Assembly: GCA_009760855.2 (NCBI GenBank)
Contig: WPIO01000111.1
Span: 806,001 to 870,000 of the forward strand
Direction of reading: 5' to 3'
Source of the DNA: Cristatella mucedo
Lineage: Eukaryota; Bryozoa; Phylactolaemata; Cristatellidae
Length of the DNA stretch: 64,000 nt
Position numbers and translations under genes: made by a program. This document shows, piece after piece, positions 1 through 64,000 of this stretch (positions are counted from its first letter, which is position 1; each line of letters begins with the position of its first letter). The notes below the pieces were generated by a model, which was not told where the DNA came from, did not search any database, and was given only the letters and a program-made list of their open reading frames with translations.

Positions 1-119
1 ATTACTGAGGTGGCTGGCTATAAATGCTGCTCAGTTGCAGTTGGAACTGAGCATGCTGAGACCCTCCAGTCCTGCCACACCTTTATCTTAAACGGCTCGC
101 GTCCCCATCTGCTAGACTG

Positions 120-305
120 GAGTGGTTGTCAACCTTCCTGATGGCACGACCCTCTAATACAGTTCGTCATGTTGTGGCGACCCCAGCCATAAAATTATTT
201 TGTGCAAAATGTGGAAAAGCATGTTTTCTGATGGTCTTGGGCGACCCCTGTGAAAGGGTCGTTCGACGTCCGAAGAGGTAGCAACCAACAGGTTGAGAAC
301 CACTT
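120..305 (-). mobile_element. SPIN-like hAT MITE, older copy
   Basis: This is the reverse-strand copy of the element at 41,463. It keeps AGTGGTTGTCAACCTTCCTGA at the left, ATGTTGTGGCGACCCCAGCC and GATGGTCTTGGGCGACCCC inside, and AACAGGTTGAGAACCACTT at the right. No clear 8-bp target duplication remains and the ends have mutated. Confidence 0.72.
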
Positions 306-589
306 CGCAAGAGTAACCCGCGAGCGACCTCTCCAACGGCTAAACCAATAAGTGTAAAGTAAGTCCAGTCTGGGAAGGACCGGTAGTGGTGGTCTGATGC
401 CACTGGTCAAGCCTCCAGGATATGGCCATCTGCTCTGCTCCGAGTCAGCTCTCTGCTGAAGCTGCTAGCAGGGTGCTTGATGAGCACCACTACTCCCTGA
501 GAGCACTGGTGCTCATCATCTGGCAGCCCTCTGCATCCGAGCTGACCTGCACGGTCCTCAGCAGCCGACGTGGCTCAGCTATGCGTCTC

Positions 590-752
590 ACTTTCTCTTT
601 GCAGTGCGGGATGAAGTCTGCTAGCAAGCGAATTCGTACTAAAGGCTGGGTACTAGGCTTTGGGTTTGCTGTAAAAAAAAGCTCCCCTTCGTAGCACCCA
701 CAGTGTCTCGTGGCTTGGTGGAGTTAAAGACTGGGATACATTACATTGCATT
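590..752 (+). mobile_element. LINE-B 3' fragment
   Basis: It matches the LINE-B 3' end: CTTTCTCTTTGCAGTGCGGGA, GATGAAGTCTGCTAGC, TAGCACCCACAGTGTCT, then GGGATACATTACATTGCATT. Confidence 0.65.
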
Positions 753-1647
753 CATGCTGCCATGCTCCACTCCCAGCTCCCTACTTGCCGAATGCCCGAC
801 ATCGAGGGCATCCTGCATCGAGGTAGTGATACTCGTATGCAGTGACGATAAAACCGCACCTGGCCTCAAAATATTATCAGCAGATCACATTCGGCGCAAT
901 GTCTCCTAGCTTTTCGCAAAAAGGCCAAGCATAAGCAGCCATAACTAAGTTTAACACTCTTTCCCCACCGTGCCCTCTGAAGCATGGCAGGTTTTGCGCC
1001 ATAAAAAAGGAGAACCTTTGCTGATCATCGAGGGCGGCTTGGGATGGAGGAGTTAAACAGTTTTGCTGTGCAAGCCGGCAGCTGCCCCAACCACACCCAA
1101 GCACACACACAAGCACACACGAGAGGGCTGATCAATTTGCATTTTTGCAAACGAATTCATTAAGCCATTGAATGGCTCCATACTGTGTGTGCCAGAGCTC
1201 TGCATGAATGGGCAAGGGCATGCCTGCCTCTATAGGTACACTTGCAGCCTAGCACTGTTTGCCCAGCCAAAACTAGCACTTCAAGGGGAACAGCCACCAC
1301 TGCAGTGATTAGTGTATCAAAGGATTTTGCAAGGATAGCAAGGATGCAATAGCTACGATACAGCCGGAGAGCAGAGTATCAGGGGACCTTCCTGTCAGAC
1401 CAATGCAGCCGAAATTTGCCAGCGTGCAGGCTCAGAATTTAGCTCAACGCAAAGCCGGACATGCTACTTCTGACTCAGTAATACTCCAGCTTGTTGGCAC
1501 TCTGGCACTGCCAGCACAGGCGTGAGCAAGACTGCTGCTAACAGCTCTTCTTGTTGCAGCTGCAGATCAGCTAACGACACCCGGTGGCATTCAGAGCCAA
1601 CTGTTAGGCTTTCTCTCTTTCCAATGGCTGTCACACATTCGCCTGCA
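753..1647. other. No gene seen
   Basis: Mixed-composition sequence with only short frames. No repeat family recognised. Confidence 0.6.
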
Positions 1648-1728
1648 TGCACGCGCGCAAGCGCGCACACACGCACACACACCTGCGCACGCACACACAC
1701 ATACACAGACACAAACACACACAAGCGA
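1648..1728. repeat. CA/CG-rich dinucleotide tract
   Basis: Imperfect CA repeats with ACGCGCGC interruptions. Confidence 0.85.
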
Positions 1729-2172
1729 TCGATCTGAGCCTAATGGTGCTGGCATATGGACCTTCTGACATCACACCTTTCATGATGAGGATGATGCTGC
1801 TGGCTAGCACTGAGTAATCTGAGCTTCATTCAGTCAAATAAGCGATAAAGCAGCTAAACACTGTAAACCAGCCGGCCCAGACCCTCTCATCCGGGCGTGG
1901 CAAATGAATTGGAGCCAGCTAAATGGGACAGCAAGATCTTGCTCAGAGACAGGGTTGAGTGTTCCATCTGAGAGAGACCATCAGCACTTACGCCCCCACA
2001 GAGTGGCACTATCTAGTCTCCTGCCAAGTGCTAAACCAATCGGTTCTGCAAGCCTCGGCCGGCTTCCAGGTCGTCAACAGTCTGACTGGCCAAAAGCCCC
2101 AGAACCTGATTGCTGGGACGACAGCTCCGACAGCTGATCAATCCGGGAAGCTGCTATGGCAGCTGGGAAGCT

Positions 2173-2173
<1 letters not shown>

Positions 2174-2219
<46 letters not shown>

Positions 2220-2362
2220 TCATGCATACACATGCACGTACACTCGCACACACACAAACACACACACACAAACACACACACACACAAACACACACACAGA
2301 CACACACACACACAGACACACACACACACACACACACACACATAGCAGCAGCAGCAGCAGCT
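2174..2362. repeat. (CA)n followed by (CAG)n
   Basis: About 170 bp of CA repeats with CAAA and CAGA variants end in six AGC units. Confidence 0.9.
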
Positions 2363-2439
2363 CTTCTAACAATCGGTCGGTCGATCGGTGGTGCTACCGA
2401 CATCAAATCTCTCGAAGACCTTACCTTCAGCTGCTCTAT

Positions 2440-2530
2440 GCTCCAAAAGCCTGGAGCTCACCAGCAACATACATTATGTCAACTCCTGATTTGGCAACAT
2501 TCAAAATGAAGCTAACAAACATGCCTCTGT
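2440..2530 (+). mobile_element. LINE-A coding fragment beside (GT)n
   Basis: CTCCAAAAGCCTGGAGCTCA and GACATTTAAAAA-like AACATTCAAAATGAAGCTAA match the LINE-A C-terminal coding part. It is cut off by the following GT array. A minus-strand LINE-B tail piece follows the array at about 2,578-2,632. Confidence 0.5.
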
Positions 2531-2580
2531 GTGTGTGTGTGTGTGTGCGCGCGCGCGTGCGTGCGTTCGTGTGTGTGTGC
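2528..2580. repeat. (GT)n/(GC)n array
   Basis: GT repeats pass into GCGCGCGC and back to GT. Confidence 0.9.
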
Positions 2581-2639
2581 ATCTCCTCCGTCTGCAACTC
2601 CACAAAGCCACAAAGACTATGTGGGCCTGTTCAGTGCTG

Positions 2640-4690
2640 CTTTAGCTCGGTTTGAGTGAACTGTCCTGTGCGCACATATGTGCTACGACTATATGTGGGA
2701 GTCACGACGACGAAGGGCATGAGCAATATGCTTGTGTACAGCACATCATCGGAGCTGTCTTTTTCTTGTGTGCTTAACTTACCTGTGCATGATTGAGTGA
2801 GTGTTCCTAACCAATCGAGCTGGTGAAGAGCAGCAGTGAGAGGTTTGAGTGTTTTTGCATTCCTGTCTGGGCACGATAATTGCGTGCATCTACATGCTTG
2901 CCTAAGCATGATAACTTGCTTTTCATTAACTATTGATAAGTGCTTTTCTTGCAGTGAGTTGCAAAGTGCCTGCATAGGGCTTATGTTCTATTAGGGTGCT
3001 TAAAGTCTTCAGACAAATACAACTCGAAGCATGTACGAGCCTCATCACACAAATTGATCGTTATTCTCACTCGTTCATGTAGGACAGATGAATCACCGAT
3101 GTCGAATGCAGCTGACAGACCGAGAGGGACACTGAGTTGCTGCCCTAAATGTCGTTGGTGACAGGGAGAGAAGCTTCAGAGGTATGGCACAGATTCCGAC
3201 TGAAATTCTCCAGCTAATTCATTATTGACAAAGCCTGCACTATAAGCTGCTTGGCAACAATCAATCGACTACAGCATTAGGCATTAGACTGGAGTCTCCT
3301 TACTGCTAACTCGAAGCCGGTGTAGGTGGCTATCTGCTCATAGCTCACGGGCCAGTTGCATCAGCCAAAGCAGCAGCAGCCAATCCTTTGTGTGTTCAGC
3401 CAGCTGCTGAGGTCGTGAGGTGCAGCTGCATGGCCGATAAGACAGACAAACCAGGCTGCTTGACTCGTCGAGCACTTAGATCTAGCCACTGAGGCGTGTG
3501 ACAGAGCTGAACCAATAGAATCGGCTGGCTAGCAACAGGCTGCCATTGACAGCTAGGCCGCACCTCTAACAACTGACACCTTCGGCAGCCGACATCCTGA
3601 CAGGGATCTCGTTTGAGTCAGCAAGTCACAGTGCAACACCGGAATCGGTTGGGGCAAGCAAAGACCAACACTGAAGCATGTCTCAGGCACATGTACGGCT
3701 TTGTACGAGCATGACGGAGAGCTAAAACGGAAGCTAGCGATGTAGCCGGCAAGCTAGCCATGAAACAAGAAGCTGGACTAGTTCGGTGCTTCGTTTACCC
3801 GGTTTGGCCCACGGACAAGGTTCTGGCCTTAAACGACCGAGGTCGTGGGCTCGAGCTTTGCGGCATATGTAAAGCACCTGAACAGCGACTAAGTACTCTA
3901 ACAGGACTATCGTACAAACAAGTACTTTTTTGCCTCGACTACTGGGAGGGGGCTGCTGCTGTTCTCTTCATCTCGTGCCACTTCTGAAGCTGCTCTGGAA
4001 AAAGACTTGACAGGCTTGAGGGCTGCCGGCTCAAAGCAAAAAGTAAAACCACTATGCATCCTGGAATCCCAAACATCGGCAACCTGAGACGTTCAATTTT
4101 AAGAGAGAAAATTGATCATAAGATTCAGCTGCATCGATCCTTGCAGCTGGAGGGCAGGGTTGCGCTGCTGCCGAAAAATAGGCTCAAATTTCGAGAGTCT
4201 CTCGCTCATTAAGCACTGACGACGTTGGATCCCAATTTACGACCAGTCTTCTTGATAAAAACGCATTGGGAATACCGTGAATAATGCCTGTCAATAATAA
4301 TTAGTATTTATTTCCTGAACTGCAGCACAGCCAGCATGAGGCTTCCTGCTTCCAGCCACTCGGCTGTGACTTTTTAAGTTAAGCAGTAAATTCGGCACGG
4401 CATGCTCAACGGCTGCCGGCAAAGGAGCAGCGCCGGACATCAGAGCTAGCAGCTCGAAAACGCAGGCATTTTGCCATGCCAAAACCTGCTCAAAAAAAAT
4501 GACTACCCTCACCACAAACCAGACTCTATTACCGACAGCCCTCAAGTGCATATGCAAGCACTGTGAAGCCAGGAGACAGGCATAGTCTTTGGAATTTAAA
4601 AACCTTGACCTTTAAAACTCGGAGCCAGACAAGAATCAAACCAGCTAATCTATTTCGACTAACACAGGGATATATTTCTACATACGCAAA
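2640..4690. other. No gene seen apart from one SINE-A
   Basis: Apart from the SINE-A at 3,783, the frames are under 115 codons and lack coding character. Confidence 0.55.
3783..3925 (+). mobile_element. SINE-A copy (tRNA-derived)
   Basis: GGTTTGGCCCACGGACAAGG (box A-like), GTCGTGGGCTCGAGC (box B-like), then AAAGCACCTGAACAG and a CTATCGTACAAACAAG tail. Confidence 0.65.
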
Positions 4691-4694
4691 CGCC

Positions 4695-5703
<1,009 letters not shown>

Positions 5704-5713
5704 TTATATAAAT

Positions 5714-5890
<177 letters not shown>

Positions 5891-6631
5891 TATATCTGCA
5901 GTACCCAGCTAGTCACTTCGGCTTTATCGGGTTTCGAAATAGGAAATAATTATAAAATAGCAATAATTGCATGAAGTTAACAATACTAACCACCGCGAAC
6001 CTCAGGGTAAGGGTAGGCAGCACTCTTCAGGTTCCCTCCATAAGCTGGGTTGAGAAGTGCCATTACATCCATTTGCACTGCACACTCACAGCACCCAACA
6101 CACAATGCCACGACTACACTATCCCCCATAAGCAATATTAGGCTCACATGAAGCTGAAGAGTTAGTGACCTATGATCTAAGCCAGGGAGCAGCTGGGCCG
6201 AAAGATTGCTTGACAGCAATCAACTGAATATATCGATCTGGTGAACACACTGTCACGACACTAGCTGTCACTTTACATGCTGAGTGAGATATCTTCGGTC
6301 AGGCTCGCCAGTGCAACCCCCCCTCTCCAAGGAATGTGGCCACCACTGCCCGAGGATGGGACCACACGAGCAGACGGTTTGGCTATCTTTGCCCACTGCT
6401 TTCCTCCCCCCTTACTAAAGGCAGGCTGCTGCTCTTCGTCGGGGCCTGGGGGTACCAACACACGATCCTATTCGGATCATGATATCGCTCATTTGCAGTG
6501 CATGCCTTTGGAGAAGAAGCAGCAGAAATGAGTTTTTAAAAAGGGAACTGAGATCTCACTGAGCTTCGACACTCTCTAGGACTTCAAGTGAGGGCTGCAG
6601 ACCGAGTAGAACAGGGTGGCAGCACGTGTCA
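5891..6631. other. No gene seen
   Basis: Between the GT and CT arrays. Short frames only. Confidence 0.55.
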
Positions 6632-7022
<391 letters not shown>

Positions 7023-8599
7023 ATATAGCTTTTTTTGCTTTCCCTCGGGCCCTATCTCACTCTCTTCTTTCCTCATTGAGATCATACATGAGGGCAGCAG
7101 AGTGGAACGTCAAGTGGCTCACAGAGAAAGTCCGCAAAGACAGGTGCCTCAGTCAATAGCCTGCTGTTGTTATTCCCCAAGGCAAGATGACGACCAAAGT
7201 GGCTATGCTTCTTAGGGTGATGGGTGTAAAGCACTGCATTTTCTATTACACAACCACCATTGAGAGAGTGGAGAAACAACAGATGTCCCACCACATAGAC
7301 ACCCACCCCATCTAAGTGCAATGCCACCCACTTGTCGGCTGATTGAGCTCCTCTCCTACAAGGATTGCAGCTGTGGTGGGCATGAGCCAAAGTAGTCGAA
7401 AAAGAGAAGCGATGACAACTGGAGCATGAAAACCTGGACTCTAGGGTTGTGGAACATGGAGGGTAGATTGGGTCTGCCGGCCCCTGTGCAGCCACACCTG
7501 CCACACCTGCTGTTGTTAGCTCTTTCTACTGTTAGCAGCAATCAGGCAGGCGACTTAAGCTCCAAGAATTCGCTTAGCATTACTTGTAGCTACATATGTA
7601 AATGTCATCTGCATAAGTAAAGAAAGCAGGAACCGTGGATCCTACTTCAGCTACCACTAGCCCCACCCACAAAAAGTGTTTGCTCCGATGGCAGGCAAAC
7701 CCTTTTAATGTTGGCATCCAAGATGTGAAATTGCAGCATCTTTCCAGATTGGTGGCAGCCCTGTCAGCCAGCTACCGGCACACCTGCTGATAAGTGTTAT
7801 TCTACTGGCTAGGTGATAATTTACAATGCCGAACCCAATACAGTTACTACTTTTCCAGCTAGCTAAAAATTCGCAGTAGGTGATGTAAATGGGGGCATGA
7901 TTGCTTTGTCAGCCCGATTCTTAAAGCTGGATACGAAACAGCTGAGGGATCCATAGCACTGAAGAGAAAGCAAAAAAATATCGGTTGTCGTTAGTGTTGG
8001 ATCGAATCATGAAAAAGCAAGAGCAGTCAATCTCTGTGGCTAAGAAGTACTTGCATGCTGTAGAATACTGGGCACTTGTCAAACAATCTTAGTCACTTTA
8101 GTGGCTGTCAGACGATACCGACTAGGTGAATGCCACTTAAGCGTAGTCTGGGACCACAGATCGGACCGTGAGGCCACTCCCTGAAGACTGGCTGCAACCA
8201 TGTGCCGCTCGAGCACAGGAGATCGCGCATGCGGACAAACAAGCTAGCTGCTCGAAAAGAAACTAGTGCAGTCTCCTGCTTTCTCCTCGGCCGTACAGGT
8301 GCTCTCTTCGTCTCACGGCACTGCTAAAGGGGTTCCCAGTCGAGCAATACCACCCACCGGCGAAACCAATGCAGCACCCTACACTCCTATGGAGCCGGGA
8401 CTACTCAGCAGATCGGCTAGCTGGCAGATGAAAGCGCCGGTTTCTTCGCCCAACAGCTGCCGAGGTCGCGGCTGCTGAGGCGATGGCGTCGCGTGTGTTT
8501 TTGCACGCGCGCTCCTAGACACCCGCATACGGTGCCGCAGCCACCGAACCGAGGCTAAACTATAATCGATGCTAGGCCAGCTCGGATGTGCTCCAGCAT
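7023..8599. other. No firm gene
   Basis: A 70-80-codon plus frame ending at 8,478 contains APYTPMEPGLLSRSASWQ, loosely like the TP motifs of the family tails, but has no ATG start or splice context. Confidence 0.4.
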
Positions 8600-9600
8600 C
8601 GATTTTTTGAAGGCCTGGACGCGCCTCCCACCTACCCAGCTTAGCATGGACCTAAAGTCGAAGTCTCTCTGCTGCTAGCCCTGCTGCTGTGGCCGATAGC
8701 GGAGGCGGCAGCAGCAGCAGCAGAAGCTGGAACACGAAAGCTTTCCCGGTGCTTGCGCCAGAGTCGGAGCGGATGGGAGTCGCTGTCGCACCGCAGGATG
8801 GCGGCCGCCGGAGTGACCGGGCGGTTTCGGCTGAGTCCGACGGCCTGCGGGCTGGCTGGCTGGCTGGGGGGAGGCAGTATTGGGTGCGACCTAGCAACAA
8901 ATCTCGACTGAAAAGAGCGCCGGCCGGACAGTCGGGGCGGCCGAGAGGCCAGTTCGGCGCAGCGCCGAACATCCCAGATCCGACGCGAACGAAAGCGCCA
9001 AAGGCGACTCACCGTAAGTGGCGACGCCGACGCCGGCCGCAACCGTTCCAGCAAAGCACATGACCACGATGACACGCAAATGCGCATCGCCGCGCGGCCG
9101 TTCTATTCCGGAAGGCATACTACTATCCAGACTATGAGCCGCAGGAGCCTCGACTCGCAGAATCGCCGGAATCGTCGGCTAGCTCAGTTAGCGGCGGCGG
9201 CGGCGGCGGCAGACGACGACCATGTCGCCCGGAGGGGGAGCTCCGACGAGCCAAAGGGCACCGGTACCGGCTGGCGAGCCAGCCGCGGCCGAGGGACCGG
9301 CTGTCGAGTGCTGTTTCGAAACTCGCGAGTGCTTTAAGCTCGCGCCGCAGCTGCGAGCTGCGTTGAGGACGCGCCTCGCGCGACAATCATAGGGCTAAGA
9401 GCGCGGTGGGCGGGCCGAACGGCCGGCGGGCGTGGGCGCTGGTCGCGAGAGCCCACAAATAACATCACGGCTATATTTCCGGGCTAGTGACGTGTATCCG
9501 GTTACACATGGCCGCCCGAGTTTGTCGCCTACCGTTCGGCGTCGCCGCCGAAGAGTGTGTGCGTGTATCTTCCGTCACCGCAGCGCCGCGTCACAATTTT
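8600..9600. promoter_or_regulatory. CpG-rich island
   Basis: High GC with frequent CpG, GGCGGGC boxes near 9,405-9,440 and (GCG)n at 9,191-9,208. Several overlapping open frames on both strands, none decisive. A likely promoter region. Confidence 0.4.
9013..9118 (-). CDS. Possible first exon with membrane segment
   Basis: From ATG at 9,118 (minus), 35 codons encode MPSGIERPRGDAHLRVIVVM and CFAGTVAAGVGVATY, one hydrophobic span with several Gly. A strong donor TACG|GTGAGT follows at 9,013/9,012, phase 1. The upstream minus-strand side is a CpG-rich island with a GC box (GGGCGGG near 9,409), suiting a promoter. No second exon with matching phase could be chosen. The phase differs from genes A-E, so it is not assigned to that family. 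The plus strand has a competing 85-codon ATG frame at 9,080-9,337. Confidence 0.28.
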
Positions 9601-10254
9601 TATACGAATTAAACCTGTACGAATCGCTCCCCGCTATCTTATCTGTATTATGAGATACATGTTGAGAAAAACTTCCTAGCGATACGACCTGAACTGAGTC
9701 CCTCCGAACACTGTTCGGGACTCACTGTAATGCCCTGCGATAGAGGACTATGAGCTTAAAAGCCTGAAATAGCCGTGATAAGCCGAGGCTTAAGACCAGC
9801 GCAATGCATTATTACGTAAGACCGGGATTGTTGTATGACTTATGATCTGGCTATTATTCAAGGAATGAGCCCGATTGCAGTGGCTCTCTTGGAGCGACGG
9901 TCTGCAGGTCGTCGAATCCTAGCGCTGAGCGCGAGCTAATGTAAGCCTGTTATCGGGTCGGCTGGAAGTCACCTGTCGTATCAGCCGCGATTACACAGGC
10001 TATTGCTTGTGCTTTTTCAAAAACACCGTCGTAGCTAGGGCTGCTTGCGGTATATCGAGTGCTGTGTTCTTATCGTTTCGCACATCACTAGCTTAAGATT
10101 TTTGCGATTTCGCTACCCGAGCGAGTGAGGGTCGCCTCGTGGTCAGAGCATCACCGCATTTGTAGAGCGCCGACTCCATTCAGGACTTGAAATAAAGGTG
10201 AGTCGGGCTAGGAATTTATGGCGGGTATCTTGGATGAAAACAAAAATTAATAAT

Positions 10255-10400
10255 CGCAGCTGATTAAACAGCCTCTTTTGAATAGCGACAGCCTTTTTTT
10301 GTATAGCGACAGGAGAGCATTTACGGCTACCACCGCCGCTCGCAGTGGCAATAAAAGTTTGCCCACCGCAGGAATCGTAACCGCGACTTCGGGATCGTAG
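10255..10400 (-). mobile_element. SINE-B copy (second tRNA-derived family)
   Basis: AGCTGATTAAACAGCCTCTTTT...GCGACAGGAGAGCATTTACGG...CCACCGCAGGAATCG is the reverse complement of the SINE-B body and tail. Confidence 0.6.
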
Positions 10401-10464
10401 TCATTAAAAGCAATGGCTTAACCTAGAGTGCCACCACAGTTCATACCCGAACTACGTCTTACTT

Positions 10465-10466
<2 letters not shown>

Positions 10467-10515
<49 letters not shown>
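10467..10515. repeat. (CT)n array
   Basis: About 24 units of CT. Confidence 0.9.
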
Positions 10516-10517
<2 letters not shown>

Positions 10518-10704
10518 TGCGCTCCCCCGCACTATTTGCAATTGCAAACTGTGTTAGCACGGTTGTTCGTCGTCGGAATGCATGGGTGCTGCACCGGTCC
10601 ACGCAGTTAAATCGGCTGGAAAGTCTTAAATGGCTCTCTACAAAGTGATCTGCTCCGCTGTCCCATTCTGTGAGCTGTGCTTTGAACCAATCCCAGAGCC
10701 GCGA

Positions 10705-10865
10705 TGACTCACTGGGTACGGCGGTTGGGCTTCACGACCTTGGCCCTGAGGTCGTGAATGCGAATCCTGCGGTGGGCGATCCTTTATTGTCGCTTTAAGT
10801 GGTAGTGGTAGCCTTTAAATCTCTTCTGCCGCTATACAAAAAGAGGCTGTTCAATCAGCTAGCAT
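10705..10865 (+). mobile_element. SINE-B copy
   Basis: GATGACTCACTGGGTACGGCG, then GGTCGTGAATGCGAATCCTGC (box B-like) and GGTGGGCGATCCTTTATTG. The tail is GCTATACAAAAAGAGGCTG. Confidence 0.7.
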
Positions 10866-12559
10866 TTTGCGGAGACCGTGCCTTCAGGTCTACTTGCCTG
10901 TAGCCTCAAAATCTCTACCCAATAGCATCGACTTTCCTGACTTATGAATATTTAATGTACAGATAAAACCTAATCGCTCCTCATATTGTTCTCTCTTCAC
11001 ATGCATTATCTTGTAAATGCGAACGGTTACTTCCAATTATGGGATTTGTCGTTGATCAGCCTGCGTGCTTTCTATCTAGCCAATATAAATTACCAATAAA
11101 GATGTATTTCTATAACGGTGCTATTTGAATGCAACATAAATGTTATTATTATTTAAAAAGCTAGCTGGTATATCTCGCATAGGCTTACTAAATCCTTTAA
11201 AGCCATTCTTATTTTCGTAAACCACAACAGTTTCTCATTTCGTAAAGTAAAGCGAAGAGCAGCCGATCAAAGAGCCTTGACTATGTAGCTGCAGAGCAGC
11301 CTTAGATGATACGATCCCGCTTGGAGTGAGCAGCAAAGGTCAAAGGCCAGCTGCAGGACTCAAATCCAAGACCGGAGTCGTGAAGAGCGAGAACTTCATC
11401 GCCTGGGTCCCCTCTGCTAGATCGCTCCGTCGTCTAGTACGAGTATCGTATTCACTTGCATGAGCTATTGCGAATTCGCTCATTTTAATCGCTCTACATT
11501 ATGGTGGAAATGGAGCCACGCGTTCGCTCACTTTGGTGCCACCGGTATAAGTGCAGGCTACAATGCTGGGTGTGGAGTTTAGTAGGCCAGAATCTCACCT
11601 TTCCATGGGAAAAAAGGAATATTTGTAGGCAATTGCTAAACCTGTATGGGCAGTGAATGCATAGCAATATTAGCAACTTCTCATAATTCAAAATCAATTG
11701 CTTTTATACACGCTGATGCCATTTACCGAGCCGTTGCTGTTCACCTGGTACGGGAATTGTAGCACTAGGGCTGCGGCTTCCGTTGTGACTTCAATGATAG
11801 CTTAGCAGCTGACGTTAACAAAGTTAGGTCCCTCCCAGGGACGCTATATTACGCACAGCATTAGTTAGCCCTGACTTTGAGTGTCAGATTCATCATTTGC
11901 TGTACGCAAGGCGAAGGCGGTACCCTCTCACAATGGTGATAGACATGTGCTTGTGGATATACTAGCCATAGGGTAAGGTGCACGATTTCCGCGACCCAGC
12001 TCGTGGGTTTGAGATCTGCTGCAGGCAATCTCCAACCGTTCAATTGGAGCAGCAGTACTAGTCACTAGAGCGATTATACCTCTGTAGAACTATAGCATTT
12101 TTAATCAGCCAACCTTTACTATAAGTCTTACTTTTTAAGGTGTACTAATGTAATAATAACGCTTATACGGCTGCATAGCACCCTCGGAGTATTCAACGGA
12201 ATATGTACCTATTTCTAGGCACTGTACACGTGTAGTAAAGAAAGCTTTACCAAACTATATTAGTGGTAACATATACAGTTTCAACATGCGCGATATAGTT
12301 ATTGGTAACGTGCAAAGAAGCAGCACAGCTAAGAAAATAAAGGACACATCGCTAGGGCCCAGCAATGTTGTAAGAAACACGTATATATCTACCCTTCTCG
12401 GTTTCAGGGTCTTGATTTCTAATTCTGATTATTCTTTCCTTCTAGCTCTGCGATATTTGCATTTGTTTGAAGTTTTGCTCGCATTGAATTTTATTTGACG
12501 GTTCAGCCTTTTGTGCATTGATTCATTAGTTTATTGCAACACAGCTTGCCACACTGAAC

Positions 12560-12840
12560 CACGTTCTTTAGTGGAACTCACCTCCACATTTCCTACTCAA
12601 CATCTTCTCTCGTGCTGCCAACTTTTGCTCATTTCATCCAGCCGTCGTGACAGATACTGCATCGTTGCTCGCTTCCTCAACTGCCCATCGGACTCAGCTA
12701 TGTCAAGTGCATTAATATTATTATTATTATTATCACTTTCTGTTTTGTTGCAGGAAATAGAGTCTGTTGGCAACCGTGGACCAAAAGCCTCTTCTGGCTT
12801 TGAGTTCGCAATAGAAAACTCTCTAGGGTAACACCACTTA
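12560..12840 (+). mobile_element. LINE-B 3' fragment, old
   Basis: It contains GAGTCTGTTGGCAACCGTGG...GGTAACACCA, equivalent to the LINE-B C-terminal coding end. The ATT run at 12,715-12,733 interrupts it. Confidence 0.5.
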
Positions 12841-12977
12841 ATCCTTTTGGCTTAGTACACTCGCATGCTAATACTTGGTACTTTAAAAACGCTCGATCGA
12901 TGTTTTTGTATTACGCTTCGATGTTTTATGTGTGCAAGCACACAGGCTTAGCGAATCTGTGACGCTCAGCTCTATGG

Positions 12978-12987
<10 letters not shown>

Positions 12988-13060
<73 letters not shown>

Positions 13061-13092
13061 TTTGACACATATGGTACAAATATCTATATATG

Positions 13093-13158
<66 letters not shown>
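12988..13158. repeat. (AC)n then (TA)n arrays
   Basis: AC repeats to 13,042, TA repeats to 13,060, then TGACACATATGGTAC and a second TA array to 13,155. ATATGGTACA and TGTACCATAT flank the second TA array as an inverted pair. Confidence 0.9.
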
Positions 13159-13163
<5 letters not shown>

Positions 13164-13199
13164 ACCATATGTGTCAATATATATCATTTGCTTAGAGGC

Positions 13200-13330
13200 A
13201 TACAAGAAGTTAATCTTTATTCAGGCGCTTCGCATATGCAACTGGGATCGTGCCCACAACCTCGGCCATCAAAGACAATCACCTTGACCTTGGTGGGGCA
13301 AGCACCATAACGACTTGCCCAAACTAGCGC
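13200..13330 (-). mobile_element. SINE-A copy
   Basis: The minus-strand reading has the box B-like GTTGTGGGCACGATCCCAG and the GCGCCTGAATAAAGATTAAC tail start. It lies beside the AC/TA arrays. Confidence 0.55.
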
Positions 13331-13769
13331 GGCGGTACCATCAGTGATCTTCAACTGTCGATGTTAGCTACCTGTATAGCTGAATAAGACCGTTGTGGCA
13401 AGGTGATCACTTAAATTGGCAAGGCCAGTTAGGCAGATTTTGAGTATTGCTGCGAATTCACGTCCTTGCTGTACGCTCACTTGCCCGCCCCCTCCCTGAT
13501 TCCCTATTCATTCTGTCACTGGGGTTGGCCTACGTATCCGCCTAATAAAATCTTGGCTTGCATTTTTACGCTAATAAAACCCGGCTCTACTAATCCGTCT
13601 ACCCTTCCAATTTTTGCTTGGAATCAGACTTACGCTATTCCCTTTCGATATGCAATAGCTACATTAGCAAGTAGAGGGCCATTAACTACCAGAAACTTGA
13701 TGATAATCAGACCAACCTATACTTATGATCAAGCATATTTTCACCATTGAGTTAGATTATCTTGCCCTC

Positions 13770-14110
13770 GAGATTGAGTACCAAGCACCATCCTGTGACG
13801 TCTGGCCGTATTCTAGGCATGGTGTTCAATAACGACTTGTCGTTGGATGAGCACATTGCCTCCTCAGTCTAGTCGGGTTACTTAACGTTGAGTAAAATTG
13901 CAAAAATGAGGGCCTCTTACACAAAAGTACGTCTTCAAAACTAATTCACGCGTTTATGATATCGCGTCAAAAATGAGGTAATTTCATGTCACGGAATGCA
14001 CTGCCAGTGCATTTAAACTTCTACAACTGGTGTTAAACGTAGCATCTACTCCGAACTGTTGTCAATGGCGTGGCTGGCACGTCACATCTTTTCTTTGATC
14101 TACATTTGCT
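13770..14110 (+). mobile_element. LINE-A-like fragment, very old
   Basis: GGCATGGTGTTCAATAACGAC and TTGTCGTTGGATGAGCACAT correspond to the LINE-A block encoding GVMFQSDLSLDDH. Frames are broken throughout. Confidence 0.5.
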
Positions 14111-14142
14111 TTCTATCAAACATATAGCTGACTTCAAGATTC

Positions 14143-14332
14143 TCCCTCTCTCTCTCCCTCTCTCTCTCTCTCTCCCTTTCTCTCCCCTCTCTCTCTCTCT
14201 CTCTTTATCTATCTCTGTCTCTCTCCCTCTCTCCCTCTTTTCCTCTCTCCCTCTCTCTGTCTCTCTCTTTGTCTCTGTCTGTCTGTATCTCTCTCTCTGT
14301 CTCTCTTTCTCTGTCTCTCTCGCTCTCTCTGG
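14143..14332. repeat. (CT)n-rich tract
   Basis: Imperfect CTCTCC and GTCTCT repeats. Confidence 0.9.
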
Positions 14333-14685
14333 CAGATCACTCCACTCGCTTTCTGCAATATATTGTTCACCAATTATGCTTCAGCTGCGTCGTTGCGTTC
14401 CGCTTTCCATGCACACGCTGAACTTGTCCTTTTTTGCGTTCTTGTATGTGCTCACATGTGTGTGTGATTCATTGCATATTATTAATCAGGGTTCCTACTA
14501 ACTGGTGTACCTGGGTGTCTTCTTTTTCGGCTTTATAGGTCTGAATAGCTATGAAATCTGATATGATATTACCTTGCTTATTGATTCTATTGCCATGAGT
14601 TAAAAAAAATCCCCGGATGATTGATTGGAAATTTGATTCTCTTGGAGTTCTGTGCAATGCAAAATATGTGTTCCTGTCTTTGCAG

Positions 14686-14880
14686 CGACAAAGAGCTCCG
14701 ATACCTAAGCATGGCAACACCGTATCCATAGCGAAAAAGAGCTGCGATATCTAAGCATTGCAACACCGTATCCATAGCGACAAAGAGCTCCGATACCTAA
14801 GCATTGTAACACCGTGTATCCATAGCGACAAAGAGCTCCGATACCTAAGCATTGCAACACCGTGTATCCATAGCGCAGAG
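14686..14880. repeat. 46-49-bp tandem repeat, about 4 copies
   Basis: The unit contains AGCGACAAAGAGCTCCGATACC and TAAGCATTGCAACACCGTATCCAT. The last two copies carry an extra GT (CCGTGTATCC). Confidence 0.85.
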
Positions 14881-14944
14881 AAGTCTGCTAGACAGCAATG
14901 AAGGTTTACAGGCACTCAACGATATTAGCTGATGTTACGGCCTC

Positions 14945-15090
14945 ATTTGTATTGCGGCAGAAGAGCCTAAACGGCTAACACCACCCTCTTGCGGCTGGCA
15001 AAACAGGATCACCCACCACCGGACTCGATTCCACGACTTCGGTCGTGAAGAGCGAGCACTTTACCTCCTGGTCCATCGCTGCCCAGCATG
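14945..15090 (-). mobile_element. SINE-B copy
   Basis: GCGGCAGAAGAGCCTAAACGG, GGATCACCCACCACCGGACT, then CGATTCCACGACTTCGG in reverse orientation. Confidence 0.6.
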
Positions 15091-15810
15091 GACATGACTC
15101 ACACCAGCGGCTCCATAGCCTAGATCTCGAATCAGCTCAAACGTCAAATCTAACCCCGGAAGCACTGATAACAGCCTATTACCTGGTTTCTGCTTATAAT
15201 CGGCCACGGCCGTAATAATTAGGAGACCCCGAACAACGAATATCGGCCGTAGCTTAGCTTATTCGGCGGCCCTGCCGTTTCAACGTGCAACTACCACGGC
15301 TGCTCCCGGCTGGACACTATTTCAAACGGATTTGCGTGGTCTCGTGGACTAAGTCTAACTTCCGGGGGTCTTCCGGTACACTCACATACCTTCGATTAGG
15401 CGCGCTTGGCTGAGCCGGACACTTCAGCCGCGCATCGAGGTCCGAGCAAACTAGGCAAACTGTCTTTAGAACGAAGCCTGAACTCGACTCTCGCTTGTCA
15501 TTCCAGCCCGTCTCCATTCCGTGCATTTGATACTTTTGTGCACTTACCTATGCACTTACTTCTGAGGTTCGGGCAGCGTCGATTGCTGACGAGAGTTCAC
15601 TCACAGGTCAGCTCATCGCCCCTTACACATTCTACGTGCTCGAGCGAAAGACGCGTAGCCCAATTGGCTCGTCGGCGTCCGGCTGTGCCTGGACCCGAGT
15701 TGCTCCGCTCCGACGTCGACTCCGCCCCGATTCGCGGAACGTCTACGGCTGTGCGGTCAACAGACCAGTCTGGCCCTGTGTAAGCGATCTGCCCTGGCTG
15801 ACCGGCTGCC

Positions 15811-15860
15811 GCGGTCGGTCACGTGGTCGGTCACGTCGGTTACGTGGTCGGTCACGTGGC
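15811..15860. promoter_or_regulatory. Cluster of CACGTG-like sites
   Basis: CACGTG, CACGTC, TACGTG and CACGTG start at 15,820, 15,832, 15,841 and 15,853 in a short tandem repeat of GGTCGGTCACGT, inside a CpG-rich island. This is the E-box core sequence. Function is only inferred. Confidence 0.35.
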
Positions 15861-16021
15861 AGCCGTCGCCATTCGGCGCCGCGCTCAGTGCCTCTTCGCC
15901 GGCCTGCTCGGACCTATCCTCTCTCTTCTTTACTTCAAGGAGCGACAGCGGCCCACCCGAGGCAAGCGACCCGTGCCCGCTACCTGCGCTTCTGTCTGTA
16001 CGCCGCTCGCTCGCTCTAGCG

Positions 16022-16240
16022 TCTTGCTGACACTGTGCATGCTGCCACTAACCACATTTGCATGCTGACCCTGTGCATGTCACCCCTAACCATATTATTC
16101 ATTTCGTTTGTTTTTTCAAGCATGATTTTACTTACCATTCAATTGCATTTCACTTTACAGCAAATGTAAAGCGCCTAGAGAGAGATTAAGTTCTCCGAGG
16201 GCGCTTTATCAAGTGAATTATTATTATTATTATTATTAGC
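16022..16240 (+). mobile_element. LINE-A 3' UTR fragment
   Basis: Only the 3' UTR is present: CACTGTGCATGCTGCCACTAA onward, the GCGCCTAGAG...GAGGGCGC stem and an (ATT)n tail at 16,218-16,239. Confidence 0.75.
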
Positions 16241-17129
16241 GTCAACAAAGTCTTCGAATTCCGACCCAAACGCGCGGCGCAACATTTCTTCGGTGCGCCG
16301 CGTAAGCGCGCGCGCGAGGGCACAATCTGCGGCATCTGACGCCGCTTACCGCGGGCCGGTAGGTTAAAGCTCCGGCTGAACTGCTCGAGCGAGCGAGCGA
16401 GCGAGCGAGCGAGCCAAACAGGCGTCCCGCCGCAATTCCTCCGGCTGGGCGGGTTTGCGCAAGTCAAGCTCCGCCTCAGCAAGCGAACGCAGAGCGACAG
16501 CTACCGTCGCTGGCAAGGCGCCAAACTGCCAAGCAACGTAGCCTGGAGGAGGACCGCATTCGGCTCCGGCGCGGCCTCGCGCGGCCTCGCGAAGCCTGGC
16601 CGCCTGCGGTCGCTCTGCGGGCGGCATCGGGCAGAGCGACTCTGGAGTCTTATGGGCCTCCTCCGTCTTTCCCCTACTCTCCACCTCTCTGCCACTCTCC
16701 ATCTCTCTCCCGCTCTGTCGTTGCTTTCGTACGTCTCACTTTTTTCCTCTCTCCGCTGCGAGTTCTTTCGAGCGAAATCTTCCTTCGATGCAGCGGATAG
16801 CGAATACGCCAGCCGTAGCGTAGTTTCTCCACCTCCATCCGCGGTACCTGGCTGGTCGTTCCACTTGCCGGCGCACGGAGGGCTCTCGCGGGGTCTCGCG
16901 GGGTTAGTAGATTTTGGCCGGTTTAGCACTAAACGCTCGCACGTAGCGATCCAACGGTGAATCCTGCGTCGAACTCACGCGTCCACATTTCTCGACGGAG
17001 GGCAGAAAAGACACACACCTCAACATGCGCACAGGTCTCGCAGCCTGATAAGAAAGTCAAACAATGATGCGTAGGAAAAGTTTTTGTAGCCATTGAGTGA
17101 GCTACACTTCAGAATTACATCCACTGGAT

Positions 17130-17380
<251 letters not shown>

Positions 17381-17849
17381 GTCTTTGTAAAGACATTGAT
17401 GAAGGTAAGGGTAACGCGTATCCATATATATCAGCAAATATTAATAATTATTGTGATTATGTGAACCTACCAAAATTTCGCAAGTTTTATCTTGGGCGGA
17501 AGTGGCTGGGTAGGGACAAACCTGCGACTTCCGGAACGCAGTAGGAGTAATCGCTCGACTTTGGACTCGGCGTCCGCTGCATGCAGACTGCGAAAATCCG
17601 CCGGGTCAGATTGACGCACTTAACGAGAGTCAGTTGCTCACCTACCTGGACCGCAGATCACAAACGACCGTAGCGTCTCTGACCGTTTGCCGAATCCAAA
17701 GGCGAAGAGGTGGTGCACGCGGGCGGCGGTTGTTCTCGCTCGCTTTTCACCCTTCTTTTTTTCACTGCTGCCGCCGCGTAAGAAAGGCGTTTAGAAAGAC
17801 TCTCGATGATCGGTAGAAGAATCCGTTCAATGTAGGTACGGAGTTCAAC

Positions 17850-18512
17850 CATGTTATTGTAGAAGATAGTCAGAGTATTTGCCACGATGGATCTACATGT
17901 CTTAAACTCCGCAGCTAGGCTTGTCTGTCGTGAGTATCGCAATTGCCACATTACTCCACTTCTCGCCGACCTGCACTGGCTACCAGTCAAACAACGGATT
18001 GACTTCAAGGTTTAGTCACTCACTTTTAGGTCACTTCATTCTTGGCTCCAGCCTATCTCTCTAATCTACTCCACCACTAGGCCAAGCATCGTACCACCCG
18101 CTTTTCGGAATCCAACAGTCTACAAATGCCCAGTACAAACCTCAAATCCTTTGGAGACCATGCATTTAGTTCGTATGCTCCCACAGCCTGGAGCTCCCTC
18201 CCGACCTACGTCAGAACATCCCCTAACCTGACCACATTTAAAAAGACTTTAAAAACACATATTTAGGAAAGCATTTAGTGGGTCCCTGTGATTCGTCCTT
18301 CATGTGCTTATGCGTGCTGACACTGCTGCCACTAACCACATTTGCATTTTGACCCTGTGCATGTCACCCCTAACCATGTTATTCATATTATTTGTTCATC
18401 AAGCATGATTTTACACACCATTCAATTGCATTTCCCTTTGCAGCAAATTTAAAGCGCCTAGAGAGAGATTGAGTTCTCTGAGGGTGCTTTATCAAGTGCG
18501 TTATTATTACAA
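17850..18512 (+). mobile_element. LINE-A 3' fragment
   Basis: It is homologous to the last part of the LINE-A coding region ([21 protein letters not shown] equivalent at 17,940-18,004) and the 3' UTR. It ends with GAGAGATTGAGTTCTCTGAGG, then ATT repeats. Frameshifts break the frame. Confidence 0.78.
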
Positions 18513-18769
18513 CCTGACGTGATGACGTCACATGACTTGACGACTTTTAAAGCCACTCACTTCCTCTTTCAGTGGACAATAAAAATTATGCCATGCGCTG
18601 GACTCGAACCCACGAGCTGTGTTGAGAAATACGCGAAACTTAGCGCCAGGCTCAGATCCGGAGGCGCATTGTGGGACGCGCTGTCCGTCTGATGAGCGCT
18701 CGGTAAAGAGCTTCCGCAGTTCAAGAAATTAAACGCGAAAGTAAAGCGAAAAGTAAGGCTGGTTTCTTT

Positions 18770-18925
18770 TACAGCGCATTTATTCAGAGGCAGGAGAACC
18801 TTTACGGATTTGACCCAGCTTACAGGATTTTCCAGCTTTACAGGATTTCCTGCTCTTGGACTCGAACGCACGACCTGGGTAATAAAGTGCGAGCGCTTTA
18901 TCCGCTAGCCGAGGAGAAGCGACGG
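18770..18925 (-). mobile_element. tRNA-derived SINE-like copy upstream of gene A
   Basis: The minus strand shows CTCGGCTAGCGGATAAAGCG (box A-like) and GGTCGTGCGTTCGAGTCCAAG (box B-like). A related box B (GGGTTCGAGTCCAGC) lies at about 18,597-18,614. Confidence 0.5.
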
Positions 18926-19099
18926 CCGCAAACAATCGGAGTGACGTGCGAGACGACAGTGTCGTCACACAATGCGATTGTTACGCAATACTTGAGTTAT
19001 ATTTATAGGGCGTTCGGCATTTCGAGCCAGGCGAAAACGTGCGATCACTGCTGGCATATTTCGCAGCAGCAGCCACAAACGCCACACCACTTGCAAAAC

Positions 19100-20533
19100 A
19101 TGGATAGCAGCCTCCAGGAGATTCTCTTGATGTACTGCTCCGCCATTTTGACGATAATTATATTCATCCTACTATCGGCTTTTAAAGACGTCCTCAAGCA
19201 GAGATGGAGCGAGCTGAAAACTGCAGTAGCGACGATGAACGAGTAAGTATAGCAGAGGCACTGCTGCATCCTCAACCGAGCGAGCGCGTCGCATAAGGCG
19301 CGCCGCTCTCGCGCTCGCCCCTCCGCTCTCGCCCCTCCGCTCTCGCGCTCGCCCCTCCGCTCTCGCCCCTCCGCTCTCGCCCCTCCGCTCTCGCGCTCGC
19401 CCCTCCGCTCTCGCGCTCGACAAAATACGCTTACGATACCCTTCAGATTCGCCGACTACGAGCGGATGGTGGCCGAGTCGCGCGGAAGCCAGTCGGCTGC
19501 CGCAGGCGCCGCCGCCGACAAACGTGTCGGCGTCAAGTCGTCGGCTCCTGCCCATCCGGTCTTGTACGAGACGCCTCACATCGGGCCGGCCGCATTCGCT
19601 TCCGGGCAGTTCGCGTCGCTGCCGCTGCTGCTCGCGCTGGCCGACATGGTGTCGCCCACAGAGCTCCCGCCCGGCCGCCCGCTGACGACCGCCGCCGCCG
19701 CCCCCGAGCCGGACGTGCTGGCGTCGTACGCGTCGCCGCAGGGCATCCTGCACTCGGTACCCAACCTCGACCTGCCGCGCGTCGTCGCCGGCCGCGCGCC
19801 GGCGATCGAGCGAGCCGGCTCGTACTTGGGCGGCCTGACCCCCGCACAGTGGACGTCGTTCTTCTCGGCGGCCGCAGCCGCGGCCGCCGCGGCTGCAACC
19901 GCTCCCGCCTCCGCTGCCGGCGGCGCACATCGGCATGAGGCGGCGGAGTCGGACTCGCGAGCACTGCGAGCCGGCGAGACCACCACACGTGCGGCGCCTG
20001 AGAGCGAGCCCCACAAGCATTCCTACAGAGGCACCGCCGGGGAAGCAGTGGCCGTGGCCGGATCGAGCACGAGCGAGCCTCTGGCGGAGGAAGCGATCTC
20101 GCCGCCCAACATGGCGAGGACGCCCACGCTGTCCGACTTCGACGACGATGAAATGCGAAATTCACCTCGAGGAGTCCTGCATGAGACGCCTTCGCTCGAC
20201 TTCACGGACGCCGAGAATGACGCAGACGAGGGCGGTGACAGTGACCGCGTCGGCGGTGACTGCGGCGATGGCGTCGGCGACGTTGACGACGGCGGCGCCG
20301 GTGACCGCGAGAACGACAAAGGGCAGGCGACGCTGGAAGTGGATGATCAGGAGTGTGTATCTGCGGTTGTGCCCGACGCCGCCGATACGAAGCTCAGCCG
20401 GATTCCAGTTTTAAGCGGCAGCTCGCCGCTATCCTCGAGGATGCGGACGTTCGGCGGCGAACGGCTGCCGCCCACGCCCCCCAGCATGAAGCACGTTCGC
20501 TGGCCTAGGCGCACTCGGGAATTCGACGCGTAA
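19100..20533 (+). CDS. Family gene A: single-pass membrane protein with long disordered tail (2 exons)
   Basis: Model: exon 1 19,100-19,242, intron 19,243-19,446 (204 bp), exon 2 19,447-20,533, giving 409 residues. The ATG context is aaaacATGG. The donor is GA|GTAAGT and the acceptor CCCTTCAG|A, so the intron is phase 2 and the split codon is GAA (Glu48). Residues 8-27 (ILLMYCSAILTIIIFILLSA, from Ile8) form one membrane span followed by a basic helix (KDVLKQRWSELK), so by the positive-inside rule the tail should be cytoplasmic. The tail is Ala-rich (Ala run near 188-198) and has an acidic Asp/Gly block near 300-330. The motif GVLHETPSLD (290-299) recurs as GILHSVPNLD (147-156) and PVLYETPHIG (85-94). 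It ends with a basic segment, WPRRTREFDA. No catalytic domain is visible. Exon 1 is similar to that of gene D. Function unknown; the splice sites are predicted, not shown by transcripts. Confidence 0.72.
19243..19446 (+). repeat. Gene A intron with a GC-rich tandem repeat
   Basis: The 204-bp intron of gene A is largely made of a tandem array at about 19,302-19,420. Its units are GCTCTCGCCCCTCC and the variant with an extra GCGCTCGC. The pyrimidine-rich repeats run toward the acceptor at 19,446. Array length could vary between alleles without touching the coding sequence. Confidence 0.7.
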
Positions 20534-20747
20534 TGAAGAAATCGCGCCGCGGCAAGGCAGTGCGCGAGATGTGCTTCGATGTACGTGAGGAGATCACAAC
20601 AGAGTGCTATGAAATGAAGCTGTACTGCTTCATTATTTTTCCGGCGAATTTTATTATTTTTCCGGGGAATTTTTCCGGCGCTGAACGAAAAGAGCGAGAT
20701 GCGCTTTTTCAGACGCCCGGCTTCGAGCGTGCAGAAGGCTGCGGCGA

Positions 20748-21255
20748 TAAAGCAAAGGATACAGAGCAAAGTTCTTACGCTGACCCACAAGGCCCGCCAC
20801 GGCTTGGCTCCTTCATACCTAGCTGAACTGCTGCATCAGTTTCAGCCTGTTCGCGCCCTCAGGTCCTGTATGGACAATAAATTAGCTGTCCCATTCCTCC
20901 GCTTTAAGACAGTTGGCGACAGAAGCCTTAGCTCTGCAGGTCCTAGACTGTGGAACTTCCACAATTCTTACGCAACGACATCTACTCTCAACTGCCGACT
21001 ATGGCACATCTTTTTCAGCGGTCCTGAACTGCTACTTCTATGCTACTCACTACCTCAACTGCTCTCCTAACTCTGCTATGCTTGCAACTTTCTCTTTGTT
21101 GCGTGAGACGAAGTCTGTTGGGTACCGAATGCGTACCGAAAGCCGCTTAGGCTGTGAGTTCGCTATACAAAACTCGCCTGCGTAACACCCACATGGTCTT
21201 TATGACTTGTGGAGTTACTGACGGAGATACATTACATTACATTACGTTACAATAG
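20748..21255 (+). mobile_element. LINE-B copy just downstream of gene A
   Basis: It starts at AGCAAAGGATACAGAGCAAAG and ends in ACATTACATTACATTACGTT. The coding part has a deletion near 20,955 that breaks the frame. AATAAA at 20,876, within it, is the nearest canonical polyadenylation hexamer after the gene A stop. Confidence 0.82.
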
Positions 21256-21419
21256 TAGTTTTGGACGGGCGAGCGACCGGCGCGCACTTCCGGTAAGCGA
21301 ACTTGCTTCCTTTTTTGCCAGCTGTAGCTGACGAATAGGAAGAGTGCTCGTACTGTTCGCATACATAACTGCAAGACAATAGAAGCCTTACAGTTGCTGT
21401 AGTGGTAGCTTGATTTATG

Positions 21420-21552
21420 TCGAGCTGGTTTGGTCCAGTGGTTTGTTTACACGCCCCGACAAAAGTGTGGCTGGGGTCGTAGGCTCGGGCCCCGAGGCAT
21501 ATGCGAAGCGCCTGAATAAAGCTCTCTTGGGGCGCTATACAAATAAATCATA
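21420..21552 (+). mobile_element. SINE-A copy
   Basis: GAGCTGGTTTGGTCCAGTGG, then GTCGTAGGCTCGGGCCCCGAG, then GAAGCGCCTGAATAAAGCTC and GGGGCGCTATACAAATAAAT. Confidence 0.75.
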
Positions 21553-22046
21553 TATGTAATTATGTATTTACTGGTAGTTCTCGAATGTCGTCAACATTGG
21601 CCGACTAGCGCCGGTCACTGGCCGTCGCAGGTGGCTAATTGCATGGGCTAGAGGATGTTTAAACCTTTTCTCCAATGCTCAGCGGCACGCGCCAGCATCC
21701 GTTTAGCAGTAGCTTGAACCGCTCGTTAAATTCATTTCAGTAAACTACAAGAGCACGCAGTGCTCTAAACTGTGCAACTAAGAAAGCTTAGTGCAGTCGG
21801 CAACTGTCGCTAGACGGCCGTATACGGGACAGGGTCAGCACTATAACCCCCATCCCCCCCTCCCGCGAGGGCGTCCGATTGTCGTTTATTCGTTCCGTCT
21901 GCTTCCAATCCATTCGATGCGCCCCGATGAGCGATGCGTTTGCCGATCGCGCACGCACAGCAGACGAGTAGCCTCAAAATAAGTTACCAAAAAGAGCAGC
22001 TACACCGATCGCTAGCTGTATCTCCAAGACAGACAGCTCATTACCC

Positions 22047-22554
22047 ATGGCCACCGCCCCATCTCTCCTTTTGCGACTCGTCTCGGAGCAGGAATGCCAA
22101 GAGACCGATAGGTCAAGCGCGGCCGGCATCGACCGCGACTTGACGTTGGCGATCGTCGAGCGAAGCGAAGCGTGCGAGCTGTTTCGGAGAATGTACGGCC
22201 GTCAGCAGCCGTAGCTGCCTCCGTCCGATCGGTCTCGCTATGCCGCGGGAGAGCTGGACGTCTTGCTCGGAGCCGCCGAGGCGCGTTGCCTGTCGGCGGT
22301 CGTGCGTGCAAGACCCTAGCTACGCCTGCTCGGCCGTCGAGCGGTGGTGCGATCGTCGCGAGGACTTGAACAAATACATGGCGGTTCGTCGAAGCCAACA
22401 TGCAGCGGCTCGGCCTCTCTCTCCGCCAGCCGGCAGACTGTGCGCTCGAGCTGGCTGGCGTGCTAGCATCGGCCGATGCTGCTCACCCGGCGCGGCTCGC
22501 CAATCTCGTCGAGTCGATGAACGCGCGCGAATCAAACGCGATTGAGAGGAGCAG
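22047..22554 (+). pseudogene. Possible disrupted coding segment, unidentified
   Basis: From ATG 22,047 the frame reads to TAG at 22,212, including IDRDLTLAIVERSEACELF. The same frame continues beyond the stop (SRYAAGELDVLLGAAEARCL) to a second TAG at 22,317. The next frame has SYACSAVERWCDRREDLNKY, and the third runs from about 22,382 to TAA at 22,552-22,554 (RFVEANMQRLGLSLRQPADC, LANLVESMNARESNAIERS). Together about 165 residues of helix-like sequence. No family recognised. GC-rich sequence can mimic coding sequence, and an antisense frame is also open, so confidence is low. The (GA)n array follows directly. Confidence 0.3.
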
Positions 22555-22574
22555 GAGAAAATAATTAGAGAACG

Positions 22575-22810
<236 letters not shown>

Positions 22811-23281
22811 AGTTGCACGAGCGTCGCTCCAACATTATCCTATCTCCTTCACCCCCCCCCCGGTGTAGACCACGGGCGCCGACTCACTATGCACGTCCAT
22901 CGAGTGCCCTTTCCCCCAGCTCCGTCTTTCCGGTCTATCGCGCTCCAATTTTCGCTGGGAAGCCTCCGGCTGCCCAGAAAGCTGCCGCCGCCGCCGCTGA
23001 TTTACAGACAGCTAACCGCTAGCCCAGGCCTGGCCGGCTCGTCCAGCGTGGACTAGCCGGCTGGTCCGTCGCCTACTTAAATGCGTCCGCTGCGACCGAG
23101 TGCTGAGGATTTGTTAAAAGTCGCGGTCCGACGCCCGAAGAGGCCATCCCTACTCACAAGCCACCTGATTTGGGACCGATTAGGCGTGCCGTTTTGCCAG
23201 TCAGCTTGTCGCACGTGCTTGTCTAGCCGCGTCCGCCTATTCCGCGTCGCGTAAGGTGGCGGCGGTGCAGGCGAGTGAAAA

Positions 23282-23413
23282 TATGGCGGCCTCGCGCAGG
23301 AAAGCGAGTCCATTCGCCGTTCGGCGTCTGGCTAATGCCGCCAATCTGAAATCCTCAGTGGGGAGATCTTACGAGTCGGCTAGCAGCGTTTGCACCGCCA
23401 TTGATATTCCATA
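23282..23413 (+). CDS. Short open frame at the edge of a CpG-rich island
   Basis: ATG at 23,282 (GAAAATATGGCGG) opens a 43-codon frame beginning MAASRRKASPFAVRRLANAA and ending TAA at 23,411. It sits at the 3' edge of the GC-rich segment at 22.8-23.3 kb. It may be a first exon or a short peptide; no donor inside it is convincing. The minus strand also has a 78-codon ATG frame over 23,077-23,313. Confidence 0.22.
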
Positions 23414-23580
23414 AATCAATTGTCAAAAAATTCGAACGCAGGTGAAGACTAGCCGCGCTACCTTTGAGCAAGCGCAGCGCATTTGTGCGACGACTCGCTC
23501 CTGGAATCAAAGGTAAACTCCAGCTTAAGTAAAAAGGTAGAACTAACAGCAAAGCGCTGCTCAATGTAACCACCGAGTAT

Positions 23581-23720
23581 GCCTAGCTGGTTTGGCCCAG
23601 CGGTTAAGGTGCTCGCCCTGACCAAATTCAGGCTGAGGTTGTGGGCTCGAACCCCGAGGCACATGTGAAGCACCAAATTATGGATCAAGTTCTCTTAGGG
23701 CGCTATACAAACGAATTGTA
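23581..23720 (+). mobile_element. SINE-A copy, best preserved
   Basis: GCTGGTTTGGCCCAGCGGTT (box A region), GTTGTGGGCTCGAACCCCGAG (box B region), then a GTTCTCTTAGGGCGCTATAC tail that resembles the LINE-A 3' end. Confidence 0.8.
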
Positions 23721-23964
23721 CAGATTATATAATTATATAATCCACTCGAAGCATATTGGTTATTGGTGAGCAGAGCGTACAGCGAACACGCACACACTTG
23801 AGTTTTGTTTACCGCTTAGGATTCGCGTGTACGACCGCGTTTGGCCGTTTGGCAACCCTACTGTCGTTGACTAATACTTTCTCAGTACTCTACTGTCAAA
23901 GACGGGGAAATAAGCCACTCCAGTGAAAAGCAGCTTTGAATTACCGAACGAGGTGACTAACGTC

Positions 23965-25262
23965 AATAATACTAGCACTGCATTCCAAGGGTTCAGGTCC
24001 TATCTCAGTGGGAGACTCCAGAGTATTGACGTGAATGGACAAAGATCATCCGAGATACCTCTGACATTTGGGGTACCTCAGGGCTCCGTGCTAGGTCCGG
24101 TTCTTTTCATGGTGTATACTCTCCTTCTTGCCAATGTGATTGCCAAGAATAATCTAGGCGTTCCCTTATATGTGGATGAAACTCAATTGTAACTTTTGCT
24201 TTGTACTCTCAGTCCCCCTAGCACGTCGAATTCTCTCAACTCACTTGCTGCCTATATTGATGGCATCTACACATGGATCGCAGCAAATTTTCTAAAACTA
24301 AACGATGATAAAACTAACTTACTAGTTATGGGCAAACCCAGTGAGATTCACAAATTGAAAAGGCTGACGCTCAAAATTGGCTCTGCCAGCATATCTTCTG
24401 TTGAATCAGCTCGAAATCTAGGTGTCATGTTCCAAAGTGACCTCTCGTTAGACGACCGCATCAGCTATACAGTCAAATCTGCCTACTTTCAGCTACAAAA
24501 CATTGCTCAAATTCGGGCTTGTTTAGATAAGGATACCACATCTAAGTTGGTCCGTGCATTCGTGACATCCCACCTCAATTTCTGCAACTCACTGCTTACT
24601 GGCCTACCGGCATGTACGATCAGGCTATTGCAGCTGTTGCAAAACTCAGCAGCCAGGCTTGTCTGTCGTGAGCGTAGCAGTTGCCACATTACTTCACTTC
24701 TCGCCGACCTGCACTGGCTACCAGTCAAGCAACGGATTGACTTCAAGGTTTTGTCGCTCACTTTCAGGTCACTTCATTCTTTCGCTCCAGCCAATCTCTC
24801 AGATCTACTCCCCCACCAGGCCGAGCATCGTACCACTCGCTTTTCGGAATCCAACAGTCTAGAAATACCTCGTACAAACCTCAAATTCTTTGGACACCGT
24901 GCATTTAGTTCGTATGCTCCCAAAGCCTGGAACTCCCTCCCGACTTGCGTCAGAACATCACCTGACTTGACCACACTTAAAAAGAACTTAAAAACACACC
25001 TATTTAGGACAGCATTTACTGGGTCCCTGTGATTTGTCCTTGATGTGCTTATGCGTGCTGACACTGTGCATGGTGCCACTAACCACATTTGCATGCTGAC
25101 CCTGTGCATGTAACCCCTAACCATGTTATTGATTTTGTTTGTTTTTCAAGCATGATGTTACTCACCATTCAGTTGCATTTTTATTTGCAGCAAATGTAAA
25201 GTGCCTAGAGAGAGAGATTGAGTTATCTGAGGGCGGTATATCAAGGACATTATTATTATTAT
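23965..25262 (+). mobile_element. LINE-A copy (L2/CR1-like), 5'-truncated reverse transcriptase
   Basis: This is the best LINE-A copy. The frame shows [13 protein letters not shown] (reverse transcriptase fingers/palm), then LYVDETQL where the catalytic YxDD has become YVDE, then a TAA at 24,190-24,192. The same frame resumes with [52 protein letters not shown] and ends HLFRTAFTGSL. This C-terminal region is typical of L2/CR1-clade elements. The 3' UTR ends with a conserved GCCTAGAGAG...GAGGGCG segment and ATT repeats. The endonuclease and the first reverse transcriptase blocks are missing. The stop and the lost catalytic Asp make it inactive. Confidence 0.85.
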
Positions 25263-25264
25263 TA

Positions 25265-25555
25265 ATATTAACTGCTTACGTATACCTCTTACAAATCTCA
25301 AATCCCTTGGAGAACTTTCCTCAGTTCATATGCTCCCAAAGCCGGGAACTCACTCCCGACTTCCGTCACGACATCCCCTGACTTGACCTAATTTTAAAAC
25401 AAATTGAAAATGCACCTGTTCATCATAGCATTTAGTGGGTCATCGCTACCACTAACCACTCGATCGTGTTTCCTTTGCAGAAATGCAAAGCTCCTAGACA
25501 GAGAGATTGAGTTCTCCGAGGGTGCTTAATCAAGTGAGCAATTAGTATTATTCTT
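25265..25555 (+). mobile_element. LINE-A 3' fragment
   Basis: A second LINE-A 3' end lies directly behind the previous copy. It begins near ATACCTCTTACAAATCTCAAA and ends with GAGAGATTGAGTTCTCCGAG and an A/T tail. It has internal deletions. Confidence 0.65.
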
Positions 25556-25907
25556 ATATCGCGGTGACTACGCAAAAATAGCCGCCCGCCGCGATCCGCC
25601 GTCCATCAGCCGAGGGGTGCCGAAGCTCCGGCGCATCCAACGCTCCACTTCCGGTGCTCCGGTTCCGGTGCTCCGGTTCCGGTGTTCCGGTGTCAACTGC
25701 TACTGTAACCTGAGCCGAAGCAGTGGGTAACGCTCGCCGCGCGATCGTTGGCAAATGGAATCTCGAGGCTTCGCCATCGTACCACTGGATGCAGCGGCCA
25801 ATGGTTCTGTCGTCACAGCGTATTACGTCATATCCGGAAGCGAGGCCAGCTCCAGTTTCGGCGCCAGAATACCCGTACAGCCTGCCGCTGCTGGTGAGCG
25901 AGAGCCC

Positions 25908-26047
25908 ATGGCGACGTCCTTCGAGATAGCATTCTTGATGATTCTCTCGTCGGTGCTCACCGCAGCCTTCATAGCGCTCTGGCCTTACTTATACCACTTG
26001 ACGCTGCTCGACAGATCTGAGCTCGATAAAAAGTCGGACTGCGTTCG
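25908..26047 (+). CDS. Family gene B, exon 1: membrane anchor
   Basis: This exon encodes 46 residues plus two bases of a split Arg codon. The donor is CG|GTAAGT, phase 2. The start chosen at 25,908 (MATSFEIAF...) matches the short N-termini of genes A, D and E. An in-frame upstream ATG at 25,755 would add 51 residues that are Ala/Ser-rich and not hydrophobic. The span is about residues 7-30 (AFLMILSSVLTAAFIALWPY, from Ala8), followed by a charged stretch DRSELDKKSD. Upstream of the gene, 25,640-25,690 carries a short tandem repeat of GGTTCCGGTGCTCC type. It joins the exon at 27,849 across a 1.8-kb intron. The pairing rests on matching phase, the shared gene structure and strand. Confidence 0.62.
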
Positions 26048-26440
26048 GTAAGTGATCGCGCCGAAAGCGATCGCCGCCGCGAGCGCGACGTCAATCGCAT
26101 TCGACGCCGGCGGCGGCTTCCTGCCGCTCGCTGGTCCCCCCCCCGCGCGGCTGTGACTGCGGAGGCGGTGGAAGCTGCGGCTTCTGCGAACGAGCGACGC
26201 TGTCGCCGTCGTATACGTGTAGTATATAAGTGTGTAGTGTTGCTGCTTGCTTGGAATCCAGCCGCCGCTCTTCTACGCTCTGCACAGGCACGCCCGAGCG
26301 CCGCTTACGCGTCGCCCGAGTGGCCCGTCGGTATGAGCGGCGTGCACAGGTCACGTGCGGCATACGACAAGGGGCGGGCCTCTTGACTGCAGTTTAATCC
26401 GCGGGCCCGTCGGTAGAGCGTTAAACGCGACAGCAAACCT

Positions 26441-26575
26441 CTCTGTCTGTCGGTCTGTCTGTCTGTCGGTCGGTCTGTCTGTCTGTCTCTCTGTCTGTCC
26501 CTCTGTCTGTCTCTCTAATATCTAATAGTATCTAATATCTAATGTCTGTCTGTCTGTCTCTCTAATATCTAATGG
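26441..26575. repeat. (GTCT)n with TAATATC units, in the gene B intron
   Basis: GTCT/CGGT tetranucleotides to 26,516 are followed by TCTAATATCTAATG units mixed with more GTCT. Confidence 0.9.
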
Positions 26576-26584
26576 TAACAATAA

Positions 26585-26705
26585 CAAAATTGAAATAGTG
26601 CCCTCGGAGAATTTTACATTTTACATCTAAAATTTACATTTAATTAATTAATTTACATTTACATTTAGCACTTTAAATTTGCTGCAAAGGAAGCAGGATA
26701 TCTTG
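26585..26705 (-). mobile_element. LINE-A 3' tail fragment with ATTTACATTT repeats
   Basis: AGTGCCCTCGGAGAATTTTAC and TTTAAATTTGCTGCAAAGGAA are the reverse complement of the LINE-A 3' end. A short ATTTACATTT-type repeat separates them. It lies in the intron of gene B. Confidence 0.55.
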
Positions 26706-27589
26706 TAGTGGCTAGACTGTTCGAACTACTACCGCTCATACATCTTGAGTCGGATAAACTCCAGGGATTGACCAACTATAATGTCTATCTATACGCTAGA
26801 CCAGAGTCTTCACAAATGCGCTCAATGCCGGCGGTAACTCGGTCGGCAGGAAGAGGAGACAGTCTCCACAACACTCCCCGGCTTTACATTGGCTCATCGC
26901 ACGCACCATTGTAGCGCTCGGAATGGGCGAGGCAGAGCTCAGCGTTTCGAGAAGCCGTGAGGCTTTGCCAGAATTGCAAGGCAATACTTGGCCTCCAACT
27001 CCGGAGGCTGGTCGCGGCGTGCCCTGGAAGTTTCACTCGTGCCGATCGTCTGACGACAGATATAACTGCTACCCCAGTCCTTTATCCGCCCTTCTTCTCA
27101 TTTTGACGCAACGGCTGTGTTGTTCTCTCCTCCAGTCGTTCTCGATTCAACTCTATTCGACCACCCCTTAGTCTACTAGCTCATAGACTCGTCTTCCTTA
27201 TTTACTACCAATCGCTATCGGGCAACTGGCTATTGGAGCTGGACTCCTCTAAGCTGCAGGCAGCCGACGCCACCCTTCTAGCACACCGCCTTAACTGTCA
27301 TGGTCACTTGTCATCTAAACCATCTCAATTCCATGCGGCGCGCGATACTTTTGAGCAACTCCTGTTTAACAACCACACGCCAGCTCACCGTAGTTCATGC
27401 CTTGTGCTGAATGTACTGCAATATATTTACTACCTTCTGTCGCCCCACAAAGCTAGAACGACTAAATGGGCGTTAGACGAGAGAGCTGTCTACTGCGCAC
27501 CGAAGGCTTCGACGGACTTGGGTGCCCGTATTGGCGGTAGCCCACAGACCTCGTCTGGCACTGCAAATTAAAAGCTGGGTTATCTGGCT

Positions 27590-27750
27590 AATCGAAAGCT
27601 GGCTTACCGGCCTCTCTTTTTGTAAGCGGTAAAAGAGCCTTTACGGCTATCAGCACCGCTTGCAGCGGGAATACGTGATCGCCCAACGCCGGATTCGAAC
27701 CCACGGCTTTGGTAACGAGGTCGAGAAGAGAAACCGTCTTACAGACAAGC
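27590..27750 (-). mobile_element. SINE-B copy in the gene B intron
   Basis: GGTAAAAGAGCCTTTACGGC, GATCGCCCAACGCCGGATTC, GAACCCACGGCTTTGG: reverse-orientation SINE-B, ending about 100 bp before the exon 2 acceptor. Confidence 0.65.
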
Positions 27751-27848
27751 CGACTCTTGCCTCAAGTCGCCACAAGTCGTACAAAAAAAAGTCGTACAGC
27801 CAAGTCTCACGTCCGTGCGTTTGGTAACTCTGAGCGCTCCCGTTGCAG

Positions 27849-28311
27849 GCGTGCGAACGCTCGCCCCGAAGCGTGCTCGAGGAGGGCGACGGACGGCGGC
27901 GAACGGCGGACGCCGAGCGCACTTCCTCGCCTCTCTCAGCAGCCGATGCGCTCGACGCAAGGGCCGTCGAAATCCGCCGTCGCATTCGCATCGATCGCGG
28001 CCGAGAAGGCGGCGGCGAAGGCGAAAGCGGCGGCGGCGGCGAAGGCGGAAGCTTCGGCGCCGGCTGCTGCTCGCGCGCGCGCTCCGGCGCCAGAGTCGGC
28101 CGCCTCGCGAGCGGCCGCGGCAGCCCGCGCGCCGGCCGCGCGTGCTGCCGTGGCCGCCTCGGCGAGCGCGCGGCCCGCCCCGTTCAAGCTGCCTAGCGCG
28201 GCCGGACCGTGCGGCTTTCGACGTCGCACGGCCGAAGACGAGGCGCAAGCCCCGAGCCCCGCGTCGATGGAGCGTCTGCACAGGATCCTCAGCGTCGCCC
28301 GTGGCGGCGGC

Positions 28312-28347
<36 letters not shown>

Positions 28348-29199
28348 TGCGAGCGACCGGCCGCGTGCTGGGAGGAAAGGAATCGCGAGCGGCGAAGCCT
28401 CGCGAGCTTCCGGCGCGAGCTGGCCGCAGGCTCGCTCGCGGGCTTGGACCCAGAGTCGGTAGCGGCGTCGACCAAATGGCGGAGCTGCGTCCCCGCAGCT
28501 GCTCGAAGGGAACGCGTCAGCTCGCAGAGGCAGCACACGACGCAGCCTCCGCCGTTCCGGGCGCATCCGCCATTCGAGGGGGCCGAAGCTCGCGGCGGCA
28601 GCGGCGACGACGGCGAAGCCATCGCCGCCGCCGCACCTTCGGAGCTGCCGCGTCTGCCTGCGACGCCGCCGCCGCCGCCGCATGTTTGCTCGTCGAGCTC
28701 TCGCCCGCCGATCATCATCTGCGAGCCGTCGACGCCGCTCGAGAAGCCGACGGCGGCGCCGCCGGACGGCAGCCTGCCGCCGCCAGTGACGCATGCGCAA
28801 AACGCTGCGACCGATGCCGATCGACTGGCCGTGCCTACGTTTGGCGAAGCCCGTCGGCGCATGAGCGAGGCCGCTGCCAACGCCGCGGCGATGAGAGAAG
28901 CTAGCAATGACAGTCCGGAGCCCGTGTCCGTTGACCCCTCTCCGAAAGTGCAGCTGGTGCCGGCGGAGCAGCAGGTGCCGGCGGAGCAGCAGGTGCCGGC
29001 GGAGCAGCAGGTGCCGGCGGAGCAGCAGGTGCCGGCGGAGCAGCAGGTGCCGGCGGAGCAGCAGGTGCCGCCTAAACCGCCAGCGCCGCCGCCGCGGGCT
29101 CAGCCGCGGCGGCGTACCTTGACGCCAATCCACGCGCCCAGCATTTTCGGGCCCTATCGAACTAGGCAGCGTGACCCCGCGACGCACGGTCGCATTTGA
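27849..29199 (+). CDS. Family gene B, exon 2: long Ala/Gly/Pro-rich tail
   Basis: The acceptor is CGTTGCAG|G; the first base completes a CGG Arg codon, so the phase (2) and frame match exon 1. The joined protein has 496 residues. The tail, in order, has an Ala/Lys helix-like stretch (AAEKAAAKAKAAAAAKAEA), a further Ala/Arg/Pro region, SMERLHRILSVARG, a poly-Gly run (about residues 198-213), Pro-rich blocks, EPSTPLEKP, then six perfect copies of VPAEQQ (residues 417-452, 18-bp DNA units at 28,957-29,064), and a basic C-terminus. No enzyme domain is visible. The antisense frame is also open over nearly the whole exon, but that is a by-product of GC-rich codon use. A SINE-B copy ends about 100 bp before the acceptor. 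Function unknown. Confidence 0.62.
28957..29064 (+). repeat. Coding minisatellite in gene B (VPAEQQ x6)
   Basis: Six identical 18-bp units (GTGCCGGCGGAGCAGCAG) encode VPAEQQ. A degenerate seventh (VPPKPP) follows. Sequence identity between units implies recent expansion. Confidence 0.9.
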
Positions 29200-29270
29200 A
29201 AAAAAAACGACGAAAGGATCATAGCGACTTTTGTGAAGTACTGATTGATTGATAAAATAGAGTCTTACAC

Positions 29271-29302
29271 GAATGCTCCTGTTTCTCGCAACAGGAGCAT
29301 TC
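29271..29302 (+). promoter_or_regulatory. Perfect stem-loop after gene B
   Basis: GAATGCTCCTGTT and AACAGGAGCATTC form a perfect 13-bp stem with a TCTCGC loop, 72 bases after the gene B stop codon. If the transcript extends this far, it would be a 3' UTR hairpin. Role unknown. Confidence 0.5.
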
Positions 29303-29959
29303 CGAGTCCTTTCGATTCGTTCTTTGTGCGCTCGTGCTCGCTGTTACGGAAGCATGATCAAATGGGTTGTGTTAGCGTGCACAGAGTGCCTAGAAAAAGT
29401 CGACGGGACTATACTGCTGTCATACAACCTATTCATACAACTCGCGTAAAGAAGTAGTCGGGTTCAGCTGGGCGCTTGCTTACTATCGGGTGCCACTGGA
29501 CTGCGAAATGGATGCTGCCGCGCACAGGCTGAGGACGAAATCGGATTCGATGCCCGAGGGCCCGCCCTACTGGAACCGCATCTCTCGACTGGCAGCATTA
29601 ATGGTGCGTGAAAATATAGATATATAGCTGCGTGAGACTGGGTGGAAGTTCGCAAATTATCCCGCGTTTACGCTGATTTCTTGACAAGTGTCATTGCAGC
29701 GGTGTTTTGGATGAATTCGGCCCAACAGGATATTTTCAAATTTCTTTTTAGTACGCGGCAGAAAAATGGCTGCTTCACAAGGACTGTCTTAGACGTAGAT
29801 GAATGGCGAAATGCAGCAGGGGCAGGGGCAATTTTGAGGATGGGGATTGAGGCATGGAGGAGGAAAAGGCAAGAGTCCAGCGGCAACGTTGCAGCGGGGG
29901 GGGGGGGGTGTTCCAGCGGGGGATGCTATAGCCGGGGATGTTACAGCGGGGAATGTTAC

Positions 29960-30459
29960 AGCTTGAGGAGGTTACAGCTTGAAGAGGTTACAGCTTGAAG
30001 AGGTTACAGCTTGAATAGGGTTACAGCTTGAAGAGGTTACAGCTTGAAGAGGTTACAGCTTGAAGAGGTTACAGCTTGAGGAGGTTACAGCTTGAGGAGG
30101 TTTCAGCTTGAGGAGGTTTCAGCTTGAGGAGGTTTCAGCTTGAGGATGTTACAACTTGAGGAGGTTACAGCTTGAAGAGGTTACAGCTTGAGGAGGTTAC
30201 AACTTGAGGAGGTTACAGCTTGAGGGGCTTACAGCTTGAAGAGATTACAGCTTGAGGAGGTTACAGCTTGAGGAGGCTTCAGCTTGAGGAGGTTTCAGCT
30301 TGAAGAGGTTACAGCTTGAGGAGATTACAGGTTGAAGAGGTTACAGCTTGAGGAGGTTACACCTTGAGGAGGTTACAGCTTGAGGGGGTTACAGCTTGAA
30401 GAGATTGCAGCTTGAAGAGGTTTCAGCTTGAGGAGGTTTCAGCTTGAGGAGGTTACAAC
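29960..30459. repeat. 16-bp minisatellite (GAGGTTACAGCTTGAA)
   Basis: About 31 tandem copies of GAGGTTACAGCTTGAA with variants (TTTCAGC, TTACAAC, GAGGAGG). A G10-11 run and related GGGGATGTTACAGC units precede it from 29,896. No coding frame is kept and no spacers are present. Confidence 0.9.
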
Positions 30460-30479
30460 GTGGATATTGCAACGAGAGA

Positions 30480-31430
30480 TGCTACAGCGGAGGATGCTAT
30501 AGTGGGGTGGAGGGGTCTCAGTCTTGCACTCCAATCTATTCATTCTCTTGTTAGAATGGATTCTTTGACCCAATCTATCTTGCCTGGAAAACAAATTGAA
30601 AAAGGGAGTTTTCTGCCAGATCTCTACGAGCATCGCCAGGTTTGACAAGGGAGTTGTTTCAGGTGGCTGTCTCGAGTTCATCATGCGATAAGCCCAAATA
30701 AGTTTCGCTGGCTATTCAAGAATTTATTTCGCGTCCCGTGACCTTGCTCGACCTTGCTTGCCTAGCGGCTGACAAGCGAGGTCTGCATTGCTTTGGCTTC
30801 GTTCGGAGGGCGGTCGGTACTCCTGGTGACATGAACGCCTTCGGAGAAATCGTCATAGCAGGCGTAAATTTCGTCTAAATCCATTTGGATTTTAGACCGC
30901 TCCGCATCTAAGGACAGCTGCTCTTTACTTAAAAAATATCACAAGCGCTTCGGACCGCAGCTGAGTGCAATTCTTCATTGTTATTTTGCGGAAAATGACG
31001 CGTCTCCACGACCGCCGCAGAGTACATCTATCAATCAAGCTTTGACACGGAGCTCCTATGAGCGGAAAGGTCAGAGGTATCTCGAGGCGTGGTATCCGCT
31101 CAGCACTGCTGCCTGTGGCATGCAGGGCGCTCAGGGCACTCCAGCGAGCGCATAGCACGAGCTCTTCTACGCTATAATAACAATAATAATATTAATAATA
31201 CCACTTTGGCTAAAGCATCTAAGTGAATCTTGAGTTGAATTGTTAGGCTCGAAAATCTCAGAGGACACAGTTAATTAAATTGCCTAAATCACCTAGTCTA
31301 CCACCGTAGCAGCAGTCCGTCACGCCTGTCCGTCTAGTCTTCTGAAAATTGTGACGCTCCTCATTTCAGCGTTGTCCTTCCTAACAGGAAATACTGTTTC
31401 TTGACTATAGTTTCAATTGATAAGCGATGA
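30480..31430. other. No gene seen
   Basis: Unique-looking sequence after the 16-bp minisatellite. Frames under 80 codons. Confidence 0.55.
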
Positions 31431-31439
31431 TGCATCAAC

Positions 31440-31640
31440 ATCTGATGTTTTTCCTGATGACTGACCTTGCATGCTGACGGTGTGCATGTCGCCTCTAACC
31501 AAGCTATGCATGCTGACATTGGGTACACTACCACTAACCATTCGATCATACTTCCGTTGCAGCATATTTTAAGTGCCTAGGCAAATATTAAGCTCTCCGA
31601 GATCACCGCGCAAATGTATTATAATAACAATTATTAAGAA
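31440..31640 (+). mobile_element. LINE-A 3' UTR fragment
   Basis: It keeps GCATGCTGAC repeats, CCACTAACCATTCGATCAT and AAGTGCCTAGGCAAATATTA, followed by an A/T-rich tail. Confidence 0.6.
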
Positions 31641-31784
31641 TTTTAGTAGCAACTGCTCTCAATCGCGACTAGCGAATGGCGATGTCAATCGGAGCAGTGG
31701 GTCAGCGGAGGTACACTTCAGATGGCATTTGCCTAGACTTCAGCTCGCGACCTTAAAATTAACCTCGAAACCTCGCCTACAATG

Positions 31785-31915
31785 TTCGGTGGCCGTGGGT
31801 TCAAATCCTGCAGCTGGGCGATTCTTTATTGCCAACCGCAAGCGGTGGCGGTAGCCGATGAGGCTCTTCTGGCTCGCTATGCAATTGTGGCTGTTAAATC
31901 AGCTGCTATTCTTAT
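31785..31915 (+). mobile_element. SINE-B copy
   Basis: GGCCGTGGGTTCAAATCCTGC, GGGCGATTCTTTATTGCC, then AGGCTCTTCTGGCTCGCTATGC. Confidence 0.65.
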
Positions 31916-32354
31916 TTCTCTGTATTTCACAGCCAATTTGCAGTAATTGTACCGCAACAGTTTGAAACAAACGCCCTTATCTTGCAGGCTATAACTATGA
32001 CATTATTATGTATTGTTTTACGCATTCGCACTCTAATTTGCGGCACAGAACGTCCGGGACATCTGCTGTGCAGAATGTAGGCGGAGCTGATCAGGGGGGC
32101 GTTGGGTTGAATGGAACCGATGGTTGAGGCCAGCGGTGCTGAGAGTAGTAGCAGGCGGAGCATTTCTACAATTGCGCCGGTCTCAAGTAGCGGCTGTCAC
32201 GTGGGACGAGCGCGAAGCGACAGCCGGGCTTCCCACTCCTTTGCAGCGAAGCCCGCAGGCCGCTGGCTCGCTGACCGCATGGCTGGTAAACCTCAGCCGG
32301 TCGCTGAGAGCTGAAGCGATGGCGGCCGAAGCTTTTCCTGCGCTCGGCAAGTGA

Positions 32355-32490
32355 GGCCGGCGAGCGAGCGAGCGAGCGAGCCTCATCGTCATCGTCATCG
32401 AGCCAGCCTCAACCTCGTCTTGTCGTCTGCTCGCTGGACACGACGAGCGAGACGACACGGCGTGCGACGAGACGACACGACGAGCGAGCC
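32355..32490. repeat. (GAGC)n, (CATCGT)n and GACGACACG repeats
   Basis: Short tandem repeats cluster just before the LINE-A copy at 32,540. A similar GCGA run is at 16,385-16,412. Confidence 0.8.
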
Positions 32491-32539
32491 TCATCGTGTC
32501 GTCTGCACGCTGGATGCGAGCTCCTCAAGCAACCAGTGG

Positions 32540-34075
32540 CGGACCAGCTGAACTCCTATATCGAAACCTCACACCTTGCTAGTAAGTTCTAGTCTGGCTT
32601 TAGAGCTAATCACTCCACAGAGTCAGCATTGCTTCGGGTATACAACGACCTGCTAAGGAATGCAGACATGGGTAGAGTGTCTCTGCTTGTTTTGCTCGAT
32701 CTTTCGGCAGCTTTTGATACTATCGATCGCAAAGTTGTTCTAGAGCGCCTCTCATCTCGCCTGGGCATCACTGGCACTGCTCTGCAGTAGTTCAGGTCCT
32801 ATCTCAGTGGGAGACTCCAGAGTATTGACGTGAATGGACAAAGATCATCTGAAGTACCTCTGAAATATGGAGTACCTCAGGGCTCTGTGCTAGGTCCGGT
32901 TCTTTTCAAGGTTTATACTCTCCCTCTTGCCGATGTGATTGCCAAGCACAATCTAGGCTTTCACTTCGATGCGGATGATACTGAGTGGTAACCTTTGCTT
33001 TGAGCCCTCTATGCCATCGAGCACCTCAAATTTTCTTAACTCACTTGCTGCATGTATTGATGGCATCCACACATGGATGGCAGCAAATTTTCTAAAACTA
33101 AACGATGATAAAACTAACTTACTAGTTATGGGCAAACCCAGTGAGATTCACAAATTGGAAAGCCTGAAGCTCAAAATTGGCTCTGCCAACATATCTCCTG
33201 TTGAATCAGCTCGAAATCTAGGTGTCATGTTCCAAAGTGACCTCTCGTTAGACGACCACATCAGCTCCACAGTCAAATCTGCCTACTTTCAGCTACAAAA
33301 CATTGCTAAAATTTGAGCTTGTTTAGATAAGGACACCACGTCCAAGTTGGTCTATGCATTCGTGACATCCCACCTCGATTTCTGCAACTCACTGCTTACT
33401 GGCCTACTGGCATGTGCGATCAGGCGATTACAGCTGGTGCAAAACTCCGCAGCTAGGCTTGTTTGTCGTGAGCGTTGCAGTTGCCACATCACACCACTTC
33501 TCGCCGACCTGCACTGGCTACCAGTCAAGCAACGGATTGACTTCAAGGTTTTGTCGCTCACTTTTAGGTCACTTCATTCTTTGGCTCCAGCCTATCTCTC
33601 AGATCTACTCCCCCACCAGGTCACACATCGTACCACCCGCTTTTCGGAATCCAACAGTCTACCAATACCCTGTACAAACCTCAAATTCTTTGGACACCGT
33701 GCATTTAGTTAATATGCTCCCAAAGCCTGGAACTCCCTCCCGACTTGCGTCAGAACATCCCCTGACTTGTCCAAAATTAAAAAGAACTTAAAAACACACC
33801 TATTTAGGACAGCATTTAGTGGGTCCCTGTGATTTGTCCTTGATGTGCTTATGTGTGCTGAAACTGTGCATGGTGCCACTAACCACATTTGCATGCTGAC
33901 CCTGTGCATGTAACCCCTAACCATGTTATTGATTTTGTTTGTTTATCAAGCATGATGTTACTCACCATTCAGTTGCATTTTCCTTTGCAGCAAATGTAAA
34001 GCATCTAGAAAGAGACTGTGTTAGCTGAGGGCGGTTTGTTAAGTTTATTATTATTATTAATATTATTATTATTAA
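32540..34075 (+). mobile_element. LINE-A copy (L2/CR1-like), longest reverse transcriptase segment
   Basis: This copy reaches further 5' than any other here. It shows LLVLLDLSAAFDTIDR (palm motif with the first catalytic Asp), then [19 protein letters not shown] (degraded YADD motif) and the C-terminal region to 33,7xx, with the usual 3' UTR and ATT tail. Stops at 32,788 (before FRSYLSG), at 32,989 and at 33,315 plus a frameshift near 32,980 make it a pseudogene. Confidence 0.85.
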
Positions 34076-34831
34076 ATCCTTCATTGCCGCGAGTCGGGCC
34101 GACTGCCGGCCCGACTTTATTACATATTCCGATTTTATTATTTATTCCGACTTTATTACATATTCCGATTGTATTACACATTCGATACATTTTCACGTGT
34201 CGATTGTTGACCATGGGAAAGGCGGCAGCTAGCCGTAAGCTTTGAAATGAAATTAATAAAAAAATATAAGCACGATAGCGTGAGCAGCATATCACACAGC
34301 ATCGGGTAGGAAGTCGGCAGCATTTTCGTCGCTGGCCAGGAAAAAAAAAAGTTGGAACTCGTGAATGCTACAGCAGAGCCACACACTCTACCTGCTGACT
34401 GTGTCTTTCTCAGCTGAGGCTATCTCAAAAATTACCGCGAACGAGTCTTTAGTCGGCGATTTTGCTTGAACTTGCCGGGTGGTTCGGGGATCGGTTAAAA
34501 CATCTCTTGCCTTTCGCCTAACGGCGATCGCTCGGCCACCGGCCGCTTGCCGCGCGACACACGACGCCGGGCTCGCGAAGCGCGCAGCAAACAAGCGAAC
34601 GCGTCGACTTCGGCCGATGCGGCGCCTCGAGCGCGCCAGGGAGCCGCGTGCGCCAATTGTCGACGCGCGCGGCATCGCGCGAGCTGCGACGCGCTCGATT
34701 CTTTCGCGCCGCCGCCGTCGCCGCCGTCGACTTTCGTCACCATCGCCGCTCGCGTTCGGTGCTATTTATTCAGTGACACTCAGCCTGACGCTCACGCAGA
34801 CGACATGGACATGTCGGCTCACGCAGACGAC

Positions 34832-35944
34832 ATGGACACGTCGAATTTACACTGGACTTTACAGACTTTACACAGGATGCTGTCGGCTGAGAATTTACAC
34901 TGGACGCTGCCTGGACTATTCTTGCTGGTCGCAGCTCCCGCGACGCTCGCATTAGTCGCGAGTCGCCTGCTGCGGACATGTTCGCCGAGCGCGAATGATC
35001 GGTACGTACGGTGTCGCATCGCTACGCTGCCTCGCGGCTCGCCTGCCCCCCCCCCCCCCCCCCGGCCGCCCGATTCCCCCGCCTCCCCCCTTCCACCTGA
35101 TTGGTCTGACGCTGTTGCTCTTCCCAGGCGCCAGTCGGCAGACGCTGACCGAGACGTCGCCGTTGCCTTGCGGCCGACGTCGCCGAATGCGAGACTGCCG
35201 CTGCTGCTCCGACGACGCGCTAGCGCTATCAAACGGTCGGCGGATCGTCGGCCGTCTGCTGCCACTGCCAGACAGAGGCCGGACCGCTCGCGCATCCGGC
35301 GTCTGTCTTTGCCCATTGGTCAGCTTTCCACGACCGCCGTCTCGGCGCGGCCGGCCGTCAGAGGAGCCGCCGACGCCGACGCCGCCGCAGCTGCCGGGGA
35401 CTTTGTGCGGCGAGTCGGCGCGAAGCCGGCAGCTGCTGCGATAGGCGGCCGCGATGCGACGGAAGCTCGCGACGACGTCCCGGTGACGCGCGGTAGCAGC
35501 GGCGGCAGAACCAGCAGCCGAGGCCCAAGTTGCGGCAGCTCGACTACGGACTGCCTTAGCGGCGGCGGTGACGGCCGCGTCAGCTGCGGCGGCAGCAACG
35601 GTCGAGGCAGCGCGCACGATTCGAGTTTGGCCGTCGCGAGACGGCGCCTCACGGTGGCCGTTTACCGGAACGAGGCTCCAAGCGTCGAGGCGCTCTGGGC
35701 CGCGGCGGCCGCCGGCGACGCTCGCCATCGAACGGCGGGCGTCGGAGGCGGCTGCGAGGAGAGCGGGCGAGCGGACGTCGGGCAGTGGACTGTCGCCGCT
35801 GCCGCTCCCGCCGCGGCGACTCGACCGCCGCACGCTGCCGTTCGCAGCACGTGGTCCGTCGCGAGCGAACCGCCGGCGAACGGCTACGCCGCGAGCTGGC
35901 GGCGCTACACCACCGACGACGCTCGCACGCGGCAATGGCGCTGA
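34832..35944 (+). CDS. Family gene C: putative single-pass membrane protein (2 exons)
   Basis: Model: exon 1 34,832-35,001, intron 35,002-35,127 (126 bp), exon 2 35,128-35,944, giving 328 residues. In-frame ATGs at 34,805 and 34,811 are alternatives; the start at 34,832 (MDTS...) resembles the MD starts of A and D. The donor is CG|GTACGT and the acceptor CTCTTCCCAG|G, phase 2, with Arg as split codon. Exon 1 contains NLHWTL twice, 19 residues apart, then a membrane segment at about 27-47 (PGLFLLVAAPATLALVASRL, from Pro27). The tail is Arg/Ala/Ser-rich, with VYRNEAPSVEAL as a possible variant of the gene A motif, and ends in WRRYTTDDARTRQWR. The intron length is a multiple of three and has no stop, so the unspliced frame stays open and adds a Pro-rich insert. 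A possible ATTAAA polyadenylation signal lies at 36,285. This is the most diverged of genes A to D. Confidence 0.55.
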   Translation: MDTSNLHWTLQTLHRMLSAENLHWTLPGLFLLVAAPATLALVASRLLRTCSPSANDRYVRCRIATLPRGSPAPPPPPRPPDSPASPLPPDWSDAVALPRRQSADADRDVAVALRPTSPNARLPLLLRRRASAIKRSADRRPSAATARQRPDRSRIRRLSLPIGQLSTTAVSARPAVRGAADADAAAAAGDFVRRVGAKPAAAAIGGRDATEARDDVPVTRGSSGGRTSSRGPSCGSSTTDCLSGGGDGRVSCGGSNGRGSAHDSSLAVARRRLTVAVYRNEAPSVEALWAAAAAGDARHRTAGVGGGCEESGRADVGQWTVAAAAPAAATRPPHAAVRSTWSVASEPPANGYAASWRRYTTDDARTRQWR

Positions 35945-36284
35945 CGGCGTCCAGTTACTGGTGCCGAAGCTGATCGGCGAGAGCGAGTCGCAAGCGAGCG
36001 ATCGGCCGGACTATGCGGACACGCGAGCGACTCGGTCGGCTCCGGCAGCGCCTCGACGTTCGGCTGATGGCTCTCTCTCCGAGTGCTGCGCAGCAGCTGC
36101 CGCATTTCAGCCGGTAGATCGCCGACGGTTGTTGCTTCCCGAAATTGTTGGTTGAAAACGAGGCGGTGGCTGCTCCGGACCGCTGAGAGCGAGTCTACTC
36201 TCGCGGTCGCGTCGTCGCAGATATCGTTGCAGCCGCTGCGACGCATTGGCGCAAGCTCCTCAATTTGTAACGATGGCGTTAAAT

Positions 36285-36290
36285 ATTAAA
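36285..36290 (+). terminator. Polyadenylation signal candidate, gene C
   Basis: ATTAAA lies about 340 bases after the gene C stop. Confidence 0.35.
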
Positions 36291-36299
36291 ACTATGGTA

Positions 36300-37080
36300 G
36301 TGCACGCTAGCGTGCCCACGGCAAGTGTCCGCGTTGCTGCATTACGCCGCGCCGCTCTTCCGCTGTCATGGCTGCTGCCGTTTCGTCTCCGCGATTCAAG
36401 GCCAGGTACCGTATCGAATGGCACTGGATGTGCCGTCCTCGCGTCCTTCGCGGTCTGGAAGTGACAAATCGCACGCGGAACTATTTCGCATGCGGAACTA
36501 TTTTGCCACTTTGATCAGCCTTTTAAGCTAGCCAACCGCAGTCGTGCCTCTAGCGATTGCCGGGGCATTCCGTATTTCAAAATTTTAATTACGGTTGAAA
36601 GAAAATTTGGCTGAAAGTAGGCAGACGGAAGCACTGGCGGAAGCAGTGCACTCACCTAGTGATTAAGTCGTTTGTCGACTCCAACTTGCAGAGTTTCTCG
36701 CTGGGGTTGAGGTACGAGTTCACGCTTGGAACAGTTAATTTCTTTAACTGTAATTTCCTCACATCCTCTATCTCCGTCTCTCAGTCAATCTCTCTCTCTC
36801 TCTCATTCTCTTGGTGCTGCCACTACGCTCGAGTGCATCCGTCGTGAGCTGGAGCATGGAATTTTGAAGCCTCGGAATTTTCGCGTAAGGCAAGCTCGTC
36901 GCTTAATGGCTGTGCGGGCTAGTTGCTGAGCGTGGGCTTCGGAGGACATTGGCACGAGACATTGGCGTCTGCCCAAATGAGCGAAAGTTTTGTGCGTAAT
37001 CTTGGACACTTTCGTCTGAAATATGAAAGCAAAACTTAAGCATAATGCAGCCGCGGAGACTGTTTGCGACAGAAAACCTT
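36300..37080. other. Gene C 3' flank, no gene seen
   Basis: Short frames and a small CT run at 36,790. No repeat family recognised. Confidence 0.5.
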
Positions 37081-37089
37081 GCTCTGTTG

Positions 37090-37345
37090 TTACTAGACCG
37101 TGGAGCAGCAGCTTTCACGATTTAACGATACGTCATACGCTCTCCTGCTGCCGTCTATGTCGCATCCTTTCCAGCCGTTTTCAGCTTCTACTTCCATGTT
37201 ATTTCGTTCCTGAACCGCTCTGCTGACACAGCTGTACTCGCACTTTCACTTTTTTTTGCGTGAGATGAAGTCTGTTGGCTACCGAGTGCACGGTACCGAT
37301 TGCAGATTAGGCTGTGAGATGTTTATACATTCTGCAGCTCAAGAA
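37090..37345 (+). mobile_element. LINE-B 3' fragment, old
   Basis: TTGCGTGAGATGAAGTCTGTTGG and GATTAGGCTGTGAG match the LINE-B C-terminal end. No tail is preserved. Confidence 0.6.
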
Positions 37346-37540
37346 TGCGCAAGCGTGACGGCGAATATTTGTGCGGATAAACGTGAAGCGCCGTAGTCTG
37401 CGAAGTTAATTTAAAATAACGGCAAGCGAAGTGCGCATTTACGCAAAGCGGGCGAGATGTAAAGCGAAGCGCTACGTGGCGCGTACGCGAACCCTTACGG
37501 CAAAGCGTACGAGTCTACTTATGCCAGCGAAGCTCCCTTC

Positions 37541-37658
37541 CCTTGAACCTCCGATCCATCGAGCCTCCGATCCATCGAACCACCGATCCGTCGAACCACC
37601 GATCCATCATGCCTCATATCCACCAAGCCTCCAATCCATTGAACCTGATCCATTAGAG
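37541..37658. repeat. 17-bp tandem repeat
   Basis: Six to seven diverged copies of CCTCCGATCCATCGAAC lie between the gene C 3' flank and a LINE-A tail. Confidence 0.75.
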
Positions 37659-37685
37659 CGTTCGGCTCTCGTGCTTCCTAAGCCC

Positions 37686-37840
37686 GTAATAATAATAATA
37701 ATAATGCAGTTGATAAAGCGTCATCAGTGAACTCAATCTCTTTCTAGGCGCTTTACGTTTGCTGTTTGCTTTACGTTTCCAACGAAAAATGCAATTGAAT
37801 GGTGAGTAATATCATGCTTGATAAGCAAGCTGCCTCAATT
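37686..37840 (-). mobile_element. LINE-A 3' tail fragment
   Basis: It starts with (AAT)n at 37,687-37,704, then GAACTCAATCTCTTTCTAGGCG and ATGCAATTGAATGGTGAGTAA, the reverse complement of the LINE-A 3' end. Confidence 0.7.
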
Positions 37841-38615
37841 TCAAAAGCTTCATTCAGAAGACTGCCTCTACAGCTAGCCATCACATCCGATCCCTATCCA
37901 AGATTAGAAGCTGTCTCCCACAGTGGCTTGTACAAAATTTAACTAGCTCTTTAGTTCTGTCTCGGCTTGATTATTGTAATTCACTTTTGGCTGGGCTACC
38001 AAAGAAAGCTACTATGCCACTACAGCGGACTTTGAATATGGCTGCAAGACTGGTTATCAAGTCCCAGCGGTTTGAGCACGTGTCTCCTTTGCTGAAAGAG
38101 CTAGAATGGTTGCCGGTTGAGCGAAGGATACAGAGGAAAGTTCTTACGCTGACCCACAAGGCCCGCCACGGCTTGGCTCCTTCATACCTAGCTGAACTGC
38201 TGCATCAGTTTCAGCCTGTTCGCGCCCTCAGGTCCTGTGTGGAAAATAAATTAGCTGTCCCATTCCTCCGCTTAAAGACAGTTGGCGACAGAAGCTTTAG
38301 CTCTGCAGGTCCTAGACTGTGGAACTCGCTTCCACAATTCTTACGCAACGACATCTACTCTCCCACTGCCGACTATGGCACATCTTTTTCAGCGGTCCTG
38401 AACTGCTACTTCTATGCTATTCACTACCTCAACTGCTCTCCTAACTCTGCTATGCTTGCAACTTTCTCTTTGTTGCGTGAGACGAAGTCTGTTGGCTACC
38501 GAATGCGTACCGAAAGCCGCTTAGGCTGTGAGTGCGCTATACAAAACTGTCCTGCGTAACACCCACATGGTCTTTATGACTTTGTGGAGCTACTGACGGA
38601 GATACATTACATTAC
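37840..38615 (+). mobile_element. LINE-B copy, 5'-truncated
   Basis: The open frame includes LPKKATMPLQRTLNMAARLV and [20 protein letters not shown] and ends CAIQNCPA at 38,559. The tail is ACATTACATTACATTACAAC. Confidence 0.85.
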
Positions 38616-39340
38616 ATTACAACATGAATAGCATGGTTAAGGGTAAAATGCACAGGGTCAGCATCCAAATGTCGTTAGTGGCAGCATGCACAGTATCAGC
38701 ACTCATAAGCACATCGAGGACGAATCATAGGGACCCACTAAATGCAGTCCTAAATAGGTGTGTTTTCAAGTTCTTTTTAAGTATAGTTAAATCAGGGGAT
38801 GTTCTGACGCAGGTCGGGAGGGAGTTCCTGGCTTTGGGAGCATACGAACTAAATGCACGGTGTCCAAACAATTTGAGGTTTGTACGAGGTATTTGTCGAC
38901 TGTTGGATTCCGAAAAGCGGGTAGTACGCTGCTTGACCGGGTGGGGAAGTAGATCTGAGAGATAGGCTGGAGTCAAAGAATGAAGTGACCGAAGAGTGAG
39001 CGACAAAACCTTGAAATCAATCCTTTGCTTGACTGGTTGCCAATGCAGGTCGGCGAGAAGTGGTGTTATGTGGCAACTGCGACGTTCACGACAGACAAGC
39101 CTAGCTGCGGAGTTTTGCATCGGCTGCAATCGCCTGATCGCGCATGACGCTAGGCCAGTAAGCAGTGAGTTGCAGAAGTCAAGACGGGATGTCACGAATG
39201 CACGGACCAACTTGGTCGTGGTATCCTTATCTAAACAAGCCCGAATTTTAGCAATGATATGTAGCTGAAAGTAGACAGATTTGACTGTGGAGCTAATGTG
39301 GTCATCTAAAGAGAGGTCGCTTTGGAACATGACATGACAT
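38616..39340 (-). mobile_element. LINE-A copy, 5'-truncated
   Basis: The minus-strand frame encodes FQSDLSLDDHISSTVKS, LLTGLASCAIRRL and [20 protein letters not shown], and ends [11 protein letters not shown] at 38,725. About 200 codons stay open, but only the C-terminal domain is present. It abuts the tail of a LINE-B copy on its left. Confidence 0.82.
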
Positions 39341-39361
39341 ATAATATAATTAATTCATTTA

Positions 39362-39500
39362 TATATATATATAGCGCCCCAAGAGAACTTAAACTCAATT
39401 CAGGCGCTTCACATATGCCTCGGGGCTTGAGCCCACGACCTCAGTCAGACCTTGGTCGCGGCGAGCACGTTAACCGCTAGACAAAACCAGCTCGACATTG
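39362..39500 (-). mobile_element. SINE-A copy
   Basis: In reverse complement: AGCTGGTTTTGTCTAGCGG, GTCGTGGGCTCAAGCCCCGAG, GAAGCGCCTGAATTGAG and GGGGCGCTATATATATA. Confidence 0.75.
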
Positions 39501-39639
39501 GAACATGGAACTTTGGAGCATGAGCCTGACAGCTACTTCCCACTGCCTTCAGGCCGTAGTCTGATTAGATTACATTTACAAGAGCTCACAAACTGCCGGT
39601 TAGCTGAGCCTTTGCTTCGCTTGAGTACACTTCCTTAGA

Positions 39640-40270
39640 CAGACATGCGTGGGCGTGTGAAGGCTTTGCATAGTGCGACTGCCCAATTGCTAGGCTTCCT
39701 TTTCACCACAAGTCACAGGTTTGACCACATGTTTCCTTTGATAAAAGAGCTAGGATGGCTGCCGGTTGATCGGCGGATACTGACCAGAGTTCTAGCGCTG
39801 GCCCGCAATGCACGCCACTTCTCCATACCTACCTGAACTGCTGCACCAGTTTCAGCCTCTTCGTGCCCTCAGGTACTGTATGGATAATAAATTAGCTGTT
39901 CCATTCCTCCGCTTAAAGACCGTTGGCTACAGTAGCTTTAGCTCTGCAGCTCCTAGACTGTGGAACTCGCTTCCGCAATGCTTACGCAACGAGAACTACT
40001 CTCCTGCTGTCGACTATGGCTCATCCTTTTCAGCGTTCCAGAGCTGCTACTGCCACGCTACTCACGACCTTAACTGCTCACCCGACCTGACTCTGCTATG
40101 CTTCCCACTTTCTCTTTGTTGCGTGAGGTGAAGTCTGTTGGCTACCGAATGCGTACCGAAAATCGCTTAAGGTGCGAGTGTGCGCTATACAAAACTCTCC
40201 TGCGTAACACTCACATAGTCTTGGTGGCTTTGTAGGGTTCCAGACGGAGATACATTACATTGCATTATAG
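39640..40270 (+). mobile_element. LINE-B copy, older
   Basis: It is homologous to LINE-B from the HMFPLIKELGWLPVDRRI-like block onward. A frameshift breaks it near 39,830. The 3' end is GAGATACATTACATTGCATT. Confidence 0.8.
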
Positions 40271-40712
40271 ACAAAGTGGCTACAAAGAATTTATTTCTCC
40301 TATGGCTACATAATAATTTTTTCTCCTATAGCTGCATAATTTCACACCATTACTGTAAGAGGAGGCACATAACTGTCACCTTGACCCACGAAATGGACGC
40401 TCTTGAGCTCGCATAGCCTGAGCTGAGCTGCTGCCCCAGGTTCAGGCTCCTCGCGCTGCCGGGTCATCCAGGTCGCGACCTTAATCGCATCTTTCTTTCT
40501 TTCACCCTCAGACCCTCGGCCGGCAGACACTTGCGCCTAAAAACGATTCTAGACTGTGGAGCGCGCTTCCGCTATTCGCGCGCCGCCGCGGGGCATTGTC
40601 GCCCCATCGCTGACGCGGGTCTTTTCTTTCCGAACGCGCCATATTGCTACGCCCACGCTTCTAGCTCGTCCGTCAGACTGCCCTTCCTCGGGCTCCTGCA
40701 ACTCTTCGCCAA

Positions 40713-40734
40713 CTCTCTCTCTCCCTCTCTCTCC

Positions 40735-40767
<33 letters not shown>

Positions 40768-40768
40768 C
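40713..40768. repeat. (CT)n array
   Basis: CT repeats with CCCT interruptions. Confidence 0.9.
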
Positions 40769-40869
40769 GAGCGCGGCGTGGTAAAGGTCTGCAGCGCCAG
40801 AAAGTTGCGTGGGCTTCGAGTATGTTTCCGACAGCGCCTCAGCGCTACGTCTAGTCTTGAGAGCCTGGT

Positions 40870-41455
40870 TTAGATGGCGAGTCTTGCTTCCAAACCAGCT
40901 TCCAACTTAATTCGAATCTTCGTTGTATAAGTCACCAATACGGTGGGGGCACGGTCCAAGACTCGGGGAAGACTTAGCGAAGAGTCAGCCGCCGAATTTG
41001 GTTCTACTTTTTTTCGCCAAGACTTAGCAAGTATCGTAGACGCCGTTCTGACCTCGCCGACATTGCGTCACTTTGAAAGCAATGGCGGACTACTCGATCA
41101 GTGAAACCATCGATCCAGGCGTTCCAGGCGGTGAGTCCTTATTTATGGGACGCTCTGAGCTCGAAGAGTTCAACAACCATGAGGCGACGAGCTGAGGCTG
41201 ACGCTGAGGCGACGAGCGATAAAGGATATAGCGGACAGGTCTCATTCTATCGGTAATTACGTCAGCGAAACGCGGCAGGCAGAGCAATGCCGTAGAGAGA
41301 TCTCGGGAACGCTTACTGATCGGAGCGAGAAGACAGCGAGAAGACTCGGAGAGCAAGACTGCCGCCGTCTAAAGCTCATGTAAACCGGAAGACCAAAGTA
41401 AAACTGTAGTAGGCAGGAAACAGCCTGGAAGAAAGACTCGCCGTCTAAACCAGGC
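40870..41455. other. No gene seen
   Basis: Upstream region of gene D before the SPIN-like element. Short antisense frames only. Confidence 0.5.
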
Positions 41456-41462
41456 TCTAGTG

Positions 41463-41653
41463 CAGCGGTTCTCAATCTGTGTGTCGCGATCCCTTTGGGA
41501 ATCGAAAGACCCGGTTCACAAGGTTCACATAAGACCATCGAAAAACGCTCATTTCCACATTTCGCACACACAAAAATTTTATGGTTGGGGGTAGCCACAA
41601 CATGACCAACTGTATTTAAAGGATCGCGGCATCAGGAAGGTTAAGAACCGCTG
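41463..41653 (+). mobile_element. SPIN-like hAT MITE upstream of gene D
   Basis: This 191-bp element starts CAGCGGTTCTCAA and ends TTAAGAACCGCTG, so its terminal inverted repeats pair. Flanks are CTCTAGTG and CTCTAGGT, an imperfect 8-bp duplication around TCTAG, the site type favoured by Charlie-like hAT elements. The interior (AAGACCATCG, TTTTATGGTTGGGGGT, CCACAACATGA, AAAGGATCGCGGCATCAGGA) resembles, from memory, the SPIN/URR1 non-autonomous hAT family. It has no coding capacity. Confidence 0.8.
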
Positions 41654-41835
41654 CTCTAGGTGCTCAGCGGGCTGCGGCGGAGGCGGAGGCGGCGGCGGCG
41701 GCGGCGGAGGACGAGCGCGTGCCAGAACAAGCCGTCGCGTCGTCGTCGCCGCGTCGTGCCACGTCACACGCATTGTTCGTCCGGCTGCTCGCGAGGCCGA
41801 GCCAGCAAACCCGCACTCGGATGGGAGACCGCGAC

Positions 41836-43886
41836 ATGGACGGCACCATAGAATTCATACTGCTTTTATACTGCGCCATAGTGCTGACGGTTGTGCACTT
41901 TGCCGCCGCGAGGAAGGCCTTCGGCGACGCGTGGCGCCGGAAGAAGAGAGAGCTCGTGCGACGAGCGCAACTTTTTCTAGTCGAGTCAGTACGCGCTCTC
42001 TCCGCTCGCGCCGCCGCCGCCGCCGCTGCCGCGGAGGCTGCGGCGGCCGCCGGCGCTCGTGGCGAGCTCGCGTGCGCGAGCGCTCGTGCACACGCCCCCG
42101 TCGTTCTCTCTGCAGATGCGCGGGCCAGACTGCCGACGCAGCTCGTCGACGTCTCAAAGGCGGTGCACGAGCGTGCGGCTGTTGCGGCGATGGCGACTTC
42201 GACGGCGATGGCGAAGGCGTGGACCCGCTCGATCGGGTCGTGCGGATGTTGGGCGGGCGGAGCGGCCTGCCGGGTCAGACGCGTGTCGACGGACGACGCA
42301 AGGTCGAGGCCACCGGACGGGGAGCCGACGCCGCCGACGGCGCCAACTCGTCGGCTGCGGCGTCCGTCGCCTCCGACTGGCGCAGCCAAGACGTCGACGA
42401 GAGCCTCGACGCCGACTTAAAAAGCGGCGGCGGCGGCGGCTCCTCAGATGGTCCTCCTACGTGGGCGTCGAAGTCGCCGCACGAGTCGGAGGCGAGGAAC
42501 GACGACGACGACGACAGCGAAGCTGGCGCCGAGAACGAAGACTCTTCGCTCAACTCGTCGCGCGACGCGAGCTGCCTTCGCTGCGACAGCAGCGAGTGGG
42601 TCGACGGTGACACGAGCTACTTCAACGAATCGCTGTCGCCGAGGTCAGACGATCGGCGGCCGCGGCCGCCGCCACCGCCGAGCGTCGAGCCGAAGCAGCC
42701 GAAGCTCCGATCGTCGCGACTTCCGGTGGCCGTGGGCGGCCTGCGCTCCGCCGCAGCCGCGTCGTGCAGGCTCAAATTGGGTTCGCCGTCAAAGTCTTCG
42801 GCCGCGTACGAAAACGGCTCTTCGTTGGCAAGTAGCGGCGGCGGCGGCGGCGGAAGCCGCCTCCCGGTGCTGCCACCGACCGCGTGGTGCGTGCCGGCGA
42901 GCGGTAATCAGGCGGCGCTACGATCCTACGACGATCGCAGCACAAGTCGGAGCGGCGGCGGCGGCCGCGTGAGCGGCGTTAGCGGCCACGCGCTAAACAC
43001 AACGTTCGACCTGTCGAGTCCTACCGTCGATTTCCGCGCCAGCTTGGCGCGCTTTCACAGCAGCACGCCCATGGAGCGCTCGTCGGACCGGAAGGCGACA
43101 GGCGGCGAGAGCTTAGCGTGCCTGCACAGCATCACGCCCATTGACCACTTGTCCAAGCAGAAGCCGCCAGGCGGCGCGAGCGGCGGCGTCGGCGCGAGCG
43201 GCGGCGTCGGCGCGAGCGGCGGCGTCGGCGCGAGCGGCGGCGTCGGCGCGAGCTGCGGCTCGTGCGGCGGCGTCGGCGCGAGCTGCGGCTCGTGCGGCGG
43301 CGGCGTCGGCGCGAGCGGCGGCGTCGGCGCGAGCGGCGGCGTCGGCGCGAGCTGCGGCTCGTGCGGCGGCGTCGGCGCGAGCTGCGGCTCGTGCGGCGGC
43401 GTCGGCGCGAGCTGCGGCTCGTGCGGCGGCGTCGGCGCGAGCTGCGGCTCGTGCGGCGGCGTCGGCGCGAGCTGCGGCTCGTGCGGCGGCGTCGGCGCGA
43501 GCTGCGGCTCGTGCGGCGGCGTCGGCGCGAGCTGCGGCTCGTGCGGCGGCGGTGGCTCGAGCCGCCGCCGCGGTGGTGCCACGACGGACGTCGGATTGCC
43601 GAACTCGGCGGCCGCCTCCGAGCGCAGCTTTCCGAAGCTGCGCTTCGACGACAGCTGCTCGAGCGAGCGGCCGATATTCAACACCAGCGTGGAAAAGTCC
43701 AGCCCCGCCGCCGCCGCCGCCGCGGTTCAGACCAAGTCCAACGGGCGACCGTTGAGCAGCCAGCGCCGACGCTGGCAACTGATGGCCGAGCCGGCGGAGC
43801 AGCGAGGCAGTGCGGCTGCTATTACGGCGGCCACGGCGTCTCCGTGCGGCAATGCGCTGTTCAAGACGGCGATGAAGGAGCTCTGA
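41836..43886 (+). CDS. Family gene D: single-pass membrane protein with Gly/Ser/Cys repeat tail (2 exons)
   Basis: Model: exon 1 41,836-41,984, intron 41,985-42,115 (131 bp), exon 2 42,116-43,886, giving 639 residues. An in-frame ATG at 41,821 would add five residues. The donor is GA|GTCAGT and the acceptor CTCTCTGCAG|A, so the split codon is GAA, as in gene A. Exon 1 matches gene A closely ([26 protein letters not shown]), followed by the basic run [10 protein letters not shown]. The tail has an acidic Asp/Glu block, Pro/Ser-rich parts, the paired motifs [12 protein letters not shown] (360-371) and [12 protein letters not shown] (383-394), and a large Gly/Ala/Ser/Cys array (about 400-530) encoded by 18-bp and 30-bp units. 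It ends [11 protein letters not shown]. An ATTAAA signal is at 43,999. A SPIN-like element ends 182 bp before the ATG. Function unknown. Confidence 0.72.
43166..43552 (+). repeat. Coding minisatellite in gene D
   Basis: The in-frame tandem array has two unit types. An 18-bp unit encodes GASGGV and a 30-bp unit encodes [10 protein letters not shown]. The 30-bp unit is repeated almost perfectly in the 3' half. The array keeps frame throughout, as expected for a translated repeat. Confidence 0.85.
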
Positions 43887-43998
43887 CGTCGTCAGGGAGA
43901 AGAGGTGCCCGCTGCCACCGGCCCGAGCGAGGCCCGCGGTGGCCGCCGGCGTTAGTTTACTATACTTCGCAGCATTACTCTACAGATTGAACGATATA

Positions 43999-44004
43999 AT
44001 TAAA
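43999..44004 (+). terminator. Polyadenylation signal candidate, gene D
   Basis: ATTAAA lies 113 bases after the gene D stop; ATATAATTAAAG is the local context. Confidence 0.45.
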
Positions 44005-44074
44005 GTCAACGGCACGAGTAATATATCTCTGTGATTGCGCAAAGCCGCAATGACTGAGAGAGTGCTAGGCTGGA

Positions 44075-44215
44075 GAGTTTTCTATTGAGCACTCAAAAGC
44101 CTAAGCGGCTTTCGGTACCTGTACGGTAGCCAACGGACGTCATCTCACGTGACGAAGAGAAAGTGGGTTCAGGGGTCACGAGGGCAATCAAGAAGGCGAG
44201 TAGCGCGGAAGTAGC
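44075..44215 (-). mobile_element. LINE-B fragment near the gene D 3' end
   Basis: AAAAGCCTAAGCGGCTTTCGG and CGGTAGCCAACGGACGTCAT are the reverse complement of the LINE-B C-terminal region. It lies about 190 bp after the gene D stop. Confidence 0.65.
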
Positions 44216-44494
44216 AGCTCTGGGCGGCTAGAAATGACCCGCGGAAGTCGGCTGCAGGCGAGTTAATGCAGATGCGCAAGGATCCGGTCTAGGCGAATTC
44301 CGCGGGTTCAAGGGCGAATTCCGCGGACCTGCAGAAGGAAAGCATATGACGACGGTATTTGGCCGTACGAATGGAGGACGCAGCGATTTGATTTGCAGCT
44401 CCTGCTGCACCGCCTCATCGGCAGTCGTAGCGAACAGCTCTCTCTCGCACGACGCCCAAACCGCACCGGCTTGCGATCTCTGCCTATTTTCAGC

Positions 44495-45250
44495 TTCATA
44501 ACATTGCTAAAATTCGGGCTTGCTTAGATTAGGATACCACGTCCAAATTGGTCCATGCATTCGTGACATCTCGTCTCGACTTGTGCAACTCACTGCTTAC
44601 TGGCTTACCGGCATATGCAATCAGGCGATTGCAGCTGGTGCGAAACTCCGCAGCTTAGGCTTGTCTGTCGTGAGCGTCGCACCTGCCACCACTTCTCGCC
44701 GACCTGCACTGGCTACCAGTCGGATTGACTTCAAGGTTTTGTCGCTCACTTTTAGGTCACTTCCCTCTTTGGCTCCAGCCTATCCCTCAGATCTACTCTC
44801 CCATCAGGCCATGCATCGTACCACCCGCTTTTCGGAATCCAACAGTCTAGAAATACCTCATACAAACCTCAAATCCTTTGGAGACCGTGTATTTAGTTCT
44901 TATGCTCCCAAAGCCAGGAACTCCCTCCCGACCTGCATCAGAACATCCCCTGACCTGACCACATTTAAAAGAAACTTAAAAACACACCTATTTAGGACAG
45001 CATTTAGTGGGTCCCTGTGATTCGTCTTTCACGTGCTTATGCGTGCTGACACTGTGCATGCTGCCACTAACCACATTTGCATGCTGACCCTGTGCATGTC
45101 ACCCATAACCATGTTATTTATGTTGTTTGTTTATCAAGCGTGATATTGTTCACCATTCAATTGCATTTCCCTTTGCAGCAAATATAAAGTGCCTAGAGAG
45201 ATTGAGTTCTCTGAGGGCGCTCGATCAAGTGCATTATTATTATTATTATT
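44495..45250 (+). mobile_element. LINE-A copy, 5'-truncated
   Basis: Homology starts near CATAACATTGCTAAAATTCG and runs through the C-terminal coding part (ending RTAFSGSL at 45,018) and the 3' UTR to ATT repeats at 45,233-45,250. Small deletions shift the frame around 44,650-44,720. Confidence 0.8.
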
Positions 45251-45369
45251 CCGGGCCCGAAGCCCAGAGTGCAACAGATGGATGCAACAGACTGTGTGTG
45301 ACACGAGTTAGGCTTCTCTGAAGCCACAAGCGTTGGTTACGGCATACCGTAACTGGTTCCTAGTCATTA

Positions 45370-45750
45370 CACTAAATGAAACCATGAAAAATAGCAACAT
45401 CTCCGTTGTCGCAATCTGACTGAGGTAGCGTGCTGAAGCCTCGTAGCTACCGTCAGTACAGCCGCTCGCACGCGCACCAGGGCAGTCTCTAAGACCGCTC
45501 GCCGGGCTTCGAGCTCCGCCAGCGTTTGTCGCGCGCCGCGTAAGCTGGGGCCGCCGCTTCGAGCTGCTCCTTCTGCGGCAACGCCGAATGCGCTAACGGA
45601 ATGCTAAGGTGAATTGGAGATAGGCACCGACGCATGTTCGCCACTTTGAACCTCATTCAGCAGGTGCGTCGACTCCGTCGCTGCATCCGCCTTGTGCACC
45701 TCCTCTAGCAGTGCAGCAGCAACAGCAGCTTTTTCCGTTACCGATTTGCA
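45370..45750 (-). pseudogene. Possible disrupted coding segment with coiled-coil character
   Basis: On the minus strand, 45,750-45,604 reads CKSVTEKAAVAAALLEEVHK and onward to VPISNSP and a stop. Further left, another frame contains QTLAELEARRAVLETALVRV, with the alternating hydrophobic spacing of a coiled coil. Frames do not join. The composition differs from the A/T-rich flanks. No family recognised. Confidence 0.25.
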
Positions 45751-45759
45751 CTATTCAGA

Positions 45760-47140
45760 AAATAACGTCGCGGGATGTCCTGTTTCGTAGTGACATTCTG
45801 CTAAGTGCTTTAACCGAAAGCTTTATCATCAAGCCCATCTTATCGCCTACTATGAGATATTTTGTGAAGCTCAAAGCACATTTAGAGCAACTCAGCAGTT
45901 GTGTGTACCTGTTAAGTCACTGATGAACCAAAAGGCCTCACTAAGGTCTTCTCGGAGAAGGCCGTTCATATTACGAACATGGTCAACAAGTCTTAAGGGA
46001 TTACCGTTACACTTTTACCAGATGACGATATCGGATAAGTAAACTGCTACTACAATGACGATGCCTTATTTTCAGCTTCGAAGTTTCACCAAATTCTAAC
46101 CATCTTTGACAACTGTAAAAATGAAATTAGTTTTCTTACTTGCAGCTTATCCTGTGAACATCTGCTAGTGATTGTATCTATCCGTGAAGCAAGGTGATAT
46201 TTACAGCCTCTAACTTGTGGAAAAAATATTGCTACAAAGGTTCCAGTAAGCATCGACAAATGTTCGCTGAAAGACCACAAGGTCAGTAAGACTACAGCAT
46301 GCAGGTCAGATCTGAAAATGAGTGGGTATGCGTGTACGATCACATTGTGAAAATAGTATATAACAACATATTTAGGTTGCAACCAAGTCCATGCTAGATC
46401 TGTTTAAGTTACTATTGACGGTTCAACCTGCCATTTCATTATAAGAATTAATGTTGGTGCACAACTATTTAGCATCAAAATCCTGCTATCAATGTGAAAA
46501 CTTTCACTTTGCACCACTGTTTGCCGACCTTCGTGACTCTCCGACTGCGATATGTAATATTTTAGGTTCTTCAGATATTTCAGCTAATCTATGGATCTTT
46601 CTTTGGCATACATTCGAAAGTACTCCATAGTGTGGCATCATAACTTACAGCATGCTTTTTTGACACTATTCATGCAGCTGTGACCGTGACCGGGACACGT
46701 GATTCTTATAACTTTTAGATACCATCACTTAATTTGACGTCCGCTGACTAGGAAGTGAATAAAAAACGAAGAAGCTGCACAGTAAAGTGCTTTTAACAGC
46801 AGAAGCTCAATTTGTATTATGGCGTATGCACGCTCACGCGGTGCTGCCGCTGCCGCTCCTAGAGCCAGAAAATAATTAACAATGATAATGAGACATTTAC
46901 ATACAGTCACGTAAAAATAAAAATATGTAAATCACTGTACATGTGCTGTATAATAAGCTCGTATATTGCCTAGTGATAGATAACTCGCCTAATGTCAGAG
47001 TGCATAGAAATACACCAAGGGCCGTCATACAGGACCCGAGGAGTGGAATGTTGGTTTAATGCAAAATCTGGTTGCTGCAAAAGTCGCTTGCATGCAATAA
47101 GAACCAGGAAATAATAATGCTATGTGATGCAATTGGCTGA
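45760..47140. other. No gene seen
   Basis: A/T-rich unique-looking sequence. Frames under 100 codons without coding character. Confidence 0.55.
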
Positions 47141-47149
47141 GCGACTAAC

Positions 47150-47870
47150 TTTCACTGTCATGTCTGCCTACCTTCAACTGCATTACATTGCTTCAATATG
47201 GGGTTGCTTAGGCAGGAACACCATCTAAATTGATCCATGCATTTGTGACATCAGACCTCGACTTGTGCAATTCACTGCTTGCTGGCCTACCGGCAGGTGG
47301 AATTAGGCATTTACAGCTTGTGCAAAACTGCCGCTATCCTTGTCTGTCCAGAGCGTCGCTATTCCCACATAACACCACTTCTCGCCGACCTGCACTGGCT
47401 CCAGTCAAGCAGCGCATTGTCGAGGTTCTGTCATTCACTTCTAGGTCTCTACATTCTTTGGCTCGAGTCTACCTATCAGATCTACTTCCCCACTAGGCTA
47501 AGCATCGTACCACTCGCTTTTCGGAGTCTAATCGTCTATCTATACCTCGTACGAACCTCAATCCCTTTGAAGTCCGTGCTTTTAGTTCGAATGCTCCCAA
47601 AGCCGGGAACTCACTCCCGACTTGTGTCACAACATCCCCTAACTTGACCACATTTAAAAAGAAACTAAAATGCATATATTTATCACAGCATATAGTAGGT
47701 CCGCGTAATTCGTCCTTTTTGTGCTTATGCGACATCGTGCACGTTGCCACTAACCGTACTTGCATGCCAAACCGTGTGCATTTCACCCCTAACCATATTA
47801 TGTTTGTTGTTATTGAGTTATTGTTCTCTGATGGTGCTTTGAAAAAATGTACTATTATTATTGTCATTAT
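47150..47870 (+). mobile_element. LINE-A copy, older and diverged
   Basis: It keeps recognisable blocks (CACTTCTCGCCGACCTGCAC, CCCAAAGCCGGGAACTC) but has many substitutions and indels. The 3' UTR is shortened. Confidence 0.7.
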
Positions 47871-47985
47871 TACTTTTTGTCGCCGGATCTCTAAAGTCAG
47901 TTCTCTTCTGCTTTTCATACTCGGGTCGATTGACACGTCCGGAGCAATTGCGAGGTTCTAGAGACTTATCTAAGCCCATTATTAG

Positions 47986-48225
47986 TTAAGACGGTATATC
48001 GGCGATGAAGTTTACACGGAAAAAGACACAACGGCAATGCGAAGAAAGTACTTGAAAATCCTCGGAAGTTCAGTTTCGCTGAGCTTATGCCAGGTTGGCA
48101 AAAGCCCAACGAGAAACACCTACAACAGGCAGTTGTTGGATGTTTTTTTAAGGAGGGTTCAGTGGAAAATTGGGGTGCTACATGAGCCATTTTACAACTC
48201 TGGAAATAGTATTCAAAATTTCTGA
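47986..48225 (+). CDS. Small open frame, coding-like, unidentified
   Basis: An 80-codon frame between stops contains RYIGDEVYTEKDTTAMRRKY and LLDVFLRRVQWKIGVLHEPF; the first ATG is at 48,025. The residue composition looks like a globular protein rather than repeat sequence, in an A/T-rich setting. It could be a fragment of a transposon protein or chance. No splice signals or neighbours support it. Confidence 0.25.
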   Translation, partial: LRRYIGDEVYTEKDTTAMRRKYLKILGSSVSLSLCQVGKSPTRNTYNRQLLDVFLRRVQWKIGVLHEPFYNSGNSIQNF

Positions 48226-48239
48226 AAAAACAAGAACCG

Positions 48240-50280
48240 ATATCCGGTTAAAGAACAGCGTTTAATTTGGCTTCACTAAAAATAATGTAACAGCCGATCG
48301 TTGATGGGCTCTACGCTCAGAACCAATAAGTCGAGAGTTGGGCTCTGCTCCTCCTCAATCGCACGATCGCTCTTGTACGTCATGGGTTGTGCTGCTAGAC
48401 ACTTGCATTCTTCCGTGGCTTCCTGATAGAATGCCATAAGGTATTTGTGTAGAATTTGTCATAATATATGCAGTTTCTGGAAGCTGCATTCGAAAAGACA
48501 GAGCAAAATAGCTATTTTATTTTACCAGGAAATCAAAGGGTGCTACTGGGTGCCCAGACCTTGTGCTCTGCCTATAGATCTATACTAGACAGCAGTTAAT
48601 TGCATACTACATAATAATGCATACAGTACTCAATGAGTGCAGTGCCTTGATTAGCAAGTCCAACTACGTGCTCCAGCTGAATTAGTACACACACATAACG
48701 TGCATTTGCTTTCGCCAATGCAGTTTCCATGGCAGCGGCAGCAGCGATATATTTGTTCCTTTGCGACCAGAAAGTTTCGAGCTTGGCGTCGGAGACTGAT
48801 TGGAATAGGTAAGAGACAGTCAATCCGCTGCATGGCTGCTTAACACGGCTCACGTAGGTCGAATAGCTCGAGTGCGAGTTTTTATATTTTTTATATAAAA
48901 AATAAAAAATTATAAATATATATATATATCCATATATATATAATATATAATATATATAATATATAATAATACTATAATAATATATAAATATAAATATAAA
49001 AATAGCTCTAATAGCTCGAGTGCGGTGCTCAAAAGTGGTTGCATGCATCGCTGTTACTTCAAAACAGCATTTGAAAGTAGGCCTTTGGATCGAGTGCCTT
49101 TTACACAACGGTCTACCTATGTTATGCTCCGTTAGCTGGGCTCGTAGCCCGCGTGATCATATTTGTTTAGTTCTATTAAAGAAAGGCTTTTTCTCTGGCC
49201 GCCGAGTGAAGATGTCTTGCTAGATGAAGATCTTTCTTTAGTCACCAATGCGATTTGTTCTGAGTTCAAAAATATCTGACGCCGAAGGCCTCTTCAGGCT
49301 ATTTCCAAACGGATGTGCCCGTACATGCAGCAATAGTGTGCGCAGTCACGACGACAAACCGTTTGTTTTCTAAGCATTAAGACCGTGATCGAGACGTGTC
49401 GGTCGTAGCAGGAAAAGTGTTAAGCTGCAATGCTACGGCGGCTACGGTGGCATTGCAACGGCCACGATAGCAGCCTGAACGGATACTACGAAACGACAGG
49501 ACCACCGTCTGCGAAGACTGCTAATAGATGGTTCTCCTCCTTGAGTGGAGACAGGTCTCCGATGCACACTCAAATGGTGGCGAAGGCGTAGTCTTGATTT
49601 CGTTGCACATATATGGCGAGTGACAATGATTTCCAGTGCCTGTAAGCCCAGAGAGATCAGGCCCTACCAAATGCAAATTACACTAACCTGAATCTGAACA
49701 TTCTCATTCTCAGAAGCTGCGACTCTTACTATACACAAGCCTGGCTGCGGAATTTCATGACTTAATTAAAATCATTTAGTTAATTTACTACTTATTACAC
49801 GGAAGACAGAGATGGAGCAATTCATGTCAAGCTACAGATTAATTTATAAGGAGAAGTTACGATCTCGTCACGCGGAACATCCGACGCTACTGGTATCTGA
49901 GCTGTACTAAAACATTTACTTAGCAATCTAGGACATCAGAGTAAGATCCGTTATTGACTTAAATTTGACTGTGAGCCGAACCGACTAACTTTGCTATAGC
50001 ATTTATCTGCGGCAAAGACTTTTCAAAGTTTAATCTCGTTAACAAATATTCGTTGATAAATAGTTTGGAAATCGTGGGTTTGAAACTTACTGAAGCATCT
50101 TAGGAATGAAATCCACAGTTTAAGTAAAGTGTAACCAGAATCAATGATTATATAAGATCATTAAAGAGGATTCACACTGACAAATATCTATATGAATAGT
50201 AAACTACTTTAATGAAAACCCTGTAAGCCATCATTAAACGCAAACATTTCCTTTATTTCATTGTTTCTTTTGCTGCAAAA
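48240..50280. other. No firm gene
   Basis: A/T-rich sequence with the low-complexity tract at 48,890. A 170-codon minus frame at 48,596-49,108 is mostly Ile/Tyr from that tract. Confidence 0.5.
48890..49010. repeat. A/T-rich low-complexity tract
   Basis: TATA, AATA and ATAA units, able to fold on themselves. Confidence 0.85.
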
Positions 50281-50287
50281 TTTTTAA

Positions 50288-50990
50288 TAATAATAATAAT
50301 AATGTACTTTATAAGCGCCCTCAGAGAACTTAATCTCCTTCTAGGCGCTTTAAATTTGCTGCAAAGGGAAATGCTATTGAATGGTAAGAAAAAATCATGC
50401 TTGAAAAACAAACAAAATGAATAACATGGTTAGGGGTGACATGCACATGGTCAGCATGCAAATGTGGTTAGTGGCAGCATGCACAGTGTCAGCACGCATA
50501 AGCACGTAAAGGACGAATCACAGGGACCCACTAAATGCTGTCCTAAATAGGTGTGTTTTCAAGTTCTTTTTAAGTATAGTTAAATCAGGGGATGTTCTGA
50601 CGCAGGTCGGGAGAGAGTTCCAGGCTTTGGGAGCATACGAACTAAATGCACGGTCTCTAAAAGATTTAAGGTTTGTACGAGGTATTTCTAGACTGTTGGA
50701 TTCCGAAAAGCGGGTGGTACGATGCTTGGCCTGATGTGGGAGTATGTCGGAGTGATAGGCTGGAGCGAAAGAATGAAGGGACCTAAAAGTGAGCGACAAA
50801 ACCTTGAAGTCAATCCGTTGCTTGACTGGTAGCCAGTGCAAGTCGGCGAGAAGTTGTGTAATGTGACAACTGCGACACTCGCGAAAGACAAGCCTAGCTG
50901 CAGAGTTTTGCACTAGCTGCAATCGCCTGATCGCACATGCTGGTAGGCCAGTAAGCAGTGAGTTGCAGAAGTCGAGACGAGATGTCACGA
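50288..50990 (-). mobile_element. LINE-A copy, 3' part (left half of a split element)
   Basis: The minus strand encodes [20 protein letters not shown] down to FRTAFSGSL at 50,518, then the 3' UTR and ATT tail. At about 50,990 the homology stops at GTCACGAAT, where a LINE-B copy is inserted. It continues at 51,409. Confidence 0.82.
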
Positions 50991-51408
50991 ATTCAGTTTC
51001 AGCCGGTTCGCGCCCTCAGGTTCTGTGTGGAAAATAAATTAGCTGTCCCATTCCTCCGCCTAAAGACCGTTGGCGACAGAAGCTTTAGCTCTGCAGGTCC
51101 TAGACTGTGGAACTCGCTTCCACAATTCTTACGCAACGACAACTACTCTCCCACTGCCGACTATGGCACATCTTTTTCAGCGGTCCTGAACTGCAACTTC
51201 TATGCTACTCACTACCTCAACTGCTCTCCTGACTCTGCTATGCTTCCCACTTTCTCTTTGTTGCGTGAGACGAAGTCTGTTGGCTACCGAATGCGTACCG
51301 AAAGCCGCTTAGGCTGTGAGTGCGCTATACAAAACTCTCCGGCGTAACACCCACATGGTCTTTATGACTTTGTGGAGTTACTGACGGAGATTCATTACAT
51401 TACATTAC
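50991..51408 (+). mobile_element. LINE-B copy inserted into LINE-A
   Basis: This 5'-truncated LINE-B 3' end starts TCAGTTTCAGCCGGTTCGCG, keeps an open frame to CAIQNSPA, and ends in a TTACATTACATTACA tail. It lies on the opposite strand to, and inside, the LINE-A copy. AAT occurs at both junctions, a possible short target duplication. Confidence 0.82.
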
Positions 51409-51690
51409 AATGCATGGACCAACTAAGACGTGGTATCCTTATCTAAACAAGCCCGAATTTTAGCAATGTTATGAAGCTGAAAATAGGCTGATTTGACTGT
51501 GGAGCTGATATGGTCATCTAACGAGAGGTCGCTTTGGAATATGACACCTAGATTTCGAGCTGATTCGACAGGAGATATGCTGGCAGAGCCAATTTTTAGA
51601 GACAACCTTTCCAGTCTTTGAATCACACTGGGTTTGCCCATAACTAGTAAGTTAGTAAAGCGATTAGAAAGAGATTGAGTTCTCTGAGGG
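51409..51690 (-). mobile_element. LINE-A copy, 5' part (right half of the split element)
   Basis: It continues the interrupted LINE-A on the minus strand (FQSDLSLDDHISSTVKS, RACLDKDTTS). A plus-strand LINE-A 3' tail (GAAAGAGATTGAGTTCTCTG...ATTATTATTAT, 51,665-51,716) abuts it. Confidence 0.75.
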
Positions 51691-51719
51691 CGCTTTATCA
51701 ACTGTATTATTATTATAAC

Positions 51720-52600
51720 TAACAGAAATCACGTATCTTGACTATGTATAAAGTGCATGTTTTGCTGATTTTAACATGAACGGTCAACAAATTGGAACAA
51801 ACATCGATTTTTAAATTATCGTTCACAAGAAAAATGCAAAAAACAAGGTGAAACTCTCTTTACATGTTTGAGAGGCCAAGCCGTTTGATCTGGATAGTGA
51901 CTACTAGATAAAATACTTGCCTGGCTTTGAGCGCCAGTCGTGCTTGCATTATTCCTCGTTAAAACTGATTAGTTTAGCAAAGAAAGACTTCTATTTGGAG
52001 AGCAAAGTGATTCTTGTTCCTACACCGGCAGTGCAGCCATTCTCCTTGCAAATATTTTGGGCGTGCGGCATTGGAAATAGCTCACTTAGATATTAAGAGG
52101 CGGAAAGTGATTTGATGGATATTAGTGTACTCAACTCCGGCGGTAATCTCATAAAGAGCTTGAGCAGCACTCGTTGGCCGTAAGCTCGCAGATAATTCTT
52201 TCCCTACGGCGTGTGCCTGGACTGAAAACGGAAGTGCGACAACTAAAAAATATAGACCTCAGGGTAGACCTAGCCAATCTGCTTTCATACATTTTTCCTT
52301 CTACATAATTTACATAATTTCATAGTCAACATGTTTGAATATGCGTTCGAGGCCGTCTTGTCAGAAGCTGCTACGCTCGCGTTTTCTTTGACTCAGGGAT
52401 AAATCCAGCGGCGGAAGTAAATATGCAGCGAGCCCAATTTTCAGTACTAACAAAGCAGACAGGGAAAAATTTCTTGCAGCATAGTATGCTGACTATTCGT
52501 TTCAAATCTATTGCCCGTCGGCGACTTGCATTGTGACGTCAGCGGCTCAGAGCGGCATCACTTTGCTCCAACCTCGTCGAAGGCGGGCAAGCAAAGAACA
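51720..52600. other. Upstream region of gene E, no element recognised
   Basis: Unique-looking, moderately A/T-rich. No TATA box or GC box stands out. Confidence 0.45.
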
Positions 52601-52621
52601 GGAGCAATAGCTAAATTACAA

Positions 52622-52755
52622 ATGGCCCATTCCGAGCACGATGTAATGTTGGCCGTGACACTGATATCCATGGCAATAAATTTCATAGTATTAGTACTCG
52701 TCAGCACTCTCGTGTGCACGCGGTGGAAACCGGGGTCTGCTAAACGGATGCCGAG
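52622..52755 (+). CDS. Family gene E, exon 1: membrane anchor
   Basis: This exon encodes 44 residues plus two bases of a split Arg codon. The start is CAAATGG, with no in-frame ATG upstream in the open frame. The donor is CCGAG|GTGAGT, read as AG|GTGAGT, phase 2, as in genes A-D. Residues 1-8 are hydrophilic, about 9-32 hydrophobic (VMLAVTLISMAINFIVLVLV, from Val8, is the core), then RWKPGSAKR is basic, the same layout as A and D. The only suitable GC-rich second exon downstream with matching phase starts at 57,849, which implies an intron of about 5.1 kb holding a LINE-B copy, a minisatellite, a SINE and a hairpin. The exon itself is convincing; its partner is inferred. Confidence 0.58.
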
Positions 52756-53432
52756 GTGAGTCATTTGACCTTTTTGTACTACGCACCTCCTTTGACCTCG
52801 AGTGCTATTTCTTAGCAATTAGCGTCCTAACGCGCCATCCTCATAGAGGAGTATAAGATGTATCTTGGCCCTTGCCCGATATATGTAGCGACGGCTCTCG
52901 TGAGCTTAATGCTATGATGCAAAGCGCGAAATAAAAGACACTTGAGATTGACTTGGCTTCCAGTGGTGCGAAACACTGCCTGCTAGTCAGGGAGCGGTAG
53001 CAGAGAGATTTCGTTTTAATTCAATTAATCTTTCCCTTCGCCGTCGCTACACTAAAACTTTTTTTTATATTTTGCTTGCTGCTGCTTCTAAAAGTAGTTG
53101 GATAAAGTCATTGAAAAGGTAACATATTTTCAGTAAAAAAACAAGCGTCAATTATCTGCAGGTGGGGCGCGCAATCAGTAGATTGAGAAGCGAGCCGTTT
53201 GTAGGACCCTTTGTCTGATACTGTAGATCTCAGATCTAGCGCTGGAACCGTAGTGATAAGATTGACCAAATTAGTAGTCGCCTAAGAGGCATTCTTAAAG
53301 AAAGAAATCTCCGACCAATTCTTCTGCAATCGACTTCGAGCGAATCGTCTAGCCAAGGGTAGGTTGCGTGTGGCATCATGCTTAAGTAAGTGTGCAAAGC
53401 AGGTGAGATTTTAGGCCAGCATGAAAAAGCAC

Positions 53433-53754
53433 GTTAGACGACATTCCAGGGAGTGCCGGTTAGAAGAGATTCGAGGGAGTGCCGGTTAGAAGAGATTCGA
53501 GGGAGTACTGGTTAGAAGAGATTCCAGGGAGTACCGGTTAGAAGAGATTCCAGGGAGTACTGGTTAGAAGAGATTCCAGGGAGTACTGGTTAGAAGAGAT
53601 TCCAGGGAGTACCGGTTAGACGAGATTCCAGGGATTACTGGTTAGAAGAGATTCCAGGGAGTACCGGTTAGAAGAGATTCCAGGGAGTATAGGTTAGAAG
53701 AGATTCCAGGGAGTACTCGTTAGACGAGATTTCAGGGAGTGCCGGTTAGAAGAG
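53433..53754. repeat. 26-bp minisatellite in the gene E intron
   Basis: About 12 copies of GTTAGAAGAGATTCCAGGGAGTACCG with point variants (CTGG for CCGG, GACGAG for GAAGAG). Confidence 0.9.
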
Positions 53755-54619
53755 CGCCTGGTTGGCAGATGCTCGAAATAACGAACGGATTCTGCATGCA
53801 AGGCACGCTGAAGCGCATACTGGATATTGAAACGCCCACTCTGAGAAGAGGATTACTTAAACAAAATACTGGAGGTCATACGAATCATCAGTGTAGCTGG
53901 GCATGCTGCCGTGCGGACGATGGATTACTCCGAGCATCTGTAACTTTTTATGGGCTGGACTGAGAGCCAGAGATTTTTAATTCTCGACAGGAATCGAGAA
54001 AAGCTTTGTCAAGAGAGGTGCGAGTGAATATGGCTAGCCCGCCTTTCAACCGGTACGAATTTAGTTGAACCACGTTTTACATCTATAAAATGAGAGCTAC
54101 TCGTTCTATTCAAGCGATATTGGGACTGCACGTGTACGTCATTAAATTACAGCCAGTAAGCTATCGCCATAATTCTCCAGCACGTTGGAGGGTTAGCAGG
54201 CTAAATATTGCGTTCACGTTTACGCATGGAATACATCTGCCAAATGTACGGAGCACCATTATGAGTAAAAGTGTGTCTAGAGACAAACGCAAAATTGCTT
54301 CCTCGGGTGAAAAATAATAACCAAAAAGCCTGCTTAGCTTCTTAAAGTTTTCCTGATGAGATAGCATTGGATACCTGTTTTTAAGCATAATTAAATTTTT
54401 CACGACAGACGTTAGTTTCTCTTTGGGTGCCATACAAAAGTTTTGTTATCAGTATGAATGATAGTCACTCTTCTCCAGATCACGTGATCTTGGAAAATGG
54501 ATTTATACATTGGTCTCCTCTTTTGTGGTGATTTCTAGGACTTGTGCAGTTTGGCGATAGAAATTGCCCGTTTTTCTCCTGCTATGTTTAAGTAAGTGAC
54601 ATCACCATAATGTATCTAT

Positions 54620-55610
54620 AATGCATCTCCTTCTGTAACTCCACAAAGTCATAAAGACCATGTGGGTGTTACGCAGGAGAGTTTCGTATAGTGCACTCAC
54701 AGCCTAAGCGGCTTTCGGTAAGCATTCGGTACTCAACAGACTTCGTTTCACGCAACAAAGAAAAAGTGGGAAGCATAGCAGAGTCAGGAGAGCAGTTGAG
54801 GTAGTGAGTAGTATGGAAGTAGCAGCTCAGGACCGCTGAAACGGATGAGCCATAGTCGGCAGTGGGAGAGTAGTTGTCGTTGCGTAAGAATTGTGGAAGC
54901 GAGTTGCACAGTCTTGGACCTGCGGAGCAAAAGCTTTTGTCGCCAACGGTCTTTAAGCGGAGGAAAGGAACAGCTAATTTATTGTCCACACAGGACCTGA
55001 GGGCGCGAACAGGCTGAAACTGATGCAGCAGTTCAGCTAGGTACGAAGGAGCCAAGCCGTGGCGGGCTTTGTGGGTCAGCGTAAGAACTTTGCTCTGTAT
55101 CCGTTGCTCAACCGGCATCCATCCTAGCTCTTTTAGCAATGGAGGCACGTGCTCAAACTGCTGGGACTTGAAGACTAGCCTTGCAGCCATATTCATAGTC
55201 CGCTGCAGTGACCTTATAACTTTCTTTGGCAGCCCAGCCAAAAGGGAATTACAATAATCAAGCCGAGACAGAACTAAAGAGCTAGTTAAATTTTTTACAA
55301 GCAACTGTGGGAAACAGCTCCTAATCTTGGATAGGGATCGGATGTGATGGCTAGCTGTAGAAGCAGACTTCTGAATGAAGCTTTTGAAATTGAGGCAACT
55401 GTCGAGAACGACACCTAAATTTCGAGCCCGTGGTGCTGGTCGCACAATAGCATCACCTATTAGAAGAGCAAAGCCTTTTAATCCAGCCACACGCTTAGGG
55501 TGTCCAATAAACAGCAGCTCGCTTTTATCATCATTTAATTTCAGGAAGTTTTCCGACACCCAGGATCGAATATCGGCAAGTCAAGAATTCAGTTTCTCAG
55601 TTGCCGCGGC
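54620..55610 (-). mobile_element. LINE-B copy (L2/CR1-like), longest in the window
   Basis: The minus-strand open frame from about 55,580 to 54,669 encodes [78 protein letters not shown] and ends CTIRNSPA. This is the thumb and C-terminal region of an L2-like reverse transcriptase; the palm with the catalytic Asp residues is missing. It lies in the predicted long intron of gene E. The 296-codon frame is uninterrupted, so the insertion may be fairly recent. Confidence 0.85.
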
Positions 55611-55619
55611 AGATTCCGA

Positions 55620-56690
55620 CGGTTTGAATGACAAATTGGACAGATCGTGCCGATATAAAACAAATAGCTTTGATCTCATACTTTCCTGTTTATTCACAGG
55701 ATCGTGCATATTCTTTAACTTTTTACAATCCTCTAGCTCATCTCATCTGGCCAAAGACTCTCCGAGTAATTAGAAAGCAATCAACAGTGCGAGCATTTTT
55801 ACATTAACCGGACACAATCGTGGCTCACGGGCATCTAGAATGTGGCATGGTGCGGCAGCTTAAAGAAATCCCGTGATGTGCCACATCTCACCCCCAACCT
55901 TCCAACGGACCGGGAGTCTAATATGCACTTCCGAATTTCTGGTGTGCGCTTACATCCTCATTGCAAGAAATCAGCCAAAATGTTCTATACGGGGCTTTAG
56001 TAAGTAATAGGTAGAAGCAAACAACGATAGCCTCTTTAAGTTTGCGAGGTCATTCTGCTCAGTGAATACCGAAATGCACCTCAGCACGCACGATTCCACG
56101 CTCACCACACATTCCGGATTAAACGGGATCCACGTCCGCAAAAAAGCTATTTTATGCAATATCTAGGAACTGATAAAAAGTAGGCGCGATTCCTGGCGCT
56201 CTGCCAAGGACAAGAGCTATCGCTATACCTAAGTATTGAAATGGCGATGTACTAGATCAGTCAGATGCTGACTGCTGAAATGCGATTCGTGCTTTCTGAG
56301 TTATTGTGAGGAGGAACAGGTCTACTCAGTATCCTCGGTTGTAACGAGCGCCAAGTAAAATACAGGCAAGATAATATTCGGATGCGCTCAAGTTGATTAA
56401 AATAGCACCTTCATTATTAAAATTAAACATTAGATTGTGCGTGTAAAAATGAAATAGTAGCCGCATTTTTCTTCGCGCTATTAATAAGGTTGACGAAAAC
56501 GTTCACATGCCGTATTAAAATAGAAATAACTGCTTTAATGATAATTTAAAAAGTTTAATGATGATTTAACAAAAAACGCGGTGCGCGAACATTTTCCGAA
56601 ACTTTTTAATTACTTTATAAACTTCAATTACAAGTATATTATATAAACACATAATTGTAAAAATAATAAATAATATATATATATAATTAT
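55620..56690. other. Gene E intron sequence, no feature seen
   Basis: A/T-rich, frames under 65 codons, ending in a TA-rich run just before the hairpin. Confidence 0.5.
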
Positions 56691-56692
56691 AG

Positions 56693-56791
56693 CGCGCTTC
56701 GAGCTGCCGAAGCAATCGGAGAGTCGTTGTGCTCCTCGCAATGCGTGGGGAGCGGCACGACTCTCCGATTGCATCGGCAATTCAAAGCGCG
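56693..56791 (+). ncRNA. MicroRNA-precursor-like hairpin candidate
   Basis: Two arms of about 43 nt (56,693-56,735 and 56,749-56,791) pair around a 13-nt loop. The central part GCAATCGGAGAGTCGTT pairs fully (16-17 bp) with AACGACTCTCCGATTGC-type sequence in the 3' arm. Only single mismatches, one double mismatch and two G-U pairs are seen in the rest. Size and near-perfect stem resemble a pre-miRNA, but a small inverted-repeat transposon is an alternative. It lies in the predicted intron of gene E, on the + strand if transcribed with it. I do not recognise the mature sequence. Confidence 0.45.
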
Positions 56792-57311
56792 AAGCGGGCG
56801 CTCACGCGTACGCTTTCACGGACAGCAAGCTGGGCGAAAAGGACGTGCTGCCGTAAATTAAGAGCCACTCCTACACTGAAAAGAGCGCGGCGATGCATCT
56901 CTACGAGCTGCCGCGGTTTGCAAATACTGAATTCAGTTTTTGAATTTACTCTTTTTAATTTGAAGAGCTTTTAGGAAAAACGAAATGCCCCCTCAGCTCC
57001 TTGCAGCAGAAGAGCTTGGCACTTTGCCTGTCTGTTGGCTCCGTGAGCGGCTGTAATGCCACACCCAATGTCCGAGCTCGTGCCTTGCGACCGGACATCC
57101 AGCGACCCAGCCGCCCGCTCTCGCGGCCGCCGTGAGGTCAGGTGACAAGGACCCGCAATCAATCGAGAGTGCTGGCCAAAGTCCGACTCGGAGGCGGTGG
57201 CGGCAGCCGGCGGTCTAATCGTCTGCCCTTTGACTCTAGCTGCAAAAATCCTGCGCAAGGCCGAAACATCCCCCACCGTGCCGAAAAGTACACGCGCAAG
57301 CGAACCATCAA

Positions 57312-57450
57312 TGGCGGGCTGCTCCAGCGGTTAAGGTGCTCGCCCCGACTTAGGTCTGGCTGAGGTCGTGGGCCCGAGCCCCGAGGCATATATGAAGCGC
57401 CTGAATAAAGATTTAGTTCTCTTGGGGCGCTATGCACAAATGAATTACAT
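57312..57450 (+). mobile_element. SINE-A copy in the gene E intron
   Basis: CTGCTCCAGCGGTTAAGGTG, GTCGTGGGCCCGAGCCCCGAG, then GAAGCGCCTGAATAAAGATTT and TTGGGGCGCTATGCACAAAT. Confidence 0.75.
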
Positions 57451-57848
57451 TTATATATATTATATATATAATGGCAACGACATCCGCGGCGGCCGACGCA
57501 TCGGCTCCTCTATCCGGACCGCCCCGCCCACCCTTTTTAACCGAGGGCGGACTTTTCCAGGCAGCAGCTGCAGCAGCTGCATCCGGCCGCTGGCTCGCGC
57601 GGCTCCTCCGGCGGCTGCTCGTTCTCTCTCTTCCGGCGTCGCATGCTTCTGGCGTCGCATGCTTCCGGCGAAGGGATTGGTCGCCGCACGCGTCGCTGCG
57701 GCAGCGCGGTCAGTCGGGTCGCGAGCGAGCGAGCGATCAGGGCACGATTCGCGGCTTTCCCGCGCCGCCGCCGATCGGAACCCCGCGCCGCCAAGGTCGC
57801 CGTCGCCGAGGTCACCGTCCCGCCTCCTCCGCTCTCGATCGCTTGCAG

Positions 57849-58494
57849 GCGGCTGAGCGGCTCGCTTCGCAGCGTGGAGGAGCAAGCGGTCATCGCTTCG
57901 GCCGCATCGCCCGACCTGTGTCGACAGCGTTTCCGCCGAGCGGAGCAGCAGGAGCAGCAGAAGCAGCAGCACCGCCACCGAGGCTTCCAGCAGCAGCTTC
58001 CGGCGCAGGTCGCAGGCAGCAGCGCTCGCTGTGCCGGCCGCGTGTCGACGCCTTACCCGCGCCGCAGCGGCGCCTTACGCTGCGGCGTCACTGGCGGCGG
58101 CGGCGGCGACGGGCTGCAGACGGCGGCTCGCTGCTGGTGCTCTGAAGGTCAAGTACGCGACGACGGCCGAGCGGCCGATCTTCGGCCGTCGAAGCTTTTC
58201 TCGCTGACGCTCGAACCCCAGCAGCCGCCGCCGCTGCCGCCTCCGTCGCAGCAGCAGTCGAAAGAATCGAGTCGCGGCAGCGCCGGGTCGAGGTTCGACT
58301 GGGTCACTCCACCCTCGACGTTCGCCAGCTTTGTCGCCGACTGGGCGCGGCGGGCGTCGTCGGCGACGGTGCACGCGCCGCTGACGAGCACGCCGCTGCC
58401 TCTCAGCGGCGGAGAACGCGAGCTGGAATGCCCTTGGAACCGCCCGTCTGTCGCCGCTCGTTTCGCACGACAGTCGCAAAGAGCCGAACTGTAG
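57849..58494 (+). CDS. Family gene E, exon 2: Gln/Pro/Arg-rich tail
   Basis: The acceptor GCTTGCAG|G follows a pyrimidine-rich tract; the first base completes an AGG Arg codon from exon 1, and the open frame runs to TAG at 58,492-58,494. The joined protein would have 259 residues. The tail begins RLSGSLRSVEEQAV, then has a Gln-rich run (EQQEQQKQQ), a Pro-rich segment (EPQQPPPLPPPS) and APLTSTPLPLSG, which recalls the TP motifs of the other tails. A second acceptor at 57,560 (TTTTCCAG) is in the same phase and frame and would add 96 residues, so the exon start is uncertain. AATAAA at 58,612 is a plausible polyadenylation signal. No known domain seen. Confidence 0.55.
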
Positions 58495-58611
58495 CGCCCT
58501 CCATCCGACGATCGCGATTTCTCGACGGCGGCGGCTAGCTAATTGAGCGTTTGAGGCTGCATGTTTCAGATTAAAATGCCAATACCTTTAGAACAAATAG
58601 CTGGGCATCTG

Positions 58612-58617
58612 AATAAA
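58612..58617 (+). terminator. Polyadenylation signal candidate, gene E
   Basis: AATAAA lies about 118 bases after the gene E stop. An ATTAAA lies upstream at 58,570. Confidence 0.45.
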
Positions 58618-58664
58618 TAGCTAATCAGTTGCTCTTGGGGCTTCGAAGAGATTTGCACAAATCT

Positions 58665-58815
58665 AACGTCAATGCTGACACGGCAGCCTCATTTGCGTAG
58701 CGGCAGAAGAGCATTCACGGCAATAGCCACCTCTGACCTCTGGCTACTAAATGCTTGCCCGCTGCGAGACACCCGAAGCCGCCACGTGGACTGTGAAGAG
58801 CGTGCACCCTACACC
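58665..58815 (-). mobile_element. SINE-B copy, diverged
   Basis: GCAGCCTCATTTGCGTAGCGG and CAGAAGAGCATTCACGGC match the SINE-B tail in reverse. The box B region is degraded. Confidence 0.5.
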
Positions 58816-58969
58816 CTGGACTATGACCTGGGGGGCCCAAGCTCCGGCTTGACAAATAGCACGCGCCTGCCTTACACGGCTCCGACATTGACTTCTCAGT
58901 TGCTTTAGAAGATACAGACCGGAAGCTCCGGCAGCTCTAGACGCTGCGGTCGCGCTATGCTGCGATGGC

Positions 58970-59125
58970 TCACTATGTATGGTGGTGGCTTTTCACGACC
59001 TCGGTACCGAAGTCATGGGTTCGAATCCTGCGGTGAGCGATCCTTTTTTCGCCACTGCAGACGCCAGTGATAGCAGTAAAGGCTCTTCAGTCGCTATGCA
59101 AAAGAGTCTGCTAAATCAGTTTGCA
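58970..59125 (+). mobile_element. SINE-B copy, best preserved
   Basis: GGTGGTGGCTTTTCACGACC, then GTCATGGGTTCGAATCCTGCG (near-consensus box B), GGTGAGCGATCCTTTTTTCG and a GCTATGCAAAAGAGTCTGC tail. Confidence 0.75.
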
Positions 59126-59129
59126 TTTG

Positions 59130-59740
59130 TGTACGCTACCGACGGTAATCATGGCTCGTTAGTGTCGCAGCCGCACCGCGGCTCGCCTCCCGGGCTTCGA
59201 CGCGTCAGCTCGGCAGGCATTTTGAACGCGCAAGCAAGGACTGTCGCCAATTCACGTGCGTCTTATGTCGAGATGATGGAATTGAGCTCAAAAGCCGCCG
59301 CAGCGTGCGATTGCAACAAAGACCAGCAGAACGAAGTGACAGCGACGTCCTGCGGTTTGTCGTTTGCTCGGTACGGCGCTGGCGGCTGTGCCGTCTGCAA
59401 GCCACATCTGGTAGCTGTGGTCTCTGGCGGTCGCATCCGGAGGCCGGTGCTGGTGCGGGGGGGGTGGTGGGCGGCTGCGGTAGGCGCCGACGGGCTAGAC
59501 GAGGGCTCCATCGAGATAAAGCGGCGGCGCTGAGCGACGACCTACGAGGTCGCCGTCGGTCCGCGCTCGGTGGTTCCTTTTCTGCGAGGACACAAGTTGA
59601 GCTGCTTACGAGCCAACGCTGCAATACTTAACCAATAGAGCTACATAATCTACATATAAAGCTAACGTAATAGCATAATGAAACTGCATCTCTGGATAAA
59701 AATTTACATCGGCTGACTACATGGCTGATGCTCCCAAAGC
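59130..59740. other. GC-rich stretch, no firm gene
   Basis: Overlapping plus and minus frames of 80-185 codons. The longest plus frame starts inside a SINE-B, so it is unlikely to be a gene. Confidence 0.4.
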
Positions 59741-59744
59741 TCCT

Positions 59745-60140
59745 GCGTAACGCCCACACAGTCCTCGTGCCTTTGCGGAGTTACAGACGGATATACGGTA
59801 AATTACAAAGCGTGGAGCTCACTTAAAATTTGCGTCACGACATCCACTGGCCTGACCACGTTTAAAAAGATATTCAAACGCATCTATTTAGTGGGTCCGT
59901 GCTATTGGTACTTTATACATGCTTGTGTGTGGTGACGCCGTGCAAGCTGCCACTAGCCATATTTGCATGTGCTGACCCTGAGCATGTCACCCCTAACCAT
60001 GTCATGGTTGCCATTGAGGATGCTACCACTAACCATTCGATCGCACTTCCTTTATAGTAAATGTAAAGTGCCTAGAAAGAGATTGAGTTTACTGAGGGCG
60101 CTATATCAAATTGATTATTATTACTATTATTATTATTATT
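59745..60140 (+). mobile_element. LINE-B tail fused to LINE-A 3' fragment
   Basis: A LINE-B 3' end (CCTGCGTAACGCCCACACAG...GGTAAATTACAA) is followed at once by LINE-A sequence (CCTGACCACGTTTAAAAAG to GAGGGCGCTATATCAAATTG and ATT repeats). Confidence 0.7.
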
Positions 60141-60384
60141 ACTACTATTATGATCAAGGCAGCACGTCAATTACCGAATGAAAAGCGGTCGCTGTGTAAG
60201 CAAGCACTTAGTAGGACGCACGCGAAAGGATAGAGACCGACGAAGGGAATGCTGGGACGAGTTTGTGGGCTCCATATTTTTGTAAATGCAGTCATGTCGC
60301 GGTATTTTGTGACGCTTTAGTGAGTTCTGCGCTTTGGGAGTGCACCGACTGAAAGCACAGTCTCTGAATGCGTCGGCGTCGATT

Positions 60385-60399
60385 AGAATAATAGTAATA

Positions 60400-60440
<41 letters not shown>

Positions 60441-60540
60441 GCATTTGGTATAGCGCCCTCAGAGAACTCAAAACTCTTTCTGGGTACTACACATTTACCG
60501 AAAACAAAGCGCGATCGAACGGTGAGTGGCTAATAGGCAA
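60385..60540 (-). mobile_element. LINE-A 3' tail fragment
   Basis: (AAT/AAC)n at 60,390-60,438 precedes GCGCCCTCAGAGAACTCAAA. This is the reverse complement of a LINE-A 3' end. Confidence 0.68.
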
Positions 60541-60639
60541 ATGTGAACGAACGAACGCGGGCTCGCATGCTCTCAGAACCATCAATGAGCCTTTACCCGC
60601 CGAGACACCAGTCTTCTTCCTAAGCAGCAGCCTACTGCC

Positions 60640-61400
60640 GTCGAGCGGCTTTGAGGGCGCGGCCGACGGCTTGCGGCCGGAGACATTCGCGGCGGCGGAT
60701 CAAATCCGCGCGTATTCGCGGCGGCGTCCGTCGGAGCACCCGTCTACGCTACGTCTACGCTAGCTGGCCCCGGCTGCCGAGAGGTTGCGCTGCTGGCGAC
60801 GGCACGGCGGCGGCGGCGCAAAACGACGCTCGCTTCGAATCTGCGAGCTGCCTGGGTAGACTGCGCGCAGAGATCCGCCGTGCCATCCCGCCACGCCGGC
60901 TGCTGTCAGCGGCGCTGCGCGTGGGCTGGGCTCAGCGGGGAGGGGGGGCGGTTCGTGAACGGAGGAGCGCTCGGCCTCGGACGTCGGAGACACTTTTCGC
61001 TCGCTCGGTCGCTCCGACCAGCCTGGTGATGACAGGTTGTTCACGGACTGTAGCAGCAGCAGCACAGCTGAACGACTTCGGTAGGACGAGCGAGCGTCGA
61101 GACGCACGAATACGTCGGGCAGGCAGTCTCGCGGATTAGTAGGCTGCAGCGACGGAATGGCCAGTAATAGCAGGAGTAAAACACAATACGTCGCTCGAAC
61201 TAAAGTGACTCTCTAGTCGCTTTAAAGATGCCGCAGAGGAATCTCGTCCGAGGCTTCTTGCTCACGCGCTTCGCTCACTTTTGACCCTACGGTTCGAGAG
61301 CGACGCCTCCTAATGGCCGCCAATGGCCGCGTCGTGAGAGGCGGTTTTGTGGCCCTTCGCTGTGGTCGACGACCGTACGAGCGTGGGGGAAGAAGCAGAC
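60640..61400. promoter_or_regulatory. CpG-rich island
   Basis: GC-rich, CpG-dense sequence with GGGGAGGGGGGGCGG at about 60,939. A 163-codon plus frame and a 115-codon minus frame overlap; neither shows a domain or a good start. Confidence 0.35.
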
Positions 61401-61434
61401 GAGGGCGAAAGGGACAGAGCTTGCCGGCCGAGCT

Positions 61435-61580
61435 GATTTAAAGCAGCCTTCTTTTGTACAGCGACAGAAGAGTTTTAACGGCTACAGCAAGGATAAAGGA
61501 TAGCCCACTGCAGGATTCGAACCCACGGCCTCGGGAACGAGATCGTGACGAAAGACCGTCGTACCTAGTAAGCGGTGTTT
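61435..61580 (-). mobile_element. SINE-B copy
   Basis: GTACAGCGACAGAAGAGTTTT, GGATAGCCCACTGCAGGATT and CGAACCCACGGCCTCGG, in reverse orientation. Confidence 0.65.
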
Positions 61581-61911
61581 TCTTTTTGCGGAAGTTGTGC
61601 GTCGGTGACGTGGTGAGCAATAGTGCCGCGGCATCTGTTGACCTGGTTTTTCGCGGAGGCAAGCGACCGTGTCTTCAATTGGCAAGCCAATTGGTACACC
61701 ACTGCACAGCCAGCGTAAGAGGACGATCCGCCACCCACGCTTGTATATTGCATTTTTTTATTACTCTGAGAATCTCTGAGACTAGAAATACAGCTTTTTG
61801 GCCGCGTGCATTATGCTATAGCGTTTCTACGATCCTTTTTCGTGCTTCGCTGTACGAAACAGAGAATCTCTAAAGTAACTGGCACAACTGGCACTTCTTC
61901 TTCTCCTTCAG

Positions 61912-62714
61912 CTCTCGCTCGATCGCGCTGGCGTCGACGTACGTCACGATTCGGACGTATTTGGCAATTTTGATTTTAATTTTGTGACCCCGTCGTCCCG
62001 ATCCTGACTCGACGTCCAAAGCTGGCGAACCCGACCGAAGCTTTCTGCCGAAAGCCCCGCGAAAGATAGACTCCACCTTTGACTACCGGAAGGAGCTGCT
62101 GGTAGACATGGGCATTTAAACTCCTAAAAGCACCTTCAAGTGGGAGTTTGGTGAGGCAGACCGATACCTACCCACGCCCATCCACACGATCACAGACGCC
62201 ACCCATGCACACCCACTAACCACGAATAAGGATGGGTATGGTTACCCAACGGTAAGGCTCCGAAAAGCTCGTGTCAGTGCTTTAAAGAGCGTTCGCACCA
62301 GATTAAATCGCTTCGAGTCTGGATTGGACAGAGAGCCAGTTCTGATTGCGACCAAGCAGCGTCCGGCGAAGGTCAGCAGCGTCCGGCGAAGGTCAGCAGC
62401 CTCCTCCTCCTCCTCTTCTTCCCCGTGCAAGGCACAAGTGACAACATCTGCGTCTTGGCTCGTCACAACATGCCCAGAAAGATACACCGACACAAGTTGG
62501 CGGGGTTCCGCGATTTCCTTTTTGCACAAGCTCGTCTCGAGCGGATGGCTACACCGGGGCCATTCTTCCGATGAATGGCGATGTGCTGGCGGAAAATTCG
62601 CGTCTTCCCAAAATAATCGATTCCGAGCTTTGCATGCGGATTGTGTCTCGCTCGTCGAGGTCCGCTCGGCCTGGCACGTCAAGGCCGGCTGTCGCAAAAT
62701 CGCAGAAAAAACAG
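61912..62714 (+). pseudogene. Frame-broken exon-like segment, unidentified protein
   Basis: A pyrimidine-rich acceptor (CTTCTTCTCCTTCAG|) at 61,911 and a donor (AACAG|GTATTC) at 62,714 bound a segment with coding character in successive frames. Frame pieces: SDVFGNFDFNFVTPSSRS to 62,004; STFDYRKELLVDMGI to a TAA at 62,117; then STFKWEFGEADRYLPTPIHT onward to 62,376. A 20-bp tandem duplication (62,357-62,376 and 62,377-62,396) then shifts the frame to NMPRKIHRHKLAGFRDFLF, which ends at a TGA at 62,572; the third frame continues MNGDVLAENSRLPKIIDSEL to the donor. No family recognised. Intact splice sites argue against a retrocopy: a duplicated pseudogene or assembly errors fit better. The minus strand is also open at 62,242-62,697, so this remains tentative. 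Confidence 0.42.
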
Positions 62715-62883
62715 GTATTCTCTCACCGTCTCCTCCATCCTGACAATGGCACGTGCCTGCTAGACACTACGGACGACTCGGTCAAGCTTGGAGGAACTCA
62801 GGATTTCTTTCAAAAAAGTAAAAACAAAATGCAAAGACGGCAGACTTGACTGCAATACCAGACGAACAGCTCGAGGACCTGCC

Positions 62884-62950
62884 GAGCGCCTAGAAAGAGA
62901 TTGAGTTCTCCGAGGGCGCCTTATCGAGTGTATTATTACTAGTAGTATTA
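62884..62950 (+). mobile_element. LINE-A 3' tail fragment
   Basis: GAGCGCCTAGAAAGAGATTGAG...GGGCGCCTTATCGAG, then ATTATTACTAGTAGTATTA. Confidence 0.65.
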
Positions 62951-64000
62951 TCGTTGCTGTCACCGGGTTGAGCGAGACGCGAAAGATGGGTTACGCAATT
63001 GCGGACGGCGAGTGTCGGGACCGAGCTAGCGCCCTTCTTCGCTCCCCGGCGACGGCCTGCTGTCGCCTCAGCAACGGCCTGTCGCCACGCCTCGCCGGTC
63101 GACGACCGCTGCGCCTCAGCAGCGGCCCCACCCAGTCGGACCGCCGCTCTAAGCGCTCAGCAGCTTGAGCCGTCGCCGCAACGCAGCGATCGCTCGTCCG
63201 GGCTCCGCGCTGCGCAGCAGCAGCAGCTGCCTCGACGAGAAAGGCCGGCGTCACCCGGCGCTCGCTCCTTCCGCGCTCGCCGGCGTAGTGCGGCCGGCGA
63301 CGGCGACGTCATCCAGCGGCGCCGCGCGCGGCGGGCGACTCCGTCGGTCGAGAGAGCGGTGCGTCCACTCGCTCGCGCGCGCGCAGTGATTCACCCCGAG
63401 GCAGCGCCTTGGCTTCCGAGCGAGAGACGTTTGCCAAAGGAGGCTGTCAAATCTTTCACCTTTGCTCTGAGCCGATCGCGCGCGCCTTGCTGAAGTCGGC
63501 CGGTCACCCCCGCCTGCCTGCCCGCCGCGGCGGCGGCCGATCGGGCCATTGGCTAGGTTAGTGCCTAGCTCTGCCGTTTGGCGCTGCCTTCTCCGTAGGG
63601 CCATCGCTGCGACGACGAATTGGCGACGAAGGCAGCACATTTCTAGTCGCATAGCCGTCGCAAAGAGAGAGAGAGCGATCGCTACCTCGCGAGCCGAGCA
63701 CTTTCGCCGCAGAACGAGACCGACGGAGAGGTTCGGTACGGTGAGCTTCGGCCTGCGCGCGCATGCATGCAGTGCAGCTTCGCTCGGCTAGCGCCGCAGC
63801 CGCGCTCGCGGCGCGTATACACCCGAGGATCCGCCGGCGAGCTGACGTGGCGAGCGCTCGCGCGCTTCGTCAGACCGATCGCCAGCAGACGATTGCCGCT
63901 CTCGGGCCTCGGCCGGTCGCGGTCAGATGCGCGCGCTCGATTGTGACGTCAGTGCACGCCTAACCGGACCGTCTCGCGCGAGAGCGAAACGCCTCGATCG
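62950..64000. promoter_or_regulatory. CpG-rich island at the right edge
   Basis: About 1 kb of CpG-dense sequence reaching the window end. A donor-like TACG|GTGAGC lies at about 63,740. Probably the promoter or 5' region of a gene beyond the window. Open frames on both strands are not convincing. Confidence 0.35.

Follow-up and report, generated by a model that had tools for sequence, protein, structure and literature searches.

In the window (the whole 64-kb stretch of DNA that was analysed), five two-exon loci, A to E, lie in tandem on the + strand. The first exon of A (19100–19242) has the donor GTAAGT, encodes a hydrophobic segment at 19121–19177, and is followed by an Ala/Ser/Pro-rich second exon (19447–20533) that runs to the stop, with a predicted spliced product of 409 residues. 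In B, exon 1 (25908–26047; donor GTAAGT; hydrophobic segment 25926–25982) and exon 2 (27849–29199) yield a predicted 496-residue protein, and exon 2 contains an in-frame 18-bp array (VPAEQQ) at 28950–29070. A further in-frame ATG is present upstream of B at 25755. Locus C comprises exon 1 at 34805–35001 (donor GTACGT; segment 34916–34972) and exon 2 at 35128–35944, predicted to encode 337 residues. The largest predicted product, of 644 residues, belongs to D, in which exon 1 (41821–41984; donor GTCAGT; segment 41854–41910) is joined to an exon 2 (42116–43886) carrying in-frame arrays of 69 bp (43041–43181) and 30 bp (43190–43562). In E, exon 1 (52622–52755; donor GTGAGT; segment 52646–52702) is joined across a 5093-bp intron to exon 2 (57849–58494), giving a predicted protein of 259 residues.

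All five introns are GT–AG introns in phase 2, so the exon plan, a first exon of 44–65 codons followed by a phase-2 splice, is common to A–E. The earlier note had described this phase, together with one hydrophobic segment per first exon, and both features are found at every locus, the latter by Kyte–Doolittle hydropathy. Its range of 44–56 codons for the first exons holds for A, B, D and E (47, 46, 54 and 44 codons), whereas C has 65 codons from its first ATG and falls within the range only if translation starts at the third ATG (34832; 56 codons).

Several controls bear on whether these gene calls exceed chance. We scanned both strands of the whole window for an ATG, a hydrophobic segment and a splice donor, using criteria fixed after the genes had been seen. 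The unmasked scan returned nine matches on the + strand and eight on the – strand, the surplus ones lying mainly within simple repeats; once 1445 bases of such repeats had been masked, the + strand yielded exactly A–E, as the earlier note had listed them, and the – strand three. In 60 dinucleotide shuffles (1-kb blocks, + strand), the mean number of matches at a hydrophobicity of ≥2.06 was 0.28 (maximum 2), and 0.08 (maximum 1) when only phase-2 matches were counted. The real – strand contains two matches at this threshold, at 56774 (AT-rich, phase 2) and 9118 (phase 1), indicating that the shuffle background is too low an estimate; the third, at 49048, lies under 2.06. The second exons are open beyond chance in four of the five genes (dinucleotide shuffle, 2000 each; nominal p ≤0.015), with probabilities of 0.002 for A, 0.0075 for B, 0.015 for C and 0.0005 for D, while that of E is unremarkable (p 0.10). 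In the antisense direction, the second exons of B and C each have one open frame as well. The tandem arrays in the predicted coding DNA have periods of 27 (C, partly leader), 24, 3 and 18 (B), and 69, 30 and 18 (D), all multiples of 3; outside it, the periods include 16, 20, 26, 34 and 46, and also 18, 21, 30 and 48. Judged from these sequence features, the predicted gene calls are probably correct, E being the weakest, with its exons 5.1 kb apart and its open frame not unusual.

The predicted proteins share a simple layout. The best 19-residue Kyte–Doolittle means are 2.71, 2.34, 2.06, 2.47 and 2.67 for A to E, respectively, and the top value within any tail is 1.44; by hydropathy, each protein thus has a single hydrophobic segment near its N-terminus and none later. 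The N-side of the helix is acidic in all five (charge –1 to –4), and the 20 residues on its C-side carry charges of +2, –1, 0, +7 and +6 from A to E. Hydropathy and the acidic N-side favour the signal-anchor topology with a cytoplasmic tail proposed earlier; the positive C-side charge that would place the tail in the cytosol is present in A, D and E but not in B and C. By composition, the tails are disorder-prone in all five proteins (TOP-IDP), in line with the disorder that had been suggested for them; the charge–hydropathy plot, by contrast, assigns four of the five tails to the folded class, those of B and C by a narrow margin. AlphaFold2 gave A exon 2 a mean pLDDT of 43, a weak indication from single-sequence input. 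The products of A–E are probably single-helix, membrane-tied proteins with a long floppy tail.

The direct alignment of the A and D first exons proposed in the earlier note is borne out, with 15 of 39 positions identical and a Smith–Waterman score of 72, where local shuffles average 26.8 and none of 2000 is as high. A synonymous-to-nonsynonymous ratio near 1 between species had been named there as contrary evidence; run between the paralogues A and D, the comparison gives pS 0.77 and pN 0.45 (Fisher p ~0.004, rounded counts), which does not refute the proposal. The A–B pair is marginal, with p values of 0.04 and 0.07 in local and full shuffles, respectively, and the other eight of the ten first-exon pairs are at background. 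A profile built from A and D ranks B fifth among 1076 ORFs, at an E-value of 1.3. Between tails, Smith–Waterman comparison of the ten pairs found none convincing (best C–D, p 0.02), and ungapped 6- and 8-residue comparison gave a lowest p of ≥0.13 in all 20 tests, supporting the view that the tails diverge fast. By these comparisons A and D are clearly sister genes, and the earlier description of five members of one duplicated family is demonstrated for this pair only; B is marginal, and C and E are included on their architecture. A segmental duplication of the flanks was considered, given that an L2 fragment ends ~0.59–0.74 kb upstream of each of A, B and C, and was rejected, since the window holds 15 L2 pieces of >60 bp (query included).

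A common upstream element, absent from the earlier note, adds a new point. The CREB/CREM half-site CGTCAC occurs ≤200 bp upstream of the ATG in all five loci. Upstream of A, two CRE-like half-sites lie within 18941–18968 (GTGACGT at 18941 and CGTCAC at 18963); upstream of B, such sites lie within 25811–25830 (CGTCAC at 25811 and TTACGTCA at 25823). C has a CGTCAC half-site at 34735–34740, D an ACGTCAC site at 41761–41767, and E the sequence GTGACGTCA at 52533–52541, which contains the full palindromic CRE TGACGTCA. Of 1882 background windows, 6.2% contain CGTCAC, the sole 6-mer common to the five 200-bp upstream stretches; among GC-matched random sets, 7 of 3000 share a 6-mer equally rare. When 250 bp is taken, the commoner 6-mers GCGAGC and CGAGCG are also common to all five. 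Although the idea of a CRE arose after inspection of the sequence, the rarity of the shared site suggests co-regulation of A–E.

Somatic genes of the cAMP and stress responses use CRE half-sites too, and so any link of this element to germ cells is weak. The upstream regions of A–E resemble the CREM/CREB target promoters of haploid germ cells in having the half-CRE CGTCA nearby (PMC3091680). CREB/CREM accept either TGACGTCA or half-sites (PMC3091680).

The earlier statement that no named family has this form is supported by our searches. Pfam returned no family for spliced A, B, C and E at E ≤10; at E ≤1, the second exon of A and the frame of D exon 2, extended into neighbouring sequence, were likewise without a match. 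A protein search with full-length A found no relative among 7995 scored candidates, a search with A residues 1–62 none among 17, and a PDB sequence search with A no match. Viral contigs contained no relative of A exon 2, and viral and genome contigs none of the LINE in the window. By comparison, the L2 LINE of the window has 2817 relatives in the protein search; fish-named entries are among the best 120, indicating that the protein database searched with A covers eukaryotes. The top two among these 120 are metagenome proteins (88% and 70%), so that near kin of the host may be poorly covered. A Pfam scan of two LINE frames and a frame at 62 kb gave one weak match, of a LINE frame to DUF2919, which fell short of that model's cut-off (E 0.064). 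In a further scan at E ≤0.01 of 49 frames hand-picked from the 157 ORFs of ≥100 aa, which again included the 62-kb frame and a few that overlap the family exons in other frames, there were two marginal matches, to Transformer (E 0.0011) and TM250 (E 0.0017), of one member each; both are probably low-complexity matches. Rfam at gathering scores and a tRNA search returned nothing in the window. Searches of open-licence PMC literature for such a family or for SPATA31 either came back empty or retrieved papers that are unrelated by title and start of abstract.

In mammalian spermatids, the proteins of the SPEM and SPATA31 families have one N-terminal hydrophobic segment, a long low-complexity tail and fast evolution, and SPATA31 shows lineage amplification; A–E resemble them in these respects. 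Both families are contained in Pfam, and the difference lies in the empty Pfam results described above.

Two other readings of the locus were weighed. Some or all of A–E might be GC-rich islands in which chance open frames lie beside chance hydrophobic exons. Stops are scarce in high-GC DNA, antisense frames are open in the second exons of B and C, and the homologue search for A is empty, as such islands would predict; the shuffle controls for the scan and for exon 2 openness, the protein-level constraint between A and D, and the divisibility by 3 of every exon array period argue against them, and we consider this reading highly improbable. Alternatively, only A and D, perhaps with B, could be paralogues, C and E being unrelated nearby genes that start by chance with a hydrophobic exon. 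The lack of convincing similarity in eight first-exon pairs and in the tails fits this account, as does the distance between the exons of E, but the identical strand, two-exon plan and intron phase of all five, the absence of any other + strand match in the masked scan, and the shared upstream CGTCAC make it rather unlikely.

We consider it fairly probable that A–E, in what is most likely an animal genome, are a young, lineage-restricted tandem group of co-switched, signal-anchored proteins with disordered cytosolic scaffold tails, of which at least two (A and D), and probably all five, are paralogues. One uncleaved N-terminal helix would insert each protein, leaving an acidic end of 6–37 residues outside (in the lumen) and a disordered tail of 214–589 residues in the cytosol. 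The first exon would constitute a conserved module of anchor and phase-2 splice, while the tails drift and expand via in-frame repeats and may act as membrane-tethered scaffolds with short linear motifs. A CRE-binding bZIP factor (CREB/CREM/ATF type) would turn on the five genes jointly, most likely in one cell type, for which post-meiotic male germ cells (spermatids) are the leading, if weak, guess. If A–E are one family, duplication has held the anchor module, splice phase and promoter constant as the remaining protein changed beyond recognition; profile searches would miss families of this kind, and a common promoter offers a second way of finding them. Fast-evolving, membrane-anchored disordered proteins are viewed as a recurring outcome of male germ-line evolution, and testis expression of A–E would strengthen that view. 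In its boldest form, which we regard as unlikely when taken whole, the proposal is of an undescribed animal-lineage-specific family that keeps nothing but the anchor exon, phase-2 splice and CRE promoter, each copy having a disordered tail of its own that is unrelated to the others and expands by repeats. Such a tandem array would equip one membrane of a single cell type, probably the spermatid, with cytosolic scaffolds that keep changing, and one or more of the copies would connect this membrane to growing microtubules.

This last element corresponds to a specific form of the favoured explanation, compatible with it, in which D at least would track microtubule plus ends as STIM1 does, an SxIP-type motif in its disordered tail binding EB proteins and thereby tying the membrane to microtubules as they grow. 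STIM1 has a luminal calcium-sensing part, for which the 6–37-residue outside end of A–E is too short, and A–E further differ from it in having no Pfam match. STIM1 is an ER membrane plus-end tracker, and in vitro, membranes are remodelled by EB3 together with a dimerised, membrane-bound construct that carries SxIP within a disordered basic stretch (PMC7090928); D, and more weakly A, share the predicted single-pass form and a predicted cytosolic tail with such a motif. D has SRLP at residue 255 (42714–42725), where the surrounding stretch carries a net charge of +9, and again at residue 302 (42855–42866), where the charge is just +1, and A has SRIP at residue 365 (20396–20407), where it is –2. 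Across the five tails, the pattern [ST]x[IL]P is present eight times, where shuffles average 2.2 (0 of 500 as high), and [ST][RK][IL]P three times, where they average 0.3 (p 0.008). However, the motif was picked after viewing as one of 15 patterns tried, C lacks [ST]x[IL]P altogether, and demanding a basic context leaves the single site in D, which is matched in 596 of 5000 shuffles, so that we find the microtubule role very doubtful. Among the same 15 post-hoc patterns, TP[ILMV] is also over-represented in the tails (5 against 1.1, p 0.004), as are, besides the two above, STP and two more.

The five + strand loci proposed in the earlier note as two-exon genes (A–E), each with a hydrophobic segment in exon 1 and a tail in exon 2, are present between 19.1 and 58.5 kb (A, 19100–19242/19447–20533; B, 25908–26047/27849–29199; C, 34805–35001/35128–35944; D, 41821–41984/42116–43886; E, 52622–52755/57849–58494). 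A scan for an ATG with a hydrophobic stretch starting at most 40 residues in and, within 80 codons, a near-consensus donor, with criteria fixed only after A–E had been seen, matched exactly these five on the + strand after simple-repeat masking, all in phase 2. By comparison, 60 shuffles gave a mean of 0.28 matches at hydrophobicity ≥2.06 (maximum 2), or 0.08 in phase 2 only (maximum 1), a background that is too low because two of three − strand matches (9118, 49048 and 56774) also reach 2.06. The open frame of exon 2 is longer than shuffles usually permit in A, B, C and D (p 0.0005–0.015) and not clearly so in E (p 0.10), and tandem-array periods are multiples of 3 within predicted coding DNA and mixed elsewhere in the window. 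The − strand segment 9118–9013, with an ATG, a hydrophobic stretch and a GTGAGT donor in phase 1 (MPSGIERPRGDAHLRVIVVMCFAGTVAAGVGVATY), is possibly the first exon of another gene. At 61988–62846 (+ strand), coding-looking pieces in at least two frames, a stop at 62117–62119 and a 20-bp duplication at 62355 look like a decayed or fragmentary gene; the frame at 62120 has no Pfam match.

Kinship is clearest between the first exons of A and D, with 15 identities over 39 aligned codons (tblastn E 1.7e-5 without filters, 1.2e-4 with SEG and composition correction) and an alignment score reached in 0 of 2000 shuffles. In this pair synonymous change approaches saturation (pS 0.77) and replacement change does not (pN 0.45; Fisher p about 0.004 from rounded counts); this comparison is the one source of evidence for selection on A–E. 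The first exon of B resembles that of A marginally (p 0.04) and ranks 5 of 1076 ORFs against an A+D profile (E 1.3). C and E share with the others only plan, phase and upstream site, and no pair of tails aligns convincingly.

That site, CGTCAC or its complement, a CREB/CREM half-site, lies within 200 bp before the ATG in all five genes and is the only 6-mer common to these stretches; widening to 250 bp adds two commoner ones. It occurs in 6.2% of 1882 background windows (GC 0.45–0.66). As the C and D stretches exceed this GC range, random sets were GC-matched gene by gene: 249 of 3000 have some 6-mer in common, and in 7 of them such a 6-mer is no commoner than CGTCAC. A and B each carry two such sites, and E carries the full palindrome TGACGTCA; CREB/CREM also accept half-sites (PMC3091680). 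An in-frame ATG upstream of B, with the CRE-like sites downstream of it, would add 51 residues (25755–25907). By analogy with CREM/CREB target promoters of haploid germ cells (PMC3091680), we guess that A–E may be expressed in post-meiotic male germ cells; the site itself fits somatic cAMP or stress regulation equally well.

Residues N-terminal of the helix are acidic in all five proteins (−1 to −4), and the 20 residues after it carry net charges of +2 (A), −1 (B), 0 (C), +7 (D) and +6 (E). These flanking charges favour a topology with the N-terminus outside and the tail in the cytosol; the case is clear for D and E and less so for A, B and C. The tails contain no second hydrophobic segment (maximum 1.44). 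TOP-IDP composition favours disorder in all five, and the charge–hydropathy line does so for E only, with B and C near it; AlphaFold2 on A exon 2 gave a mean pLDDT of 43 with no residue ≥70, weak evidence as single sequences often score low. Most likely, the first helix would insert co-translationally, and the tail would then face the cytosol as a tethered scaffold working through short motifs. STIM1-like EB binding, a lead for a specific form of this mechanism, is suggested by SRLP at residue 255 of D (surrounding net charge +9) and, less strongly, by one site in A and another in D; when a basic context is required, the number of SxIP-type sites does not exceed chance (596 of 5000 shuffles).

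Searches of PDB and of protein databases with A, Pfam searches with spliced A, B, C and E and with the exon 2 frame of D, and a literature search returned no match or similar family. Tandem orphan families whose single-pass proteins evolve fast are a known kind, of which A–E would be a new one, unusual, if it holds, in keeping module, phase and promoter site while no likeness is detectable among the tails.

The window is most likely animal nuclear DNA. Repeats of L2-like, CR1-like and tRNA-derived types separate its GC-rich islands, as do two copies of a hAT-like miniature element. Among the best 120 of 2817 relatives of the L2 element, the top two are metagenome proteins (88% and 70% identity), and those named by organism are all fish (43–48%). 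The miniature element, about 190 bp with inverted ends and similar to hAT miniature elements of SPIN type, aligns in opposite orientation at about 121–304 and 41462–41656, the second copy stopping about 165 bp upstream of D. Minisatellites lie 3' of B (16 bp × 31, 29955–30457) and inside the predicted intron of E (26 bp × 12, 53433–53754).
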